DNA from: Strigops habroptila
Lineage: Eukaryota > Chordata > Aves > Psittaciformes > Psittacidae
DNA length: 64,000 nucleotides
NCBI RefSeq assembly: GCF_004027225.2
Contig: NC_044301.2
Location: forward strand, 20,950,023-21,014,022
Direction of reading: 5' to 3'
In this document: positions 1 to 64,000 of the stretch, piece by piece
How positions within the stretch are numbered: position 1 is the first letter of the stretch
Layout: every line of letters begins with the position of its first letter
Notes under the pieces: generated by a model
The model's input: only the letters and a program-made list of their open reading frames with translations
Database searches by the model: none
Told to the model about the DNA's origin: nothing
Translations under genes and position numbers: made by a program

Positions 1-1183
<1,183 letters not shown>

Positions 1184-1493
1184 ACCCCCCGGCATGGTGT
1201 GGGGACTGACGGGGTCCCCGCCAGGTCCCAGATCCCAGCCCTGCCACAGCCCCCTCCTTGCTGGGTAGGGGGGCACCGGGAGCCAGCAGTGTGTCCCCAC
1301 TGGCACCAGGGACATGGGGATGGTCCCGGTGCCCTGGTGCAGGACACATTGCCCAGTCCCAATGCTCTGTGCCCCCCAGCCCGTTTCTGCTCGATCCCTG
1401 CTGTCCCTGTGGTCCCCTCGGTCCCCACTTGTCTGTTGCTGTGACATCATTTGGAGGCTGCATGACGAAACCCCCCTAGCATGCAGGGTCCCC

Positions 1494-1499
1494 AATAAA
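1494..1499 (+). terminator. Poly(A) signal of the copine gene
   Basis: AATAAA lies 311 bases downstream of the copine stop codon, at the end of a GC-rich 3' UTR, and is the first canonical signal after the gene. Confidence 0.6.
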
Positions 1500-1903
1500 G
1501 CAACCAGCCCTGTGCCTGTGCCACGAGCTCTCTGGGTGCCAACACCAAACCTCTCTCCAGGTGCTCAGCGGGGCACAGGCACAGGCAGCTCTTGGGGTGC
1601 TGCCCATGTCCCCTCATGCCCCTCACTGTGCTGCCCAGCCCCAGCCAGTGTCAAGCAAGAGCTGAATGTGGCCCCAGCCCCGGCTGCTCCGGCTGCCCCT
1701 ATATTTAGGGGGATTCGTGACTGGCAGCATGCAAGGCAGCGCCAGTACTTCTGAGCTGTGGTACCTTTGAGCAGCTGCCACTTTCAAGTTGTGTGGAGCC
1801 ACTGTCCATCCCGCTGTGCTGTGGCCCCAAAATCCAAGCCATGGGAGCGGAAGCAGAGGCAGCGTCGGCACTTTCCTCCTGCCCCTGCCCAGCACATTGC
1901 CTC
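1500..1903. other. Intergenic, nothing recognised
   Basis: GC-rich sequence between the copine poly(A) signal and the minisatellite. No exon with splice sites, RNA gene or known repeat was seen. Confidence 0.5.
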
Positions 1904-2700
1904 TGCCGAGTGCCACATGCCATGTGCTGTGTACCACATGCCATGTGCTGTGTGCCACGTACCATGTGCCACATGCCATGGGCCATGTGCTGTACTATGT
2001 GCTGTGGGTCACATGCCATGCACTGCATGCCACATGCTGTGCCATGTGCTGCATGCTGCATGCCATATGTATGTGCCCTGTGCTGTGTGCCATGTGCTGC
2101 ATACTGCATGCCATACATGTGTGCCATGTGCTGTGTGCCATGTGCTGCATGCCATGTGCTGCATGCTGCATACCACATGCCATTTTCTGCATGCTGCATG
2201 CCACATGCCATTTTCTGCATGCTGCATGCCATGCACTGTGCTGCATGCTGTCTGCCAATGTGCTGTACCATGTGCCATGCGCTGTGTGATGTGTCATGCT
2301 CCACATGCTGTGTACCACGTGCCATGTACCACATGCCATGTGCCACCTGCTGTGTGCTTCATGGTATGTGCTCCACGTTACACCATGTGCCATGTACCCT
2401 GTGCTGTGTGTCATGTGCTGTGTGCCATGTGCATTGCCAGGTGCTGTGTTCCATGTGCTGCATACTACGTGCCATGTTCTGGATCATGAGCAGTGAGCTG
2501 CATGCCATGTACCACGCTGTGCCATGTACCACACAAGTGTGCTGTGCCACACCACTGCCATGTGCAGCACATCAAATGCTGTGCTCCATCTGCTGCACCA
2601 AAAGCCAGGTGTGTTCGCTGTGTGCCAACTACCTCCTGCCAAGTGCCATGTGCCGTGTGCCATGTGCCCTTCACCCTGTGCCATGTGCTGTGCGTTGCTG
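1904..2700. repeat. Minisatellite of degenerate TGCCATGTGCTG-type units
   Basis: About 800 bases consist of degenerate units of roughly 10-12 bases built on TGCCATGTGC and TGCTGTG, with larger blocks of about 25-45 bases repeated within it (for example TGCCATTTTCTGCATGCTGC occurs twice near 2178-2230). The unit is close to palindromic (GCACATGGCA on the other strand). It generates long Cys/His/Met-rich open frames in all phases, which are repeat artefacts. Confidence 0.9.
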
Positions 2701-4272
2701 TCCCTGTGCCAGCAGATGCTCCTGGGGAGGTGTCATCCACCAGGGTGAGGTGTGACCCAAGGCCACCACAACAACTGAAACTGGGGCCCAGGGCAGGGGC
2801 CACCCAAGAGTGTGCCACACCAGTGTCACCGAGCTGGGCTCCGGAGCTGGGGATGCTGCTGTCACCAGGGGTGCCAGCCTGTCCCCATCCAGGCAGCCAC
2901 TCACCCATCCACTGGGATGGCCACACTGAACCACCAGGACCCTCTGGCACTGCCAACACTCCATCATGCACAGATCACCCTGCCCGCACCTCCTCGATCC
3001 ACCCGCATATTTATAGCTCCTGATTCATCTCTTATAAAGCAGAATAATAGACATTGCCATAGAAACCCAGTGCCTGATGAGGCTATGCTGGCTGCAGCTC
3101 TTGGCATGGGCAGGGGCCTGCCCTGGCACCCCAATCCATGGGGCTGGCTGGGTGCCCCACCAGCAGGTGCAGGGGGACCCCATGGGGCTACCCAATGTCA
3201 CCGCGGGCTACACCCATCGGCATGGGGAGCAGTGGCAGGGTTAGCAGGGTGCCAGTGCCACCAGGCTGCAGTACCAGAGACCCCAGTGAGGGTCTCATTG
3301 CCTGCCCCCGGCTCAGTGCAGCCCTGGTGAGGGGTCCTGCTCATGCTGGGGCTGAGCCCTCACACACCACCCCCACCAACCCCCCCCACCCTGGTACTGT
3401 GCCACACTGACCCAGAGGATGATGGTTAATTAAGCCAGGGGTTAATTATTGACAGTGCCTGCGCTTCCCAAGTGGTTTGATACGACAATTCCTTGGAGCA
3501 TGGCAGGACAGGGGCTGCAGGGCTGGGGGGTGCTCAGGGGGCTGCCTGCCTGGGGCACCCCAGGGTGCTGGGGGTGTGTGGGCACAATCTCTGAGTGCAA
3601 ACACACCGGGGGGGGGGGGGCAAAGGCATCATGAGGGGTGCACTGGGGCAGGGATGGGGGGCAGAGGGTATCTAGGGGGGGAGGGGATTGCAGAGGATGC
3701 ACTCTGGGCGCTTCTGAAGGAGCCAGCTCCATGCTGCGGGCTCCACCAGCCAACACTGGCATTGTAGAGTCATGCTGTGCTGCCATGGTGGGGCCTGGCT
3801 GCCCACCATGGCCCCCTGCACTGCCCATTCAGCCATTGCCCCCCACCAAAGAGCAGGTCCCCAGGGATGGGTCCCCCACCCTGCTAATGCCGAGTGCTTC
3901 CTGCTACCAGCGCTGCTGGCATGCCACTTCCCGCCCCACACCTGTGGGAACACACTGCCTGGCTGAGAACAGCAATAAATATTTATTTCCATGTGACGGA
4001 AGGGGGGTCATGGCCATGTGCCCCCACCCCAGGGCAAGGAAATCTGGGTGGATGGCTAGCAATATCCCCAGGGGGGTGTCATGCAGCCAATTGTCCCCCC
4101 TCTGCTGGACCCCCAGCCCCGGTCTCTGGGGTGATGCATGGGGTGTATAAGTTACAGGGAGCTTTGGCAGGGCTCCCTATGCAGGCTGAAAGGCTTGGCA
4201 GGTGGGGGGCCAGTTGCATTGTGCAGTGACAGGGCCAAGCAGTGCTGGCCTCCCTGGACCCCCCCAAGCCCA
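2701..4272. other. Intergenic between CPNE7 and SULT remnants
   Basis: GC-rich sequence with short G and C runs, for example at 3609-3620. AT-rich islands stand out near 3006-3050, 3424-3455 and 3970-3990. No exon could be supported. Confidence 0.4.
3441..3453. promoter_or_regulatory. Possible HNF1-type site
   Basis: GTTAATTATTGAC matches the HNF1 consensus GTTAATNATTAAC at 11 of 12 defined positions, and a second GGTTAATTAA lies 18 bases upstream. HNF1 drives liver and kidney genes, which would suit a sulfotransferase or DPEP1. The site lies about 0.8 kb beyond the 3' end of the SULT remnant, so any regulatory role is a guess. Confidence 0.25.
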
Positions 4273-4943
4273 TCAGGCCATAGGCCAGTGCACAAGCAGC
4301 TCCAAGTCACCCATGTCCTCCTGGTAGAGGCGGTTGAAGAGTGTGTTTTGCCACAGGGAATAGTGGTCCCACCAGTCCCCCATGACGCCTGCGGGACGGA
4401 GGGGATGGGGTGGCAGGGAAGCTGCAGCCAGGATCAGCTGTGTCCCCCGCTGTGTCCCCTCCACCCCATCCCCCCTCGACTTTCCTCATGAAGCATCCCT
4501 GGCTGTGGTCCATGATCTCGGTGGGGATGAGGGAGTAGTTGGCCATGGTTTTGTCCTGCATAGTGGCGAAGCTGCAGTGCTGCTCCAGGGCTCCCAGTGT
4601 CTCTGGTCCCAGTGGGCAGCCCAGGAAGGCACTGAGCTGCTGTACTGTGCTGCACAGGTCCTGTGGCAAAGGGGACAGTCAGACCCCAGCAGCCACAGGG
4701 ACGGGGACAGGGACACGCCAGGGCTCACCTGGTGCAGCTCCTTGTAGGTGACATACAAGACGTCAAGGAGCTGCCACTGACCCAGCCAGCCCTTGACGTG
4801 GTCAAACCAGGAGCCGTAGTGCACTGGGGGGAGGCAGGAGGTGATGGGGAGCACTTGTGGCTGAGTACCGGGACACCCCAGCCCTTACCTGTACCTTCGA
4901 GGAACCATGTGAGGAAGGTGTCAAAGGAGCCAGGGTCGGGCAG

Positions 4944-5369
4944 CGTGGAGAGATCTTGCAAAACATTGCATGACCCGAAGAATGTAACTGTATCTTTAAG
5001 AGCTTTAGCAAGAAGCAAACAAAAGCATAAATAGTATCTTGACAGGTCTTGACCAGCCTTTCTCAGGAGTTCAAAGCACAGCTGTGTGTGGGAGTGAAAC
5101 AGGAATATGTGATAGTGGTGGTCAATTTATGACTTGTTTATGGAACACCAGAAGAGGTCAGATCACCCTTTGTCCCGGAACACTGGGGCAGCATTCCTAT
5201 GTTTAAGAAAGAGTGTTTGCTGTGTGCATAAACATCCTGTTTGGCTGCATAGTCAAGTTCCTGAAATGTAACTATAAAAGCAAGGCAGTGAGAGAAATAA
5301 ACGATTTGGCTTGGCTTGGCTTGGCTTGGCTTGAGTATACGCTGAGTCTGTGTCTTTCAGCCTGCCACA
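4944..5369 (+). mobile_element. Solo LTR (6-bp TSD family) inside a SULT coding exon
   Basis: This AT-rich insert is flanked by GGGCAG at 4938-4943 and 5370-5375, a perfect 6-base target duplication. SULT coding sequence resumes in frame on both sides. The likely element runs from TGGAGAG at 4946 to CCACA at 5369; two bases (CG) lie between the left duplication and the TG. It has a TATA box (TATAAAA, 5273-5279), AATAAA at 5296-5301, and a TTGGC pentanucleotide run at 5306-5333 followed by a U5-like end. TATA and poly(A) order put the LTR on the plus strand, antisense to the SULT gene. A 6-base duplication is usual for alpha- and betaretrovirus-like elements. No internal viral sequence remains. 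Confidence 0.8.
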
Positions 5370-5829
5370 GGGCAGGAACTTGGCCAGGTAGTGGAAGTGG
5401 TAGAAGGAGATGGCGATGTCCTTGGGGTTCTTGTCCACGTAGATCACCTGGAGGGGATGGTGTCAGCCCCATGGCCAGGGAGGATTCTGCTCAGAAAGCC
5501 CCCAGCAATCACCCCAGCTGTGGGAAGCCCTGTGGGCATGGGATACCCCTATGGGGACCCCCCAGACCATCCCAGCCCCTCACCTTAGCCTTGCTCTACT
5601 GCAGGGCAGGGGCCAGGACATGGGCGGGCAGGTGGGTGGTGATGAGCCAGCACATGGCCGTATCCTGCAGTGCCTCCCTGAAGTAGATCTGCTCCACTCA
5701 GGGTGCCCGCTCCCAGTTGGGGATGGTCTTGACTGGGAGGACATCCCTGTGGCTGAACAGCAGCATCAGGATCTCCTGCATCCAGGTGGTGCCTGTGGAC
5801 ACGGGTGTCAGGGCAGTGCCAGCCTTGTG

Positions 5830-6060
5830 CGTGGCACCACATGGCACGGCACCATGCAGCACAGAATGGCGTGACACGGCACTGCGCATCCCACCATGGC
5901 ACACCATGGCATGGCATGGCTCAGCACAATGCAGCACAGTACCCAATGGCACAGCGTGGCATGGCACAGCATGGCATGGCGCAGATTAGCCCAGCTCAAC
6001 ATTGGATGGCTCGGCATGGCATGACTTGGCACGGCATGGCTCGGCACAGCACAATGTGGC
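5830..6060. repeat. Minisatellite of GGCATGGCACAGCAT-type units
   Basis: Degenerate tandem units of 5-15 bases built on GGCATGGC and GGCACAGC fill the SULT intron between the first and second recognisable exons. The CATGG core is shared with the larger array at 1904-2700. Confidence 0.85.
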
Positions 6061-6612
6061 ACAGGGCAGTGCCATGTGGGACCCCCAGAGCCCCCACCAC
6101 TGACACCAACTGGGGGCTGGGGACAGGACAGGGCTGAGGCAGGACAGGGGGTAGCTGCCCCCACCCACAGGACAGTGGGTTTTGGGGAAGGGGCCCATGT
6201 CTGGGGCTGGGGGTCCCCTGCACTGTGCCCAGAGGGGGCCAGTGGCTGCAGGGCTGTGGGGACCAGGGGGGGTCTTTCCTGGTGAGGGGCTGGCCCCAAG
6301 CCCGGCCACCTCCCAGGCACGCAGGCAGCTCCTGGTGCTGCTGGCAAGCCAGGGGCTGTGCAGCAGAGCTTGCCCATGCCCCCCAGCCCAGCCAGGGGGT
6401 CCCCAGCCCTGCCCCACTGACCCCCACATCCACCTGGGTCCCATCCCTGTCCCCCTGCCCCACCAGCCCTCACCTGATTTGGGGTAGGTGGCGATGACCA
6501 TGTTGGTGGGGTGGAAGGGGAAGGTGACGACAAAGCTGAGGGACTCCTGGGTGTGGAGGTGGCCAGGCAGGGAGATGCTAGCAAAGGTCTCAGTCACCTC
6601 CATCCACTCCAT

Positions 6613-7715
6613 GACCTGGCCGCTGTGGGGTACACAGCAGCAACCAGCCTTAAAGAGCTGCAAAAGAGGAAGCTGTGCCGGCAGGAGGCACATTCCTACC
6701 GGGGGCCACGGATCCAGCCACACTGGGGCCATCACCAGGAGAGTGCTGCCTGTGGGACTACGGGATGGCCCCAGAATTGGGATACCCCCGGGATGGGATG
6801 AGGGTCCCACATGGCCTGACCCACCACTGCAGCCAGAAGAACTGGGGGGACCAGGACACCCCATTCACTTGGCAGTGGGAGGAGCGCTGGGAGTCTCGCT
6901 GGCCGGAGTAGCCCACAGTGCCAGCCCCACGCTGTGCCCCACAGTGGGCTCCCCATGGCTGACACTGTGCTGGAGGAAGGGATTCCCATCCCAGCATACC
7001 CCAGGACAAGGAGCAGGGCTGTTCGTCTCCATGTGGCTCCCAGCAGCCCTGCAGTGCCTCTTGCCATGCACGATACCGCAGCCACTGGTGTCCCCACACA
7101 GGAGCCCCCGCCACAGGCGCTGGGCTGCAGAACCCACAGGTGCCTCAGTTTCCTCCCCACAATGCTGCAGTGGGCCCGTGAGGTGGGGGGAGCCTGGCAC
7201 ACACGTGGCACCATTGGCAGCCCCACAGCAGGGCCGTGCCTCCCCAGCTGCTGCCCCCAGCCCCTCCATGGCAGGGAGGCCTCGCCACATTGCCACGGGG
7301 TGCGCAGGCATTTGGCTGCTCCCCAGTGCCCAACACCACATCGGGGGGTGGCTCTGGGGTGGCTGGAGTCCATCCCAGTCTTGCTGCCAGCATGCAAGCG
7401 GAAAACGTATTTCACAGCCATTGCAGGCAGCAGCCGCCCAAGCATCCCAGGGCCAGGGTGAGTGGGGGACAGGGGTGCTGGGACTTGCTCATCAGTAGTT
7501 GGGGTGCCAGTGATGTCCACACTCATCTGCGGGTGCCGTTGGGTACCAGCACTGGGCTAGGGGTGCCAATGAGTGCCAGTGCTGGGGAGGCTGAGGCGGG
7601 GATAGGAGTGGCACTTTCCCAGCAAGAATTATCTGGGCTGCATTAGAGGGGCCAGGAGCATTCCCACAGCTATGTGAGAGGCCCTGCCACCCAGAGTGGG
7701 CTGTCCCCTACTCAG
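6613..7715. other. Intergenic between SULT start and DPEP1 exon
   Basis: GC-rich sequence upstream of the SULT ATG. No further SULT or DPEP exon, RNA gene or mobile element could be recognised. Long open frames here follow from GC content and lack splice-site support. Confidence 0.4.
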
Positions 7716-8023
7716 GCACAACGACCTGCCCTGGCAGCTCCTCAAGGGGTTCAACAACCAGCTGGGGCTGCCAGAGGCCAACCTCTTGCTGCTGAATGGC
7801 ACCCACACCAACATCCCCAAGCTGTGCAGTGGGCACGTGGGTGGGTAGGTGGGATGGCGAGGGGACTGGGGACACCACGGGGGTGGCAGTGGCACGGGTC
7901 TGGGTTCCTGGTGCTCACTGAGTGCCACCATGGGCAGTTCTGATTGGCATACGTGCCCTGTGACACGCAGAACAAGGATATGGTGAAGCACATGCTGGAG
8001 CAGATCGATGTGGTGCACCACGT
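7716..8023 (+). pseudogene. DPEP1: Membrane dipeptidase (DPEP1-like), two-exon remnant
   Basis: Membrane dipeptidases are GPI-anchored zinc enzymes that cleave dipeptides and leukotriene D4. Exon 7716-7840 encodes [16 protein letters not shown] (including the zinc-binding His-x-Asp of HND) and GTHTNIPKL, and ends at a GTGGGT donor. The next, about 7933-8023, encodes AYVPCDTQNKDMVKHML and EQIDVVHHV, ending at GTGAGC. A TGA at 7941-7943 replaces the Trp expected after QF. The acceptor before it has no AG (CCACCAT precedes GGCAG). No other DPEP exon is present, and VPS9D1 sequence begins on the opposite strand about 110 bases later. It is a remnant on both counts. Assignment to DPEP1 over DPEP2/3 rests on the CPNE7 and VPS9D1 neighbours. 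Confidence 0.82.
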
Positions 8024-8132
8024 GTGAGCGCTGCCCTGAGACCCTGGAACAGCGTCAGTGAGCAGGCACAGGGCTGGGATAGGGGTGCCCTGGGGGACGC
8101 AGGTGCCCTGGGGGATGCAGGTGCCCTGTGGA

Positions 8133-9109
8133 CACCCCAGCTGATGGAAGGGAAAGAGCTTGCCCCCCTCATCCGAGAGGATGTTGTAGTTGCCTGAGGA
8201 GGGGAGCCAGGGCCCCACTCCGCTCCTGCACAGCCGGATTGGCCTGGGCTTTCCCTGGGGAGGGAAGGAGAGGTCAGCTGTGCCCCACTAGCCTTGCCCT
8301 CACCCGGGATGGGGGGTCCAGCTCCACGGAGTGGGACCCACAGCCCCTCACTCACCCAGTGCCGCTACAATGGACTTGACTCTCTCCAGGCACTGCTCTG
8401 CAAGCTTCAGCATCATTGGAGTGTCAGGGGTGACCCCCTCACTCCCGTCTGCGGGGAGGGCAGAGTGCTGTGGTCACCCACCCCGGTGACACCGGCCCCA
8501 GACCGTTCTGCCATGGAGAAGGCACGGCAGCGAGGACCAAGGAGCAGGCCCGGGTGAGCCACCGAGGGTGCGGCTGGGGTCCTGCCTTACCTGCCGCCTC
8601 TTCCTGCAGGGCCTGCGCGATGAGGGTGATGCTCTTCAGGTACTCCATGTAGGCCTCCTGCCAGAGAGATGGGGATTGAACCGCGGCCCCCCAGGGGGAA
8701 CATGGAACCCTGAGGTGCCCCCCCTCCCCGGGACCCCAGACAGCCCCGGCTGCAGCCCCGGTGAGGGGCCAGGCTGTGCCGGGGAGGGGAGGCAAGATCG
8801 TGCCCATCCCCGAGGTGTCTGGGCTCCGGGCGGGGCGGGGGGTGGCCCGGGGAGGGACACACCACCGGACACCCCAAGGACTCGGAGGAACCCGGCATTC
8901 CCGGTGCCGCCTGTGCCGGGGAGACCCGACGGGAGGCCGGGCCCGGGGTGCGCAGGGAGGCCCGGGGGATCCCGCCGCCCGCTCACCCGCGTCCGGCCGG
9001 CGCTGTCCATCTCCAGGGCGCCGCTCGCCGCCCTCATGGCGGTCTGCAGGGCCCGGCCTGCCCCGGGTCCCCACGGCCCCGCAGAGCCCCCACCGCCCGC
9101 CGCGACCAT
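8133..9109 (-). pseudogene. VPS9D1: VPS9D1, first four exons only
   Basis: VPS9D1 has an N-terminal MIT domain and a C-terminal VPS9 (Rab5 GEF-like) domain. Visible minus-strand exons are 9109-8987 (ATG; GRALQTAMRAASGALEMD), 8657-8591 (EAYMEYLKSITLIAQALQEE), 8448-8356 (TPMMLKLAEQCLERVKS) and 8193 to about 8133 (NYNILSDEGGKLFPF). Splice sites and phases agree and no stop is seen, so the MIT part is intact. After FPF the match to the family ends and DPEP1 sequence follows within about 110 bases. The coiled region and the VPS9 domain are absent. The gene is either truncated by a deletion or continues elsewhere in a rearranged genome. It starts head-to-head with ZNF276, as in mammals. Confidence 0.8.
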
Positions 9110-9262
9110 GGCGGCCGCCGCTCGGAACGGCGCGATCGGGCCGCGGCGCCCCGGGTCGGGAGCGCGGTGGGCACGGACCGGCGGCAGGGTCCTCCGGCCG
9201 ACAGGGGGTGCTGCACCGGGCGAGGGGTGCCGGGCCGGGCCCGGCCCGCGGCGGCGGCGGCG
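9110..9262. promoter_or_regulatory. CpG-rich bidirectional promoter of VPS9D1 and ZNF276
   Basis: Only 153 bases separate the two divergent ATG codons. The interval and its flanks (about 8800-9800) are very rich in CpG and GC boxes, with no TATA box, as expected for a shared housekeeping promoter. Confidence 0.65.
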
Positions 9263-12200
9263 ATGAAGCGCGATCGGCGCGGCCGGTTCCTGGCGGTCCC
9301 GGGCGGCTCCGGTGCGGAGCCCCCCGGGCCTCGGCGGCTCCCCGGCACGATGGCTCGCGGGAATAAGGCGGCGGCGCAGCACGACCCCTCCGCGGGGTGG
9401 GTCCCGGCGGCCGCCGCCTGGACACGGCCCGCCGCCCTCGGCGGAGCACCGGAGGCAGGTGAGGCCCGGCCCGGGCGGGGCGGGGGGAACCGGGCGGTGG
9501 GGCCGCCTCGGGGCGGGAGCCCGCAGACGGGAACGAGGGGTCAGCGTCGCACCCCGCGGGCACCCGCCGGCACGGGCTGCGGGCGGGTCCTGGCGGGCGT
9601 AAGGTCGGACACCGCCGAGCTCTGCCGCCGTCTCTCTCCTCGGCCGGGGCGCGGACCGCCGCTCCCGGGGTCGGTGCACCGGCAAACAGGCCTGGGGTTG
9701 CCGGTTTGCGGAGAACGTCTTCACTTGTAAGGAGTAGAGGCTCCCGGTGCCGGTAACCGGCAAGGTAAGAGGGGCCGGGACAGCACGGCAGGGCGAGCGG
9801 GCGGGAGCTGGTTTTTCCCTCCGTCCTCCGGTGCTGCCAGGGGTTTGGCGGCAGCCGATAACCGAGCCGGTGTAGCTGCGGTGGGAGATAAGCCTGAGCG
9901 TGGAACGGTTCGAAATTGGGCATCTGAAGACCAACTGGGAGCTGCAGATGGGACCCGTGCTTGGGCAGATGGCCCGGAGGGTGCAGAGTGGTCCAGGAAT
10001 TTTCCCTTATGGCACAACGGAGGGATGGAGCTGTGCTCCACAGAGCTGGGATGCCATTGGATGGGGAAGGTGTTGCCGGGTGGGAGAGCAGCAGTTAGTG
10101 AACTGGGAGCGGGAGAGCTCTGCATCCTGCCCCACTGCACCGGGATGGTCCTGCAGCACATCCCAGCTCCCTGCCTGCTGCTGGGCACCACCACCACCAG
10201 CTATAAATACTTTGGAGATAAATGCCAGGGAGGGAGAAGATCTGCTTAAGCCAAGGGATGATGCTGGCAAAAGCACAAACATGCAGGAGTGAGCCCTGGG
10301 AATGCCGCAGCTGGGAGGAGGTTCCTCCGCAGGGGCAATCAGGAAAATCAGAGACTGATTTTTGGGGTCAACCAGTTGCAGAGCAGTGTCCTGGTCTGCA
10401 GGGAAGGGTCACAGGGAAGGTGTCTTGCTTCCTGCTTGGCTTTTCCGTGCTTATTTTGAAGATAGGACTCTGGAGGCAGCCTGGATCAAGGGAAGGGGAA
10501 TGTCTTCTCGTACGCTGGTGCCGTGGGACTGTAGCTGGCCATGGTACTCCTGTGGCCCTGTGGCAGGCACCCAGCGGCTGCATTCAACCTTTCTCTGGCA
10601 GGAATTGGCAGAGCCCTGAGCACTGGGTATTGTCGCCTCTGCCACGGGAAGTTCTCCTCCAGGAGCCTGCGCAATGCTTTTGGGAAGGTGCCGGTGATGG
10701 GAGAGAACTCGGAGAAGCAGCACTGCGTGGATCAGGTCTTCTTCACTGACTTCCAGCGGCTGGTCGGCGTGGCGGTGCGGCAGGACCCCATGCTCCCCCA
10801 GTTTGTCTGCAAGAAGTGCCATGCCCAGTTCTACAAATGCCACAGCATCCTCAGGACCTTCATCCAGAGGGTGAACACATCTCCCACAGGTCACACAAAG
10901 TCCAAAGGAAAGTACGTTGCTTTTCTTGCTTCCCGGGGGCGGTAAATTGCCATGTGTTGATGCCTGGTCCCTCTGTAACCCCCGAGACCCCACTGTGCTG
11001 TTCTGGGTTTTACAGGAGCAGCATGGCCCAGGCCCAGCTGGGCACGGAAGGAAGTGCCTCCTGCCTGGGTGAGTGCCTGCCCCCTTTCCCTTTTTTCCCC
11101 CTTCCTTTCTCCCTTTTTTCTCCTTTCCCTTTCTGTGATGCCATCAGCACAGGTCTGGGTTTTATGGGTGTTGAGGAACTCCCCAAGCAGAGCTGCACAG
11201 ATGCAGGCTCACACTGGTGGCATGAAGAGTAGGCAGAGAGGGTTTGGGCAGCAGCACCAGGCCTGTCCCCACCACTGTCAGACATGGGGGACAATCAGAA
11301 ATACACTTTCCACAATATAATTAACAATATTGGCAGCTGCTGGGGCTGCCCCAGCACATCTTTAGGGGGTCTCCCACCTGCTGTCTCTCACAGTCTTGGG
11401 GGAGTGGGTCCACAGCCCTGTCCCCTCCTGGGGGGAGTGTGTCCCTCCCCATGGGTGGCTGTGTCCCTGGTTGTCCCAGGGACTGACTGACCGTGCGTGT
11501 GCTGCCTCTCCCTCCAACAGTTGACCTGATCACATCCAGCCTGCAGTGCCTGCACAACCTGGTGTCATGGACGCACAGGCACGCCGAGAGCTGCACATCG
11601 GCGCCCAGCCTGCAGAGCGTGCTCTCCTCTGAGTACTGCAGCATCATCCGCGCCATCTGGGGCTGCAGCAATGGCCATGACTACATCATGGACACGGATT
11701 CGGACTGTAGCACGGTGCTTGTCGACAGCGCCTTGTCTGTCAAACAGGACTGGAACAAGAGCACAGCACAGCACTTAACTGACAATGGGGCAGAGGCAGA
11801 CAATGCCAAGGCTGTTTCTGCTCCCAAACCCCAGCATGCTCCAGTAAGGACAACTCCTTGCCAGCAGCCTGCAAACAAGGGGAACACATCAGTGCCACTG
11901 AACACGAAGAATGAGCCACTGCAGAACAGGGATTCATCTCACTCACAACTGGACAGCATGGTCTCCTTGCAGGAGGCAGCCCTGCCCCAGCCTGTGTCAC
12001 CACTGAGCAGTGCCACAGGTAAGGGATTTGCCTTCTGATCTCCCCCCAGGCCTCTGGGGAAGGGCGAGGAGCTGCAGAGCTGGCCCAGGGAGCGAGAAAT
12101 GGTGGGGCTGGACCCCCTTCCCGGAGACTGTCATGGTGCAGAACAGTCACTGGTTCTCCAGCACCATATTTGCCAGCTGTTTCTTTCTGCTCAATCCAAG

Positions 12201-15200
12201 CCCCATCCATATGCAGGCAAGGAGGGGCTTCCTGCCCCACCTCAAGTGATGCTGAACAGCAGGAGCCCCTTCTCTCTGAAAAGGAAAGTTGCCGGGCTCA
12301 TGGGTCGAGTTACTGTGGATTTACTGCTGAACTCCCCCCCCCCAATACCACTTCTAGAAGAGAGGGATTAAATTAACACTGATTCTGAGTTACAGAAGTC
12401 AGGCTGTGTTTAGCTCTGACAGCCGCTGCTGGAAAGGGGAACGGCAGCTGGGACTCCCTGGGGGATGAGTCTTTTGGGTGTTGTGGGGGAAACCGGAAGA
12501 TGCTCAGGGGAACTGCAAGGTAAAGGCTCTCCCATCCCTGAGCACAAGACATGGAGTTTGGTTTAAATAATCATTAACTTGTCATGGAGCATGTACTTTT
12601 GTTTGGTGTGGGCCATGCTGAGGGAATCCGGAGTGGCCAGTTCCTTCCTGGCTTGGTTTTGCTGCTTTTCCTTGTAACGTACCATGTTCTCCTTCATTCC
12701 CTAGGACAGTTGAGTGGGAAGCAGGTTCTGTCCACAACATTGGATGAGCGGGTAAAAGACGAGTTCAGTGACCTTTCTGAGGGGTGAGAGAAGAGTGGGT
12801 TTAAAGTAGCGTAAATGTCTTTGCGAGTATGACCTGATCCGCCTCAGAGAGCTCTTTCTCCACCAGTGACCTGGCCCTTGAGGCCCCTTGGAACCAGTGT
12901 TGGAGGCGCAGAGCAGTGGCTCTGCAGTGGTGGGATGGAGCTCACACCACTGACACGCTGAACTTGCCACCTCCACTGCGGTGGGGGGGGGGGGGAGTTT
13001 GCACAGTGGGGTGTGTGGTTTTGCATGCATATGTGCTCTCTGTGTTGTCTGCTTCCAGCAAACTTGGTCCTGTTTCATTCCCTGCTCTGGGGAAGGAACA
13101 ATGTAGGGGCTTACTTGGGCCTGGGTCCTGCTGCTCCAGCCCCTCGGAGCAATTCCCCTTCATGGCTACTCCAGGCTGGGGCTCCAGAAGAGCAGTCGGT
13201 GCGAGGGGTGGCACTTGGAGAGTGATTAAATGGGAGGTGGGAGGGACGCTGGCAGCTTAGCAGTCTATGATCAAAGATTTGGCTAAATCCTTCAAACATT
13301 GGTATTTAAAGTGAGGCTTGTAAATAACTGAGAACTGAGTCCAGTCATTCAGAGTCTGAAGTACGGCTGAGTGCAGATTTATTTTAGCGTGTCAGCTAAA
13401 TCCATCAGCTGTCACATTAAAAGTGCCACAATAACTTATTGCCTGTTTCTTGGCTTCAGAATTAATTGCTCCTTGTATGGCTTAGGACTTAAAAGGAGGA
13501 AAAAGTAAAACCCAAACCTATGTGGTTGTTATGTATGAGGAAATACAGAATGACTTGCAGCTTAATTAACCTGCACCAGACAATTATATTACATTTTTAT
13601 CTAGAAAATTACTTTCCCAGTATAGAAAGTGGTGGCAACATCCCTCAACAACCAATAGACCTTTTCAGTAACATCTGCTTTTGTTCTCCTGACAGCAGTT
13701 CAGTTATTCTTACAGAGATCTAGTCCTAAAAGAACCCAAATTTACTATTTTCTGTGTGCACCAGTGCTGTATTTGCTTGGGGAGCTTATGGAGGAGGAGG
13801 ACACATGGAACCTCGGTTGCCATGCCGTGGGGGAGATGGATGTGCTGGGAATGGAGAACATGTGCTGCTGCTGCAGACGCTGGTGCTGAAGTGCCAGGGC
13901 GGTGCTATGTGGGTAAAGGGCATCTTCTTTCTCTCAGGGACTTCTTGAGCGATGATGAAAACGAGAAGAGAAATGTGCAATCTTCAGATGACTCCTTTGA
14001 GCCTTACCCCGAGAAGAAGTAAGGGGCTTGCAGTGTGGTGAGCGGAGTGCTCCATGGGTGAGTGGGAGGGCTGGTGCCCGCTCCACAATGGACTCTGCTC
14101 AGCTAACACTGTGTTCCATTGGGGCTTCCATTCCTTGCATGTTCCTGCCTGGAGGTCACAGTGATGCCCCTGTGTTCCATGAGCTCCCTGTCAGGCCTGA
14201 GCTTATCCCTCAGTTCTAGGCCCACAGCTCAGCTTGTGCACATGCTCCTGCTTTGCCAGGGCAAGCATCAGGCAAAGCTGTCAGACACTCAGGGACAATT
14301 AGGTAGGAGGACTAAAACCAAGATTGAGTATTAAACCACTGTCCTTGTTCCTTCTTGGAGGATTTCTAGCAAGAAAAGCAACATCAAAGAAGTAAAGAAG
14401 GCAGAAGAGCCCAAAACAAGGAAGAAGCCAGGGCCTAAGCCGGGCTGGAAAAAAAAGATCAAGTGTGAGAGGTAATAAGGAGGCGGGTGGCTGGGCAGTG
14501 CCCCTGCTCAGCACGCTGGCTGATGGCAGGGCTCTGCTTCATAGGGAGGAGCTGCCAACCATTTACAAGTGTCCTTACCAGGGCTGCACAGCTGTCTACA
14601 GGGGGGCCGACGGCATGAAGGTGAGTCAGGGTTTGCTCCTGTCCCAAACCTGTAGCTTTGAGTACTACAGAACCACTTCCACATGAGGAGAGGGTCCCCG
14701 AGATTTAATTCACCGCCTTGCTCTGCAGGAGGCAGTGAGTCCCTGGTTTCTCACAGTGAAGCAGCACTGATGTGTGAGCCTGCTAAGATGGTTTTTGAGG
14801 GATTCAAGTTTTTGGCTGGGGAAAATACAACCCAGTGCTTAAAAGCTTTGTCCTTTCTTTACAGAAACACATCAAAGAGCATCATGAAGAGGTACGGGAG
14901 AGGCCCTGTCCTCATCCTGGCTGCAACAAGGTGTTCATGATTGACCGGTACCTACAGCGGCACGTGAAGCTCATTCATACAGGTGTGTCCTGGCTGGTGG
15001 CAGGCATCACAAACACCCAACACTTGATTGCACAAGGCTTGTAGGTGCCGTGGCAAGACTCTGTGTGGGGTTTAGAACTGCCTGCCTTGCCTGTAAACCT
15101 GGAACAATCCATTGTGCGGGGGATGTGAGGCAGGGGGAGGAATTCAGACTCCAGCAGTAAGCATGGGCAGCTGCACATGTGCATTTCCCGTACTAAGAAA

Positions 15201-16033
15201 TAAGCAGAATTGATGACTCTCCCGTTTTCCATTGCAGAGGTACGTAATTATATCTGTGATGAATGTGGGCAGACCTTTAAGCAACGCAAACACCTCTCAG
15301 TCCATCAGATGCGGCACTCGGGAGCAAAGCCCCTTCAGTAAGTGCACACCAACCCTGCCTTCGTAGCCGAGAGAAGGGTAGTGAAGTTCTGCTGAGCCCT
15401 CACAGTCACTGGCCTTAGCCCAGAGTGATTCTGTGACACAAACCCTGCCCGTAGCTGGCAGTGTCCTGGCTGAATAACTTTAAATGTTCATCTACAATGT
15501 GCTTCCTGTTGTTGAGCAAGTCTTACACATCCTTTTGATCCTGTTGCCCTTCCGAGTTCAGCAAGGGAGTGCTCAGCTACCACCAGCAAGCTGCAGGCCT
15601 GAGGAGAGAATCATGTTGGGTGACTGGGGTGGTTGTAGGAAATGCTACGAAGCTGTGGCTGTCTTGTGGGCTTATTCAGTGCAACAAAGAGCAAACACCA
15701 TAGCCATGGATTCAGGCTTGGTGCTGAGCCCCTGCTTTGCCTTGCAGGTGTGAGATCTGTGGTTTCCAGTGCAGGCAGCGAGCTTCGCTCAAGTACCACA
15801 TGACCAAACACAAAGCTGAGACAGAGCTGGAGTTTGCCTGTGACCAGTGTGGGAAACGCTTTGAGAAGGCCCATAACCTTAACGTCCACATGTCCATGGT
15901 GCACCCTCTGATCCAGATTCGAGACAAAGCCAAGCCACTGGAGCCAGAGCCCATTCTCCTCCTAAATACTTCAGGGACTTCAGAAAGCCAGGTGGTAAAG
16001 CCAGAAGTGACTGCACAGCAGGAGCCCACCTGA
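9263..16033 (+). CDS. ZNF276: Zinc finger protein 276 (ZNF276), intact
   Basis: This nuclear protein has a ZAD-type domain and five C2H2 fingers. Eleven coding exons are in phase with GT-AG sites: 9263-9458 (MKRDRRGRFL), 10602-10911 (ZAD: CRLC ... CKKC), 11016-11068, 11521-12018, 12705-12783 (RVKDEFSDLSEG), 13938-14018, 14361-14471 (basic KKPGPKPGWKKK), 14545-14620, 14865-14982, 15238-15337 and 15748-16033. Fingers begin CPYQGC, CPHPGC, CDECG, CEICG and CDQCG, each with paired Cys and His. The stop is TGA at 16031-16033. No frameshift or nonsense codon was found, in contrast to every neighbour. The start is chosen by similarity to the mammalian N-terminus and its place in the CpG island. The 3' UTR overlaps that of FANCA on the opposite strand. 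Confidence 0.93.
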
Positions 16034-16469
16034 GGGGGATGGGGAAGCTTTCCCAGTCCAGCCCTGTAGAAACCATATGGCAGAGTAGAGACTTTTAATC
16101 TATGTTTTAGTCTCCCAAAGAACTCAGTGGAATTAGCTTCAGCTTGCTCAGAAAAAGCTTGTCTTCATGCTATGATTATCCATGCTCATGTCTGATTCAT
16201 CAGTGTTGTACTAAGAGTCTGTCTAACCCCAGGGGAATGGATGTTCAGCAGCATCCTTTCATGGTCCCCTTTCTCCCCATGCACACAGTTGTAGAAACAG
16301 ACTGTTCCCTGCCTGCAGGAACTGCTGCTGCCTGTACAGAAGTGGCCACATGTGGCTCTAAGAGTACACAGGACAGTGGTGTGGACTTTAAGCAGACTTT
16401 TTTTTCTGGATTAAAAAAAAAAAAAAAGATTCCCAAAGCCAAGTCTAAACTGAAATTTGTAACCTACTT

Positions 16470-16475
16470 TTTATT
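16470..16475 (-). terminator. FANCA poly(A) signal (opposite strand)
   Basis: TTTATT on plus reads AATAAA on minus, 161 bases after the ancestral FANCA stop position. It lies inside the ZNF276 3' UTR, so the two genes overlap tail to tail. Confidence 0.55.
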
Positions 16476-16504
16476 GTAAAAAAAAGCTTCATGGTTATGC
16501 TTGT

Positions 16505-16510
16505 AATAAA
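16505..16510 (+). terminator. ZNF276 poly(A) signal
   Basis: AATAAA lies 472 bases after the ZNF276 stop codon, just beyond the convergent FANCA signal. Confidence 0.65.
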
Positions 16511-16635
16511 TTATTTACAAAAGTAAAGGAACAGCAGTAGCGAAGAAGGTAGCACCTTATCTAGCCCTTCAGCCATAGGCAGGGTGTTCTGCTGCACTTG
16601 CTGGGCCATGCGCTGCCTACTGCCCTGCCTGTCCC

Positions 16636-19600
16636 TCAGAACAGGACCAGCTCTTTGTCCAGCTCCATGGCTGCAGAAGGCCTCAAGACATGCAGGAGGG
16701 TGGCTCCCAGCTCTGGGTCAAGTTCTTAACAGGTGGCCAGTAGCTGGGGGAGAGGGTGAATAGCATTAGACCTGCTCATGTTCCTCGAAGGCCAGAGCAT
16801 CCTGCTGCTTCTCAAAAGTGCAGGTTTGTGGGAAACTTCAACACCTGCCTCTTTGCTGTGCTTGATAATTTCCCTCAAGACCAAGCATTAAGCAGTGGAA
16901 GCGAGACTGTGCGAGAGCAGTGTTTAATGTTGCTGAGAAAGATGGAGCCTGCAGCCCAGGTGAGGGAGGACATGGCTATAGCAGTGGTTGAGCAGCAGCT
17001 GTCCTCCACCACTCCCAAATGCATTACAAAAGTGAACTGAGTGTGTCACAGGCCCAGCAGCCAGCACCAGCACAGGAACAGTGCCCAAGAAAGGCTACAT
17101 GGGCTGGGAGAAGGGGAAGGCAGGGAATCACAACACACCAGTTGTATATTTCCAAGGCTTTGGTCAGGGTATTGTGGGATCGCACCAAGCAGGAACTGCC
17201 AGGCCATGGAGATCACCTCCAAGGGATCCTCCTGGAGAACATGGAGAAGTGACACAGCCAGTCAGAGCCAAGCACAATGTCACTTTCAGCTCTCGGTCCC
17301 TGCCTTCAGAAGTGAAAACAGGAACCGCTAAGCCACACCTAGGGGCTGTTCACAAGTTAAGCAGATCAATACAGCCACCCTGAGATCCTGTACAAGTAAG
17401 GCAGTTTTGGGCAGCAGCTTCTCTCAGCCCTAAGGCCTGAGCAAGCTGCCTGCCTGCCAAAGCAGTTGCACAAGCTCCCTTTGCCTTGTATGGGAAGGTG
17501 GGAAGAAGGGGGATGCTGCAAGTGGCAGGAGAAGGGATAAAGAATAGGATTCGTGGTTCTCTTTCAAGACAAAAAAAAAAAAAGAGAGAGACCGTGCTTA
17601 ACGCACATGCTCTGTGGGGTCTGGGCTCTGGCCCACTTTGTCAGATTGCAGCAGGTCTTTCCCTTCCACAAAGAGCCGAAGCAGCTGGATGTAGAATTCG
17701 AGCACCACATAGAGGAAGGTCTGCTCCTGAGTGAGCAGCTCATGGTGAAAGCATGGAGTGAGGCTAGAGGAGGTCACGCATCCCAGATGTTTTCTTCCTC
17801 AATGACTCTTCCTTCAGACTCTCCCAAAGGCAGACTATGTTTCACTGGAATCTGCTCCCTGATCCAATCTGTAGGTGACTGCACAAATGGCTGCATTTCA
17901 AAGCTGTGAAGACAGCAAAGGGACAGAAACAGGCATTCACAGGCAGGAGGGTGCTTAGGGCAGGCAGCTGCTGGAAGAAACTCGTCATCTTTGCTCCTTC
18001 GTTTAATAGCGTTAAATCATTTGGAAACTAAAGTTCCTCCTTGCTGGGGACCCTTTCTCCTGTGAAATACCATGTACATTCCCAGCCTGAGGAAAAACAT
18101 CATCTAACAAATGTGAAATGCTACAAAAAAAGAGAAGAGAGATAGGAGGTTCTTGCACTACCTGGGAGGTGTGGGTCCCTGTCCCAAGTCTGGACAGGGA
18201 ACTGAAAATAGTAAGTCATTCAGGTAGAGAAATAAAAGCTACTGTAGTGAAAGGGGAGATAACGTCAGTTAGAGGGAAATACAGGTTTAATCTGGTCAGA
18301 ACAGAGGGCTTTCAGCAGGCTCTGTCTAGGATCCCTTCCTTCTGTCAGAACAAGCTGCCAGCCTCCACAGTACCAGTACAAAGCATTTTTAGGCAGCAAA
18401 CCAAGATGATCAGACACATTTAGTGTCATGAGAATTCCCTCAGGGCTGAATTTACCTTTGGTGCTATTTTTGCTGAGATGAGATCCATGAATGAGAAGAA
18501 CGGCAGAGAAACAAGAAGCTGCAAGGAAAAGAGACTGCCTGTTAGTTGTATCCATGGCGGTGACTCAGAACTCGCACTTTCCCATTGGGAAATAACATTT
18601 TACTGAGTATGTTCCCAGGATGGACCTGGATAAACAACAAGCACTGCTGTTCCTCCCAGGTGAAGGCAGTGTGTTTGGAGAGGACAGCCTGCAGCCCGAC
18701 ATTGTTCATTGCTTCTAAGGGTGAATTCCATACCAAATTCACTGTTCTTGAAGTCAGACAACAGATGACAACTTCTCCCAATGAAGGGAAAACTGAGTGA
18801 GCTACCACAGACATAAACCTGGAGGAGAGCTAGTGTTGGTCCACGGCCAGCATGCCACCAGCAGATGCAAGTGCATCATAATCCTGTCCTGACATACATT
18901 GGTTATCACTTTTCTGGATCCCTACTGCACAAATCAAAGGATAAACTTATTTGTGCTGGTAATCCAGTTGTAAAACTAACTCTCCTTTCTTATCTCTGTC
19001 TGAGAAAGGAGGGGGCTGAGCCAGACAGCACTTTCCATGCACAGCAGGTCTGTCTGCACATGCATAGTGGTCAGGGCAGGGAACATGGCAGTGAGAGAAC
19101 TTTCCCTGGGTTCCTTGGATTTAACTATGGTGTCTCAGCCCCAAAAGGGAGTTAATCCCACAACACTCCCCTTTTTGACAGAGATTTGACACTTAATGCT
19201 GTCACTTGAAGGGATTCAGCACCTGACCCCTCACCAGTACCGTGCATGGGACCAAGTCCCCAACAGAGATCTGTGCAATCCCACTGATACCAGAGCAGCA
19301 GTTGAGGGTCTGAGCTGGGGCCTGAACACCAGTGAGCTGCTGGGACCCCCACTGTTCTCACTCTTCCTGGCATCTTCCTCCTATCTCAAGGCAGATTTTT
19401 GAGGTGAAAGCTGCTGTTACTCCACATGTACTAAAATGCTCACATCAACTCAGCGACACCAGTTTCTGACTAGCAGCTTTTGGCTCTCGGCCAGTATAAA
19501 CAGTGGAGGAGTCAATCCCATAGCAAGAGGAACTGCTACCATCACTGCTACCCCAAGCAATAAAACTGAAGAATAAATAGTAAGGCAGAGGTTCCATTTC

Positions 19601-21339
19601 AACAGTGTTTGCCTGTGAATGTCCTAATACGGGGGCACTCCCCATATGGAGCTCTGGTCCCAGCTATCCCCTGGAAGATCAAGAGATAGCACTGCCGGGC
19701 AGCAGCCCAGCTCCCTCCTCAGCAGGGCACTTCAGAGAATTCCCATGCACTGAGGGCATGGAGCATGGAGAAGTGGCAGAGGCATTTCCTGGAACAGACT
19801 TGGGAAAATCCTCTGGAAATCTCTTCCTAGGATTCCCAGCACATCCTCCCAGAGCCCTTAAAATATATGCACTCCTGTCCCACAGACTTTCTGCATCTCC
19901 TTAATCTTCCAGCCAAATTGCCTGAGCTAAAATCCACTGGGACTGCTCCTTTGTCAAAGGGAGAGGTGATCCTGGCATGCCATGGATTGAGCTCTCAGTC
20001 TCTGCAGCACTCTCTCCAGCTTCAGTTTTTAAAGCAGCTGACTCCTGGCTTCACAAAGGAGTCAGTATAGAGTTAAAAGTTAAAGTTTGGAACAGCTTTG
20101 CCTCTAGGATAAGTATTTAGCAACTGGTAATTTGCAGCTCCATTTTATCAACTAGTCACCAGCAAAATTTCACAACAGTGTTTAGCAGGGGCACAGCAGT
20201 ATCTCAGAACAACCATTTCTCAGCGAAAGACATTCTAGTTTTCAAGTGTAGGGAACAGCAGATGCTTAAAATGTGCCCAGTCTTGCCTGTTCTGTGTCAG
20301 TCCCCAACCTCTTCAGTGCATTTCTCTCTTGTCCACACGGTGACTGCTGCTGAACAGTACAATGGAGGAAGGCAGCCGAAATCCAAGGAGGGCCAGAGGG
20401 AGGGAAGACCACTCCTGAAGAAAGGAAGCTAGGAAATAAAACCAGCATGTTATGGGTTTGGAGAAAAACAAGGGGGGGGGGGGGGAAAATCAACTGTGAA
20501 TGAGGAGGAAATCAGGAGCTTGGGCAAAGGTGTAAGTTTGTGACCAAAAATTCTTCATTCAAATTTTTTCCCCTGCAGTTGGATGCTATATGGAGACAAT
20601 TAAAAAAAAAAAAAAAAAGTCCAGAAGCAGGCAGAAGCATTCCCAAATCTCTTATCAGAGGTTGGACAGGTCATTATCTGTATACTTTACTACAGAAGCA
20701 AGTGATTGTCACCTGCAATAACCTGCAAGGAGATTCTTACACTAAATTCCCAGCTTTTGGAGAAAAGTAGCAGTCTGCTGAACAGACAGCATAACAGGTA
20801 AAGAAGGAAGCATACAGCAGAGAAGCAGTGGGTAGTTTCAGGAGACTAGAGATTTGCCAAATCAGGGAGCAAAGGGTGCGGCAGCTTAAGCAAATCACTC
20901 AACACTGTGCTAAAGGCTATATTTCCAGTGTTTCTCAAACAAGGACTCTGCCTTCCGGTCTCCTCTAAAAAGATTATTTTCCTTATGGTGAAACATTCTG
21001 ACCCATATTACACAAAAGACCAGACTAAATAATTATAATGACACATTTTGAGCTTAAACTCTACAAAGAAATCTGTATATAGCTGTCCTACAAGCCTCAG
21101 TCCACATTAGCATATCATGCTGCCTGCTGAAACCCAGCCTGGCTCAGAGAACAGGCCTCCTGGGTGCCTATCCCTCAGAGAGCAGGTTCTCCTGCCACAA
21201 ATCCACACCCAGTTCCTCATATATGCCTGGTAACTGAGGACTTCAATTCCCTCAGTCTTTCCAGTTCTTCTGCAAGTGGAACCCCATAGAGTCTCTTCCA
21301 CTGAGAGCAAAGTACTGGCTCCAGCCTCAGCCACCAAAG
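16636..21339 (-). pseudogene. FANCA: FANCA, 3' exons 43 to 36 (part 1 of a fragmented gene)
   Basis: FANCA is a Fanconi anaemia core-complex subunit for DNA interstrand crosslink repair. Supported minus-strand exons, numbered as in human, are 43 at 16743-16636 (LDPELG ... ELVLF), 42 at 17231-17139 (DPLEVISMAWQFLLGAIPQ, 93 bases), 41 at 17763-17607 (EQTFLYVVLEFYIQLLRLFV, 157 bases), 38 at 18518-18456 (LLVSLPFFSFMDLIS, 63 bases) and 36 at 21339 to about 21228 (LEPVL, VPLAEELERLREL). Lengths agree with human exon lengths as I remember them. Exon 43 has an in-frame TAA at 16728-16726, removing the last 30 residues. Exon 36 lacks a GT donor. Weak candidates for 37 (near 18600 and 21130), 39 (near 18330) and 40 (near 17830) are degenerate and not claimed. 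Confidence 0.85.
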
Positions 21340-21459
21340 CTAGAAAGACAGACAGAAACCAGCAGTTAGTGGTGGAGCACTCAGTAGTTGTCTGCAGTCA
21401 GGTATGCACAATATCTCAGCCAGGTACACAGAGAAAGAAGTGTCCATCCCCTCCCCTTA

Positions 21460-24400
21460 AGCTGCCTTGGAGAAGAAGGAAATTAAGCAGCCGTCTACCT
21501 TGCCTGGTCTCAGAGGATCCTTCTGTTGTGGGGTTGCTGAAGGTCGAAGAACAACAAGTGCCAATTGCGACCACAACAGTGCACCGGCAGCAATATCGCA
21601 CCAACCGAGACTCCCTGATTCCCATCCATAAGCTGATCCGTAGACAGGAGAGCCAAGGAGTGATCAGCAGGACCCGCTCACCCTTTAATAGCCCCATATG
21701 GCCAGTGCAAAAGTCTAATGGAGAGTGGAGACTAACAGTAGACTATCGTGGTCTGAACGAAGTCACACCACCATTGAGTGCTGCCGTACCGGACATGCTA
21801 GAACTTCAATATGAACTGGAGTCAAAGGCAGACAAGGGGGATGCCACAACTGATATTGCCAATGCATTTTTCTCAATCCCTTTGGCAGCAGAGTGCAGGC
21901 CACAGTTCTCTTTGACTTGGAGGGGCGTCCAGTACACTTGGAACTGACTGCCCCAGGGGTGGAAACACAGCCCTACCATCTGCCATGGATTGATCCAGAC
22001 TGCACTGGAACAGGGGCAAGCTCCAGAACACCTGCAAAACAGTGATGACATTATCATGTGGGGTGATACAGCAGAAGACGTTTTTGAGAAAGGGAGGTAA
22101 ATAATCCAAATCCTGCTGAAGACTGGTTTTGCCATAAAACGGAGTAAGGTCAAGGGACCTGCACAGGAGATTCAGTTTTTGGGAATAAAATGGCAAGATG
22201 GATGTCGCCAGATCCCCACAGATGTGATCAACAAGATAACAGCAATGTCTCCACCAACTAACAAGAAAGAAACACAAGCTTTCTTAGGTGTTGTGGGGTT
22301 CTGGAGAATGCACATCCCAAATTACAGTCTGATTGTAAGCCCTCTCTACCACGTGACCCGGAAGAAGAATGATTTCAAATGGGGCCCTGAGCAACAACAA
22401 GCCTTTGAACAAATTAAACAAGAGAGAGTTCATGCAGTAGCCCTTGGACCAGTCTGGGCCGGGCCAGATGTGAAAAATGTGCTCTACACCGCAGCCGGGG
22501 AGAATGGTCCTACCTGGAGCCTCTGGCAGAAAGCTCCAGGGGAGACTTGAGGTCAACCCCTTGGCTTTTGGAGTCGGGGATATAAAGGATCCGAGGACAG
22601 CTATACTCCAACCGAAAAAGAGATTTTAGCAGCCTATGAAGGGGTTTGAGCTGCTTCAGAAGTGATTGGCACTGAAGCACAGCTCCTCCTGGCATCCTGG
22701 TTGCCTGTGCTGGGCTGGATGTTCAAGGGCAGAGTCTCCTCTACACATCATGCAATCGATGCTACATGGAGTAAGTGGGCCGCACTAATTACACAATGAG
22801 CTCGAATAGGAAATCCCAGTCATCCAGGAATTCTAGAAGTCATCATGGACTGGCCAGAGGGCAAAGATTTTGGAATGTCACCAGAGGAGGAGGTGATGCG
22901 TGCTGAAGAGGCCCCACCATATAATCAACTGTCAGAAAGTGGGAAGCAATATGCCTTGTTTACTGATGGGTCCTGCCATATTGTGGGAAAGCATCGGAGA
23001 TGGAAGGCAGCTGTGTGGAGTCCCCTACAATAAGTGGCAGAAAGTGCTGAAGGAGAAGGTTAATCAAGTCAGTTTGCAGGGGTGAAAACCATCCAGCTGG
23101 CCTTGGACATTGCTGAACGAGAAACATGGCCAGTACTTTATCTCTATACTGACTCATGGATGGTGTCAAATGCCCTGTGGGGGTGGTTGCAGCCATGGAA
23201 GCAGAGCAACTGGCAACGCAGAGGTAAACCCATCTGGGCTGCTTCATTGTGGCAAGATATCGCTGTCCAGGTGCAGAACCTGGTGGTGAAGGTACGCCAC
23301 GTAGATGCTCATGTACCCAAGAGTCTGGCCACTGAGGAACACCAGAACAACCAACAGGTGGATAAAGCTGCTAAGATTGAAGTGGTTCAGATGGATTTAG
23401 ATTGGTAACATAAGGGTGAATTATTTTTAGCCTGGTGGGCCCATGACACCTCAGGCCATCAAGGCAGAGATGCAACATATAGATGGGCTTGTGATCGAGG
23501 GGTGGACTTAACAGTGGACCCTATTGCCCAGGTTATTCACAAATGTGAAACATGTGCTGCAATTAAGCAAGCCAAACGATTAAAGCCTCTCTGGTATGGA
23601 GGACGATGGCTGAAGTACAAGTATGGGGAGGCCTGGCAGACTGACTATATCACACTCCCACCGACCTGCCAAGGCAAGTGCCATGTGCTTACCATGGTGG
23701 AAACAACCACCGGATGGCTGGAAACATACGCTGTGCCCCATGCCGCTGCCCGGAACACTATCCTGGGCCTTGAGAAACAAGTCTTGTGGTGACACTGCAC
23801 CCCAGAGAGAATTGAGTCAGACAATGGGACTCATTTCCGGAACAACCTTATAGACACTTGGGCCAAAGAGCATAGATTGAGTGGGTGTATCACATCCCCT
23901 ACCATGCACCAGCCTCTGGGAAAATCAAACGGTACAATGGGCTGTTAAAAACTACCCTGAGAGCAATGGGTGGTGGGACTTTCAAACACTGGGATACACA
24001 TTTACCAGAAGCCACCTGGTTGGTCAACACGAGGGGATCTGCCAACAGGGCTGGCCCAGCCCAATCAGAACTTTTACTTACTGTAGAGGGGGATAAAGTT
24101 CCTGTGGTGCACATAAAGAATTTGTTGGGGAAGACAGTCTGGGTTATTCCTGCTTCAGGTAAAGGCAAGCCCACTCGTGGGATTGCTTTTGCTCAGGGAC
24201 CTGGATATACTTGGTGGGTAATGCGGGAAGATGGGTAAGTCTGATGTGTACCTCAAGGGTATTTAATTTTGGGGGAAACCAGCCAATGAACTCAATTATA
24301 TGCTGTTGCCTGCTATATAAAACTTCTCTAGCCCATCACCTAAATTCCCATCTCCATCACTCTGGGCTTTGAAAAGGAAATATGTGCTGCCAGGATCATC

Positions 24401-25448
24401 AGCAGAGAATAAAGTCATGGGAAAAGGCAGCAGTAGCTGTGGGAGTCTCCCAGAACCGTCCTCAGGTCACCATCGACTGACCCTGACTTCCCTCTGATCA
24501 TCACCCCAACAAAGAATGAACTTTGATGAAACCAGATGAGCTCAGCTGTGACCAGACTAATTCAGCGGTGTTGTCAGCAGGCAATAATCCAACACTGTAC
24601 ACCATCTCTCCTGCCATGAAAGACTGTTACAAGAGATGAAGCCTAACATCATCAACTGAATGAATTCAGCAATCTTTATAGGTATGGTCCATGGATTAAG
24701 GAATGATATCTGTCTCTTTTTTTGTGTGTGTGCATGTGTGTGTGCATATATATATATAAGGAGACACACAGCGATGGTATATTGAAAAAATGTGGGACCT
24801 GAGCATGACATGAGTGGTATGGAATAAAAGGTGGATGCTGTCCTGGGTTCAGCTGTAATGGTTATTTTTCTCCTTCTTAGTAAATGGTGCAGTGCTGTGT
24901 TTTCGACTTTAGTCTAAGAACAATGCTGATAACACACTGATGTTTTAGTTGTTGCTAAGTAATGCTTACTCTGATCAAGGACTTCTGTCTCTCATGCTCT
25001 GCCAGTGAGGAGGGGCACAAGAAACCGGGAGGAAGCAGATACAGGACACCTGACCCATACTAGCCAAAGGGGTATTCCATACCACAGCATGTCATGCCCA
25101 GTATATAAACTGGGGGGAGTTGCCTGGAAGGCCCAGATTGCTGCTCAGGTCGGGCTGGGTATCGGTCGGCAGGTGGTAAGCAATTGTGTTGTGCATCACT
25201 TGTGCTCATTGTTGGTTTTTTCCCTTCCCTTGTTAGTCTTATATTTTCTCCCCTTGTTATTTCCCTTATCGTTATTATTAGTAGTAGTTTTGTGTTATAC
25301 TTTAGTTATTGGACTGTTCTTATCTGAACCCATGGGGTTTACATTCTTTCAGTTCTCCCCATCCTGCCCAGAGCTGTGGGGGGGAAGAAGGCAGGGAGTG
25401 AGCAAGTGGCTGTGTTTCTGAGTTACTGGTTAGGCTTAAACCATGACA
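21460..25448 (+). mobile_element. ERV family A copy A1, 5'-truncated, with 3' LTR
   Basis: An ERV-L-like provirus fragment lies in the FANCA intron between exons 36 and 35. It starts abruptly in pol at the protease/reverse transcriptase boundary. It continues through reverse transcriptase, RNase H (YALFTDGSC, LYTDSW) and integrase (HHCC region, DNGTHF), then a 600-base non-coding tail with no env and a 3' LTR at 24839-25448. The frame is broken by many stops and shifts. The reverse transcriptase box that reads YIDD in another copy reads NSDD here, and the third integrase catalytic residue is Lys instead of Glu. The missing 5' half and the absence of a matching left flank suggest a deletion or recombination boundary at 21460. 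Confidence 0.88.
24839..25448 (+). repeat. 3' LTR of family A copy A1
   Basis: 610 bases from TGTCCTGGG to CCATGACA, sharing the family A LTR layout: a region ending in the TATATAAA/TATAGAAA box near the middle, a GT/AT-rich stretch, then a GAGTTAC(C/T)GGCTGGGCTTAAACC-like end. Confidence 0.88.
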
Positions 25449-25660
25449 CAATCCTGGAATGGTTTGGGTTGGAAGGGACCTTAAAGCTCATCCAGTTCCA
25501 ACCCTCTGCCATAGGCAGGGACATCTTCCACTTGACCAGGTTGCTCCAAGCCCCGTCCAACCTGGCCTTGAACACTGCCAGGGATAGGGCAGCCACAGCA
25601 CTGTGCCAGTGCCTCACTACCCTCACAGGGAAGAATCTGTGCTTTATGGACTATTTGGTT
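25449..25660 (-). mobile_element. CR1 LINE 3' fragment
   Basis: Directly abuts the A1 LTR. It carries the typical CR1 3' region as read from the opposite strand (GGTTTGGGTTGGAAGGGACC, TCCAACCTGGCCTTGAACAC). The terminal octamer repeats are missing or altered. Confidence 0.8.
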
Positions 25661-25844
25661 GCTTTGCATGTAACAACCATCTCCCCCAGAGCTGGAATCA
25701 GCAATACGAAGGATACTAAAACACTCTACAATTTCCCAAATGCATTAAGAGTTAGTTCCCCCGCACTTCACAGTTCGCATTAAATGAAGTTTAAGACAAG
25801 TGCTCTGAACTGGTACTTCTCTACCGATGAAATAAGAACAGTTA

Positions 25845-26391
25845 CTGATGCGGAGAAAAGCACAATGAGACATTTTGTTTGACACGCTGTTAGAACATCA
25901 TTGATCCATTTTGCAAATTCTTCACAGTCCAAGCTGGCATTAAGCAGGCCCTGGAAAGGGATAAATTACATGATGACTACACATGTCTTTGCTGCTTTGA
26001 AGTATCTTACCAAGCCGTGTGTAAACTAATCAAAGATAACTGTAGGGGTCAGCATGGCCCAGCAAAAGAAACGTGTCCAACAGCTTCTCTTTCCCCCACC
26101 AGCTTTGGTGTGTTGTATTAAAATTAACCTCTATCACTACTTCCTCCCACTACTTCTCTGCATTTTCCTGGATTACTGCTTCTCTTTTTGGAATTTATGC
26201 CAGCGATTTTCAAAACGAGTACAAATAGGACATCTCATTTCCAAGAATAGCATATAGTCGGGTATCTGGTGAAGAAACATCTACTCTGGCTAGCAGGGAC
26301 AGTGGGGCAGAATGACAAAAGCAGCAGTTACCCTGAAGAAGTGAGCAATGATGTCATAGGAGAGTGCATACCCTCTGGAACAGACATTCTT
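25845..26391 (-). pseudogene. FANCA: FANCA exons 35 and 34 (part 2)
   Basis: Exon 34 is at 26391-26332, 60 bases: NVCSRGYALSYDIIAHFF, flanked by CACAG and GTAAC. Exon 35 is at 25950 to about 25845: GLLNASLDCEEFAKWI and ACQTKCLIVL, preceded by TTTCCAG. Both are open and collinear with the 3' block, with ERV copy A1 in the intron between 36 and 35. The donor of exon 35 is either GTAACT one base early or lost. Exon 33 should lie to the right; a weak similarity near 27160-27230 could not be confirmed. Confidence 0.85.
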
Positions 26392-26580
26392 CTGTGGGAA
26401 GAGGAGAGATGAAAAAAAATCATTCCTTCCCTTTTGAATTATTATTTTCTTTGAACATTTTGGGTGTCTGGCCCAACAGGACTCAGCACAAAATCACCTG
26501 TGAGCATCAGTTCAGACTGCAAAAATTTTGTTTCTATATAAAGCAACACCACTGACTAGGTGGTGATTTACAGTCCAGCA

Positions 26581-27148
26581 TGTCGTGGTTTGAGCCCAGC
26601 CGGTAACTCAGAACCACACAGCCACTCGCTCACTCCTCCCCTTCTTCCTCCCCCCGCTCCCGGAGGGATGGGGAGGAGAATCAGAAGAATGTAACTCCCA
26701 CGGGTTGAGATAAGAGCAGTCCCGCAACTAAGGTATAATACAAAACCACTACTGCTACCACCAATGATAATAATGATTAGTGAAATAACAAGGGGAGAGG
26801 ATACAATTGCTCACCACCCGCCGACCGATACCCAGCCCGACCCGAGCAGTGATCTGGGCCTTCTGGGTAACTCCCCCCGGTTTATATACTGGGCATGACG
26901 TGCTGTGGTATGGAATACCCCTTTGGCTAGTTTGGGTCAGGTGTCCTGTCTCTGTTTCCTCCCAGCTTCCCCTCCTCCCTGGCAAAGCATGAGACTGAGA
27001 AAGTCCTTGGTTGGAATAAACATTACTTAGCAACAACTAAAAACACCGGTGTTATCAGCATTGTTCCCAGGCTGAAAGTTAAAAAAACACAGCACTGCAC
27101 CAGCTACTAAGAAGGATAAAAATGACTGCTATAGCTGAACCCAGGACA
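26581..27148 (-). mobile_element. Solo LTR of ERV family A
   Basis: A 568-base LTR bounded by TGTCGTGG and CCAGGACA as read on plus, with a perfect 5-base target duplication CAGCA at 26576-26580 and 27149-27153. In detail (including the GATTAGTGAAATAAC stretch) it is closest to the LTRs of copy C. It is the normal case against which the swapped duplications of E1 and E2 can be compared. Confidence 0.92.
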
Positions 27149-27547
27149 CAGCACCAGAAAGCAAATCAGATGGCCCTGCTCACCACATGTGGCTGGCAGA
27201 AGCAGTTTGATTAAGTCTTGGAATGAATGGAAGTTTTTGGCTGTGCCTAATATGACAGTGCAAAAAGGCTTGAAAAGGCCAGTCAGGATGAATAAACAGA
27301 AAGGATAGCTATCCTCAGAGCACAAAACAGTGATTTGGGGGACCTACAGGTAAAGTGATCTCCCAGGAAGCTGCAGAGATATTTCTGAAGGTTTCTCTAG
27401 TGTACGTAACACAGGAGGATGAGCAGGATCTCACTTTACACAGAGCAAGTTAGTTTAACACCCTGGCACAACAGAGAAATTGGAGAAGATCATGCTCAGT
27501 TCCTTCTAGGCCTCCCCGAGAACACTGCAGGTTTTTCTCTAACCCAT
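27149..27547. other. FANCA intron remnant
   Basis: Unique sequence between the solo LTR and the family B LTR. A minus-strand stretch near 27160-27230 faintly resembles the start of FANCA exon 33. Nothing else was recognised. Confidence 0.35.
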
Positions 27548-29381
27548 TGTAATGGATGGGAACCTAGCTGTGAGTTGATTCCCTCTCATGACTGAGAACC
27601 ATAACAAAGGATGTTGTTTGCCACAGTGTATTCAGCAGAGTATATATGTTTGTGTTCATCATGACTGTTTGTCTGAAAGAGGCAGGAAAACACAGGTGTG
27701 CAGCTGTTCTATGACCTTCACACTTGGCCGCGCTGGGGTGCCTGGCCAATGCTCTGAGTGGACAAGGGTGAGATCATGAGAAACTGCACAGTCCCAGGAG
27801 TAAATGATTAGAGATCTGGCATAAAGCCGGTTGTTTTGATAAGGGTATAAAAGCGGGACCCTCTTGTGGCCATGAGAGAAGCCTCACCTATGGGTGGACA
27901 CACCGCGTAGGAATTTTCCCAATTACCTGAGACTCCTGGCATCGTCTGCAACGGGGCTTCCCAGCTGAAAGTGTGGGCCTGGATGATGATTCAGTGGTAA
28001 TTGGTGATGTATTTCTTCTTAATCTCTGTTCTTTCAATATGATAATGATTTAATGCATTGCTAACTCTCTCCGTTACTTTACTTATATACCTATATCTCT
28101 GGTTTGCTTTATTCTACTTATTCACTATATAGAGAGAGATATTTACCTAGTTCACATTAGTGTGCTTGCTTTAGTGTGCTTATTAACTTTAGCGTGCTTG
28201 TTTAATAAACTCTGCATATTATACAGCTAGTGTGTGGTCACTTTGTGGCGTACCCTGTCTGTCAGCAGAACATTTTGGCGTAGTTGGCAGGATACGAAAC
28301 AAAATGGCATTTTTTAAGATAAAGAAAAAGGTTCCTAAGACGGTGGAGCTGGATACCCCTGGCTGGGAACAATTACCTTATCGTAACATAGCTGCTGAAT
28401 GGTCGTGTTATGGTTTATGTGAGAATTGGAACTCCTGTTTGAATGAGGCAAACCCTCCTGATGTAGTTAAATGTTTGCAAAAAGTATCGGTAGAAAAAGG
28501 AGAGAAGTTAATTGCTCTGGGAAGATGGGGGTGGATTCTGCTGGCTGCATACCGAAAGCAGCATCAGCGGGGAGAGTGAATACAGAGGGAGAAGATGGAT
28601 TTGTAGAAACAAGTTTGTGAATTGCAGGGAAAAATAGTTATGTTACAATGCCAAAATCGATTACTAACTGATAAACTGGACACTTATCAAACGGTAGCAG
28701 AAAAAGAGGCTGTTCATTTTGCCCAGGATAAATATAGAAAAGGAAGAGGTCAAGTAAACCAGCAAAAAGTGCATGCAGTGATTGTGGAGGCAGGAAGGAA
28801 TTGGGACCCTGAGAAATGGGACGGAGATGTGTGGGATTCAACCGATGTGGATAGTAGTCCAGAGGGTGAGGTGTTTGTTGAAGCAAAGCCAATATTACAG
28901 AGAAAATTGGAACATGACCCTCTAGGTCATCCGTTTAGGCAGTACATTTTAGAAGATTTCACTGAACACAAAATTAATGACATTATGGACAGGTTCAAAC
29001 AAAAGCCGGGAGAATCCTAGCTGTCCTCATGTGCCTCATGACCCTTTGGGCAATGCCATTACCCTAGGAAGATATCTGAAAAGGAGTGACATCTCACTTG
29101 TGCGCTGGAGATGGAAGAGTGGCACCAGATCTTGGAGACAAGATAATTGCATCTGTAATGTGAATGAACCTTACCATCATAGCAAGTTCAGCATTTTCCT
29201 CAGGAGTACAGAGGCGGACAACCATTTTGTAAGAAAAACGCTACTAATAGTTGTTTGTACAACATCAAATGGATTAAGATGTAGAAATTATAGCTAATGC
29301 TAATGTTGTTGCTATCAAATGTTGTAACCCTACTAGTTCTTATATTCACTGTGCTGATAGTACTGAAAATGTATATAACCT
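27548..29381 (+). mobile_element. ERV family B, left half: 5' LTR plus part of internal region
   Basis: A 725-base LTR (27548-28272, TGTAATGG to AGAACA, AATAAA near 28204) is followed three bases later by a primer-binding site (28276-28293) and about 1.1 kb of decayed coding sequence. Two open pieces, 28304-28579 and 28622-29020, are lysine- and tryptophan-rich gag-like frames without a clear domain. A hydrophobic stretch near 29297-29380 could be a transmembrane tail. The element is cut at 29381 by family A copy E1. Its other end is found inverted at 43828-44719. The flank left of the LTR (CCCAT) does not match the outer flank of the other LTR. Confidence 0.8.
28276..28293 (+). other. Family B primer-binding site, tRNA-Ser type
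   Basis: TGGCGTAGTTGGCAGGAT is complementary to the 3' end of tRNA-Ser with one mismatch (family form TGGCGTAGTCGGCAGGAT as I recall it), and lies three bases after the LTR. Confidence 0.6.
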
Positions 29382-29948
29382 TGTCCTGGGTTCAGCTACA
29401 GCAGTCATTTTTCCTCCTTCTTAGTAGCTGGTGCAGTGCTGTGTTTTTGACTTTCAGCCTGGGAACAACATTGATAACACCGATGTTTTTAGTTGTTGCT
29501 AAGTCATGTTTACTCTAACCAAGGACTTTCTCAGTCTCATGCTTTGCCAGGGAGGAGGGGAAGCCAGGAGGAAGCAGAGACAGGACACCTGACCCAAACC
29601 AGCCAAAGGGGTATTCCATACCACAGCATGTCATGCCCAGTATAGAAACTGGGGGGAGTTACCCGGAAGGCCGAGATCGCTGCTCGGGTCGGGCTGGGTA
29701 TCGGTTGGCGGGTGGTGAGCAATTGTATCCTCTCCCCTTGTTATTTCCCTTATCATTATTATTATTAGTGGTGGTAGTAGTGGTTTTGTATTATACCTTA
29801 GTTACAGGACTGTTCTTATCTCAACCTGTGGGATTTACATTCTTTCGATTGTCCTCCCCATCCCTCCAGGAGCAGGGGGAGGAAGAAGGGGGGGAATGAG
29901 TGAGCGGCTGCATGGTTCTGAGTTACCGGCTGGGCTTAAACCATGACA
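29382..29948 (+). repeat. 5' LTR of E1
   Basis: 567 bases, TGTCCTGGG to CCATGACA, with left flank AACCT at 29377-29381. Confidence 0.9.
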
Positions 29949-29956
29949 GTTCTGTG

Positions 29957-29974
29957 TGGCGCCCAACATGCGGC
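29957..29974 (+). other. E1 primer-binding site, tRNA-Lys type
   Basis: TGGCGCCCAACATGCGGC differs at two positions from the tRNA-Lys1,2 site TGGCGCCCAACGTGGGGC, which copy C carries exactly. E2 has the same two changes. Confidence 0.7.
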
Positions 29975-30069
29975 TCGTAGGGTTGAGATAATGACAGATC
30001 TGACCAGAGTGTGTCTAATCATATTTGTGATAAGCATTCATTGTTTTGGATTAATAGTCACTCATCAAA

Positions 30070-30282
30070 ATGTTGATTTATTGGCTCTCAGAGATGTTGC
30101 GCTTGATCTCAGAGTTTCAGCATGTTGTACCTTACTTAGAGGCAGTATTTGCTGTTTCAGTGTTTATCGGCTGGGGGGCCTGGGCTAAGGTTCTTGTTTC
30201 ACTGTACTTCATGGTAATGACTTGTAATACAATAGACTCATTGATCATGAAATTGGTCTGGCTTCTGTTCCCGACGTGGTAA
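30070..30282 (+). CDS. Small hydrophobic leader ORF of ERV family A (E1)
   Basis: This 70-codon frame lies in the leader upstream of gag. It has a short amphipathic start and two hydrophobic stretches around VFAVSVFIGWGAWAKVLV and the following residues, so it looks like a small membrane protein. E2 keeps the same frame at full length (58273-58061) with scattered substitutions, and copy C keeps its first half before a deletion. A pyrimidine-rich tract ending in CTCCTCAG lies about 70 bases downstream at 30335-30355, so it could be a spliced leader exon. No known family was recognised, and function is unknown. Confidence 0.45.
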   Translation: MLIYWLSEMLRLISEFQHVVPYLEAVFAVSVFIGWGAWAKVLVSLYFMVMTCNTIDSLIMKLVWLLFPTW

Positions 30283-30309
30283 TCACCTCTATATTTTGGG
30301 AGGTATATA

Positions 30310-32112
30310 ATGGAATTTTTTAGCAATTACATATCTTTTTTTTTTTCTCCTCAGGAGGGTCAACCTGCGAAGAAGGCATTCCCTTACACCTCCTGCTCCC
30401 CCACCAGAGTGTTTACGGCAGCATTTGAGAGTTCTGAAGGTTTTGGATGGCCTGTGAATGCCCTTGAGACCTGCCTGCTGATTGTGCTAGGGATCAGCAT
30501 GTTGGCAAACATACGGAGTGTGTTTTACCCATGGCCATCCCGCCCTGGGAACACCCTATTTCGTCTGATCTTGAAAGTTAAGCAGTATCAGGTTCAAATC
30601 TGGTCTAGGGTTAGATGACAATATGGGAGGACCACCAAGAGATTTTCCCCGAGGCTGGACAGTCATGAGTGGCCGGGTGCATGGGATAGTATGGGCAAGT
30701 ATCTAGGCCAGTGGGCCCCTCCAGTGCTTTGGAACTTCACCACTGAACAAGTGCAACATCCGGAAAAACTAGTAAAACACCTAAACAAGGTGTGCTGTCA
30801 ACCTGGTTATACCAGAGAGGGACAAATCATGGCAACATGCTGGGGCTTGGTCTCCACCTACAGAGCCCTGCTCAACACTATCCAGCACCTTCAAAGGAAA
30901 AAAGATGTCTCTGGATCTGATGGCAAAGCAACAGACAACGCAGCTACTCCAACTCCAAGCACAGCAGCTACACCAACCCCAGTGACAAGCACAGCAGCTG
31001 CTCAAACTCCAACAGAAACAGACAACGCAGCTTCTCCAAGCACCACAGCTACACCAACCCCAGTAACAAGTACAGCAGCTACTCAAACCCTGACAGCAAC
31101 AGACAACACAGCTGTTAGTGTTACTCAACCCCCAAGCGCAACAGCTTCACCAACCCTGACAGCAGACACTGCAGCCACTCCAACCCCAGTGAAAGACACT
31201 GCAGCTAAACCAAATGGCCAATTTGTGACAATATCTGTTGCCCCTCTAAGCAAGGGGAAAAGCAAACGAGAGGCACAAAGAGCAACCCGTGCAGTGAAGA
31301 AAGATGAAGACCCAATGCACTTACTATGAGGGACGGCACCTGAACAAGAGTTATTACTACGTGAATCGGATGAAGACAAAGAAGAGGTGACTTCTCAACC
31401 CTGGAACTCGACCGAGCTGCAGAATATGCAAAAAGATTTCAGCCGTCTTCCAGGGGAGCACATCGTCACCCGGTTTCTCCGATGCTGGGACAATGAGGCC
31501 GACGGTCATGACCTAGAAGGTAGGGAAGCCAAGCAGCTGGGATCACTTGCTAGGGAAGGAGGAATTGACAAAGTGATTGCAAGAGAGAAAAGAGCCCTCA
31601 GCCTTTGGAGGCGGCTCTTGGCAGCTGTGAAGGAAAGGTTTCCCTACAAGGACAATGTTAGGAGTCGCTCAGCCAAGTGGACCACGATAAAGAGAGGCAT
31701 CCAGTCCCTGAGGGAATCAGCCATTCTAGAGATGATCTATCGTAGGCCGGATGCCAGGAATGCATCCATAGATCCAGATGAAGTCGAATGTACACGACCC
31801 ATGTGGCGGAAACTTACACAGAGTGCGCCATCATCATATGCCCACTCATTGGCATCAATGACCTGGAATGACCTGGCACCACCAACAGTGGATGAAGTGA
31901 CTCGTCAACTCCAAGAGTTCGAAGACAATCTCACCCCTTCCATCATTTCAGCTGTGAAAAAACTGTCCCAGGAGTTCAAACAATTGAGAGACAATTTATC
32001 CGATCTATCCAGCTCCCCACGTGTACCAACCCCTGTCTCAGCTATTAACAGAAGGCTCCCTACTGCCCGAGAGAGAAAATATAGGAGGTACATGCCACAG
32101 GCCACCCTATGA
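30310..32112 (+). pseudogene. Gag region of E1, broken
   Basis: Three consecutive open pieces are 30310-30618, 30691-31329 and 31387-32112. The first has a strongly hydrophobic segment (LLIVLGISMLANI). The second ends in Thr/Ala/Pro-rich tandem repeats (about 30940-31230) then a basic tail. The third, opening with a SQPWNS-like start, contains WNDLAPPTVDEVTRQL and basic residues and is the most gag-like. Stops at 30616-30618 and about 31327 separate them. In E2 the first two pieces are fused in one open frame, so the first break is specific to E1. Confidence 0.6.
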
Positions 32113-32139
32113 TTTTACCTGTGGGATCACGGGGAAGAC

Positions 32140-33354
32140 ATGAGAAAGTGGGATGGAAAATCTACCTCAGTTCTGGAGCAACGGGTGCGTGAACTGAAGA
32201 GGAGAACAGTGGTCAAGGATGATCCTCCCAGGAAAGCTACTGCTCCAGTCTCTGGTGAGCAGTTTCCCAGATGGACTGGAAGAACTGATTTTACTCCAGC
32301 TCCTGTGATAAGGAATACTAATCCCTTTCTACATGACATAAGTGGACAATCTTATAATTACTATTGGAGGGGCCCTGCCTCCAGCCAGGTGGAGGAGAGG
32401 GATAATCGGGTTTACTGGACTGTGTGGATCAGATGGCCTGGCACATCAGTCCCACAGAAGTATAAGGCTCTAGTAGATACCGGTGCACAGTGTACTCTGA
32501 TGCCATCAAGGTATCAAGGGGTGGAACCCATTTATATTTCTGGAGAGAAAGAAGGATCCCAAGAGTTGACTGTACTGGAAGCTGAAATCAGCCTGACTGG
32601 GAGGAAGTGGCAAAAGCACCCCATTGTTACTGGTCCAGGGGCTCCATGCATCCTTGGCATAGACTATCTCAGGAGAGGGGACTTCAAAGACCCAAAAGGG
32701 TATAGATGGGCTTTTGGTATCGCTGCCTTGGAGACAGAGGAAATTAAGCAGCTGTCCACCTTGCCCAGTCTCTCAGAGGATCCTTCTGTTGTGGGGTTGC
32801 TGAAGGTCGAAGAACAACAAGTGCCAATTGCGACCACAACAGTGCACCGGCGGCAATGTTGTACCAACCGAGACTCCCTGATTCCCATCCATAAGCTGAC
32901 CCGTAGCCAAGGAGTGATCAGCAGGACACACTCACCCTTTAATAGCCCCATATGGCCAGTGCAAAAGTCTGATGGAGGGTGGAGACTAACAGTAGACTAT
33001 CATGGTCTGAACGAAGTCACACCACCATTGAGTGCTGCCGTACCGGACATGCTAGAACTTCAGTATGAACTGGAGTCAAAGGCAGCCAAGGGGGATGCCA
33101 CAAGTTATATTGCCAATGCATTTTTCTCAATCCCTTTGGCAGCAGAGTGCAGGCCACACTTCTCTTTGACCTGGAGGGGCGTCCAGTACACTTGGAACCG
33201 ACTGCCCCGTGGGTGGAAAAACAGCCCTACGATCTGCCATGGATTGATCCAGACTGCACTGGAACAGGGGCAAGCTCCAGAACACCTGCAAAACAGTGAT
33301 GACATCATCGTGTGGGGTGATATAGCGGAAGAAGTTTTTGAGAAAGGGAGGTAA
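32140..33354 (+). CDS. Protease and partial reverse transcriptase frame of E1
   Basis: A 404-codon open frame holds an aspartic protease (active-site block LVDTGAQC near 32470) followed by reverse transcriptase fingers and palm (SPFNSPIWPVQK, LTVDYHGLNEVTPP, IANAFFSIPL). The catalytic box that should read YIDD is NSDD at 33292-33303, so the two Asp remain but the Tyr is lost. The frame ends at a TAA shared with A1; E2 has Lys there. RNase H and integrase follow in broken frames to 35466. Class III (ERV-L-like) by the RT blocks. Confidence 0.75.
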   Translation: MRKWDGKSTSVLEQRVRELKRRTVVKDDPPRKATAPVSGEQFPRWTGRTDFTPAPVIRNTNPFLHDISGQSYNYYWRGPASSQVEERDNRVYWTVWIRWPGTSVPQKYKALVDTGAQCTLMPSRYQGVEPIYISGEKEGSQELTVLEAEISLTGRKWQKHPIVTGPGAPCILGIDYLRRGDFKDPKGYRWAFGIAALETEEIKQLSTLPSLSEDPSVVGLLKVEEQQVPIATTTVHRRQCCTNRDSLIPIHKLTRSQGVISRTHSPFNSPIWPVQKSDGGWRLTVDYHGLNEVTPPLSAAVPDMLELQYELESKAAKGDATSYIANAFFSIPLAAECRPHFSLTWRGVQYTWNRLPRGWKNSPTICHGLIQTALEQGQAPEHLQNSDDIIVWGDIAEEVFEKGR

Positions 33355-35930
33355 ATAATCCAAATCCTGCTGAAGACTGGTTTTGCCATAAAACGGAGTA
33401 AGGTCAAGGGACCTGCACAGGAGATTCAGTTTTTGGGAATAAAATGGCAAGATGGATGTCGCCAGATCCCCACAGATGTAATCAACAAGATAACAGCAAT
33501 GTCTCCACCAACTAACAAGAAAGAAACACAAGCTTTCTTTGGAGTTGTGGGGTACTGGAGAATGCACATCCAAATTTACAGTCTGATTTTATGCCCTCTC
33601 TATCACATGATGTGGAAGAAGAATGATTTCAAATGGGGCCCTGAGCAACAACAAGCCTTTGAACAAATTAAACAAGAGAGAGTTCATGCAGTAGCCCTTG
33701 GACCAGTCCGGGCCGGGCCAGATGTGAAAAATGTTCTCTACACTGCAGCCGGGGAGAATGGTCCTACCTGGAGCCTCTGGCAGAAAGCTCCAGGGGAGTC
33801 TCGAGGTGGACCCCTCGGCTTTTGGAGTCAGGGGTACAGAGGATCCGAGGCCAGCCACACTCCCACTGAGAAAGAGATACTGGCAGCCTATGAAGGGGTT
33901 TGAGCTGCTTCAGAAGTGATTGGAACTGAAGCACAGCTCCTCCTGGCATCCTGGTTGCCTGTGCTGGGCTGGATGTTCAAGGGCAGAGTCTCCTCTACAC
34001 ATCATGCAACCGATGCTACATGGACTAAGTGGGCCACACTAATTACACAACAAGCTCGAATAGGAAATCCCAGTTGTCCAGGAATTCTAGAAGTCATCAT
34101 GGACTGGCCAGAGGGCAAAGATTTTGGAATGTCACCAGAGGAGGAGGTGATGCGTGCTGAAGAGGCCCCACCATATAATCAACTGTCAGAAAGTGGGAAG
34201 CAATATGCCTTGTTTACTGATGGGTCCTGCCATATTGTGTGAAAGTGTTCGGAGATGGAAGGCAGCTGTGTGGAGTCCCCTACAATAAGTGGCAGAAACT
34301 GCTGAAGGAGAGGGTGTGAATCGAGTCAGTTTGCAGAGGTGAAAGCCATCCAGCTGGCCTTGGACATTGCTGAATGAGAAACATGGCCAGTACTTTATAG
34401 TGGGGGTGGTTGCAGCAATGGAAGCAGAGCAACTGGCAACGCAGAGGTAAACCCATCTGGGCTGCTGCATTGTGGCAAGATATCGCTGCCTGGGTACAGA
34501 ACCTGGTGGTGAAGGCACGCCACGTAGATGCTCATGTACTCAAGAGTCTGGCCACTGAGGAACACCAGAACAACCACGAAGTGGATATAGCTGCTAAGAT
34601 TGGAGTGGCTCAGATGGATTTAAATTGGTAACATAAGGGTGAATTATTTTGAGCCCAGTGGGCCCATGACACCCCAAGCCATCAAGGCAGAGATGCAACA
34701 TATAGATGGGCTCGTGATCGAGAGGTGGACTTAACAATGGACGCTATTGCCCAGGTTATTCATGAATGTGAAATATGCTGCAATTAATCAAGCCAAGCGG
34801 TTAAAGCCTCTCTGGTATGGAGGACAATGGCTGAATAACAAATATGGGGCGGCCTGGCAGACTGAATATATATCAGACTTCCACCGACCTGCCAAGGCAA
34901 GCGCTATGTACTTACCATGGTGGAAACAACCACCGGATTGCCGGAAACATTCACTGTGCCCCACGCCTCTGCCCGGGACACTATTCTGGGCCTTGAGAAA
35001 CAAGTCTTGTGGCGACACGGCACCCCAGAGAGAACTGTGTCAGACAATGGGACTCATTTCCGGAACAACCTTATAGACACTTGGGCCAAAGAGCATAGGT
35101 TGAGTGGGTGTATCACATCCCCTACCATGCACCAGCCTCTGGGAAAATCAAACGGTACAATGGGCTCTTAAAAACCACACTGAGAGCAATGGGTGGTGGG
35201 ACTTTCAAACACTGGGATACACATTTACCAGAAGCCACCTGGTTGGTCAACACGAGGGGATCTGCCAACAGGGCTGGCCCAGCCCAATCAGAACTTTTAC
35301 TTACTGTAGAGGGGGATAATGTTCCTGTGGTGCACCTAAAGAATTTGTTGGGGAAGACAGTCTGGGTTATTCCTGCTTCAGGTAAAGGCAAACCCACTCG
35401 TGGGATTGCTTTTGCTCAGGGACCTGGATATACTTGGTGGGTAATGCGGGAAGATGGGGAAGTCTGATGTGTACCTCAAGGGGATTTAATTTTGGGGGAA
35501 AACAGCCAATGAACTGAATTGTATGCTGTTGCCTGCTCTATAACACTTTTATAGCCCACCAGCTAGATATCTTCGCGTTGCCAGCAACTGACCTTGACTT
35601 CCCTCCAGTCATCACCCCAACGAAGAATGAATTTTGATGAAACCAGACGAGTTCTGCAGTGACCAGACGAGTTCAGCGGTGTCCGCCGCTGGCAACAACC
35701 CAACACTACAAAGCGTCCCTCCTGCCCTGAAAGACTATTACAAGAGATGGAGCCTGACATCATGGACTGGATGAATTCAGCAACTTTATAGGGATTGGTC
35801 CTTGGATTAAGGAATGATATCTCTCTCTTTGTGTGTGGGTGTATATATATATATGAGACAAAAGTGATGGTATATTGAAAAGTGTGGGATCTGAGCATTT
35901 TGTGAATGGTATGGAATCAGGGGTGGATAC
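33355..35930 (+). pseudogene. RNase H and integrase remnants and 3' tail of E1
   Basis: RT connection, RNase H (YALFTDGSC) and integrase (SDNGTHF, GKGKPTRGIAFAQGPGYTWW) are readable in alternating frames with many stops. There is a small deletion in RNase H near 34397, and the third integrase catalytic residue is Lys. From 35467 the sequence is the family's non-coding tail with a TG/TA microsatellite near 35830. Confidence 0.75.
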
Positions 35931-36477
35931 TGTCCTGGGTTCAGCTGTAGCAGTAATTTTTTCTCCTTCTTAGTAGCTGGTGCAGTGCTGTGTTTTTGAC
36001 TTTCAGCCTGGGAACTTCACTGATAACACTGATGGTTTTAGTTGTTGCTAAGTAATATTTATTCCGACCAAGGACTTTCTCAGTCTCATGCTCTGCCAGG
36101 GAGGAGGGGAAGCCGGGAGGAAGCAGAGAGGCCAAAGGGGTATTCCATCCCACAGCATGTCATGCCCAGTATAGAAACTGGGGGGAGTTACCCAGAAGGC
36201 CCAGATCGCTGCTTGTGTCGGGCTGGGTATTGGTCGGCAGGTGGTGAGCAATTGTATTCCTTCCCCTTGCTATTATTTCCCTTATTATTATTATTGGTGG
36301 TAGTTGTAGTAGTTTCGTATTATACCTTAGATACTGGACTGTTCTTATCTCAACCCGTGGGAGTTACATTCTTTCGATTCTCCTCCCCATCTGTCCGGGA
36401 GCGGGGGGAGGAAGAAGAGGGGGAGTGAGTGAGCGGCTGCATGATTCTGAGTTACCGGCTGGTCTTAAACCATGACA
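35931..36477 (+). repeat. 3' LTR of E1
   Basis: 547 bases, TGTCCTGGG to CCATGACA. The right flank is AGTGT (36478-36482), unlike the left flank of the element. It lacks a block of about 20 bases present in other family A LTRs (near 36130). Confidence 0.9.
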
Positions 36478-36482
36478 AGTGT

Positions 36483-38220
36483 ATACTTTTGGGTCACCTT
36501 TAAGGGGTTTCGCTTAGCTAATCAGCTGTTTTGAAGAATATTAAGATTCTCTATGTGAAATAATTCACTATTAATGAAGACCTTCACTGGAGGAGAAGGA
36601 CAGGTTGAGAGCAGCATGGGAGCACTGTGCTTCATAGTAATGCTATCCTGAACTCCTGTGCCTGAAGATAAGTAGAGTTTGTCTTCTTTTCTCTCTTCTC
36701 CCCTACTTAACCTTAAAGTATTCTTCAGCAGGAGAGTATTACATGCTAATGCTTTGGGCTGCCTAGGAAAGGCATGTGACAGATGCTTGTTTTGCCGCCC
36801 CAGCTCAGTAAATTTCATTTTCTGGGTGGTTTGCTGATCCTAATAAACAAATAAACAAAACAAACTCTCTTAACTGTTGAAAGAGGAGGTTTTTAAGGGT
36901 AGGATGGGATGAGAAACAGAAAATGTGCTGCTTGCAGCAGGCTGTGATGCAAAGGGTTTCTCAGCGTGTGGGTTTTGAGTGGTATAGGCTGCACAAGCTG
37001 CCAACCTGTTTGACTTCCACCAGTCATTTTGGGGCAGATCTAGCTTTTGAGGGAATTTGTGCTAAGCAAATGTAACATGAAGCCCTGCTGCAGTTAGAAT
37101 GTGTAGCACTCGCTGCAGTGTGCTCTTTGGCCAGGGCTGTTAAGACCATTATTTCCAGGGGTTGTTAATTCAAAGCTTGCTTGTGCCAATCCCTGCCCCA
37201 GACAGGCTTCACTCTCATGTAGTGAGAGTGAAGAACTCTGCAGTGTTCATACTCACAGATGCAGTGCACAGTTAGGATTGGGTTTGGAAGTTAAATACTA
37301 GTTTATATGCTTTTTTAGAGGGCTTAATTATTAGCACATTCTTGGGAATGCTTTTAAATTGGTTTAAGGTTAGTGTTAATAGTTTTTGAGTCTTTGTGTC
37401 ACTCCTGAAAAAAATTTGTAAGAATTTAATGCTGCTGAATGGCTTCTGCACATTTCCCTAATGGGGTCACCTTCTCAAAGGTGCACAAATTGCTTGTTCC
37501 TGTTAGCTCCTACAAGTTGTTTAGTGTCACAGTTCCTTCCATTTCCATTTCTCTCACTGTGTTTTTGTGTCTTTATTTTGGGGTACAGGGGTGCTTGATG
37601 CTGTTGGTAAAGAGAAGAAGATATTTCCACGTTGCAAGCTAGGAGGTTCTGGTAAAAAACACTTCCTCCAAATAATGTCAGGAGGAGGGTTTTTTTTATC
37701 CGCTATTATACTTGTTACTGAAATAGGGGGAATGTTGTGGGGTTTAACTTATTTATACACACCCCACCCCAGTGCTACTTATGTTTAGTGTTCTCCTCTC
37801 TAATAAAATATGTGAAAATAAAAATGCTTGTAAAAAGATAAGTGTCAGGTAGGAAAGGGTGTTCTGGCAGTGTGGGAACCAATCTTGGAGCATCCTTGAG
37901 TTTTCTCACTCTGCTTCTGAGCAGAAACACCTGGAAGGTGCTGTTGTCTCCTCCAATTCCTGCTTCCAAATCTGTTTTATCTACTTTGTACATGTCAATG
38001 TCCCGTCTTGTGCAGGGGTATACATTAGACTCAAGTTTGTAAATCTGATAGCTACATAATGTAGAGTAACCAATAGATATATAGTTTTTTGTATTTTAAA
38101 AATATCCCTGGCAATTTGAAAAGATGGATGTAGAAGAAAAAAAAGTTATTCACCCTAATCAGCACCTGGTTGATGATACTTCCTGTGTATTGTTTCTGAA
38201 TATTTCCATGTTATTTACAG
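36483..38220 (+). other. Inverted FANCA intron sequence
   Basis: AT-rich unique sequence between E1 and the first inverted FANCA exon. FANCA exons 9-10 would be expected beyond E2 on the other strand. No exon was recognised here. Confidence 0.4.
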
Positions 38221-40659
38221 GCTGAATGTGTTCAGTGTGTCACTTTATAACAGTGTGGTTCATCTGGATTCCTTGCAGCAGTTTTTTAGACACACCCTGA
38301 TCGAAGTTCTTGCCTACAACCCATTGTCGAAAGGTAGGAATAGGCAGGAAGAAGTGTCTCCAGGTTGTGTCACTGTGCATCCAGAGCTCCATCCCACCCA
38401 GGCCTCACTGAGTCCAGCCTGGAGGAGCCAGAGAAGCTGTCTGGCTCCCCAGCTCTTTCCCAGGGTCTATATAAGCAGGGTGCCAGATCAGACCAAAAAA
38501 AACCCCAAAACCTGGGCTCTAGAGGGCTGTAGTTCAGGAGAAAATTGTAGGTGGAAAATCAGCACCCTCAAACAGAGCTTCAGCCAATGGCTTGTGAACA
38601 GATACTTGGAGTCACATCTAATAGCAGCCTTTGTGGGGCAGACTCGGGAGAGCTCTGGCCTTTGGGAGCAGATCTGGCCAAAGGAGAAACTGGGTGGGAG
38701 AGGCAGTGATGCAGAGAGCTTGGGGATAAAGCAGTCTGGTCCCTCATGTTTGGGTTTACACACATGACGTGGCCTTTCTCTGTTGGCTGGGTGTTTCTTT
38801 TGGTAGATTAGAGGTAAAGGCAGGAAGGCTTCTAATCCCTGACTGGTAATTGTGAAGCTTGATGTTTTTAGGAAGAAATATGTTTGGGCTACAAAATCTC
38901 TGGTAAAATCCTTCTGAGCTATGATTATTGCTGCTTGCCTGTTGTGTGGGAGAGCTGTGTCATTGCTGGCTTCCAGTGGGGAGAAGATATTGAAGAAAAA
39001 GATGATTCCTTGATGATTCTCTGATGGCCTACAAACGTGTGATCACAAGAACAGCTTTGAGATGACAGTGCCATAGTGAAATGATATGGTCCTTGTTGCC
39101 ACAGTCTGTGTTCCAAAGACAAATAAATGGGGGAGAGTGTATTTCGGTGGGCGTTTTTTAACGTATCTGTCTGCCAAAGCCAAATCTTGTGTGGAAATGT
39201 TGTGTGGTTAACTTACGTGGTTTGGGTGTATTTTAAAATCTATTGTTGAAAAGTAAACTTTTCTTTTTTTGGGTGCAGTGTCTGATGCCATCCATATGCA
39301 GAAAGACTGGAGCTTTACAAGAACTTGTTTGCTGCTCACTACCTTGTATCTCAAAGTAGGTCTCCCTAGTTTCACAGAGAACTTTATTATGTTTGGCTTA
39401 TATTCATTGAAGTATCTGAAATGAGATTATTTAAAAATAGTGTGTTCCAGTCACAGAATCTGAACCAGCTGCCAGAAATTGTAGGCAGGGGGAAGCATGA
39501 AGAAAAAGTACTACAGGGGGTTTCATTTGTGCAAGCTCTTAATGTGAACAACGATGATAACTGAAGATGTGAATTTTCACTGTTACAGAATATGACATGA
39601 CTCCTGAAAGAGTTTGAATATTGCTGTTTATTTTAGTCAGGGATGGTTCCAATCCAGGATGGTATCTGGCCCTGGAAAGCTGGTGCAGAAGATGTACACA
39701 GGATAGCTTTTTAAAGTCATCTACATGTTCCTATCACTCTTCCAGCTGTTTGTGGCATTCAGTGCAAAGGACTTGATCTGCCAGCTGCAGTGAATGCTGG
39801 AGACTCATGAAGTGAACTGGCAGCATGTCCTGTCCTGTGTTTCCATGCTAGTAGTCTGTCATGCTGAGGCTGAGCAGCAATTCAAAGGTAAGTAGATATT
39901 GGCAAACCTTCAAGCTAATGTCTGCTTGTTGCTTCTTGGGTACTGGAGAGGGAAACCATGCCGACTGGTGTAGCAGCATAGACATTCATAGTTGCTGTTT
40001 TGAGATTCCTGCATAGAAAAGCAGAAAAATCTGCTTTTCCATTCAGACATTCCATGTCAGCAGCGATGTGAATGCCAGGCCTTGTGCCTGACTCTTCTCA
40101 AACTCTGTGCACAGCTAAGAATGGTTATTTGATAGTTACCTTCATTCTTAATTGGAGTAATGATTACTGGAGCTTAGTTCTTCTATCTCACCTCTGCTAG
40201 CAGACCTTGTTTGTTAGAGCTTCTTACTGATTATCTCATTGCTGGACTCCCTGCAGTTCCTGGAGGTTGAAATCCAAGAATATTTGACTGTTGAAAGTGC
40301 ATGAAAAAATATAAGCAGGTCCCAAACGTTCCCCGAGATGCAATACACATCCTTCTGATGTTTTATCACAGATATTTGTCTTCATTTGCTATAGAAAATT
40401 ACAGCACAGTTGTCAAGAGCAAAGTTTGGGGTTATTGTTTAATGTCTCTAGATCTACTGAGCAATCTCCTGATAAAGGCCTTAGGGAATTATGACATGGA
40501 AAATATGATCGCTGCATTCCTGATAGCTCAGTAGGCTGCTCTAGAGGGCCCTGCTTCATGCCTTACTCTGAGTGGTTTAAGGTAAGATGAAATGAGGCCT
40601 GATTTTAAGGATGTGAGGAAACTTGTGCATAAGGAATGTTTTGCTGCACAGTGGAAGCC

Positions 40660-41029
40660 TGTAGGAGAGGATGGAAACTATTTGATTATTGCCAAAGAGA
40701 AGTAACTGCTTGGCTGGAGAAGAAAGAGTTAAAGAAGAAGCAAAGTACACTGTGTGATTAAGCAGAGCAACCCAGCTGGACAGGAGCAGGAGAACAGAAA
40801 GATAAGGAACTGGTTATTCTGGGACTGTTTGTGAAACGACGAAGAATGTTGGAAAAAACAAAACTGTAAACCAGGAACTAAACATGATGTGCTAAAACTA
40901 GCTTGGTATAAAAGGTAGAGCAATAGGCTAAAAATATCTTTTGCTAGAATGGTATAAAAGCTAGAGCAATAGGCAATAAAGTGATTTGCTGCATGAAGAC
41001 GCACTGAGTCCGTGCCGTTAATCTCCACA
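40660..41029 (+). mobile_element. Solo LTR of the 6-bp TSD family
   Basis: A 370-base LTR from TGTAGGAG to CTCCACA is flanked by perfect 6-base duplications GAAGCC (40654-40659 and 41030-41035). It has two TATAAAAG boxes near 40909 and 40952 in a locally duplicated stretch, then AATAAA at 40975-40980. The U5 end (CACTGAGTCCGTGCC) resembles the LTR in the SULT exon (GCTGAGTCTGTGTC), so both belong to one family. It lies in the inverted FANCA intron between exons 14 and 15. Confidence 0.85.
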
Positions 41030-41818
41030 GAAGCCTACTTTCAGACAAGATAGCCAGGAATTAGGGGAGGGGACACACCCAAAACAAAGAGTAACAAGTG
41101 ATTGTATTGGTATTAGGAATGATTTAATACTTATTACTGCCTCTGTGTCTGCAAAGAATATATTTATTTGGCTTTCTCTGGTCTTCCCTCCTTTCATCTT
41201 TTAAGTCCATCCTGCCTTCTCATATTATTTGTCAGGAATGCAGACATGTAATTCCTGTTATAATCATAAGCCTGGATGTATTTCAGTATCTCGATAACCA
41301 ACACTGTTGTTATTGCATAAGCTGTGGGTTATTGCAGATGAAGCATTTGTATTTCCTGGACGTTTGCATGCAGCTATAATTGCTGCATTTGACCTTATAG
41401 ATAATTGGTTGTTAGCTTCTAGTTGTAAACATGCAGATATTTTAGGTATGCAAATCTCCACATGATTTAAACCTGTAATTCCTTTGTATGAGTTTGCAAA
41501 ACCAAACTCAGACTTTGCTGGTGGAGCGTTCAGGATGCATGTATCAAAAGATAAACTAGTTACGTTCTGTATAGTCTCAGACTGGCTTATTTTCCTTACA
41601 ATGCCCAGGTAAACCTGTGTGGAAACCTGCAGATTTGTGGTTCCCTCATGAATCTCATTCCTTTGGTGCATTTCAGTGTTGCCTTATTTAACTCCTCTAA
41701 GTGTTCTCATGGTAGCACATCAGAATGAATGTGACATGGCAGACTCTGGAAACTGGACAGAGAAAGTAAAGGAAAACTTCCTTAGAGACTTCAATAAACT
41801 TTCTCTGGAGACTTATAG

Positions 41819-42030
41819 AATCACAGAGTGGTTTGGGTTGGAAGGGACCTTAAAGTTCCAACCCCCTGCCACGGGCAGGGACACCTCCCACTAGACCAGG
41901 TTGCTCCAAGCCCCGTCCAACCTGGCCTTGAACACTGCCAGGGATGGGGCAGCCACAGTTTCTCTAGGCAACCTGTGCCGGTGCCTCAGCACCCTCATAG
42001 CAAAGAAATTTTTCCTAATGGCCTAAAATC
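41819..42030 (-). mobile_element. CR1 LINE 3' fragment
   Basis: Standard CR1 3' segment (AGAGTGGTTTGGGTTGGAAG through CAACCTGGCCTTGAACACTG) read from the opposite strand, in the intron between inverted FANCA exons 14 and 15. Confidence 0.88.
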
Positions 42031-42880
42031 TTTCTTTAGAAAGATTCTTTCTCCAGAAAGATTCTCCTGACAGGAAGCAGATCTCTAATGGTTGTCTGGG
42101 ATTTGTGCGATGAGTTACAGCATTGCTGGGATGGGGATTCTCTCCATGCTGAAAGGCTGTGTTGTCGTTTTCCCCTGTTTCAGGCTTCCTTTGGGAATGC
42201 TGGTGGTCACCATGGGAGCAGTAAGAAAGCTCTGGTCTTCTGCTAATGCAGACAGCTTTCTAAAAACTGATACAGAACTGCTCCAAAGCGTATGCCTTTG
42301 ACTAGGCTCAGCATATTATTAATGTTGTTATAGTAATTGCATTACTGCTGATACATTATTCAAAACCTTCCCGAAATAAGGAAGTACAAGACTTTTACTT
42401 GACAAGAAGAATTTCTTTCATGGAGTTAAATTTAAGTACTTCAGTGATTTTTGTTTGTTTTGTTGTTGCTGGGGAAAAATTTCTTGTTGGCTGCCATGAA
42501 AATGGCTTATCCTACAAGAAGCAATAACATAATCTTTGGGGAATATTTGAGGTAAATGACTGTAAACATTAACCAGAATTCTACACTGATTTCCTGTAAA
42601 AATGGCAAATCTTGTGAATTTCATATTTCAGGTCCATATAATGTACCCACCTTTTGTGCCAATGAAACATTGGTCTATTCTCTTGGAGTACATTACTGGC
42701 TAAAACCAGACTGGCTGACCTCAAGGTCAGTCAAAATTGTCTCTTTTCCAAGAGTTTTTCCTGGATCTGTCAAAATATGAGCTGTGTTGTGACCACGTGC
42801 ATCTCTGTAACCTCACACAGGTCGCTGTAGAAGATACAGGGCTCTATGAAGACTTGTCATCCACAGATGAGTGTGCAGAA

Positions 42881-43827
42881 TGCTCATCAGTCATGCCCAT
42901 CTTCCTCTGGAAAAAAGCTTAGGTTATCAACCTCTCTGCCATTCCTACCAAGTTTAAGCATGCTGTCAAATCTTCTCCAGATTTAAGATGGGTTAGTGGC
43001 CATAAATATGCAGATTCTCCCCAGATTTGGTGGTGCTTCCCTCAAGGGATTTTCTCCCAATGATTTGATCACACGAAAAAGCATTTTATATGTATATTGA
43101 TTCTTTTCAGTATAGCATGTCATCTTTTTGGTGTTGTATCAAAATGTTCATGCTCAAAGGAGATTTGGGGAGGGAATCTGCAGTTTCACACTGTGGTTTG
43201 TGATAAGTTTTGGGCAATAACAGTAATTGATAAGGAAGCATTTGGCTTTATTGTCTCTTCCCATATTTTGATCACAAGTATGGCAGACCAGGCGGCCTCA
43301 TTTATACAGTCAACTGCAGTATGTGACATACAGGCTGGCGACAGGGTAGCTGAATGTACTGCAATGAAATCTAGTCCTGTGATGAACTGAAAGATGTAAG
43401 TGAAGATTTAATTTCTTTTTTTCCAAGTCTGATCTGTTTGTCAGTTGAGAAACTGGCACAGATTGTCGCAGTCTTAAGCTGACTTAGAGCTCAGACAAGA
43501 GAAACCTGGGGCGGCAGTCCCTCTGCCTGGAGTGTAACAGCATGGGCTGGAAGTGAAGATTATGGGGTTTAATTCTAAGTGTACAAAGAAAAATAGAATA
43601 AGAATAAACCAAACTTGGAGCAGAAAAGATACTGTCCCCAATGGGGTACAACTGAATATATGATATGATGTTAAGTAGGAGTATCTGCTGTAGTTGCTGC
43701 CAGAGGTGCCTACAGAACTACATGGACCTTTGGGCTGACCCAGAATAGCTGTTATAAATAACAGCCTAAATGAGGCAGGCTGATGGTTCAGGCCCTGCTC
43801 CTCCATCTGGCAGTTTTGCTCTGCATA
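42881..43827. other. FANCA intron remnant next to family B LTR
   Basis: AT-rich sequence beyond inverted exon 17. FANCA exon 18 would be next in order but was not recognised; a faint resemblance near 43215-43250 is too weak to claim. Confidence 0.35.
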
Positions 43828-44719
43828 TGTGCTGTTGACAGACAGGGTATGCCACAAAGTGACCACACACTAGCTGTATAATATGCAGAGTTTATTAAAC
43901 AAGCACGCTAAAGCCAATAAGCACACTAAAGCAAGCACACTAATGTGAACTAGGTAAATATCTCTCTATATATAGTGAATAAGTAGAATAAAGCAAACCA
44001 GAGATATAGGTATATAAGTAAAGTAACGGAGAGAGTTAGCAATGCATTAAATCATTACTGTATAGAGAGAACAGAGATTAAGAAGAAATACATCACCAAT
44101 TACCACTGAATCATCATCCAGGCCCACACTTTCAGCTGGGAAGCCCCGTTGCAGACGATGCCAGGAGTCTCAGGTAATTGGGAAAATTCCTATGCGGTGT
44201 GTCCACCCATAGGTGAGGCTTCTCTCATGGCCACAAGAGGGTCCCGCTTTTATACCCTTATCAAAACAACCGGCTTTATGCCAGATCTCTAATCATTTAC
44301 TCCTGGGACTGTGCAGTTTCTCATGATCTCACCCTTGTCCACTCAGAGCGTTGGCCAGGCGCCCCAGTGCAGCCAAGTGTGAAAGTCATAGAACAGCTGC
44401 ACACCTGTGTTTTCCTGCCTCTTTCAGACAAACAGTCATGATGAACACAAACATATATACTCTGCTGAATACACTGTGGCAAACAACATCCTTTGTTATG
44501 GTTCTCAGTCATGAGAGGGAATCAACTCACAGCTAGGTTGCCATTCATTACATTTGGTGCTTGGGAATCATCCCAATCATGACAGAGACACACGAGACAC
44601 AATGTCTCATAATTGGTACCATAGACAGCAATTCCATAACATTAAGAAAATGAGTGCAACAACTACTATGCACATTGAGGGATTCTATAGTTATATCCCC
44701 AAATACTACTACTCAGGTT
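43828..44719 (-). mobile_element. ERV family B, right half: LTR plus internal stub, inverted
   Basis: An LTR of 725 bases (43828-44552), equal in length to the one at 27548-28272 and very similar, but on the minus strand. A 167-base stub of internal sequence (44553-44719) lies on its internal side and ends at AGGTT next to E2. That stub's end is the reverse complement of AACCT, where the left half stops. The two halves therefore formed one interior before E1 inserted and the inversion. Joined on paper, the interior would be only about 1.3 kb, so the provirus was already internally deleted. Confidence 0.85.
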
Positions 44720-45282
44720 TGTGGTGGCTTAAGCCCAGCCAGTAACTCGGAACCATGCAGCCGCTTGCTCACTCCCCCCCTTCTTCATCCCCCCGCTCCT
44801 GGAGGGATGGGGAGGAGAATCAAAAGAATCTAACTCCCACAGGTTGAGATAAGAACAGCCCAGAAACTAAGGTATAATACAAAACCACTACTACTACCAC
44901 TAATACTAATAATGATAAGGGAAAAAAGGGGAGAGGATGCAATTGCTCACCACCTGCCAACCGATGCCCAGCCCAACCCGAGCAGCGATCTGGGCCGTCC
45001 AGGTAACTCCCCCCAGTTTCTATACTGGGCATGATGTGCTGTGGGATGGAATACCCCTTTGGCCGGTTTGGGTCAGGTGTCCTGCCTCTGCTTCCTCCCG
45101 GCTTCCCCTTCTCCCTGGCAGAGCGTGAGACTGAGAAAGTCCTTGGTCAGAGTAAACATGACTTAGCAACAACTAAAAACATCGGTGTTATCAGCATTGG
45201 TCCCAGGCTGAAAGTCAAAAACACAGCACTGCACCAGCTACTAAGGAGGAGAAAAATGACTGCTGTAGCTGAACCCAGGACA
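44720..45282 (-). repeat. 3' LTR of E2
   Basis: 563 bases, with outer edge TGTGGTGG (decayed from TGTCATGG) at 44720 and CCCAGGACA at 45282. The outer flank is AGGTT. Confidence 0.87.
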
Positions 45283-45745
45283 CTATCCACCCCTTATTCC
45301 ATAACATTCACGTCATGCTCAGATCCCACATTTTTGAATATACCATCGCTTTTGTCTCATAAATATATATACACACACACACACAAAGAGAGAGATATCA
45401 TTCCTTAATCCATGGACCAATCCCTATAAAGTTGCTGAATTCATCCAGTCCATGACGTCAGGCTCCATCTCTTGTAACAGTCTTTCAGGGCAGGAGGGAC
45501 GGTGTGTAGTGTTGGGTTGTTGCCTGCTGCTGACACTGCTGAACTCGTCTGGTCACTGCAGAACTCATCTGGTTTCATCAAAATTCATTCTTCGTTGGGG
45601 TGATGACTGGAGGGAAGTCAAGGTCAGTTGCTGGCGACCCGAAGATAGAATCATAGAATCATAGAATCATAGAATCGTAAGGGTTGGAAAGGACCTTAAG
45701 ATCATCTAGTTCCAACCCCCCTGCCATGGGCAGGGACACCTTGCC

Positions 45746-48649
45746 CTAAACCATGTGGCTCAAGGCTCTGTCCAACCTGGCCTTGAACACCGCCAGGGAT
45801 GGAGCATCCACAACCTCTCTGGGCAACCCATTCCAGTGCTTCACCACCCTCACTGTAAAGAACTTCTTCCTTATATCTAGTCTAAACTTCCTCTGCTTAA
45901 GTTTGAACCCATTACCCCTTGTCCTACCACTACAGTCCCTAAGGAAGAGTCCCTCCCCAGCATCCTTGTAGGCCCCCTTCAGATACTGGAAGGCTGCTAT
46001 GAGGTCACCACACAGCCTTCTCTTCTCCAGGCTGAACAGCCCCAACTCTCTCAGCCTGTCTTCATACGGGTGGTGCTCCAGCCCTCTTATCATCCTCGTG
46101 GCCCTCCTCTGGACTTGCTCCAACAGCTCCATGTCCTTTTTATGTTGAGGACACCAGAACTGTACACAGTACTCCAAGTGAGGTCTCACAAGAGCAGAGT
46201 AGAGGGGCAGGATCACCTCCTTCGACCTGCTGGTCACACTTCTTTTGATGCAGCCCAGGATATGGTTGGCTTTCTGGGCTGCAAGCACACACTGCCGGCT
46301 CATGTTAAGCTTCTCGTCAACCAACACCCCCAAGTCCTTTTCTGCAGAGTTGCTCTGAATCTCTTCTCTGCCCAGCCTGTAGCAGTGCCTGGGATTGCCC
46401 CGACCCAGGTGTAGGACCTTACACTTGGCTTGGTTAAACTTAATAAGGTTGGCACTGGCCCACCTCACAAGCGTGTCAAGGTCCCTCTGGATGGCATCCC
46501 TTCCCTCCAGCATATCAACCGAACCACACAGCTTGGTGTCATCGGCAAACTTGCTGAGGGCGCACTCAATCCCACTGTCCATGTCACCGACAAAGATGTT
46601 GAACAGGACCGGTCCCAACACCGATCCCTGAGGGACACCACTCGTTACAGGTTTCCAACTGGACATCGAGCCATTTACCACAACTCTTTGCGTGTGGCCA
46701 TCGAGCCAGTTTTTTATCCACCGAGTGGTCCATCTATCAAATTGATGTCTCTCCAATTTAGAGACAAGGATGTCATGCGGGACAGTGTCGAACGCTTTGC
46801 ACAAGTCCAGGTAGATGACATCAACTGCTCTGCCCCTGTCCATCAGTTCCGTGGCTCCATCATAGAAGGCCACCAAATTGGTCAGGCAGGATTTCCCCTT
46901 AGTGAAGCCATGTTGGCTGTCACCAACCACCTCGTTGTTTTTCATGTGCCTTAGCATGTTTTCCAGGAGAAACTGTTCCAAGATTTTGCCAGGCACAGAG
47001 GTGAGGCTGACTGGTCTGTAGTTCCCCGGGTCTTCCACCTTCCCCTTCTTGAAAATGGGGGTTATATTACCCTTCTTCCAGTCATCGGGAACTTCACCTG
47101 ACTGCCAGGATTTTTCGAATATGATGGACAGTGGCTTAGCAACTTCATTCGCCAGCTCCTTCAGGACCCGTGGATGGATTTCATCAGGTCCCATGGACTT
47201 GTGCACGTTCAGGTTCTTAAGATGGTCTCGAACCTGATCCTCTCCTACAGTGGGCCTAAGGTCTTCGTTCTCACAGTCCCTGCATTTGCTTTCCAAGACT
47301 TGGGTTGTGTGGTCAGAGCTTTTGCTGGTGAAGACTGAGGCAAAGTCATTAAGAACCTCAGCCTTCTCCAAATCCATGGTAGCCAGTTCTCCTGATAGCT
47401 TCTGGAGAGGGCCTACATTGTCCCTAGTCTGTCTTTTATTTGCTATGTATCTATAGAATCCTTTCCTATTATCTTTTACATCCCTTGCCAAACTTAATTC
47501 TAGCTGGGCCTTAGCTTTCCTAACCTGGTCCCTAGCTTCTCGGGCAATGCTCCTATATTCTTCCCAGGTGGCCTGTCCTTGCTTCCACCTTCTATAAGCT
47601 TCTTTTTTCCCTCTAAGTTTCCTCAGCAGCTCCTTGTCCATCCATGGAGGTCTCCTGGCCCTCCTGCTGCACTTTCTTCTAGTCGGGATGCAACACTCTT
47701 GAGCACGTAGCAGGTGATCCTTGAATACCGACCAGCAGTCTTGGGCCCCCCTGCCCTCTAGGACTGTATCCCATGAAACCTTACTAAGGAGGTTCCTGAA
47801 GAGGCCAAAGTCTGCTTTCTTGAAGTCCAGGGCAGTGAGCTTGCTGCATGCTCTTCTCACTGTCCTGAGGATCTCAAACTCAACCATCTCGTGATCACTA
47901 GAGCCAAGGCTGCCCTGGAGTGTTACATTTCCAACCAGTCCCTCCCTGTTGGTGAGCACAAGGTCCAGCATGGCACCTCTCCTCGTCGGCTCCTCTACTG
48001 CTTGAAAGAGGAAGTTGTCTTCCACACAATCGAGGAACCTCCTGGATTGCTTGTGCCGGGCCGTACCGTCCCTCCAACAGATGCCAGGATAGTTAAAGTC
48101 CCCCATGAGGACCAGGGCCTGCGAGCGTGAGGCTGCTCCTATCTGTCTGTAGAGCGCTTCATCCACAGAGTCCTCTTGATCAGGCGGCCTGTAACAGATC
48201 CCCACCGTAATGTCCCCCATTGCTGTTTTCCCTTTGATCCTGACCCACAAACACTCTGTTACCTCATCACCCGTCCCCAGACAGAGTTCCATACTCTCTA
48301 GCCTATCACTGACATAGATAGCAACGCCCCCTCCCCGTCTGCCTGGCCTGTCTTTTCTAAACAGCCTGTAACCTTCCATTCCGACATTCCAGTCATAGGA
48401 GCCATCCCACCATGTTTCTGTGATGCCAATGACATCATATTCCCGTAGCCTTGCACACATCTCTAATTCCTCTTGCTTGTTCCCCATACTATGGGCATTT
48501 GTATAGAGGCACCTTAGCCGAGCTCCAAATGAAGCCGACTCAATGGCTGGGGCAGCTGGAACATCTCTACATCGCTCCAAGCACTTATTACAGGTGCTGG
48601 CAACTGACCAGGAATGTTGGGATGGATCAATGCTCCCCTCCCCCAACAC
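45746..48649 (-). CDS. CR1 ORF2: endonuclease and reverse transcriptase, open
   Basis: A 967-codon uninterrupted frame. The N-terminal part is an apurinic-type endonuclease ([40 protein letters not shown]). The middle and C-terminal part is a non-LTR reverse transcriptase ([40 protein letters not shown], catalytic FADDTKL). The normal order and length for CR1 and the lack of any stop point to a recent insertion. The first codons before about LRCLYTN are outside the conserved domain and the true start is uncertain. Confidence 0.9.
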
Positions 48650-48651
48650 AT

Positions 48652-49494
48652 CTAGTTTAAAGCTTTCCTGACCAGCCTGGCAAGCCTCCTACCAAAACAG
48701 CTCTTCCCCTTCTTTGTCAGACCAGCTCCACCAGCCTCCAGTAGATCTGGCCTCCCAAATGGAGCCCCATGTTCTAAATAGCCAAACCCCTGACTATGGC
48801 ACCAGCATTCTAACCATTTATTAACCTGCCAGACACGCCTAGCTTTTTTAAGGTCCTCCCCTTTGCCCTGGAGAATCGATGAAAAAACTATCTGAGCTCC
48901 AGAGCCCCTAACCACCTCTCCCAGGGCTCTGTAGTCCTTCTTAATGTTTTCCAGGCTACTGCTATCTATATCTCTAGCACCCACATGGACCACTAGGAGG
49001 GGGTAATAGTCAGCAGGACTTACTAGAGCAGGCAGCCTCTCAGCAACATCCCTGATCCGAGCCCCCGGCAGGCAACACACCTCCCTCGAGACTAGATCAG
49101 GCCGGCAGATGAGGGCCTCTGTGCCTTTCAAAGTAGAGTCCCCTACTACTATGACCCTCCTCTTTTTCCTGGAGGCACCAGTAGCGATCCTCTTTACTGG
49201 TGCATCAGCAGGGTGCTCATTAGGTGTGGTGGGTGCTTTCTCATTAGCCCCCTGCAGAACCGCGAAGCGGTTCTGGGTGGGGACATCAGATTTAGGAGGA
49301 AGCCCCTTGTCATTAATTGTCCTCTTCCTCCTTTTTTTGTTCGCTTTTCTCGTGACTAATTCCCAGCTTCCTGGGTTGCTGCTCTCCTTCCTTCCTATAT
49401 GAGCAGTGCTAGACGTTTGCAGCCCCTGTACAGCTTGGGCCTGGAGCAAGCAGCCCAGCTTCCTCTCAGCTTCCCTGGCATCTTTTAGCTCTCC
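48652..49494 (-). CDS. CR1 ORF1, 5'-truncated (SGNH-type esterase domain)
   Basis: The frame contains [16 protein letters not shown] and [11 protein letters not shown], the GDS and late blocks of the esterase-like domain found in CR1 ORF1, then ends three bases upstream of ORF2. The N-terminal part is missing through 5' truncation. By chance the frame continues open into E2 tail sequence to 49632, but that extension is not CR1. Confidence 0.8.
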
Positions 49495-49598
49495 GATATC
49501 TAGCTGGTGGGCTATAAAAGTGTTATAGAGCAGGCAACAGCATACAATTGAGTTCATTGGCTGTTTTCCCTCTAAATTAAATCCCCTTGAGATACACA

Positions 49599-50466
49599 TC
49601 AGACTTCCCCATCTTCCTGCATTACCCACCAAGTATATCCAGGTCCCTGAGCAAAAGCAATCCCACGAGTGGGCTTGCCTTTACCTGAAGCAGGAATAAC
49701 CCAGACTGTCTTCCCCAACAAATTCTTTAGGTGCACCACAGGAACTTTAGCCCCTTCTACAGTACGTAAAAGTTCTGGTTGGGCTGGGCCAGCCCTGTTG
49801 CCAAATCCCCTCGTGTTGACCAACCAGGTGGCTTTTGGTAAATGTGTATCCCAGTGTTTGAAAGTCCCACCACCCATTGCTCTCAGTGTGGTTTTTAAGA
49901 GCCCATTGTATCGTTCGATTTTCCCAGAGGCTGGTGCATGGTAGGGGATGTGATACACCCACTCAACCTATACTCTTTGGCCCAAGTGTCTATAAGGTTG
50001 TTCCGGAAATGAGTCCCATTGTCTGACTCAATTCTCTCTGGGGTGCTGTGTCACCACAAGACTTGTTTCTCAAGGCCCAGAATAGTGTTCCAGGCAGTGG
50101 CGTGGGGCACAGCATATGGTTCCAGCAATCCGGTGGTTGCTTCCACCATGGTAAGTACATAGCGCTTGGCTTGGCGGGTTGGTGGGAGCGTGATATAGTC
50201 AATCTGCCAGGCCTCCCCATACTTGTACTTCCTCCATACCAGAGAGGCTTTAACCACTTGGCTTGATTAATTGCAGCATATTTCACATTCATGAATAACC
50301 TGGGCAATAGCGTCCATTGTTAAAGTCCACCCCTCGATCACAAGCCCATCTATATGTTGCATCTCTGCCTTGATGGCCTGAGGTGTCATGGGACCACCGG
50401 GCTCAAAATAATTCACCCTTATGTTGCCAATCTAAGTCCATCTGAGCCACTTCAATCTTAGCAGCT
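49599..50466 (-). pseudogene. Integrase portion of E2
   Basis: Integrase core and C-terminal part (APASGKIERYNG with the catalytic Glu; GKGKPTRGIAFAQGPGYTWW), broken by a one-base deletion near 49970, a deletion near 50240 and stops. It continues across copy C into RNase H at 53872. Confidence 0.75.
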
Positions 50467-51042
50467 TGTCCTGGGTTCAGCTATAGCAGTCATTTTTCTC
50501 CTGCTTAGTAGCTGGTGCAGTGCTGTGTTTTTTAACTTTCAGCCTGGGAACAACGCTGATAACACCGATGTTTTTAGTTGTTGCTAAGTAATGTTTATTC
50601 CAACCAAGGACTTTCTCAGTCTCATGCTTTGCCAGGGAGGAGGGGAAGCCGGGAGGAAGCAGAGACAGGACACCTGACCCAAACTAGCCAAAGGGGTATT
50701 CCATACCACAGCACGTCATGCCCAGTATATAAACCGGGGGGAGTTACCCGGAAGGCCCAGATCACTGCTCCGGTCGGGCTGGGTATCGGTCGGCGGGTGG
50801 TGAGCAATTGTATCCTCTCCCCTTGTTATTTCACTAATCGTTATTATCATTGGTGGTAGCAGTAGTGGTTTTGTGTTATACCTTAGTTGCGGGACTGCTC
50901 TTATCTCAACCCGTGGGAGTTACATTCTTCCCATTCTCCTCCCCATCCCTCCGGGAGCGGGGGGAGGAAGAAGGGGGGGGAGGGGGGGAGTGAGCGAGCG
51001 GCTGTGTGGTTCTGAGTTACCGGCTGGGCTCAAACCACGACA
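50467..51042 (+). repeat. 5' LTR of copy C
   Basis: 576 bases, TGTCCTGGG to CCACGACA, with TATATAAA near 50726. Confidence 0.92.
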
Positions 51043-51050
51043 GTTCTTTT

Positions 51051-51068
51051 TGGCGCCCAACGTGGGGC
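51051..51068 (+). other. Copy C primer-binding site, tRNA-Lys1,2
   Basis: TGGCGCCCAACGTGGGGC is an exact 18-base match to the site used by viruses primed with tRNA-Lys1,2, eight bases after the LTR. Confidence 0.85.
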
Positions 51069-51276
51069 ACGAAAGGTTGAGATAACGACAGATCTGACCA
51101 GAGTGTGTTTAATCATATTTGTGATAAGCACTCATTGTTACTACTCGTCACAATGGTGATTATTTGGCTCTCAGACGTGTTGCGCTTGATCTCAGAGTTT
51201 CAGCATGTTGTACCTTACTTACAGCCACTATTTGCTGTTTTAGCGTTTATCGGCGCAGCTCCTCCTGGCACCCCGG

Positions 51277-52866
51277 TTGCCTGTGCTGGGCTGGATGTTC
51301 AAAGGCAGGGTCTCCTCTACACATCATGCAACTGATGCTACATGGAGTAAGTGGGCCGCACTAATTACACAACGAGCTCGAATAGGAAATCCCAGTCGTC
51401 CAGGAATTCTAGAAGTCATCATGGACTGGCCAGAGGGCAAAGATTTTGGGATGTCACCAGAAGAGGAGGTGATGTGTGCTGAAGAGGCCCCACCATATAA
51501 TGATCTATCAGAGAGTGAAAAGCAATATGCCTTGTTTACTGATGGGTCCTGCTGTATTGTGGGAAAGCATCAGAGATGGAAGGCAGCTGTGTGGAGTCCC
51601 CTGAGACAAGTTGCAGAAACTGCTGAGGGAGAGGGTGAATCAAGTCAATTTGCAGAGGTGAAAGCCATCCAGCTGGCCTTGGACATTGCTGAACGAGAAA
51701 AATGGCCAGTACTTTATCTCTATACTGACTCATGGATGGTGGCAAATGCCCTGTGGGGGTGGTTGCAGCAATGGAAGCAGAGCAACTGGCAACGCAGAAG
51801 TAAACCCATCTGGGCTGCTGCATTGTGGCAAGATATCGCTGCTCGGGTGCAGAACCTGGTGGTGAAGGTACGCCACGTAGATGCTCATGTGCCCAAGAGT
51901 CGGGCCACTGAGGAACACCAGAACAACCAGCAAGTGGATAAAGCTGCTAAGATTAAAGTGGCTCAGATGGACTTGGATTGGCAACATAAGGGTGAATTAT
52001 TTTTAGCCCGGTGGGCCCATGACACCTCAGGCCATCAAGGCAGAGATGCAACATATAGATGGGCTTGTGATCGAGGGGTGGACTTAACGATGGACACTAT
52101 TGCCCAGGTTATTCATGAATGTGAAACATGTGCTGCAATTAAGCAAGCCAAGCAGTTAAAGCCTCTCTGGTATGGAGGACGATGGCTGAAGTACAAGTAT
52201 GGGGAGGCCTGGCAGATTGACTATATCACACTCCCACCAACCCGCCAGGGCAAGCGCTATGTGCTTACCATGGTGGAAGCAACCACCGGCTGGCTGGAAA
52301 CATACGCTGTGTCCCATGCCACTGCCCGGAACACTATCCTGGGCCTTGAGAAACAAGTCTTGTGGCGACACGGCACCCCAGAGAGAATTGAGTCAGACAA
52401 TGGGACTCATTTCCGGAACAACCTCATAGACACTTGGGCCAAAGAGCATGGCATTGAGTGGGTATACCACATCCCCTACCATGCACCAGCCTCTGGGAAA
52501 ATCGAACGGTACAATGGGCTGTTAAAAACTACACTGAGAGCAATGGGTGGTGGGACTTTCAAACACTGGGATACACATTTACCAAAAGCCACCTGGTTGG
52601 TCAACACGAGGGGATCTGCCAACAGGGCTGGCCCAGCCCAATCAGAACTTTTACGTACTGCAGAGGGGGATAAAGTTCCTGTGGTGCACATAAAGAATTT
52701 GTTGGGGAAGACAGTCTGGGTTATTCCTGCTTCAGGTAAAGGCAAACCCACTCGTGGGGTTGCTTTTGCTCAGGGACCTGGATATACTTGGTGGGTAATG
52801 CGGGAAGATGGGGAAGTCCGATGTGTACCTCAAGGGGATTTGATTTTGGGGGAAAACAGCCAATGA
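51277..52866 (+). CDS. RNase H and integrase frame of copy C, open
   Basis: A 529-codon frame. RNase H carries its acidic residues in YALFTDGSC, EVKAIQLAL, LYTDSW and HVDAH. Integrase has the zinc-binding His/Cys set (HDTSGH, CETC) and a complete catalytic triad: Asp in IDYITLP, Asp in SDNGTHF and, 35 residues later, Glu in GKIERYNG, the usual DD35E spacing. It ends with a family-typical C-terminal domain and TGA. The start Met is only where the frame opens; in a full element this is part of pol. Upstream RT is deleted. Confidence 0.88.
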   Translation: MPVLGWMFKGRVSSTHHATDATWSKWAALITQRARIGNPSRPGILEVIMDWPEGKDFGMSPEEEVMCAEEAPPYNDLSESEKQYALFTDGSCCIVGKHQRWKAAVWSPLRQVAETAEGEGESSQFAEVKAIQLALDIAEREKWPVLYLYTDSWMVANALWGWLQQWKQSNWQRRSKPIWAAALWQDIAARVQNLVVKVRHVDAHVPKSRATEEHQNNQQVDKAAKIKVAQMDLDWQHKGELFLARWAHDTSGHQGRDATYRWACDRGVDLTMDTIAQVIHECETCAAIKQAKQLKPLWYGGRWLKYKYGEAWQIDYITLPPTRQGKRYVLTMVEATTGWLETYAVSHATARNTILGLEKQVLWRHGTPERIESDNGTHFRNNLIDTWAKEHGIEWVYHIPYHAPASGKIERYNGLLKTTLRAMGGGTFKHWDTHLPKATWLVNTRGSANRAGPAQSELLRTAEGDKVPVVHIKNLLGKTVWVIPASGKGKPTRGVAFAQGPGYTWWVMREDGEVRCVPQGDLILGENSQ

Positions 52867-53294
52867 ACTCAATTGTACGCTGTTGCCTGCTCTATAACAC
52901 TTTTATAGCCCACCAGCTAGATATCTTCAGGTCACCAGCCATTGACCCTGACTTCCCTCCGATCATCACCTCAACAAAGAATGAATTTTGAGGAAACCAG
53001 ACGAGCTCAGCAGTGACCAGATGAGTTTGGCGGTATCATCAGCAGGCAACAACCCAACACTATGTACCGTCCCTCCTGCCCTGAAAGACTATTACAAGAG
53101 ATGGAGCCTGACATCATGGACTGGATGAGTTCAGCAATTTTACAGGGATTGGTCCATGGACTAGGGAACGATATCTTTCTCTGTGTGTGGGTGTGGGTGT
53201 ATATATATGTGTATATATGGGACAGGGGTGATGGTGTGCTGAGAGATGTGGGATCTGAGCATGACGTGAATGGTATGGAATAAGGGGTGGATAC

Positions 53295-53871
53295 TGTCCT
53301 GGGTTCAGCTATAGCAGTCATTTTTCTCCTGCTTAGTAGCTGGTGCAGTGCTGTGTTTTTTAACTTTCAGCCTGGGAACAACGCTGATAACACTGATGTT
53401 TTTAGTTGTTGCTAAGTAATGTTTATTCCAACCAAGGACTTTCTCAGTCTCATGCTTTGCCAGGGAGGAGGGGAAGCCGGGAGGAAGCAGAGACAGGACA
53501 CCTGACCCAAACTAGCCAAAGGGGTATTCCATACCACAGCACGTCATGCCCAGTATATAAACCGGGGGGAGTTACCCGGAAGGCCCAGATCACTGCTCGG
53601 GTCGGGCTGGGTATCGGTCGGCGGGTGGTGAGCAATTGTATCCTCTCCCCTTGTTATTTCACTAATCGTTATTATCATTGGTGGTAGCAGTAGTGGTTTT
53701 GTATGATACCTTAGTTGCGGGACTGCTCTTATCTCAACCCGTGGGAGTTACATTCTTCCCATTCTCCTCCCCATCCCTCCGGGAGCGGGGGGAGGAAGAA
53801 GTTGGGGGGGGGGGGGGAGTGAGCGAGTGGCTGTGTGGTTCTGAGTTACCGGCTGGTCTCAAACCACGACA
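53295..53871 (+). repeat. 3' LTR of copy C
   Basis: 577 bases, nearly identical to the 5' LTR of the same copy. Confidence 0.92.
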
Positions 53872-56800
53872 CAGCTTTATCCATTTGTTGGTTGTTCTGG
53901 TGTTCCTCAGTGGCCCGACTCTTGGGCACATGAGCATCTACGTGGCGTACCTTCACCACCAGTTTCTGTACCCGGGCAGCAATATCTTGCCACAATGCAG
54001 CAGCCCAGATGGGTTTACCTCTGCGTTGCCAGTTGCTCTGCTTCCATTGCTGCAACCACCCCCACAGGGCATTTGACACCATCCATGAGTCAGTATAAAG
54101 TACTGGCCATTTTTCTCGTTCAGCAATGTCCAAGGCCAGCTGGACGGCTTTCACCTCTGCAAACTGACTCGATTCACCCTCTCCTTCAGCACTTTCTTCC
54201 ACTTGTCGTAGGGGACTCCATACAGCTGCCTTCCATCTCTGAACACTTTCCTACAATATGGCAGGACCCATCAGTAAACAAGACATATTGCTTCTCACTT
54301 TCTGACAGTTCATTATATGGTGGACCCACATGAACATGCATCACCTCCTCCTCTGGTGACATTCCAAAATCTTTGCCCTCTGGCCAGTCCATGATGACTT
54401 CTAGAATTATTGGACTCTGCGCTTGAACATCCAGCCCAGCACAGGCAACCAGGATGCCAGGAGGAGCTGTGCTTCAGTGCCAATCACTTCTGAAGCAGCT
54501 CAAACCCCTTCATAGGCTGCCAGTATCTCTTTCTCAGTGGAAGTGTAGCTGGCCTTGGATCCTCTGTATCTCTGACTCCAAAAGCCGAGGGGTTGACCTC
54601 AAGTCTCCCCTGGAGCTTTCTGCCAGAGGCTCCAGGTAGGACCATTCTCCCCGGCTGCAGTGTAGAGCACATTTTTCACATCTGGCCCGGCCCGGACTGG
54701 TCCAAGGGCTACTGCATGAACTCTCTCTTGTTTAATTTGTTCAAAGGCTTGTTGTTGCTCAGGGCCCCATTTGAAATCATTCTTCTTCCACATCATGTGA
54801 TAGAGAGGGCTTACAATCAGACTGTAAATTGGGATGTGCATTCTCCAGAACCCCACAACACCTAAGAAAGCTTGTGTTTCTTTCTTCTTAGTTGGTGGAG
54901 ACATTGCTGTTATCTTGTTGATCACATCTGTGGGGATCTGGCGACATCCATCTTGCCATTTTATTCCCAAAAATTGAATCTCCTGTGCAGGTCCCTTGAC
55001 CTTACTCTGTTTTATGGCAAAACCAGCCTTCAGCAGGATTTGGATTATCTTCCTCCCTTTCTCAAAAACTTCTTCCGCTGTATCACCCCACACGATGATG
55101 TCATCAATGTATTGCAGGTGTTCTGGAGCTTGCCCCTGTTCCAGTGCAGTCTGGATCAATCCATGGCAGATGGTAGGGCTGTGTTTCCACCCCTGGGGCA
55201 GTCAGTTCCAAGTGTACTGGACGCCCCTCCAAGTCAAAGAGAACTGTGGCCTGCACTCTGCTGCCAAAGGGATTGAGAAAAATGCATTGGCAATATCAGT
55301 TGTGGCATCCCCCTTGTCTGCCTTTGACTCCAGTTCATATTGAAGTTCTAGGATGTCCTGTACGGCAGCACTCAACGGTGGTGTGACTTCATTCAGGCCA
55401 CGATAGTCTACTGTTAGTCTCCACTCTCCATCAGACTTTTGCACTGGCCATATGGGGCTATTAAAGGGTGAGCGGGTCCTGCTGATCACTCCTTGGCTAC
55501 GGGTCAGCTTATGGATGGGAATCAGGGAGTCTCGGTTGGTACAATATTGCCACCGGTGCACTGTTGTGGTCGCAATTGGCACTTGTTGTTCTTCGACCTT
55601 CAGCAACCCCACAACAGAAGGATCCTCTGAGAGACCGGGTAAGGTGGACAGCTGCTTAATTTCCTCTGTCTCCAAGGCAGTGACACCAAAAGCCCATCAT
55701 TACCCTTTTGGGTCTTTGAAGTCCCCTCTCCTGAGATAGTCTATGCCAAGGATGCATGGAGCCCCTGGACCAGTCACAATGGGGTGCTTTTGCCACTTCC
55801 TCCCAGTCAGGCTGATTTCAGCCTCCAGTACAGTCAACTCTTGGGATCCTCCTGTCACTCCAGAAATATAAATGGGTTTCACCCCTTGATACCTTGATGG
55901 CATCAGAGTACACTGTGCACCGGTATCTACTAGAGCCTTATACTTCTGTGGGACTGATGTGCCAGGCCATCTGATCCACACAGTCCAGTAAACCCGATTG
56001 TCCCTCTTCTCCACCTGGCTGGAGGCAGGGCCCCTCCAATAGTAATTATAAGATGGTTCACTTATGTCTTGTAGAAAGGCATTAGTATCCCTTATCACAG
56101 GAGCTGGAGTAAAATCAGCTCTTCCACTCCATCTGGGAAACTGCTCACCAGAGACTGGAGCAGCAACTTCCATGGGAGGATCATCCTTGACCGTTTTTCT
56201 CTTCAGTTCATGCACCCGTTCCTCCAGAACCGAGGTAGGTTTTCCATCCCACTTTCTCATGTCTTCCCCGTGATCCCACAGGTAAAATCATAGGGTGGCC
56301 TGTGGCATGTACCTCATATATTTTCTCTCTCGGGCAGTAGGGCGCATTCCTTTAATAGTTCAGACATGGGTTGGTACATGTGGGGAGCTGGATAGCTTGT
56401 ATAAATTGTCTCTCAATTGTTTGAACTCCTGGGACAGTTTTTTCACAGCTGAAATGATGGAAGGGGTGAGACTGACTTCGAACTCTTGGAGTTGACGAGT
56501 CACTTCATCCACTGTTGGTGGTGCTAGGTCATTCCAGGTCATTGATGCCAATGAGTGGGCATTTCATGATGGTGCACTCTGTGTAAGTTTCCACCACATG
56601 GGTCGTGTACATTCGACTTCATCTGAATCTATGGATGCTTTCCTGGCATCCGGCCTATGATAGATCATCTCTAGAATGGCTGATTCCCTCAGGGACTGGA
56701 TGCCTTTCTCTATCGTGGTCCACTTTGCTGAGCAAGTCCTAACATCGTCCTTGTAGGGAAACCTTTCCTTCACAGCTGCCAGGAGCCGCCTCCAAAGACT

Positions 56801-57013
56801 GAGGGCTCGCTTCTCTCTTGCAATCTGTTTGTCAATTCCTCCTTCCCTAGCAAGTGATCCCAGCTGCTTGGCTTCCCTACCTTCTAGTTCGTGACCATCG
56901 GCCCCATTGTCCCAGCATTGGAGCAACCAGGTGACGATGTGCTCCCCTGGAAGATGGGTGAAATCTTTTTGCATATTCCACAGGTCAGTCGAGTTCCGGG
57001 GTTGAGAAGTCAC
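53872..57013 (-). pseudogene. Gag, protease, RT and RNase H of E2, broken
   Basis: Minus-strand pieces: gag 57013-56564 and 56551-56360, protease 56260-55700 (LVDTGAQC), RT 55675-55202 and 55159-54599 (YIDD intact near 55100, with Lys where A1 and E1 have a stop), RNase H 54392-53872 with stops. The frames are closer to intact than those of E1 or A1 in the RT region. Confidence 0.75.
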
Positions 57014-57074
57014 CCACGTAGTAAGTGCATTGGTCTTTACCTTTCTTCACTGCACGGGTTGCTCTTTGTTCCTC

Positions 57075-57890
57075 TCATTCGCTTTTCCCCTTGCTTACAG
57101 GGGCAACAGATATTGTCACAAATTGGCCATTTGGTTTAGCTGCAGTGTTTGTCACTGTGGTTGGAGTGGCTGCAGTGTCTGCTGTCAGGGTTGGTGAAGC
57201 TGTTGCGCTTGGGGGTTGAGTAACACTAACAGCTGTGTTGTCTGTTGCTGTCAGGGTTTGAGTAGCTGCTGTACTTGTTACTGGGGTTGGTATAGCTGTG
57301 GTGCTTGGAGAAGCTGCGTTGTCTGTTTCTGTTGGAGTTTGAGTAGCTGCTGTACTTGTCACTGGGGTTGGTGCAGCTGCTGTGCTTGGAGTTGGAGTAG
57401 CTGCGTTGTCTGTTGCTTTGCCATCAGATCCAGAGACATCTTTTTTCTTTTGAAGGTGCTGGATAGTGTTGAGCAGGGCTCTGTAGGCGTAGGCCAAGCC
57501 CCAGCACGTTGCTATGATTTGTCCCTCTCTGGTATAACCAGGTTGACAGCACACCTCGTTTAGGTGTTTTACTAGTTTTTCCGGATGTTGCACTTGTTCA
57601 GGGGTGAAGTTCCAAAGCATTAGAGGGGCCCACTGGCTTAGATACTTGCCCATACTATCCCACACACCCTGCCACTCATGACTGTCCAGCCTCAGGGAAA
57701 ATCTCTTGGTGGTCCTCCTATATCGTCGTCTAACCCTAGACCAGATTTGAACCTGATATTGCTTAACTTTCGAGATCAGACGAAATAGGGTGTTCCCAGG
57801 GCGGGATGGCCATGGGTAAAACACACTCCGTATGTTTGCCAACATGCTGATCCCCAGCACAATCAGCAGGCAGGTTTCAAGGGTATTCAA
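57075..57890 (-). CDS. Membrane-segment and Thr/Ala/Pro-repeat ORF of family A (E2)
   Basis: A 271-codon open frame upstream of gag. A hydrophobic segment near the start (LLIVLGISMLANI) is followed by an Arg-rich stretch, a folded-looking middle (GQIIATCWGLAYAYRALLN) and about 100 residues of tandem Thr/Ala/Pro repeats built on TPTPVTSTAATQT. E1 has the same frame broken once. Layout suggests a membrane-anchored, mucin-like or matrix-like protein, perhaps the N-terminal part of Gag. No family was recognised. Confidence 0.5.
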   Translation of the reverse strand: MNTLETCLLIVLGISMLANIRSVFYPWPSRPGNTLFRLISKVKQYQVQIWSRVRRRYRRTTKRFSLRLDSHEWQGVWDSMGKYLSQWAPLMLWNFTPEQVQHPEKLVKHLNEVCCQPGYTREGQIIATCWGLAYAYRALLNTIQHLQKKKDVSGSDGKATDNAATPTPSTAAAPTPVTSTAATQTPTETDNAASPSTTAIPTPVTSTAATQTLTATDNTAVSVTQPPSATASPTLTADTAATPTTVTNTAAKPNGQFVTISVAPVSKGKSE

Positions 57891-58060
57891 AGGCCATCCA
57901 AAACCTTTAGAACTCTCAAATGCTGCTGCAAATAGCCTGGTGGGGGAGCAGGGGGTGTAAGGGAATGCCTCCTTTGTAGGTTGACCCCCCTGAGGAGAAA
58001 AATAAAAGATATGTAATTGCTAAAAAATTCCATTATATACCTCCCAAAATATAGAGGTGA

Positions 58061-58273
58061 TTACCACGTGGGGAACACAAGCCAGACCAGTTTCATGATC
58101 AATGAGTGTATTTTATTACAAGTCATTAACATGAAGTACAGTGAAACAAGAACTTTAGCCCAGGCCCCCCAGCCGATAAACACTAAAACAGCAAATACTG
58201 CCTCTAAGTAAGGTATGACATGCTTAAACTCTGAGATCAAGCGCAAAAATTCTGATAGCCAATAAATCAACAT
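58061..58273 (-). CDS. Small hydrophobic leader ORF of ERV family A (E2)
   Basis: A 70-codon frame, the counterpart of 30070-30282 in E1, with the same length, same ends and about a dozen amino-acid changes, mostly conservative, in the hydrophobic stretches. Upstream is the primer site; downstream is a pyrimidine tract. Function is unknown. Confidence 0.45.
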   Translation of the reverse strand: MLIYWLSEFLRLISEFKHVIPYLEAVFAVLVFIGWGAWAKVLVSLYFMLMTCNKIHSLIMKLVWLVFPTW

Positions 58274-58368
58274 TGTGAGGAGTGACTATTAATCCAAAAC
58301 AATGAATGCTTACCACAAATACGATTAGACACACTCTGGTCAGATCTGTCGTTATCTCAACCCTACGA

Positions 58369-58386
58369 GCCGCATGTTGGGCGCCA
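58369..58386 (-). other. E2 primer-binding site, tRNA-Lys type
   Basis: Reads TGGCGCCCAACATGCGGC on minus, the same two-base variant as E1, placed eight bases from the LTR. Confidence 0.7.
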
Positions 58387-58394
58387 CACAGAAC

Positions 58395-58961
58395 TGTCAT
58401 GGTTTAAGCCCAGCCGGTAACTCGGAACCACACAGTCGCTCGCTCACTCCCCCCCTTCTTCCTCCCCCCGCTCCCGGAGGGATGGGGAGGAGAATTACAA
58501 CAATGTAACTCCCATGGATTGAGATAAGAGCAGTCCAGTAACTAAGGTATAATACAAAACCACTACTACCACCACTAATAATAATAATGATAAGGGAAAT
58601 AACAAGAGGAGAGGATACAATTGCTCACCACCTGCTGACCGATACCCAGCCAGACCCGAGCAGCTATCTCGGCCTTCCGGGTAACTCCCCCTGGTTTATG
58701 TACTGGGCATGACTTGCTGTGGTATGGAATACCCCTTTGGCCTGTTTGGGTCAGGTGTCCTGTCTCTGCTTCCTCCTGGCTTCCCCTCCTCCCTGGCAAA
58801 GCATGAGACTGAGAAAGTCCTTGGTCGGAGTAAACATTACTTAGCAACAACTAAAAACATCGGTGTTATCAGCATGGTTCCCAGTCTCAAAGTCAAAAAC
58901 ACAGCACTGCGCCAGCTACTAAGAAGGAGAAAAAATGACTGCTACAGGTGAACCCAGTACA
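58395..58961 (-). repeat. 5' LTR of E2
   Basis: 567 bases, equal in length to the E1 5' LTR. The outer edge is CCCAGTACA (one change from CCCAGGACA), followed by flank ACACT. Confidence 0.9.
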
Positions 58962-59309
58962 ACACTAATAAAAATACCTCTTAAAAAACCTCATTTAATA
59001 CAATTTTCAGACACATAACTGCAAGTCAGTCAGTGGCAGTGCAAGCTGCACAAACGTGAAGGTCAAATGAAGAGCAGGTTAACAGACTCCTGTCTGACTG
59101 CCAACAGGCTGCTTCTCTTCCTCCAAAATCCCCCTAGTCCTGCATTTGGAAGTGTTATTTTTTAAGTACCAAAATAAGGGCCACCTGAGATGGGACTCAT
59201 ACATATTAAATAATAAAGCATTTCTTACAGCTTTCCCTTTTTAGAAGCACTCCCTGAGGTCCGTAAGGCATCCCTCTGTCTACAGACAATGCTTCCTGCG
59301 AGACACAGG

Positions 59310-59930
59310 TGTCCTGGGTTCAGCTGTAGCAGTCATTTTTCTCCTCCTTAGTAGCTGGTGCAGTGCTGTGTTTTCGACTTTAGTCTGAGAACAACACTGA
59401 TAACACACCGATGTTTTTACTTGTTGCCAAGTAATGCTTACCCCTATCAAGGACTTTTTCAGTCTCATGCTCTGCCAGGGAGGAGGGGCACAAGAAGCCA
59501 GGAGGAAGCAGAGACAGGACACCTGACCCAAACTAGCCAAAGGGGTATTCCATACCACAGCATGTCATGCCCAGTATAGAAACTGGGGGAGTTACCCGGA
59601 AGGCCCAGATCGCTGCTTGGGTCAGGCTCGGTATTGGTCAGCAGGTGGTGAGCAATTGTATTGTGCATCACTTCTGTTTATTGGTTTCTTTTCCCCTTTT
59701 AGTTTTATATTCTCTCCCCTTCTTATTTCCTTTATCATTACTATTATTGGTGGTAGTAGTAGTGGTTTTGTATTATACCTTAGTTACTTGACTGTTCTTA
59801 TCTCAACCCATGGGATTTACATTCTTTCGATTCTCCTCCCCATCCCTCTGGGAGCAGGGGGGGAAGAAGTGAGGGAGTGAATGAGCGAGCGGCTGCGTGT
59901 TTCTGAGTTACCGGCTGGGCTTAAACCACA
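59310..59930 (+). mobile_element. Solo LTR of ERV family A
   Basis: About 621 bases beginning TGTCCTGGG, flanked by ACAGG at 59305-59309 and 59931-59935 if the 3' end has lost three bases of the usual terminus. It includes an extra stretch near 59660-59700 that A1's LTR also has, so these two form one subgroup. Confidence 0.85.
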
Positions 59931-59935
59931 ACAGG

Positions 59936-61385
59936 GTATGGGATCAGGCTGGCACTGCCCACCGGGAGAGACAGAGAAGGGAGGGACCAATCCCAGTGTC
60001 ACATCCTGGTTTTCCATCATCTTACAGCAGAGGAAAAGCACTTACCTCTGCACCAGCACCAAGCATGTTGCAGAACCATACCAGCAAGAAAAGGGGCAAA
60101 GTGCTGTCACTAAGGAGACAGGAAACTAACAGCAGCCACGCAGTCAGATTGTGCTAATACGCTGGTGTAGGGCACATGAGGAGGTGCAAGCAAATGCTTC
60201 CTCTGCTGTAGAGCAGATACAGCAACTTACCATGAAGATCATCTGTGACACAAGACAACAATAACCCTCGTGTGTTTAGTGTTTCTGCATTGGATTTGCA
60301 ATGCAAACCAGGTGCTCCTATGCTTGAGCTCTCAGCAGCAGCATCAGGACTGCCCTGACCAAGACAGACTCTGTGTCCATGGGATAGTTTTTGAAGTCTG
60401 GCCATTTAAAAACTACACACCTACATTAGATGTCTTTGCTCAGCATTAGAAACAAAATAGTTTTCACAAAACATTAGTCTGCAAATCCAGACTGTGAGCC
60501 AGCAAAATAGCTTCATTGCACCTATCTTTTTAAATTCAAAGTTTAATTTACTAAGCAGGAAAAAAGAAAAAAAAAATAAAATATCCTAGCCTAACCTCTC
60601 TGCTACAATTGCTTCCAATCCAACTTGTTAAAAATCAGCTCAGATATCTGTCTGATGTTGCAGCTGGGAGCATCAAAATGAACTCTCATAACAGGCAAGA
60701 AATTATCTGCAGTGTTAGGAGACACTCACTTTACAAGAGCAAAGTGAAAAGCAGAAGCACAGAGAATCAGTGGCATAAATATTATGCACAACAGAGGAAA
60801 AGATTCCCAGGCAAAGGATTTCTCCATAGAGATTCAGCACTGAACAAGGAACACAAGTCTAGCAAACAGTGACTGCACAAAGCTATAATCACAAAAACAC
60901 TTGAATGTCAACATTCTTTGTAAGACAGCATGACAGATCTGTTAAAAATTGACAAATTAAAAACATTTAGAGTTTAAAAGAGCCACAGTTATATGCAGAA
61001 AAAGTCAATTGACTCGAAATAATTTTTGTCCCTCTTAATTTAAAGTTTAACTTTTACCTCAGGCTCTACTCCAGAACAGATACAATAGACAGAGGGCAAG
61101 CACTTTCCATGCTTACCAGCACTCCATGCCTTATATTCAAATGGAAAACAAAAAAAAAGCAATCAAGGTGAAACCGAGGAAGCTTTAAAAGCCCTTCATG
61201 TGCTACCTTGAAGAAATTCTCTGTTCTGGTTTCACCATTTCCTGCTCACCCACCCCAGCACCTGGACCGCCGCCCTCTCTTTGTTGCTCTATGCTCTGTT
61301 TTCTTTATACTCAGCAAGGCACAGAGGTGTATAATGGAACTACTTTTTAAACAAATGTTTGTAAATATGTTCATTTTGTCCTTAC
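59936..61385. other. FANCA intron sequence, no repeat recognised
   Basis: Unique AT-rich sequence. FANCA exons 9 and 10 should lie here or in the inverted block; a possible donor context at 60043 on minus (CAGAG/GTAAGT) was not enough to support an exon. Confidence 0.35.
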
Positions 61386-63713
61386 ATGGGGGACCTTCTT
61401 GAATTCCAAATTCATTCCCAGCTCCAAATTTTGCTGAAAGCCATTCTGAAGAAACATGATCACAAAGTCTACAAATCAAGAACAAATTAGTGTTTCAGCA
61501 TCCCCCTTTCAATAAAGATCTTTGGCCTCCCCATCCCGCTCTCCCAATAGGGCTAGTGTCTGAAAAGCCTCATTCGCTACACAGCAGTTGGCAGGAATCA
61601 TGTATTTTCTTGAAGTAAAATTACTCCCAGGCAAAAGGACCTAGAACAATGGATGGCAAGAAGCACAGAAACTTAAAAAGAATTATAAAGACTAAAGAAT
61701 TTACAGGTCTTACGCTCTATTACCGCTGCAGAACTCTCATGGGTTGTACCTGACCACCTGCACCAGGTCAAAGATCTGACTACAGCTCTTCAGTCAAATT
61801 GTGTAGTGATTTTTTGTTTTCTAAACAAAATCACAAGATAAATAATAGAAAATGACAGGGGGTAAAATGGAACTATTAAATATTTCTTGTCCAAAATATC
61901 ACTTTGCAGGAGTGTCACATTCTCAATGCATCATCCCTACTCCATACACCCTGCAACTACGCTTTCTTGTGATACTATAACTCAAAGGTATATAGAAATT
62001 CAAACCAATTATCTTTTAAGGGAAAAAAATTGCTAAATTCACACCAAATATAAAAATATATTCCCCTCACTGAAACTGAGTCCGATAACACAAAGTGAGG
62101 CTTTGGTTCTTACACCTCCAAGCCTTTGACTCACACAGCCCTTGCCACAGGCTGTGCAGACCAGTGCCCAGTTGAGCGTCTTGCCTGAGAGAATATACCC
62201 AGCGAGCTTTAGGTCCCCAGAGGACTCCACTGCCTGCTTACAGAGGCCACAGAGGCTGCTGCACAGCCACTCCACTGCAGCAGGGGTGGCTGGGTTGCTG
62301 AGAACAAACAAAAGCACATTCAGTTCAATCCCTCCTGCTTTTTGTGAAGCTTGGGGTTTTTTCCACCACTATCCTCTTGGACTCTGGAAAGAGTCATCTG
62401 TGCAGGACTCTGCCCTATATGTGGCATTTCTTTTATTTAATTTGGACCAGCAAGAGCTTTATTTGCTTTACAAAAAGATTCCACAACAAACACATCCAAA
62501 GGAAAACATACATGTGAAATTGTGTGTTCAAGTCTTTCCTTGTCTCTGACATTAAAGTATTTCCATTTAGAAAGTTCTGCTAGACAAAAGACTTCAGTTC
62601 CAATTCAGAATCATAGAATGGTTTGGGTTGGAAAGGACCTTGAAATCATCCAGTTCCAACCCCCCTGCCATGGGCAGGGACACCTCCCACTAGACCAGGT
62701 TGCTCTAAGCCCTGTCCAACCTGGCCTTGAACACTGCTAGGGATGGAACATTCACAGCTTCTTTGTGCAACCTGTTCCAGTGTCTCACCGCCCTCACAGT
62801 AAAGAATTTCTTCCTTATATCAAACCTAAATCTCCCCTGTTTAAGTTTGACACCATTACCCTAATTTCTAAGATACTTAGATAAAAATGCTTTTAAAAAA
62901 AATAAGCCCTTAACCTATCCCTTTGGTTTACTTAAATGTGAAGTACAGTGGGCACCAAAGGCTTTTTTCCAATCCCATTAACAGACAAGTAAACCAATAT
63001 CAAAACCCCAAAAGATTACTGTAACATTCATTTAACACCATAAGAAAGCAACCTGAACTTCACAAAGGATAACTGGGTTTAGTTGTTAGCTCTGTGTTGG
63101 GGGGGGGGGGGAATAGTAAAACCAAATCAATTCTTAGAATTCTCTGGAGATTAGCTCTGCCAAACCTTACTGAAGTGTCAGGTTTTGTGAAGATGGAGGC
63201 GCACAGCTTCTGCAAAGCTTCTCCTCAAGAGCAGCACTAATTTTTACAGGCTAAATGTTTCCAAAGCTGACCCAGAGGCACAGGCAGGTGAACTGAAGGA
63301 GATGAGTTACTGAGTCCTCTCCCACACAGCATAGTAACCACCCACCTGCAGAGCCAGTGAAACAAAGCACTAGGTAAAACATCACCCAGGACTCTCACTG
63401 AGCCATTTCACTTCACCTCACAGCTGATTCAGCAGCCAGACAACCACCACACCTTAAACTGCACTAATTAATCCAGAGTAACCTCAAACTCAGGGTAACT
63501 TCTTAAATCCTGCTAATCTGATCACTCACCAGCATCCGACTATATTCTTAGTCCAGAATACTCATGACTAATCCCTGATTATATTTCAATAGGCTTTAAG
63601 AGATTAAATACATCTGCAAACCTATAAACCTCTGCTCACCTGTCCAGCAGCTCTCCCAGGCCAACAATGTCGCCTCTGTGCATGTGCCACACAGCTTCCA
63701 GCACTGGAGGGTC
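61386..63713 (-). pseudogene. FANCA: FANCA exons 8, 7 and 6 (part 4, original orientation)
   Basis: Exon 6 at 63713-63640 is 74 bases (VLEAVWHMHRGDIVGLGELL). Exon 7 at 62297-62185 is 113 bases (EWLCSSLCGLCKQAVESSGD). Exon 8 at 61468-61386 is 83 bases (DFVIMFLQNGFQQN). All three lengths equal the human ones as I recall them, phases agree, and there is no stop. Exon 7 ends in a GC donor (GCAAGA) instead of GT, which may be functional or a lesion. These exons are on minus, like the 3' block, and bracket the inverted exons 11-17. Exon 5 and earlier lie outside the window to the right. Confidence 0.9.
62609..62860 (-). mobile_element. CR1 LINE 3' fragment
   Basis: Starts with the terminal repeat (AGAATCATAGAATGG) and continues with the CR1 3' region read from the opposite strand, in the FANCA intron between exons 7 and 6. 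Confidence 0.9.
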
Positions 63714-64000
63714 CTAACAGGATGCCACAATTAGGTCATAGTCTGCATTTTGCAGTTAACATTTGGCTAACAGAAAACATACATATAAAAATATGTACTA
63801 TCCAGAACTTATTGAAAATTTAAAATGACAACATAGGAAATACCAGATGAGGAAAGATTATGTTTTATTTTTCCTTCTTAGAAATTTTGAATGGTTTAGG
63901 GTTGAAGATGCATCACCACTTTAAATTTTCATGGTTAAGTAATAAATAGAGCCATCTTTGTCCCCCAGAATAATGCTGATTCTACATATTCAGAAGAGCA
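63714..64000 (-). other. FANCA intron upstream of exon 6
   Basis: AT-rich, no feature recognised; the window ends here. Confidence 0.4.

Follow-up and report, generated by a model that had tools for sequence, protein, structure and literature searches.

The locus studied here raises the question whether two oppositely directed endogenous retroviruses (ERVs), whose flanking duplications do not match, mark the ends of an inverted piece of DNA. The window, i.e. the whole stretch of 64,000 nucleotides of Strigops habroptila DNA that was analysed, is located on contig C25 (37.4 Mb), which is rich in ERVs and was read as the W chromosome. The homologous locus was found in the same assembly on contig C26 (101.9 Mb), read as the Z chromosome. 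At the left breakpoint of the putative inversion lies E1, a family A ERV on the plus strand (29382-36477) with LTRs at 29382-29948 and 35931-36477 and with reverse transcriptase and RNase H matches within. E2, at the right breakpoint, is a family A ERV on the minus strand (44720-58961) with LTRs at 58395-58961 and 44720-45282. Each of them starts with TG and finishes with CA. Two elements are nested in E2, a younger family A element on the plus strand (50467-53871) with LTRs that are 98.6% alike, and a LINE on the minus strand (45648-49494) that we call CR1-like by inference. A reading frame of 967 codons in this LINE (45746-48649) covers endonuclease and reverse transcriptase.

E1 is flanked by AACCT on the left (29377-29381) and AGTGT on the right (36478-36482), E2 by AGGTT (44715-44719) and ACACT (58962-58966), all read on the plus strand. 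Reverse complementation turns the left flank of one element into that of the other, and the two right flanks are related in the same way. A first-pass annotation of the window had described these flanks as unmatched and reverse complementary, and direct reading confirmed them to the base. The chance of two fixed 5-base matches is 4^-10, approx. 1e-6, in agreement with the one in a million given there. Three other family A insertions had been listed as carrying matching duplications; these were CAGCA (26581-27148), CAGCT for the younger element nested in E2, and ACAGG, the last provided that the third LTR ends at 59930. In our assignment AACCT would be the left target duplication of a progenitor provirus P1, and AGGTT its other one, inverted and now adjoining E2; AGTGT, now adjoining E1, and ACACT would be the inner and the outer target duplication of a second progenitor, P2. 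Two marks of an inversion generated by transposable elements were found, namely related elements in opposite directions at the two breakpoints and exchanged target duplications.

The order of the locus on the Z chromosome was determined by aligning a 100 kb stretch (C26 2250001-2350000) with the window, of which 3275-64000 was covered. The unique blocks at 3275-27380 and 58946-64000 were reversed relative to Z. Positions 36478-43827 were aligned directly (C26 2291024 to approx. 2298132), i.e. opposite to the flanking blocks, so that the opposite order was present on the homologous chromosome. Among the compared blocks the sole other exception to the reversed order was a microinversion of 46 bases at 27387-27432. 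The first-pass annotation had proposed this comparison, and it came out as predicted there, with the edge belonging to the right breakpoint exactly at the E1 boundary (36478 is the first base past E1). At the other edge the homology to Z stopped at 43828, where a family B ERV starts that extends up to E2. The inverted segment (36478-44719, 8,242 bases) had been described as 8.2 kb of inverted sequence; this held for 36478-43827, which is shared with Z, and was refined for 43828-44719, which is family B. The Z-W identity at the locus was 86-89% in seven blocks and 80-92% across longer blocks. A Pfam search of all six frames of 58967-64000 found nothing, and the content to the right of E2 was therefore assigned from the Z alignment. 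The adjoining 10 kb to the right of the window (C25:21014023-21024022) were N throughout, possibly a gap. To the left, at 21460-25448, we observed a family A element without its 5' part, and approx. 133 bases of Z sequence were absent at the same spot.

The gene affected is the DNA-repair gene FANCA, which we take to be located on avian chromosome 11. Between E1 and E2, five stretches on the plus strand (38222-38332, 39266-39355, 39743-39886, 40448-40567 and 42623-42697) matched residues 299-512 of human FANCA, with a Pfam whole-protein score of 6.2e-32 for these N-terminal matches, and no FANCA match was found on the three minus frames of this segment. Taken singly, two of the five alignments to human FANCA were convincing (5.4e-8 and 0.015; the rest 43, 6.5 and 5.4). 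The three weaker stretches were accepted because of their rising order, the Pfam whole-protein score and the Z copy. Pfam matches to the FANCA C-terminal domain lay on the minus strand at 13000-22500, and a PDB search of the sequence left of E1 (15000-29381, three minus frames) gave no FANCA match. On Z all FANCA domain matches were on the plus strand in protein order, and the three 10-kb pieces searched gave none on their minus frames. On the plus strand of 13000-22500 there were weak C2H2 zinc-finger matches, below the Pfam cut-off on W and above it on Z, of a gene that is presumably ZNF276. The W copy of FANCA is decayed; stop codons that are absent from Z were present in the third and fourth of its five coding stretches, and 12.25 kb of the gene are absent from W.

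The sites that P1 and P2 would have entered could be recognized in their unoccupied state, P2 on Z and P1 in paralogous family B loci, in each case with a single target copy and adjacent flanks on uninverted sequence. The P2 site on Z reads ...TTTTTATT AGTGT ATACTTC..., with one AGTGT between the two flanks. The right flanks of E2 (reverse-complemented) and E1, fused over a single AGTGT, gave 80 bases that were aligned to Z free of gaps (75 identical, 5 mismatches). The two P2 flanks, today 22 kb apart, were therefore once adjacent. The P1 site lies within family B, as both left flanks do. On the left side the family B 5' LTR (27548-28272) and interior (28273-29381) are on the plus strand; the part of the interior to the right of where P1 inserted (44553-44719) and the 3' LTR (43828-44552) are on the minus strand, inverted away. 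The Z stretch C26 2250001-2350000 yielded no family B sequence, and the P1 site was therefore tested on paralogous family B loci. The 167 bases left of E2 had 33 matches in the genome, counting their own position, and 11 others were extracted as loci. The joined P1 site of 120 bases was uninterrupted in 10 of these 11 (115-120 bases at 90-96% identity), and we conclude that the P1 flanks, too, were once adjacent. In the eleventh locus, L028, the site was broken at a different position. Two pairs among the uninterrupted loci were near-copies (L023/L024, 99.7%; L025/L026, 99.9%), which leaves 8 distinct ones. In the interior at 28273-29381, the final 368 bases matched other family B loci directly, and the part upstream of them had no match in the extracted flanks of these loci save 76 bases in L027.

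Both near-copy pairs lie on C25 in opposite orientation, approx. 16 kb (L023/L024) and approx. 52 kb (L025/L026) apart, with their identity extending over 3.1 kb. They are inverted duplications and possibly W palindromes. In L025/L026 the family B LTRs face each other with 74 bases between them.

The unoccupied sites bear on the objection that the 5-base matches are coincidental and that E1 and E2 are simple insertions at the breakpoints of an older inversion. The matching bases total just 10. Against this stand the low chance calculated above and, decisively, the finding of both unoccupied sites with the exchanged flanks adjacent, and we give coincidence a practically negligible probability. 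With the Z copy the finding is better founded than with the flanks by themselves.

We consider it highly probable that recombination between P1 and P2 inverted approx. 8 kb of W-linked FANCA. Two family A proviruses would have inserted in opposite directions on the W chromosome, P1 (plus strand) at AACCT inside the older family B ERV and P2 (minus strand) within FANCA at AGTGT/ACACT. One crossover between the two proviruses, i.e. non-allelic homologous recombination within W, would then have flipped the intervening DNA, leaving E1 and E2 as products that each carry one target duplication from either progenitor. We infer a homologous crossover, placed within the proviruses, because the duplications were exchanged, the LTR ends are intact and zero target bases were lost. 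Aberrant transposition, being a process of DNA transposons, is not expected where retroviruses integrate. A rival origin is breakage followed by end joining, or else template switching, in which the ERVs happened to occupy the ends or served as templates. It would have to place both junctions exactly outside complete LTR ends and keep the target duplications without loss of a base. The 46-base microinversion, and 115 unmatched bases next to the 12.25-kb deletion, suggest that other repair acted here as well; for the inversion itself we hold such an origin to be very improbable. The crossover between P1 and P2 most likely took place after Z-W recombination had ended, since neither the family A insertions nor family B are present on Z here; the inversion thus probably followed the end of recombination and did not cause it.

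The flanks and the order, including the orientation of family B and FANCA, would be identical if the chromosome were uninverted and the assembler had crossed between the oppositely directed P1 and P2. For this reason one argument of the first-pass annotation was only partly upheld: the plus-strand orientation of FANCA and the split of family B both follow from the inversion, but they are not independent of an assembly switch. Such a switch is made easier to imagine by the abundance of family A (7109 first-look candidates, 40 scored) and by the length of E2, 14.2 kb, compared with the 15-kb and 30-kb PacBio libraries described for the kakapo assembly (PMC9903828). However, E1 and E2 are only 88-95% identical by BLAST block and 87-98.5% per 200 bases. 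As their longest common exact run is 142 bases, a mix-up of the two copies by the assembler is unlikely. The claimed inversion itself was supported, the segment being direct on Z while its neighbours are reversed, and both unoccupied sites being found.

A crossover between the proviruses predicts that the 5' LTR of E1 pairs with the 3' LTR of E2 and the 3' LTR of E1 with the 5' LTR of E2. This pairing had been hoped for as a second proof and was dropped, since 7 sites favoured it, vs 5 and 5 for the alternatives, and 4 of 6 inner branches stayed open in a tree of the four E1/E2 LTRs and five others from the window. With these five as reference, the unique shared states numbered 4 for the predicted pairing vs 2 and 3, several of them at CpG. 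The 5' LTR of E1 was 92.5% identical to its predicted partner, the highest of the six pairings; the 3' LTR of E1 was 89.9% identical to the 5' LTR of E1, above the 87.9% to its own predicted partner. In a genome-wide search the 5' LTR of E1 had many matches at 93-94%, nearer than any E2 LTR. The first-pass annotation had also suggested locating the crossover by alignment of E1 and E2, and no switch point was seen when their identity per 200 bases was followed along the elements, with A0 and the nested element for comparison. The K2P distances were 0.027 for the family B LTRs, 0.079 for the predicted P1 pair, 0.133 for the predicted P2 pair and 0.089-0.139 for the remaining E1/E2 pairings, and the Z-W host mismatch was 0.08-0.10. 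LTR dating was left unused, because P1 sits within family B yet its LTRs diverge more than those of B, against the nesting order. Three processes could each contribute to this conflict, namely gene conversion among the numerous copies of family A, conversion between the two B LTRs, and CpG decay.

The two LTRs of the split family B element are 97.4% identical, and the closest of 18 other family B LTRs reached 93.5% to either of them. This is compatible with one provirus, with sibling proviruses or with later conversion. The outer flanks of the element are CCCAT (27543-27547) and TATGC (in B orientation). Their mismatch made the B duplications unsuitable as an independent test, and they neither support nor oppose the inversion between E1 and E2. 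Among the 18 other B LTR loci, exact 5-base duplications were found at 9 and matches of 4 out of 5 at 4, the remaining 5 being proviral or truncated ends with one host flank. Since these loci mostly carry duplications and CCCAT and TATGC differ, the split B element has itself been rearranged. Its non-matching flanks sit at the loss of the 12.25 kb of FANCA. We tentatively suggest, with somewhat less than even confidence, that these 12.25 kb were deleted when two B proviruses recombined (or when a B element integrated aberrantly), that P1 entered the resulting B element, that P1 and P2 then inverted the next exons, and that gene conversion homogenized the B LTRs, by then inverted repeats. If such sequential remodelling is true, recombination between ERVs would be a working engine of gene decay on W and not a bystander.

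As expected for a neo-W, the Z and W copies of one locus were found at approx. 86% identity, with an ERV-rich W. For the family B LTR 37 of the 40 scored matches were on C25, for the family A LTR 34 of 42, each among the matches listed and with queries taken from C25 itself. In parrots chromosome 11 has been fused to Z and W, and the Z-W similarity of the chromosome 11 stratum, approx. 86%, is comparable to the values obtained here (PMC8854603). The passages of that study covered here treat the stratum as a whole, invoke recombination among copies of CR1 to explain lost exons in parrots, and contain neither FANCA nor an ERV-mediated inversion of W. Avian W chromosomes accumulate ERVs, with the kakapo among six species studied (PMC8310711), and the ERV-rich W is shared with our case; in the main text of that study the word inversion is absent, and ectopic recombination and rearrangement occur once each, in the reference list. 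Transposable elements have also been implicated as hotspots of bird inversions (PMC6523648).

The mechanism is known from the Galileo inversions of Drosophila, and the case on an avian neo-W is new. Inversion 2z3 of Drosophila buzzatii was generated by the transposon Galileo, and the passages covered set out how a crossover between inverted elements leads to exchanged duplications, weighing aberrant transposition as an alternative (PMC2775673). The two cases share related elements in opposite directions at the breakpoints, target duplications that have been exchanged, a single copy of each target on uninverted sequence, and nested insertions of later date. In 2z3 the element is a DNA transposon, the inversion is polymorphic and chimeric elements were shown, whereas here retroviral proviruses with putative chimerism bound 8 kb of W (PMC2775673). 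The literature retrieved for exchanged or swapped target duplications consisted of two Drosophila papers (PMC2775673, PMC3355041), and the event described here was found neither among these nor among the openly accessible papers retrieved on ERVs, inversions, W chromosomes and non-allelic homologous recombination.

While ERVs pile up on the bird W, active rearrangement by them is hard to demonstrate case by case. At this locus a single event is legible to the base, from the insertion sites through the flank exchange to the inverted exons, and Z serves as internal control. A count of exchanged target duplications over the whole W would give a measure of how frequent such events are. Within the inverted segment we also observed a 370-base LTR-like insertion (40660-41029) with a 6-base duplication, GAAGCC, absent from Z here. 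It had at least 38 matches at 94-98%, and 30 of those listed were on C25.
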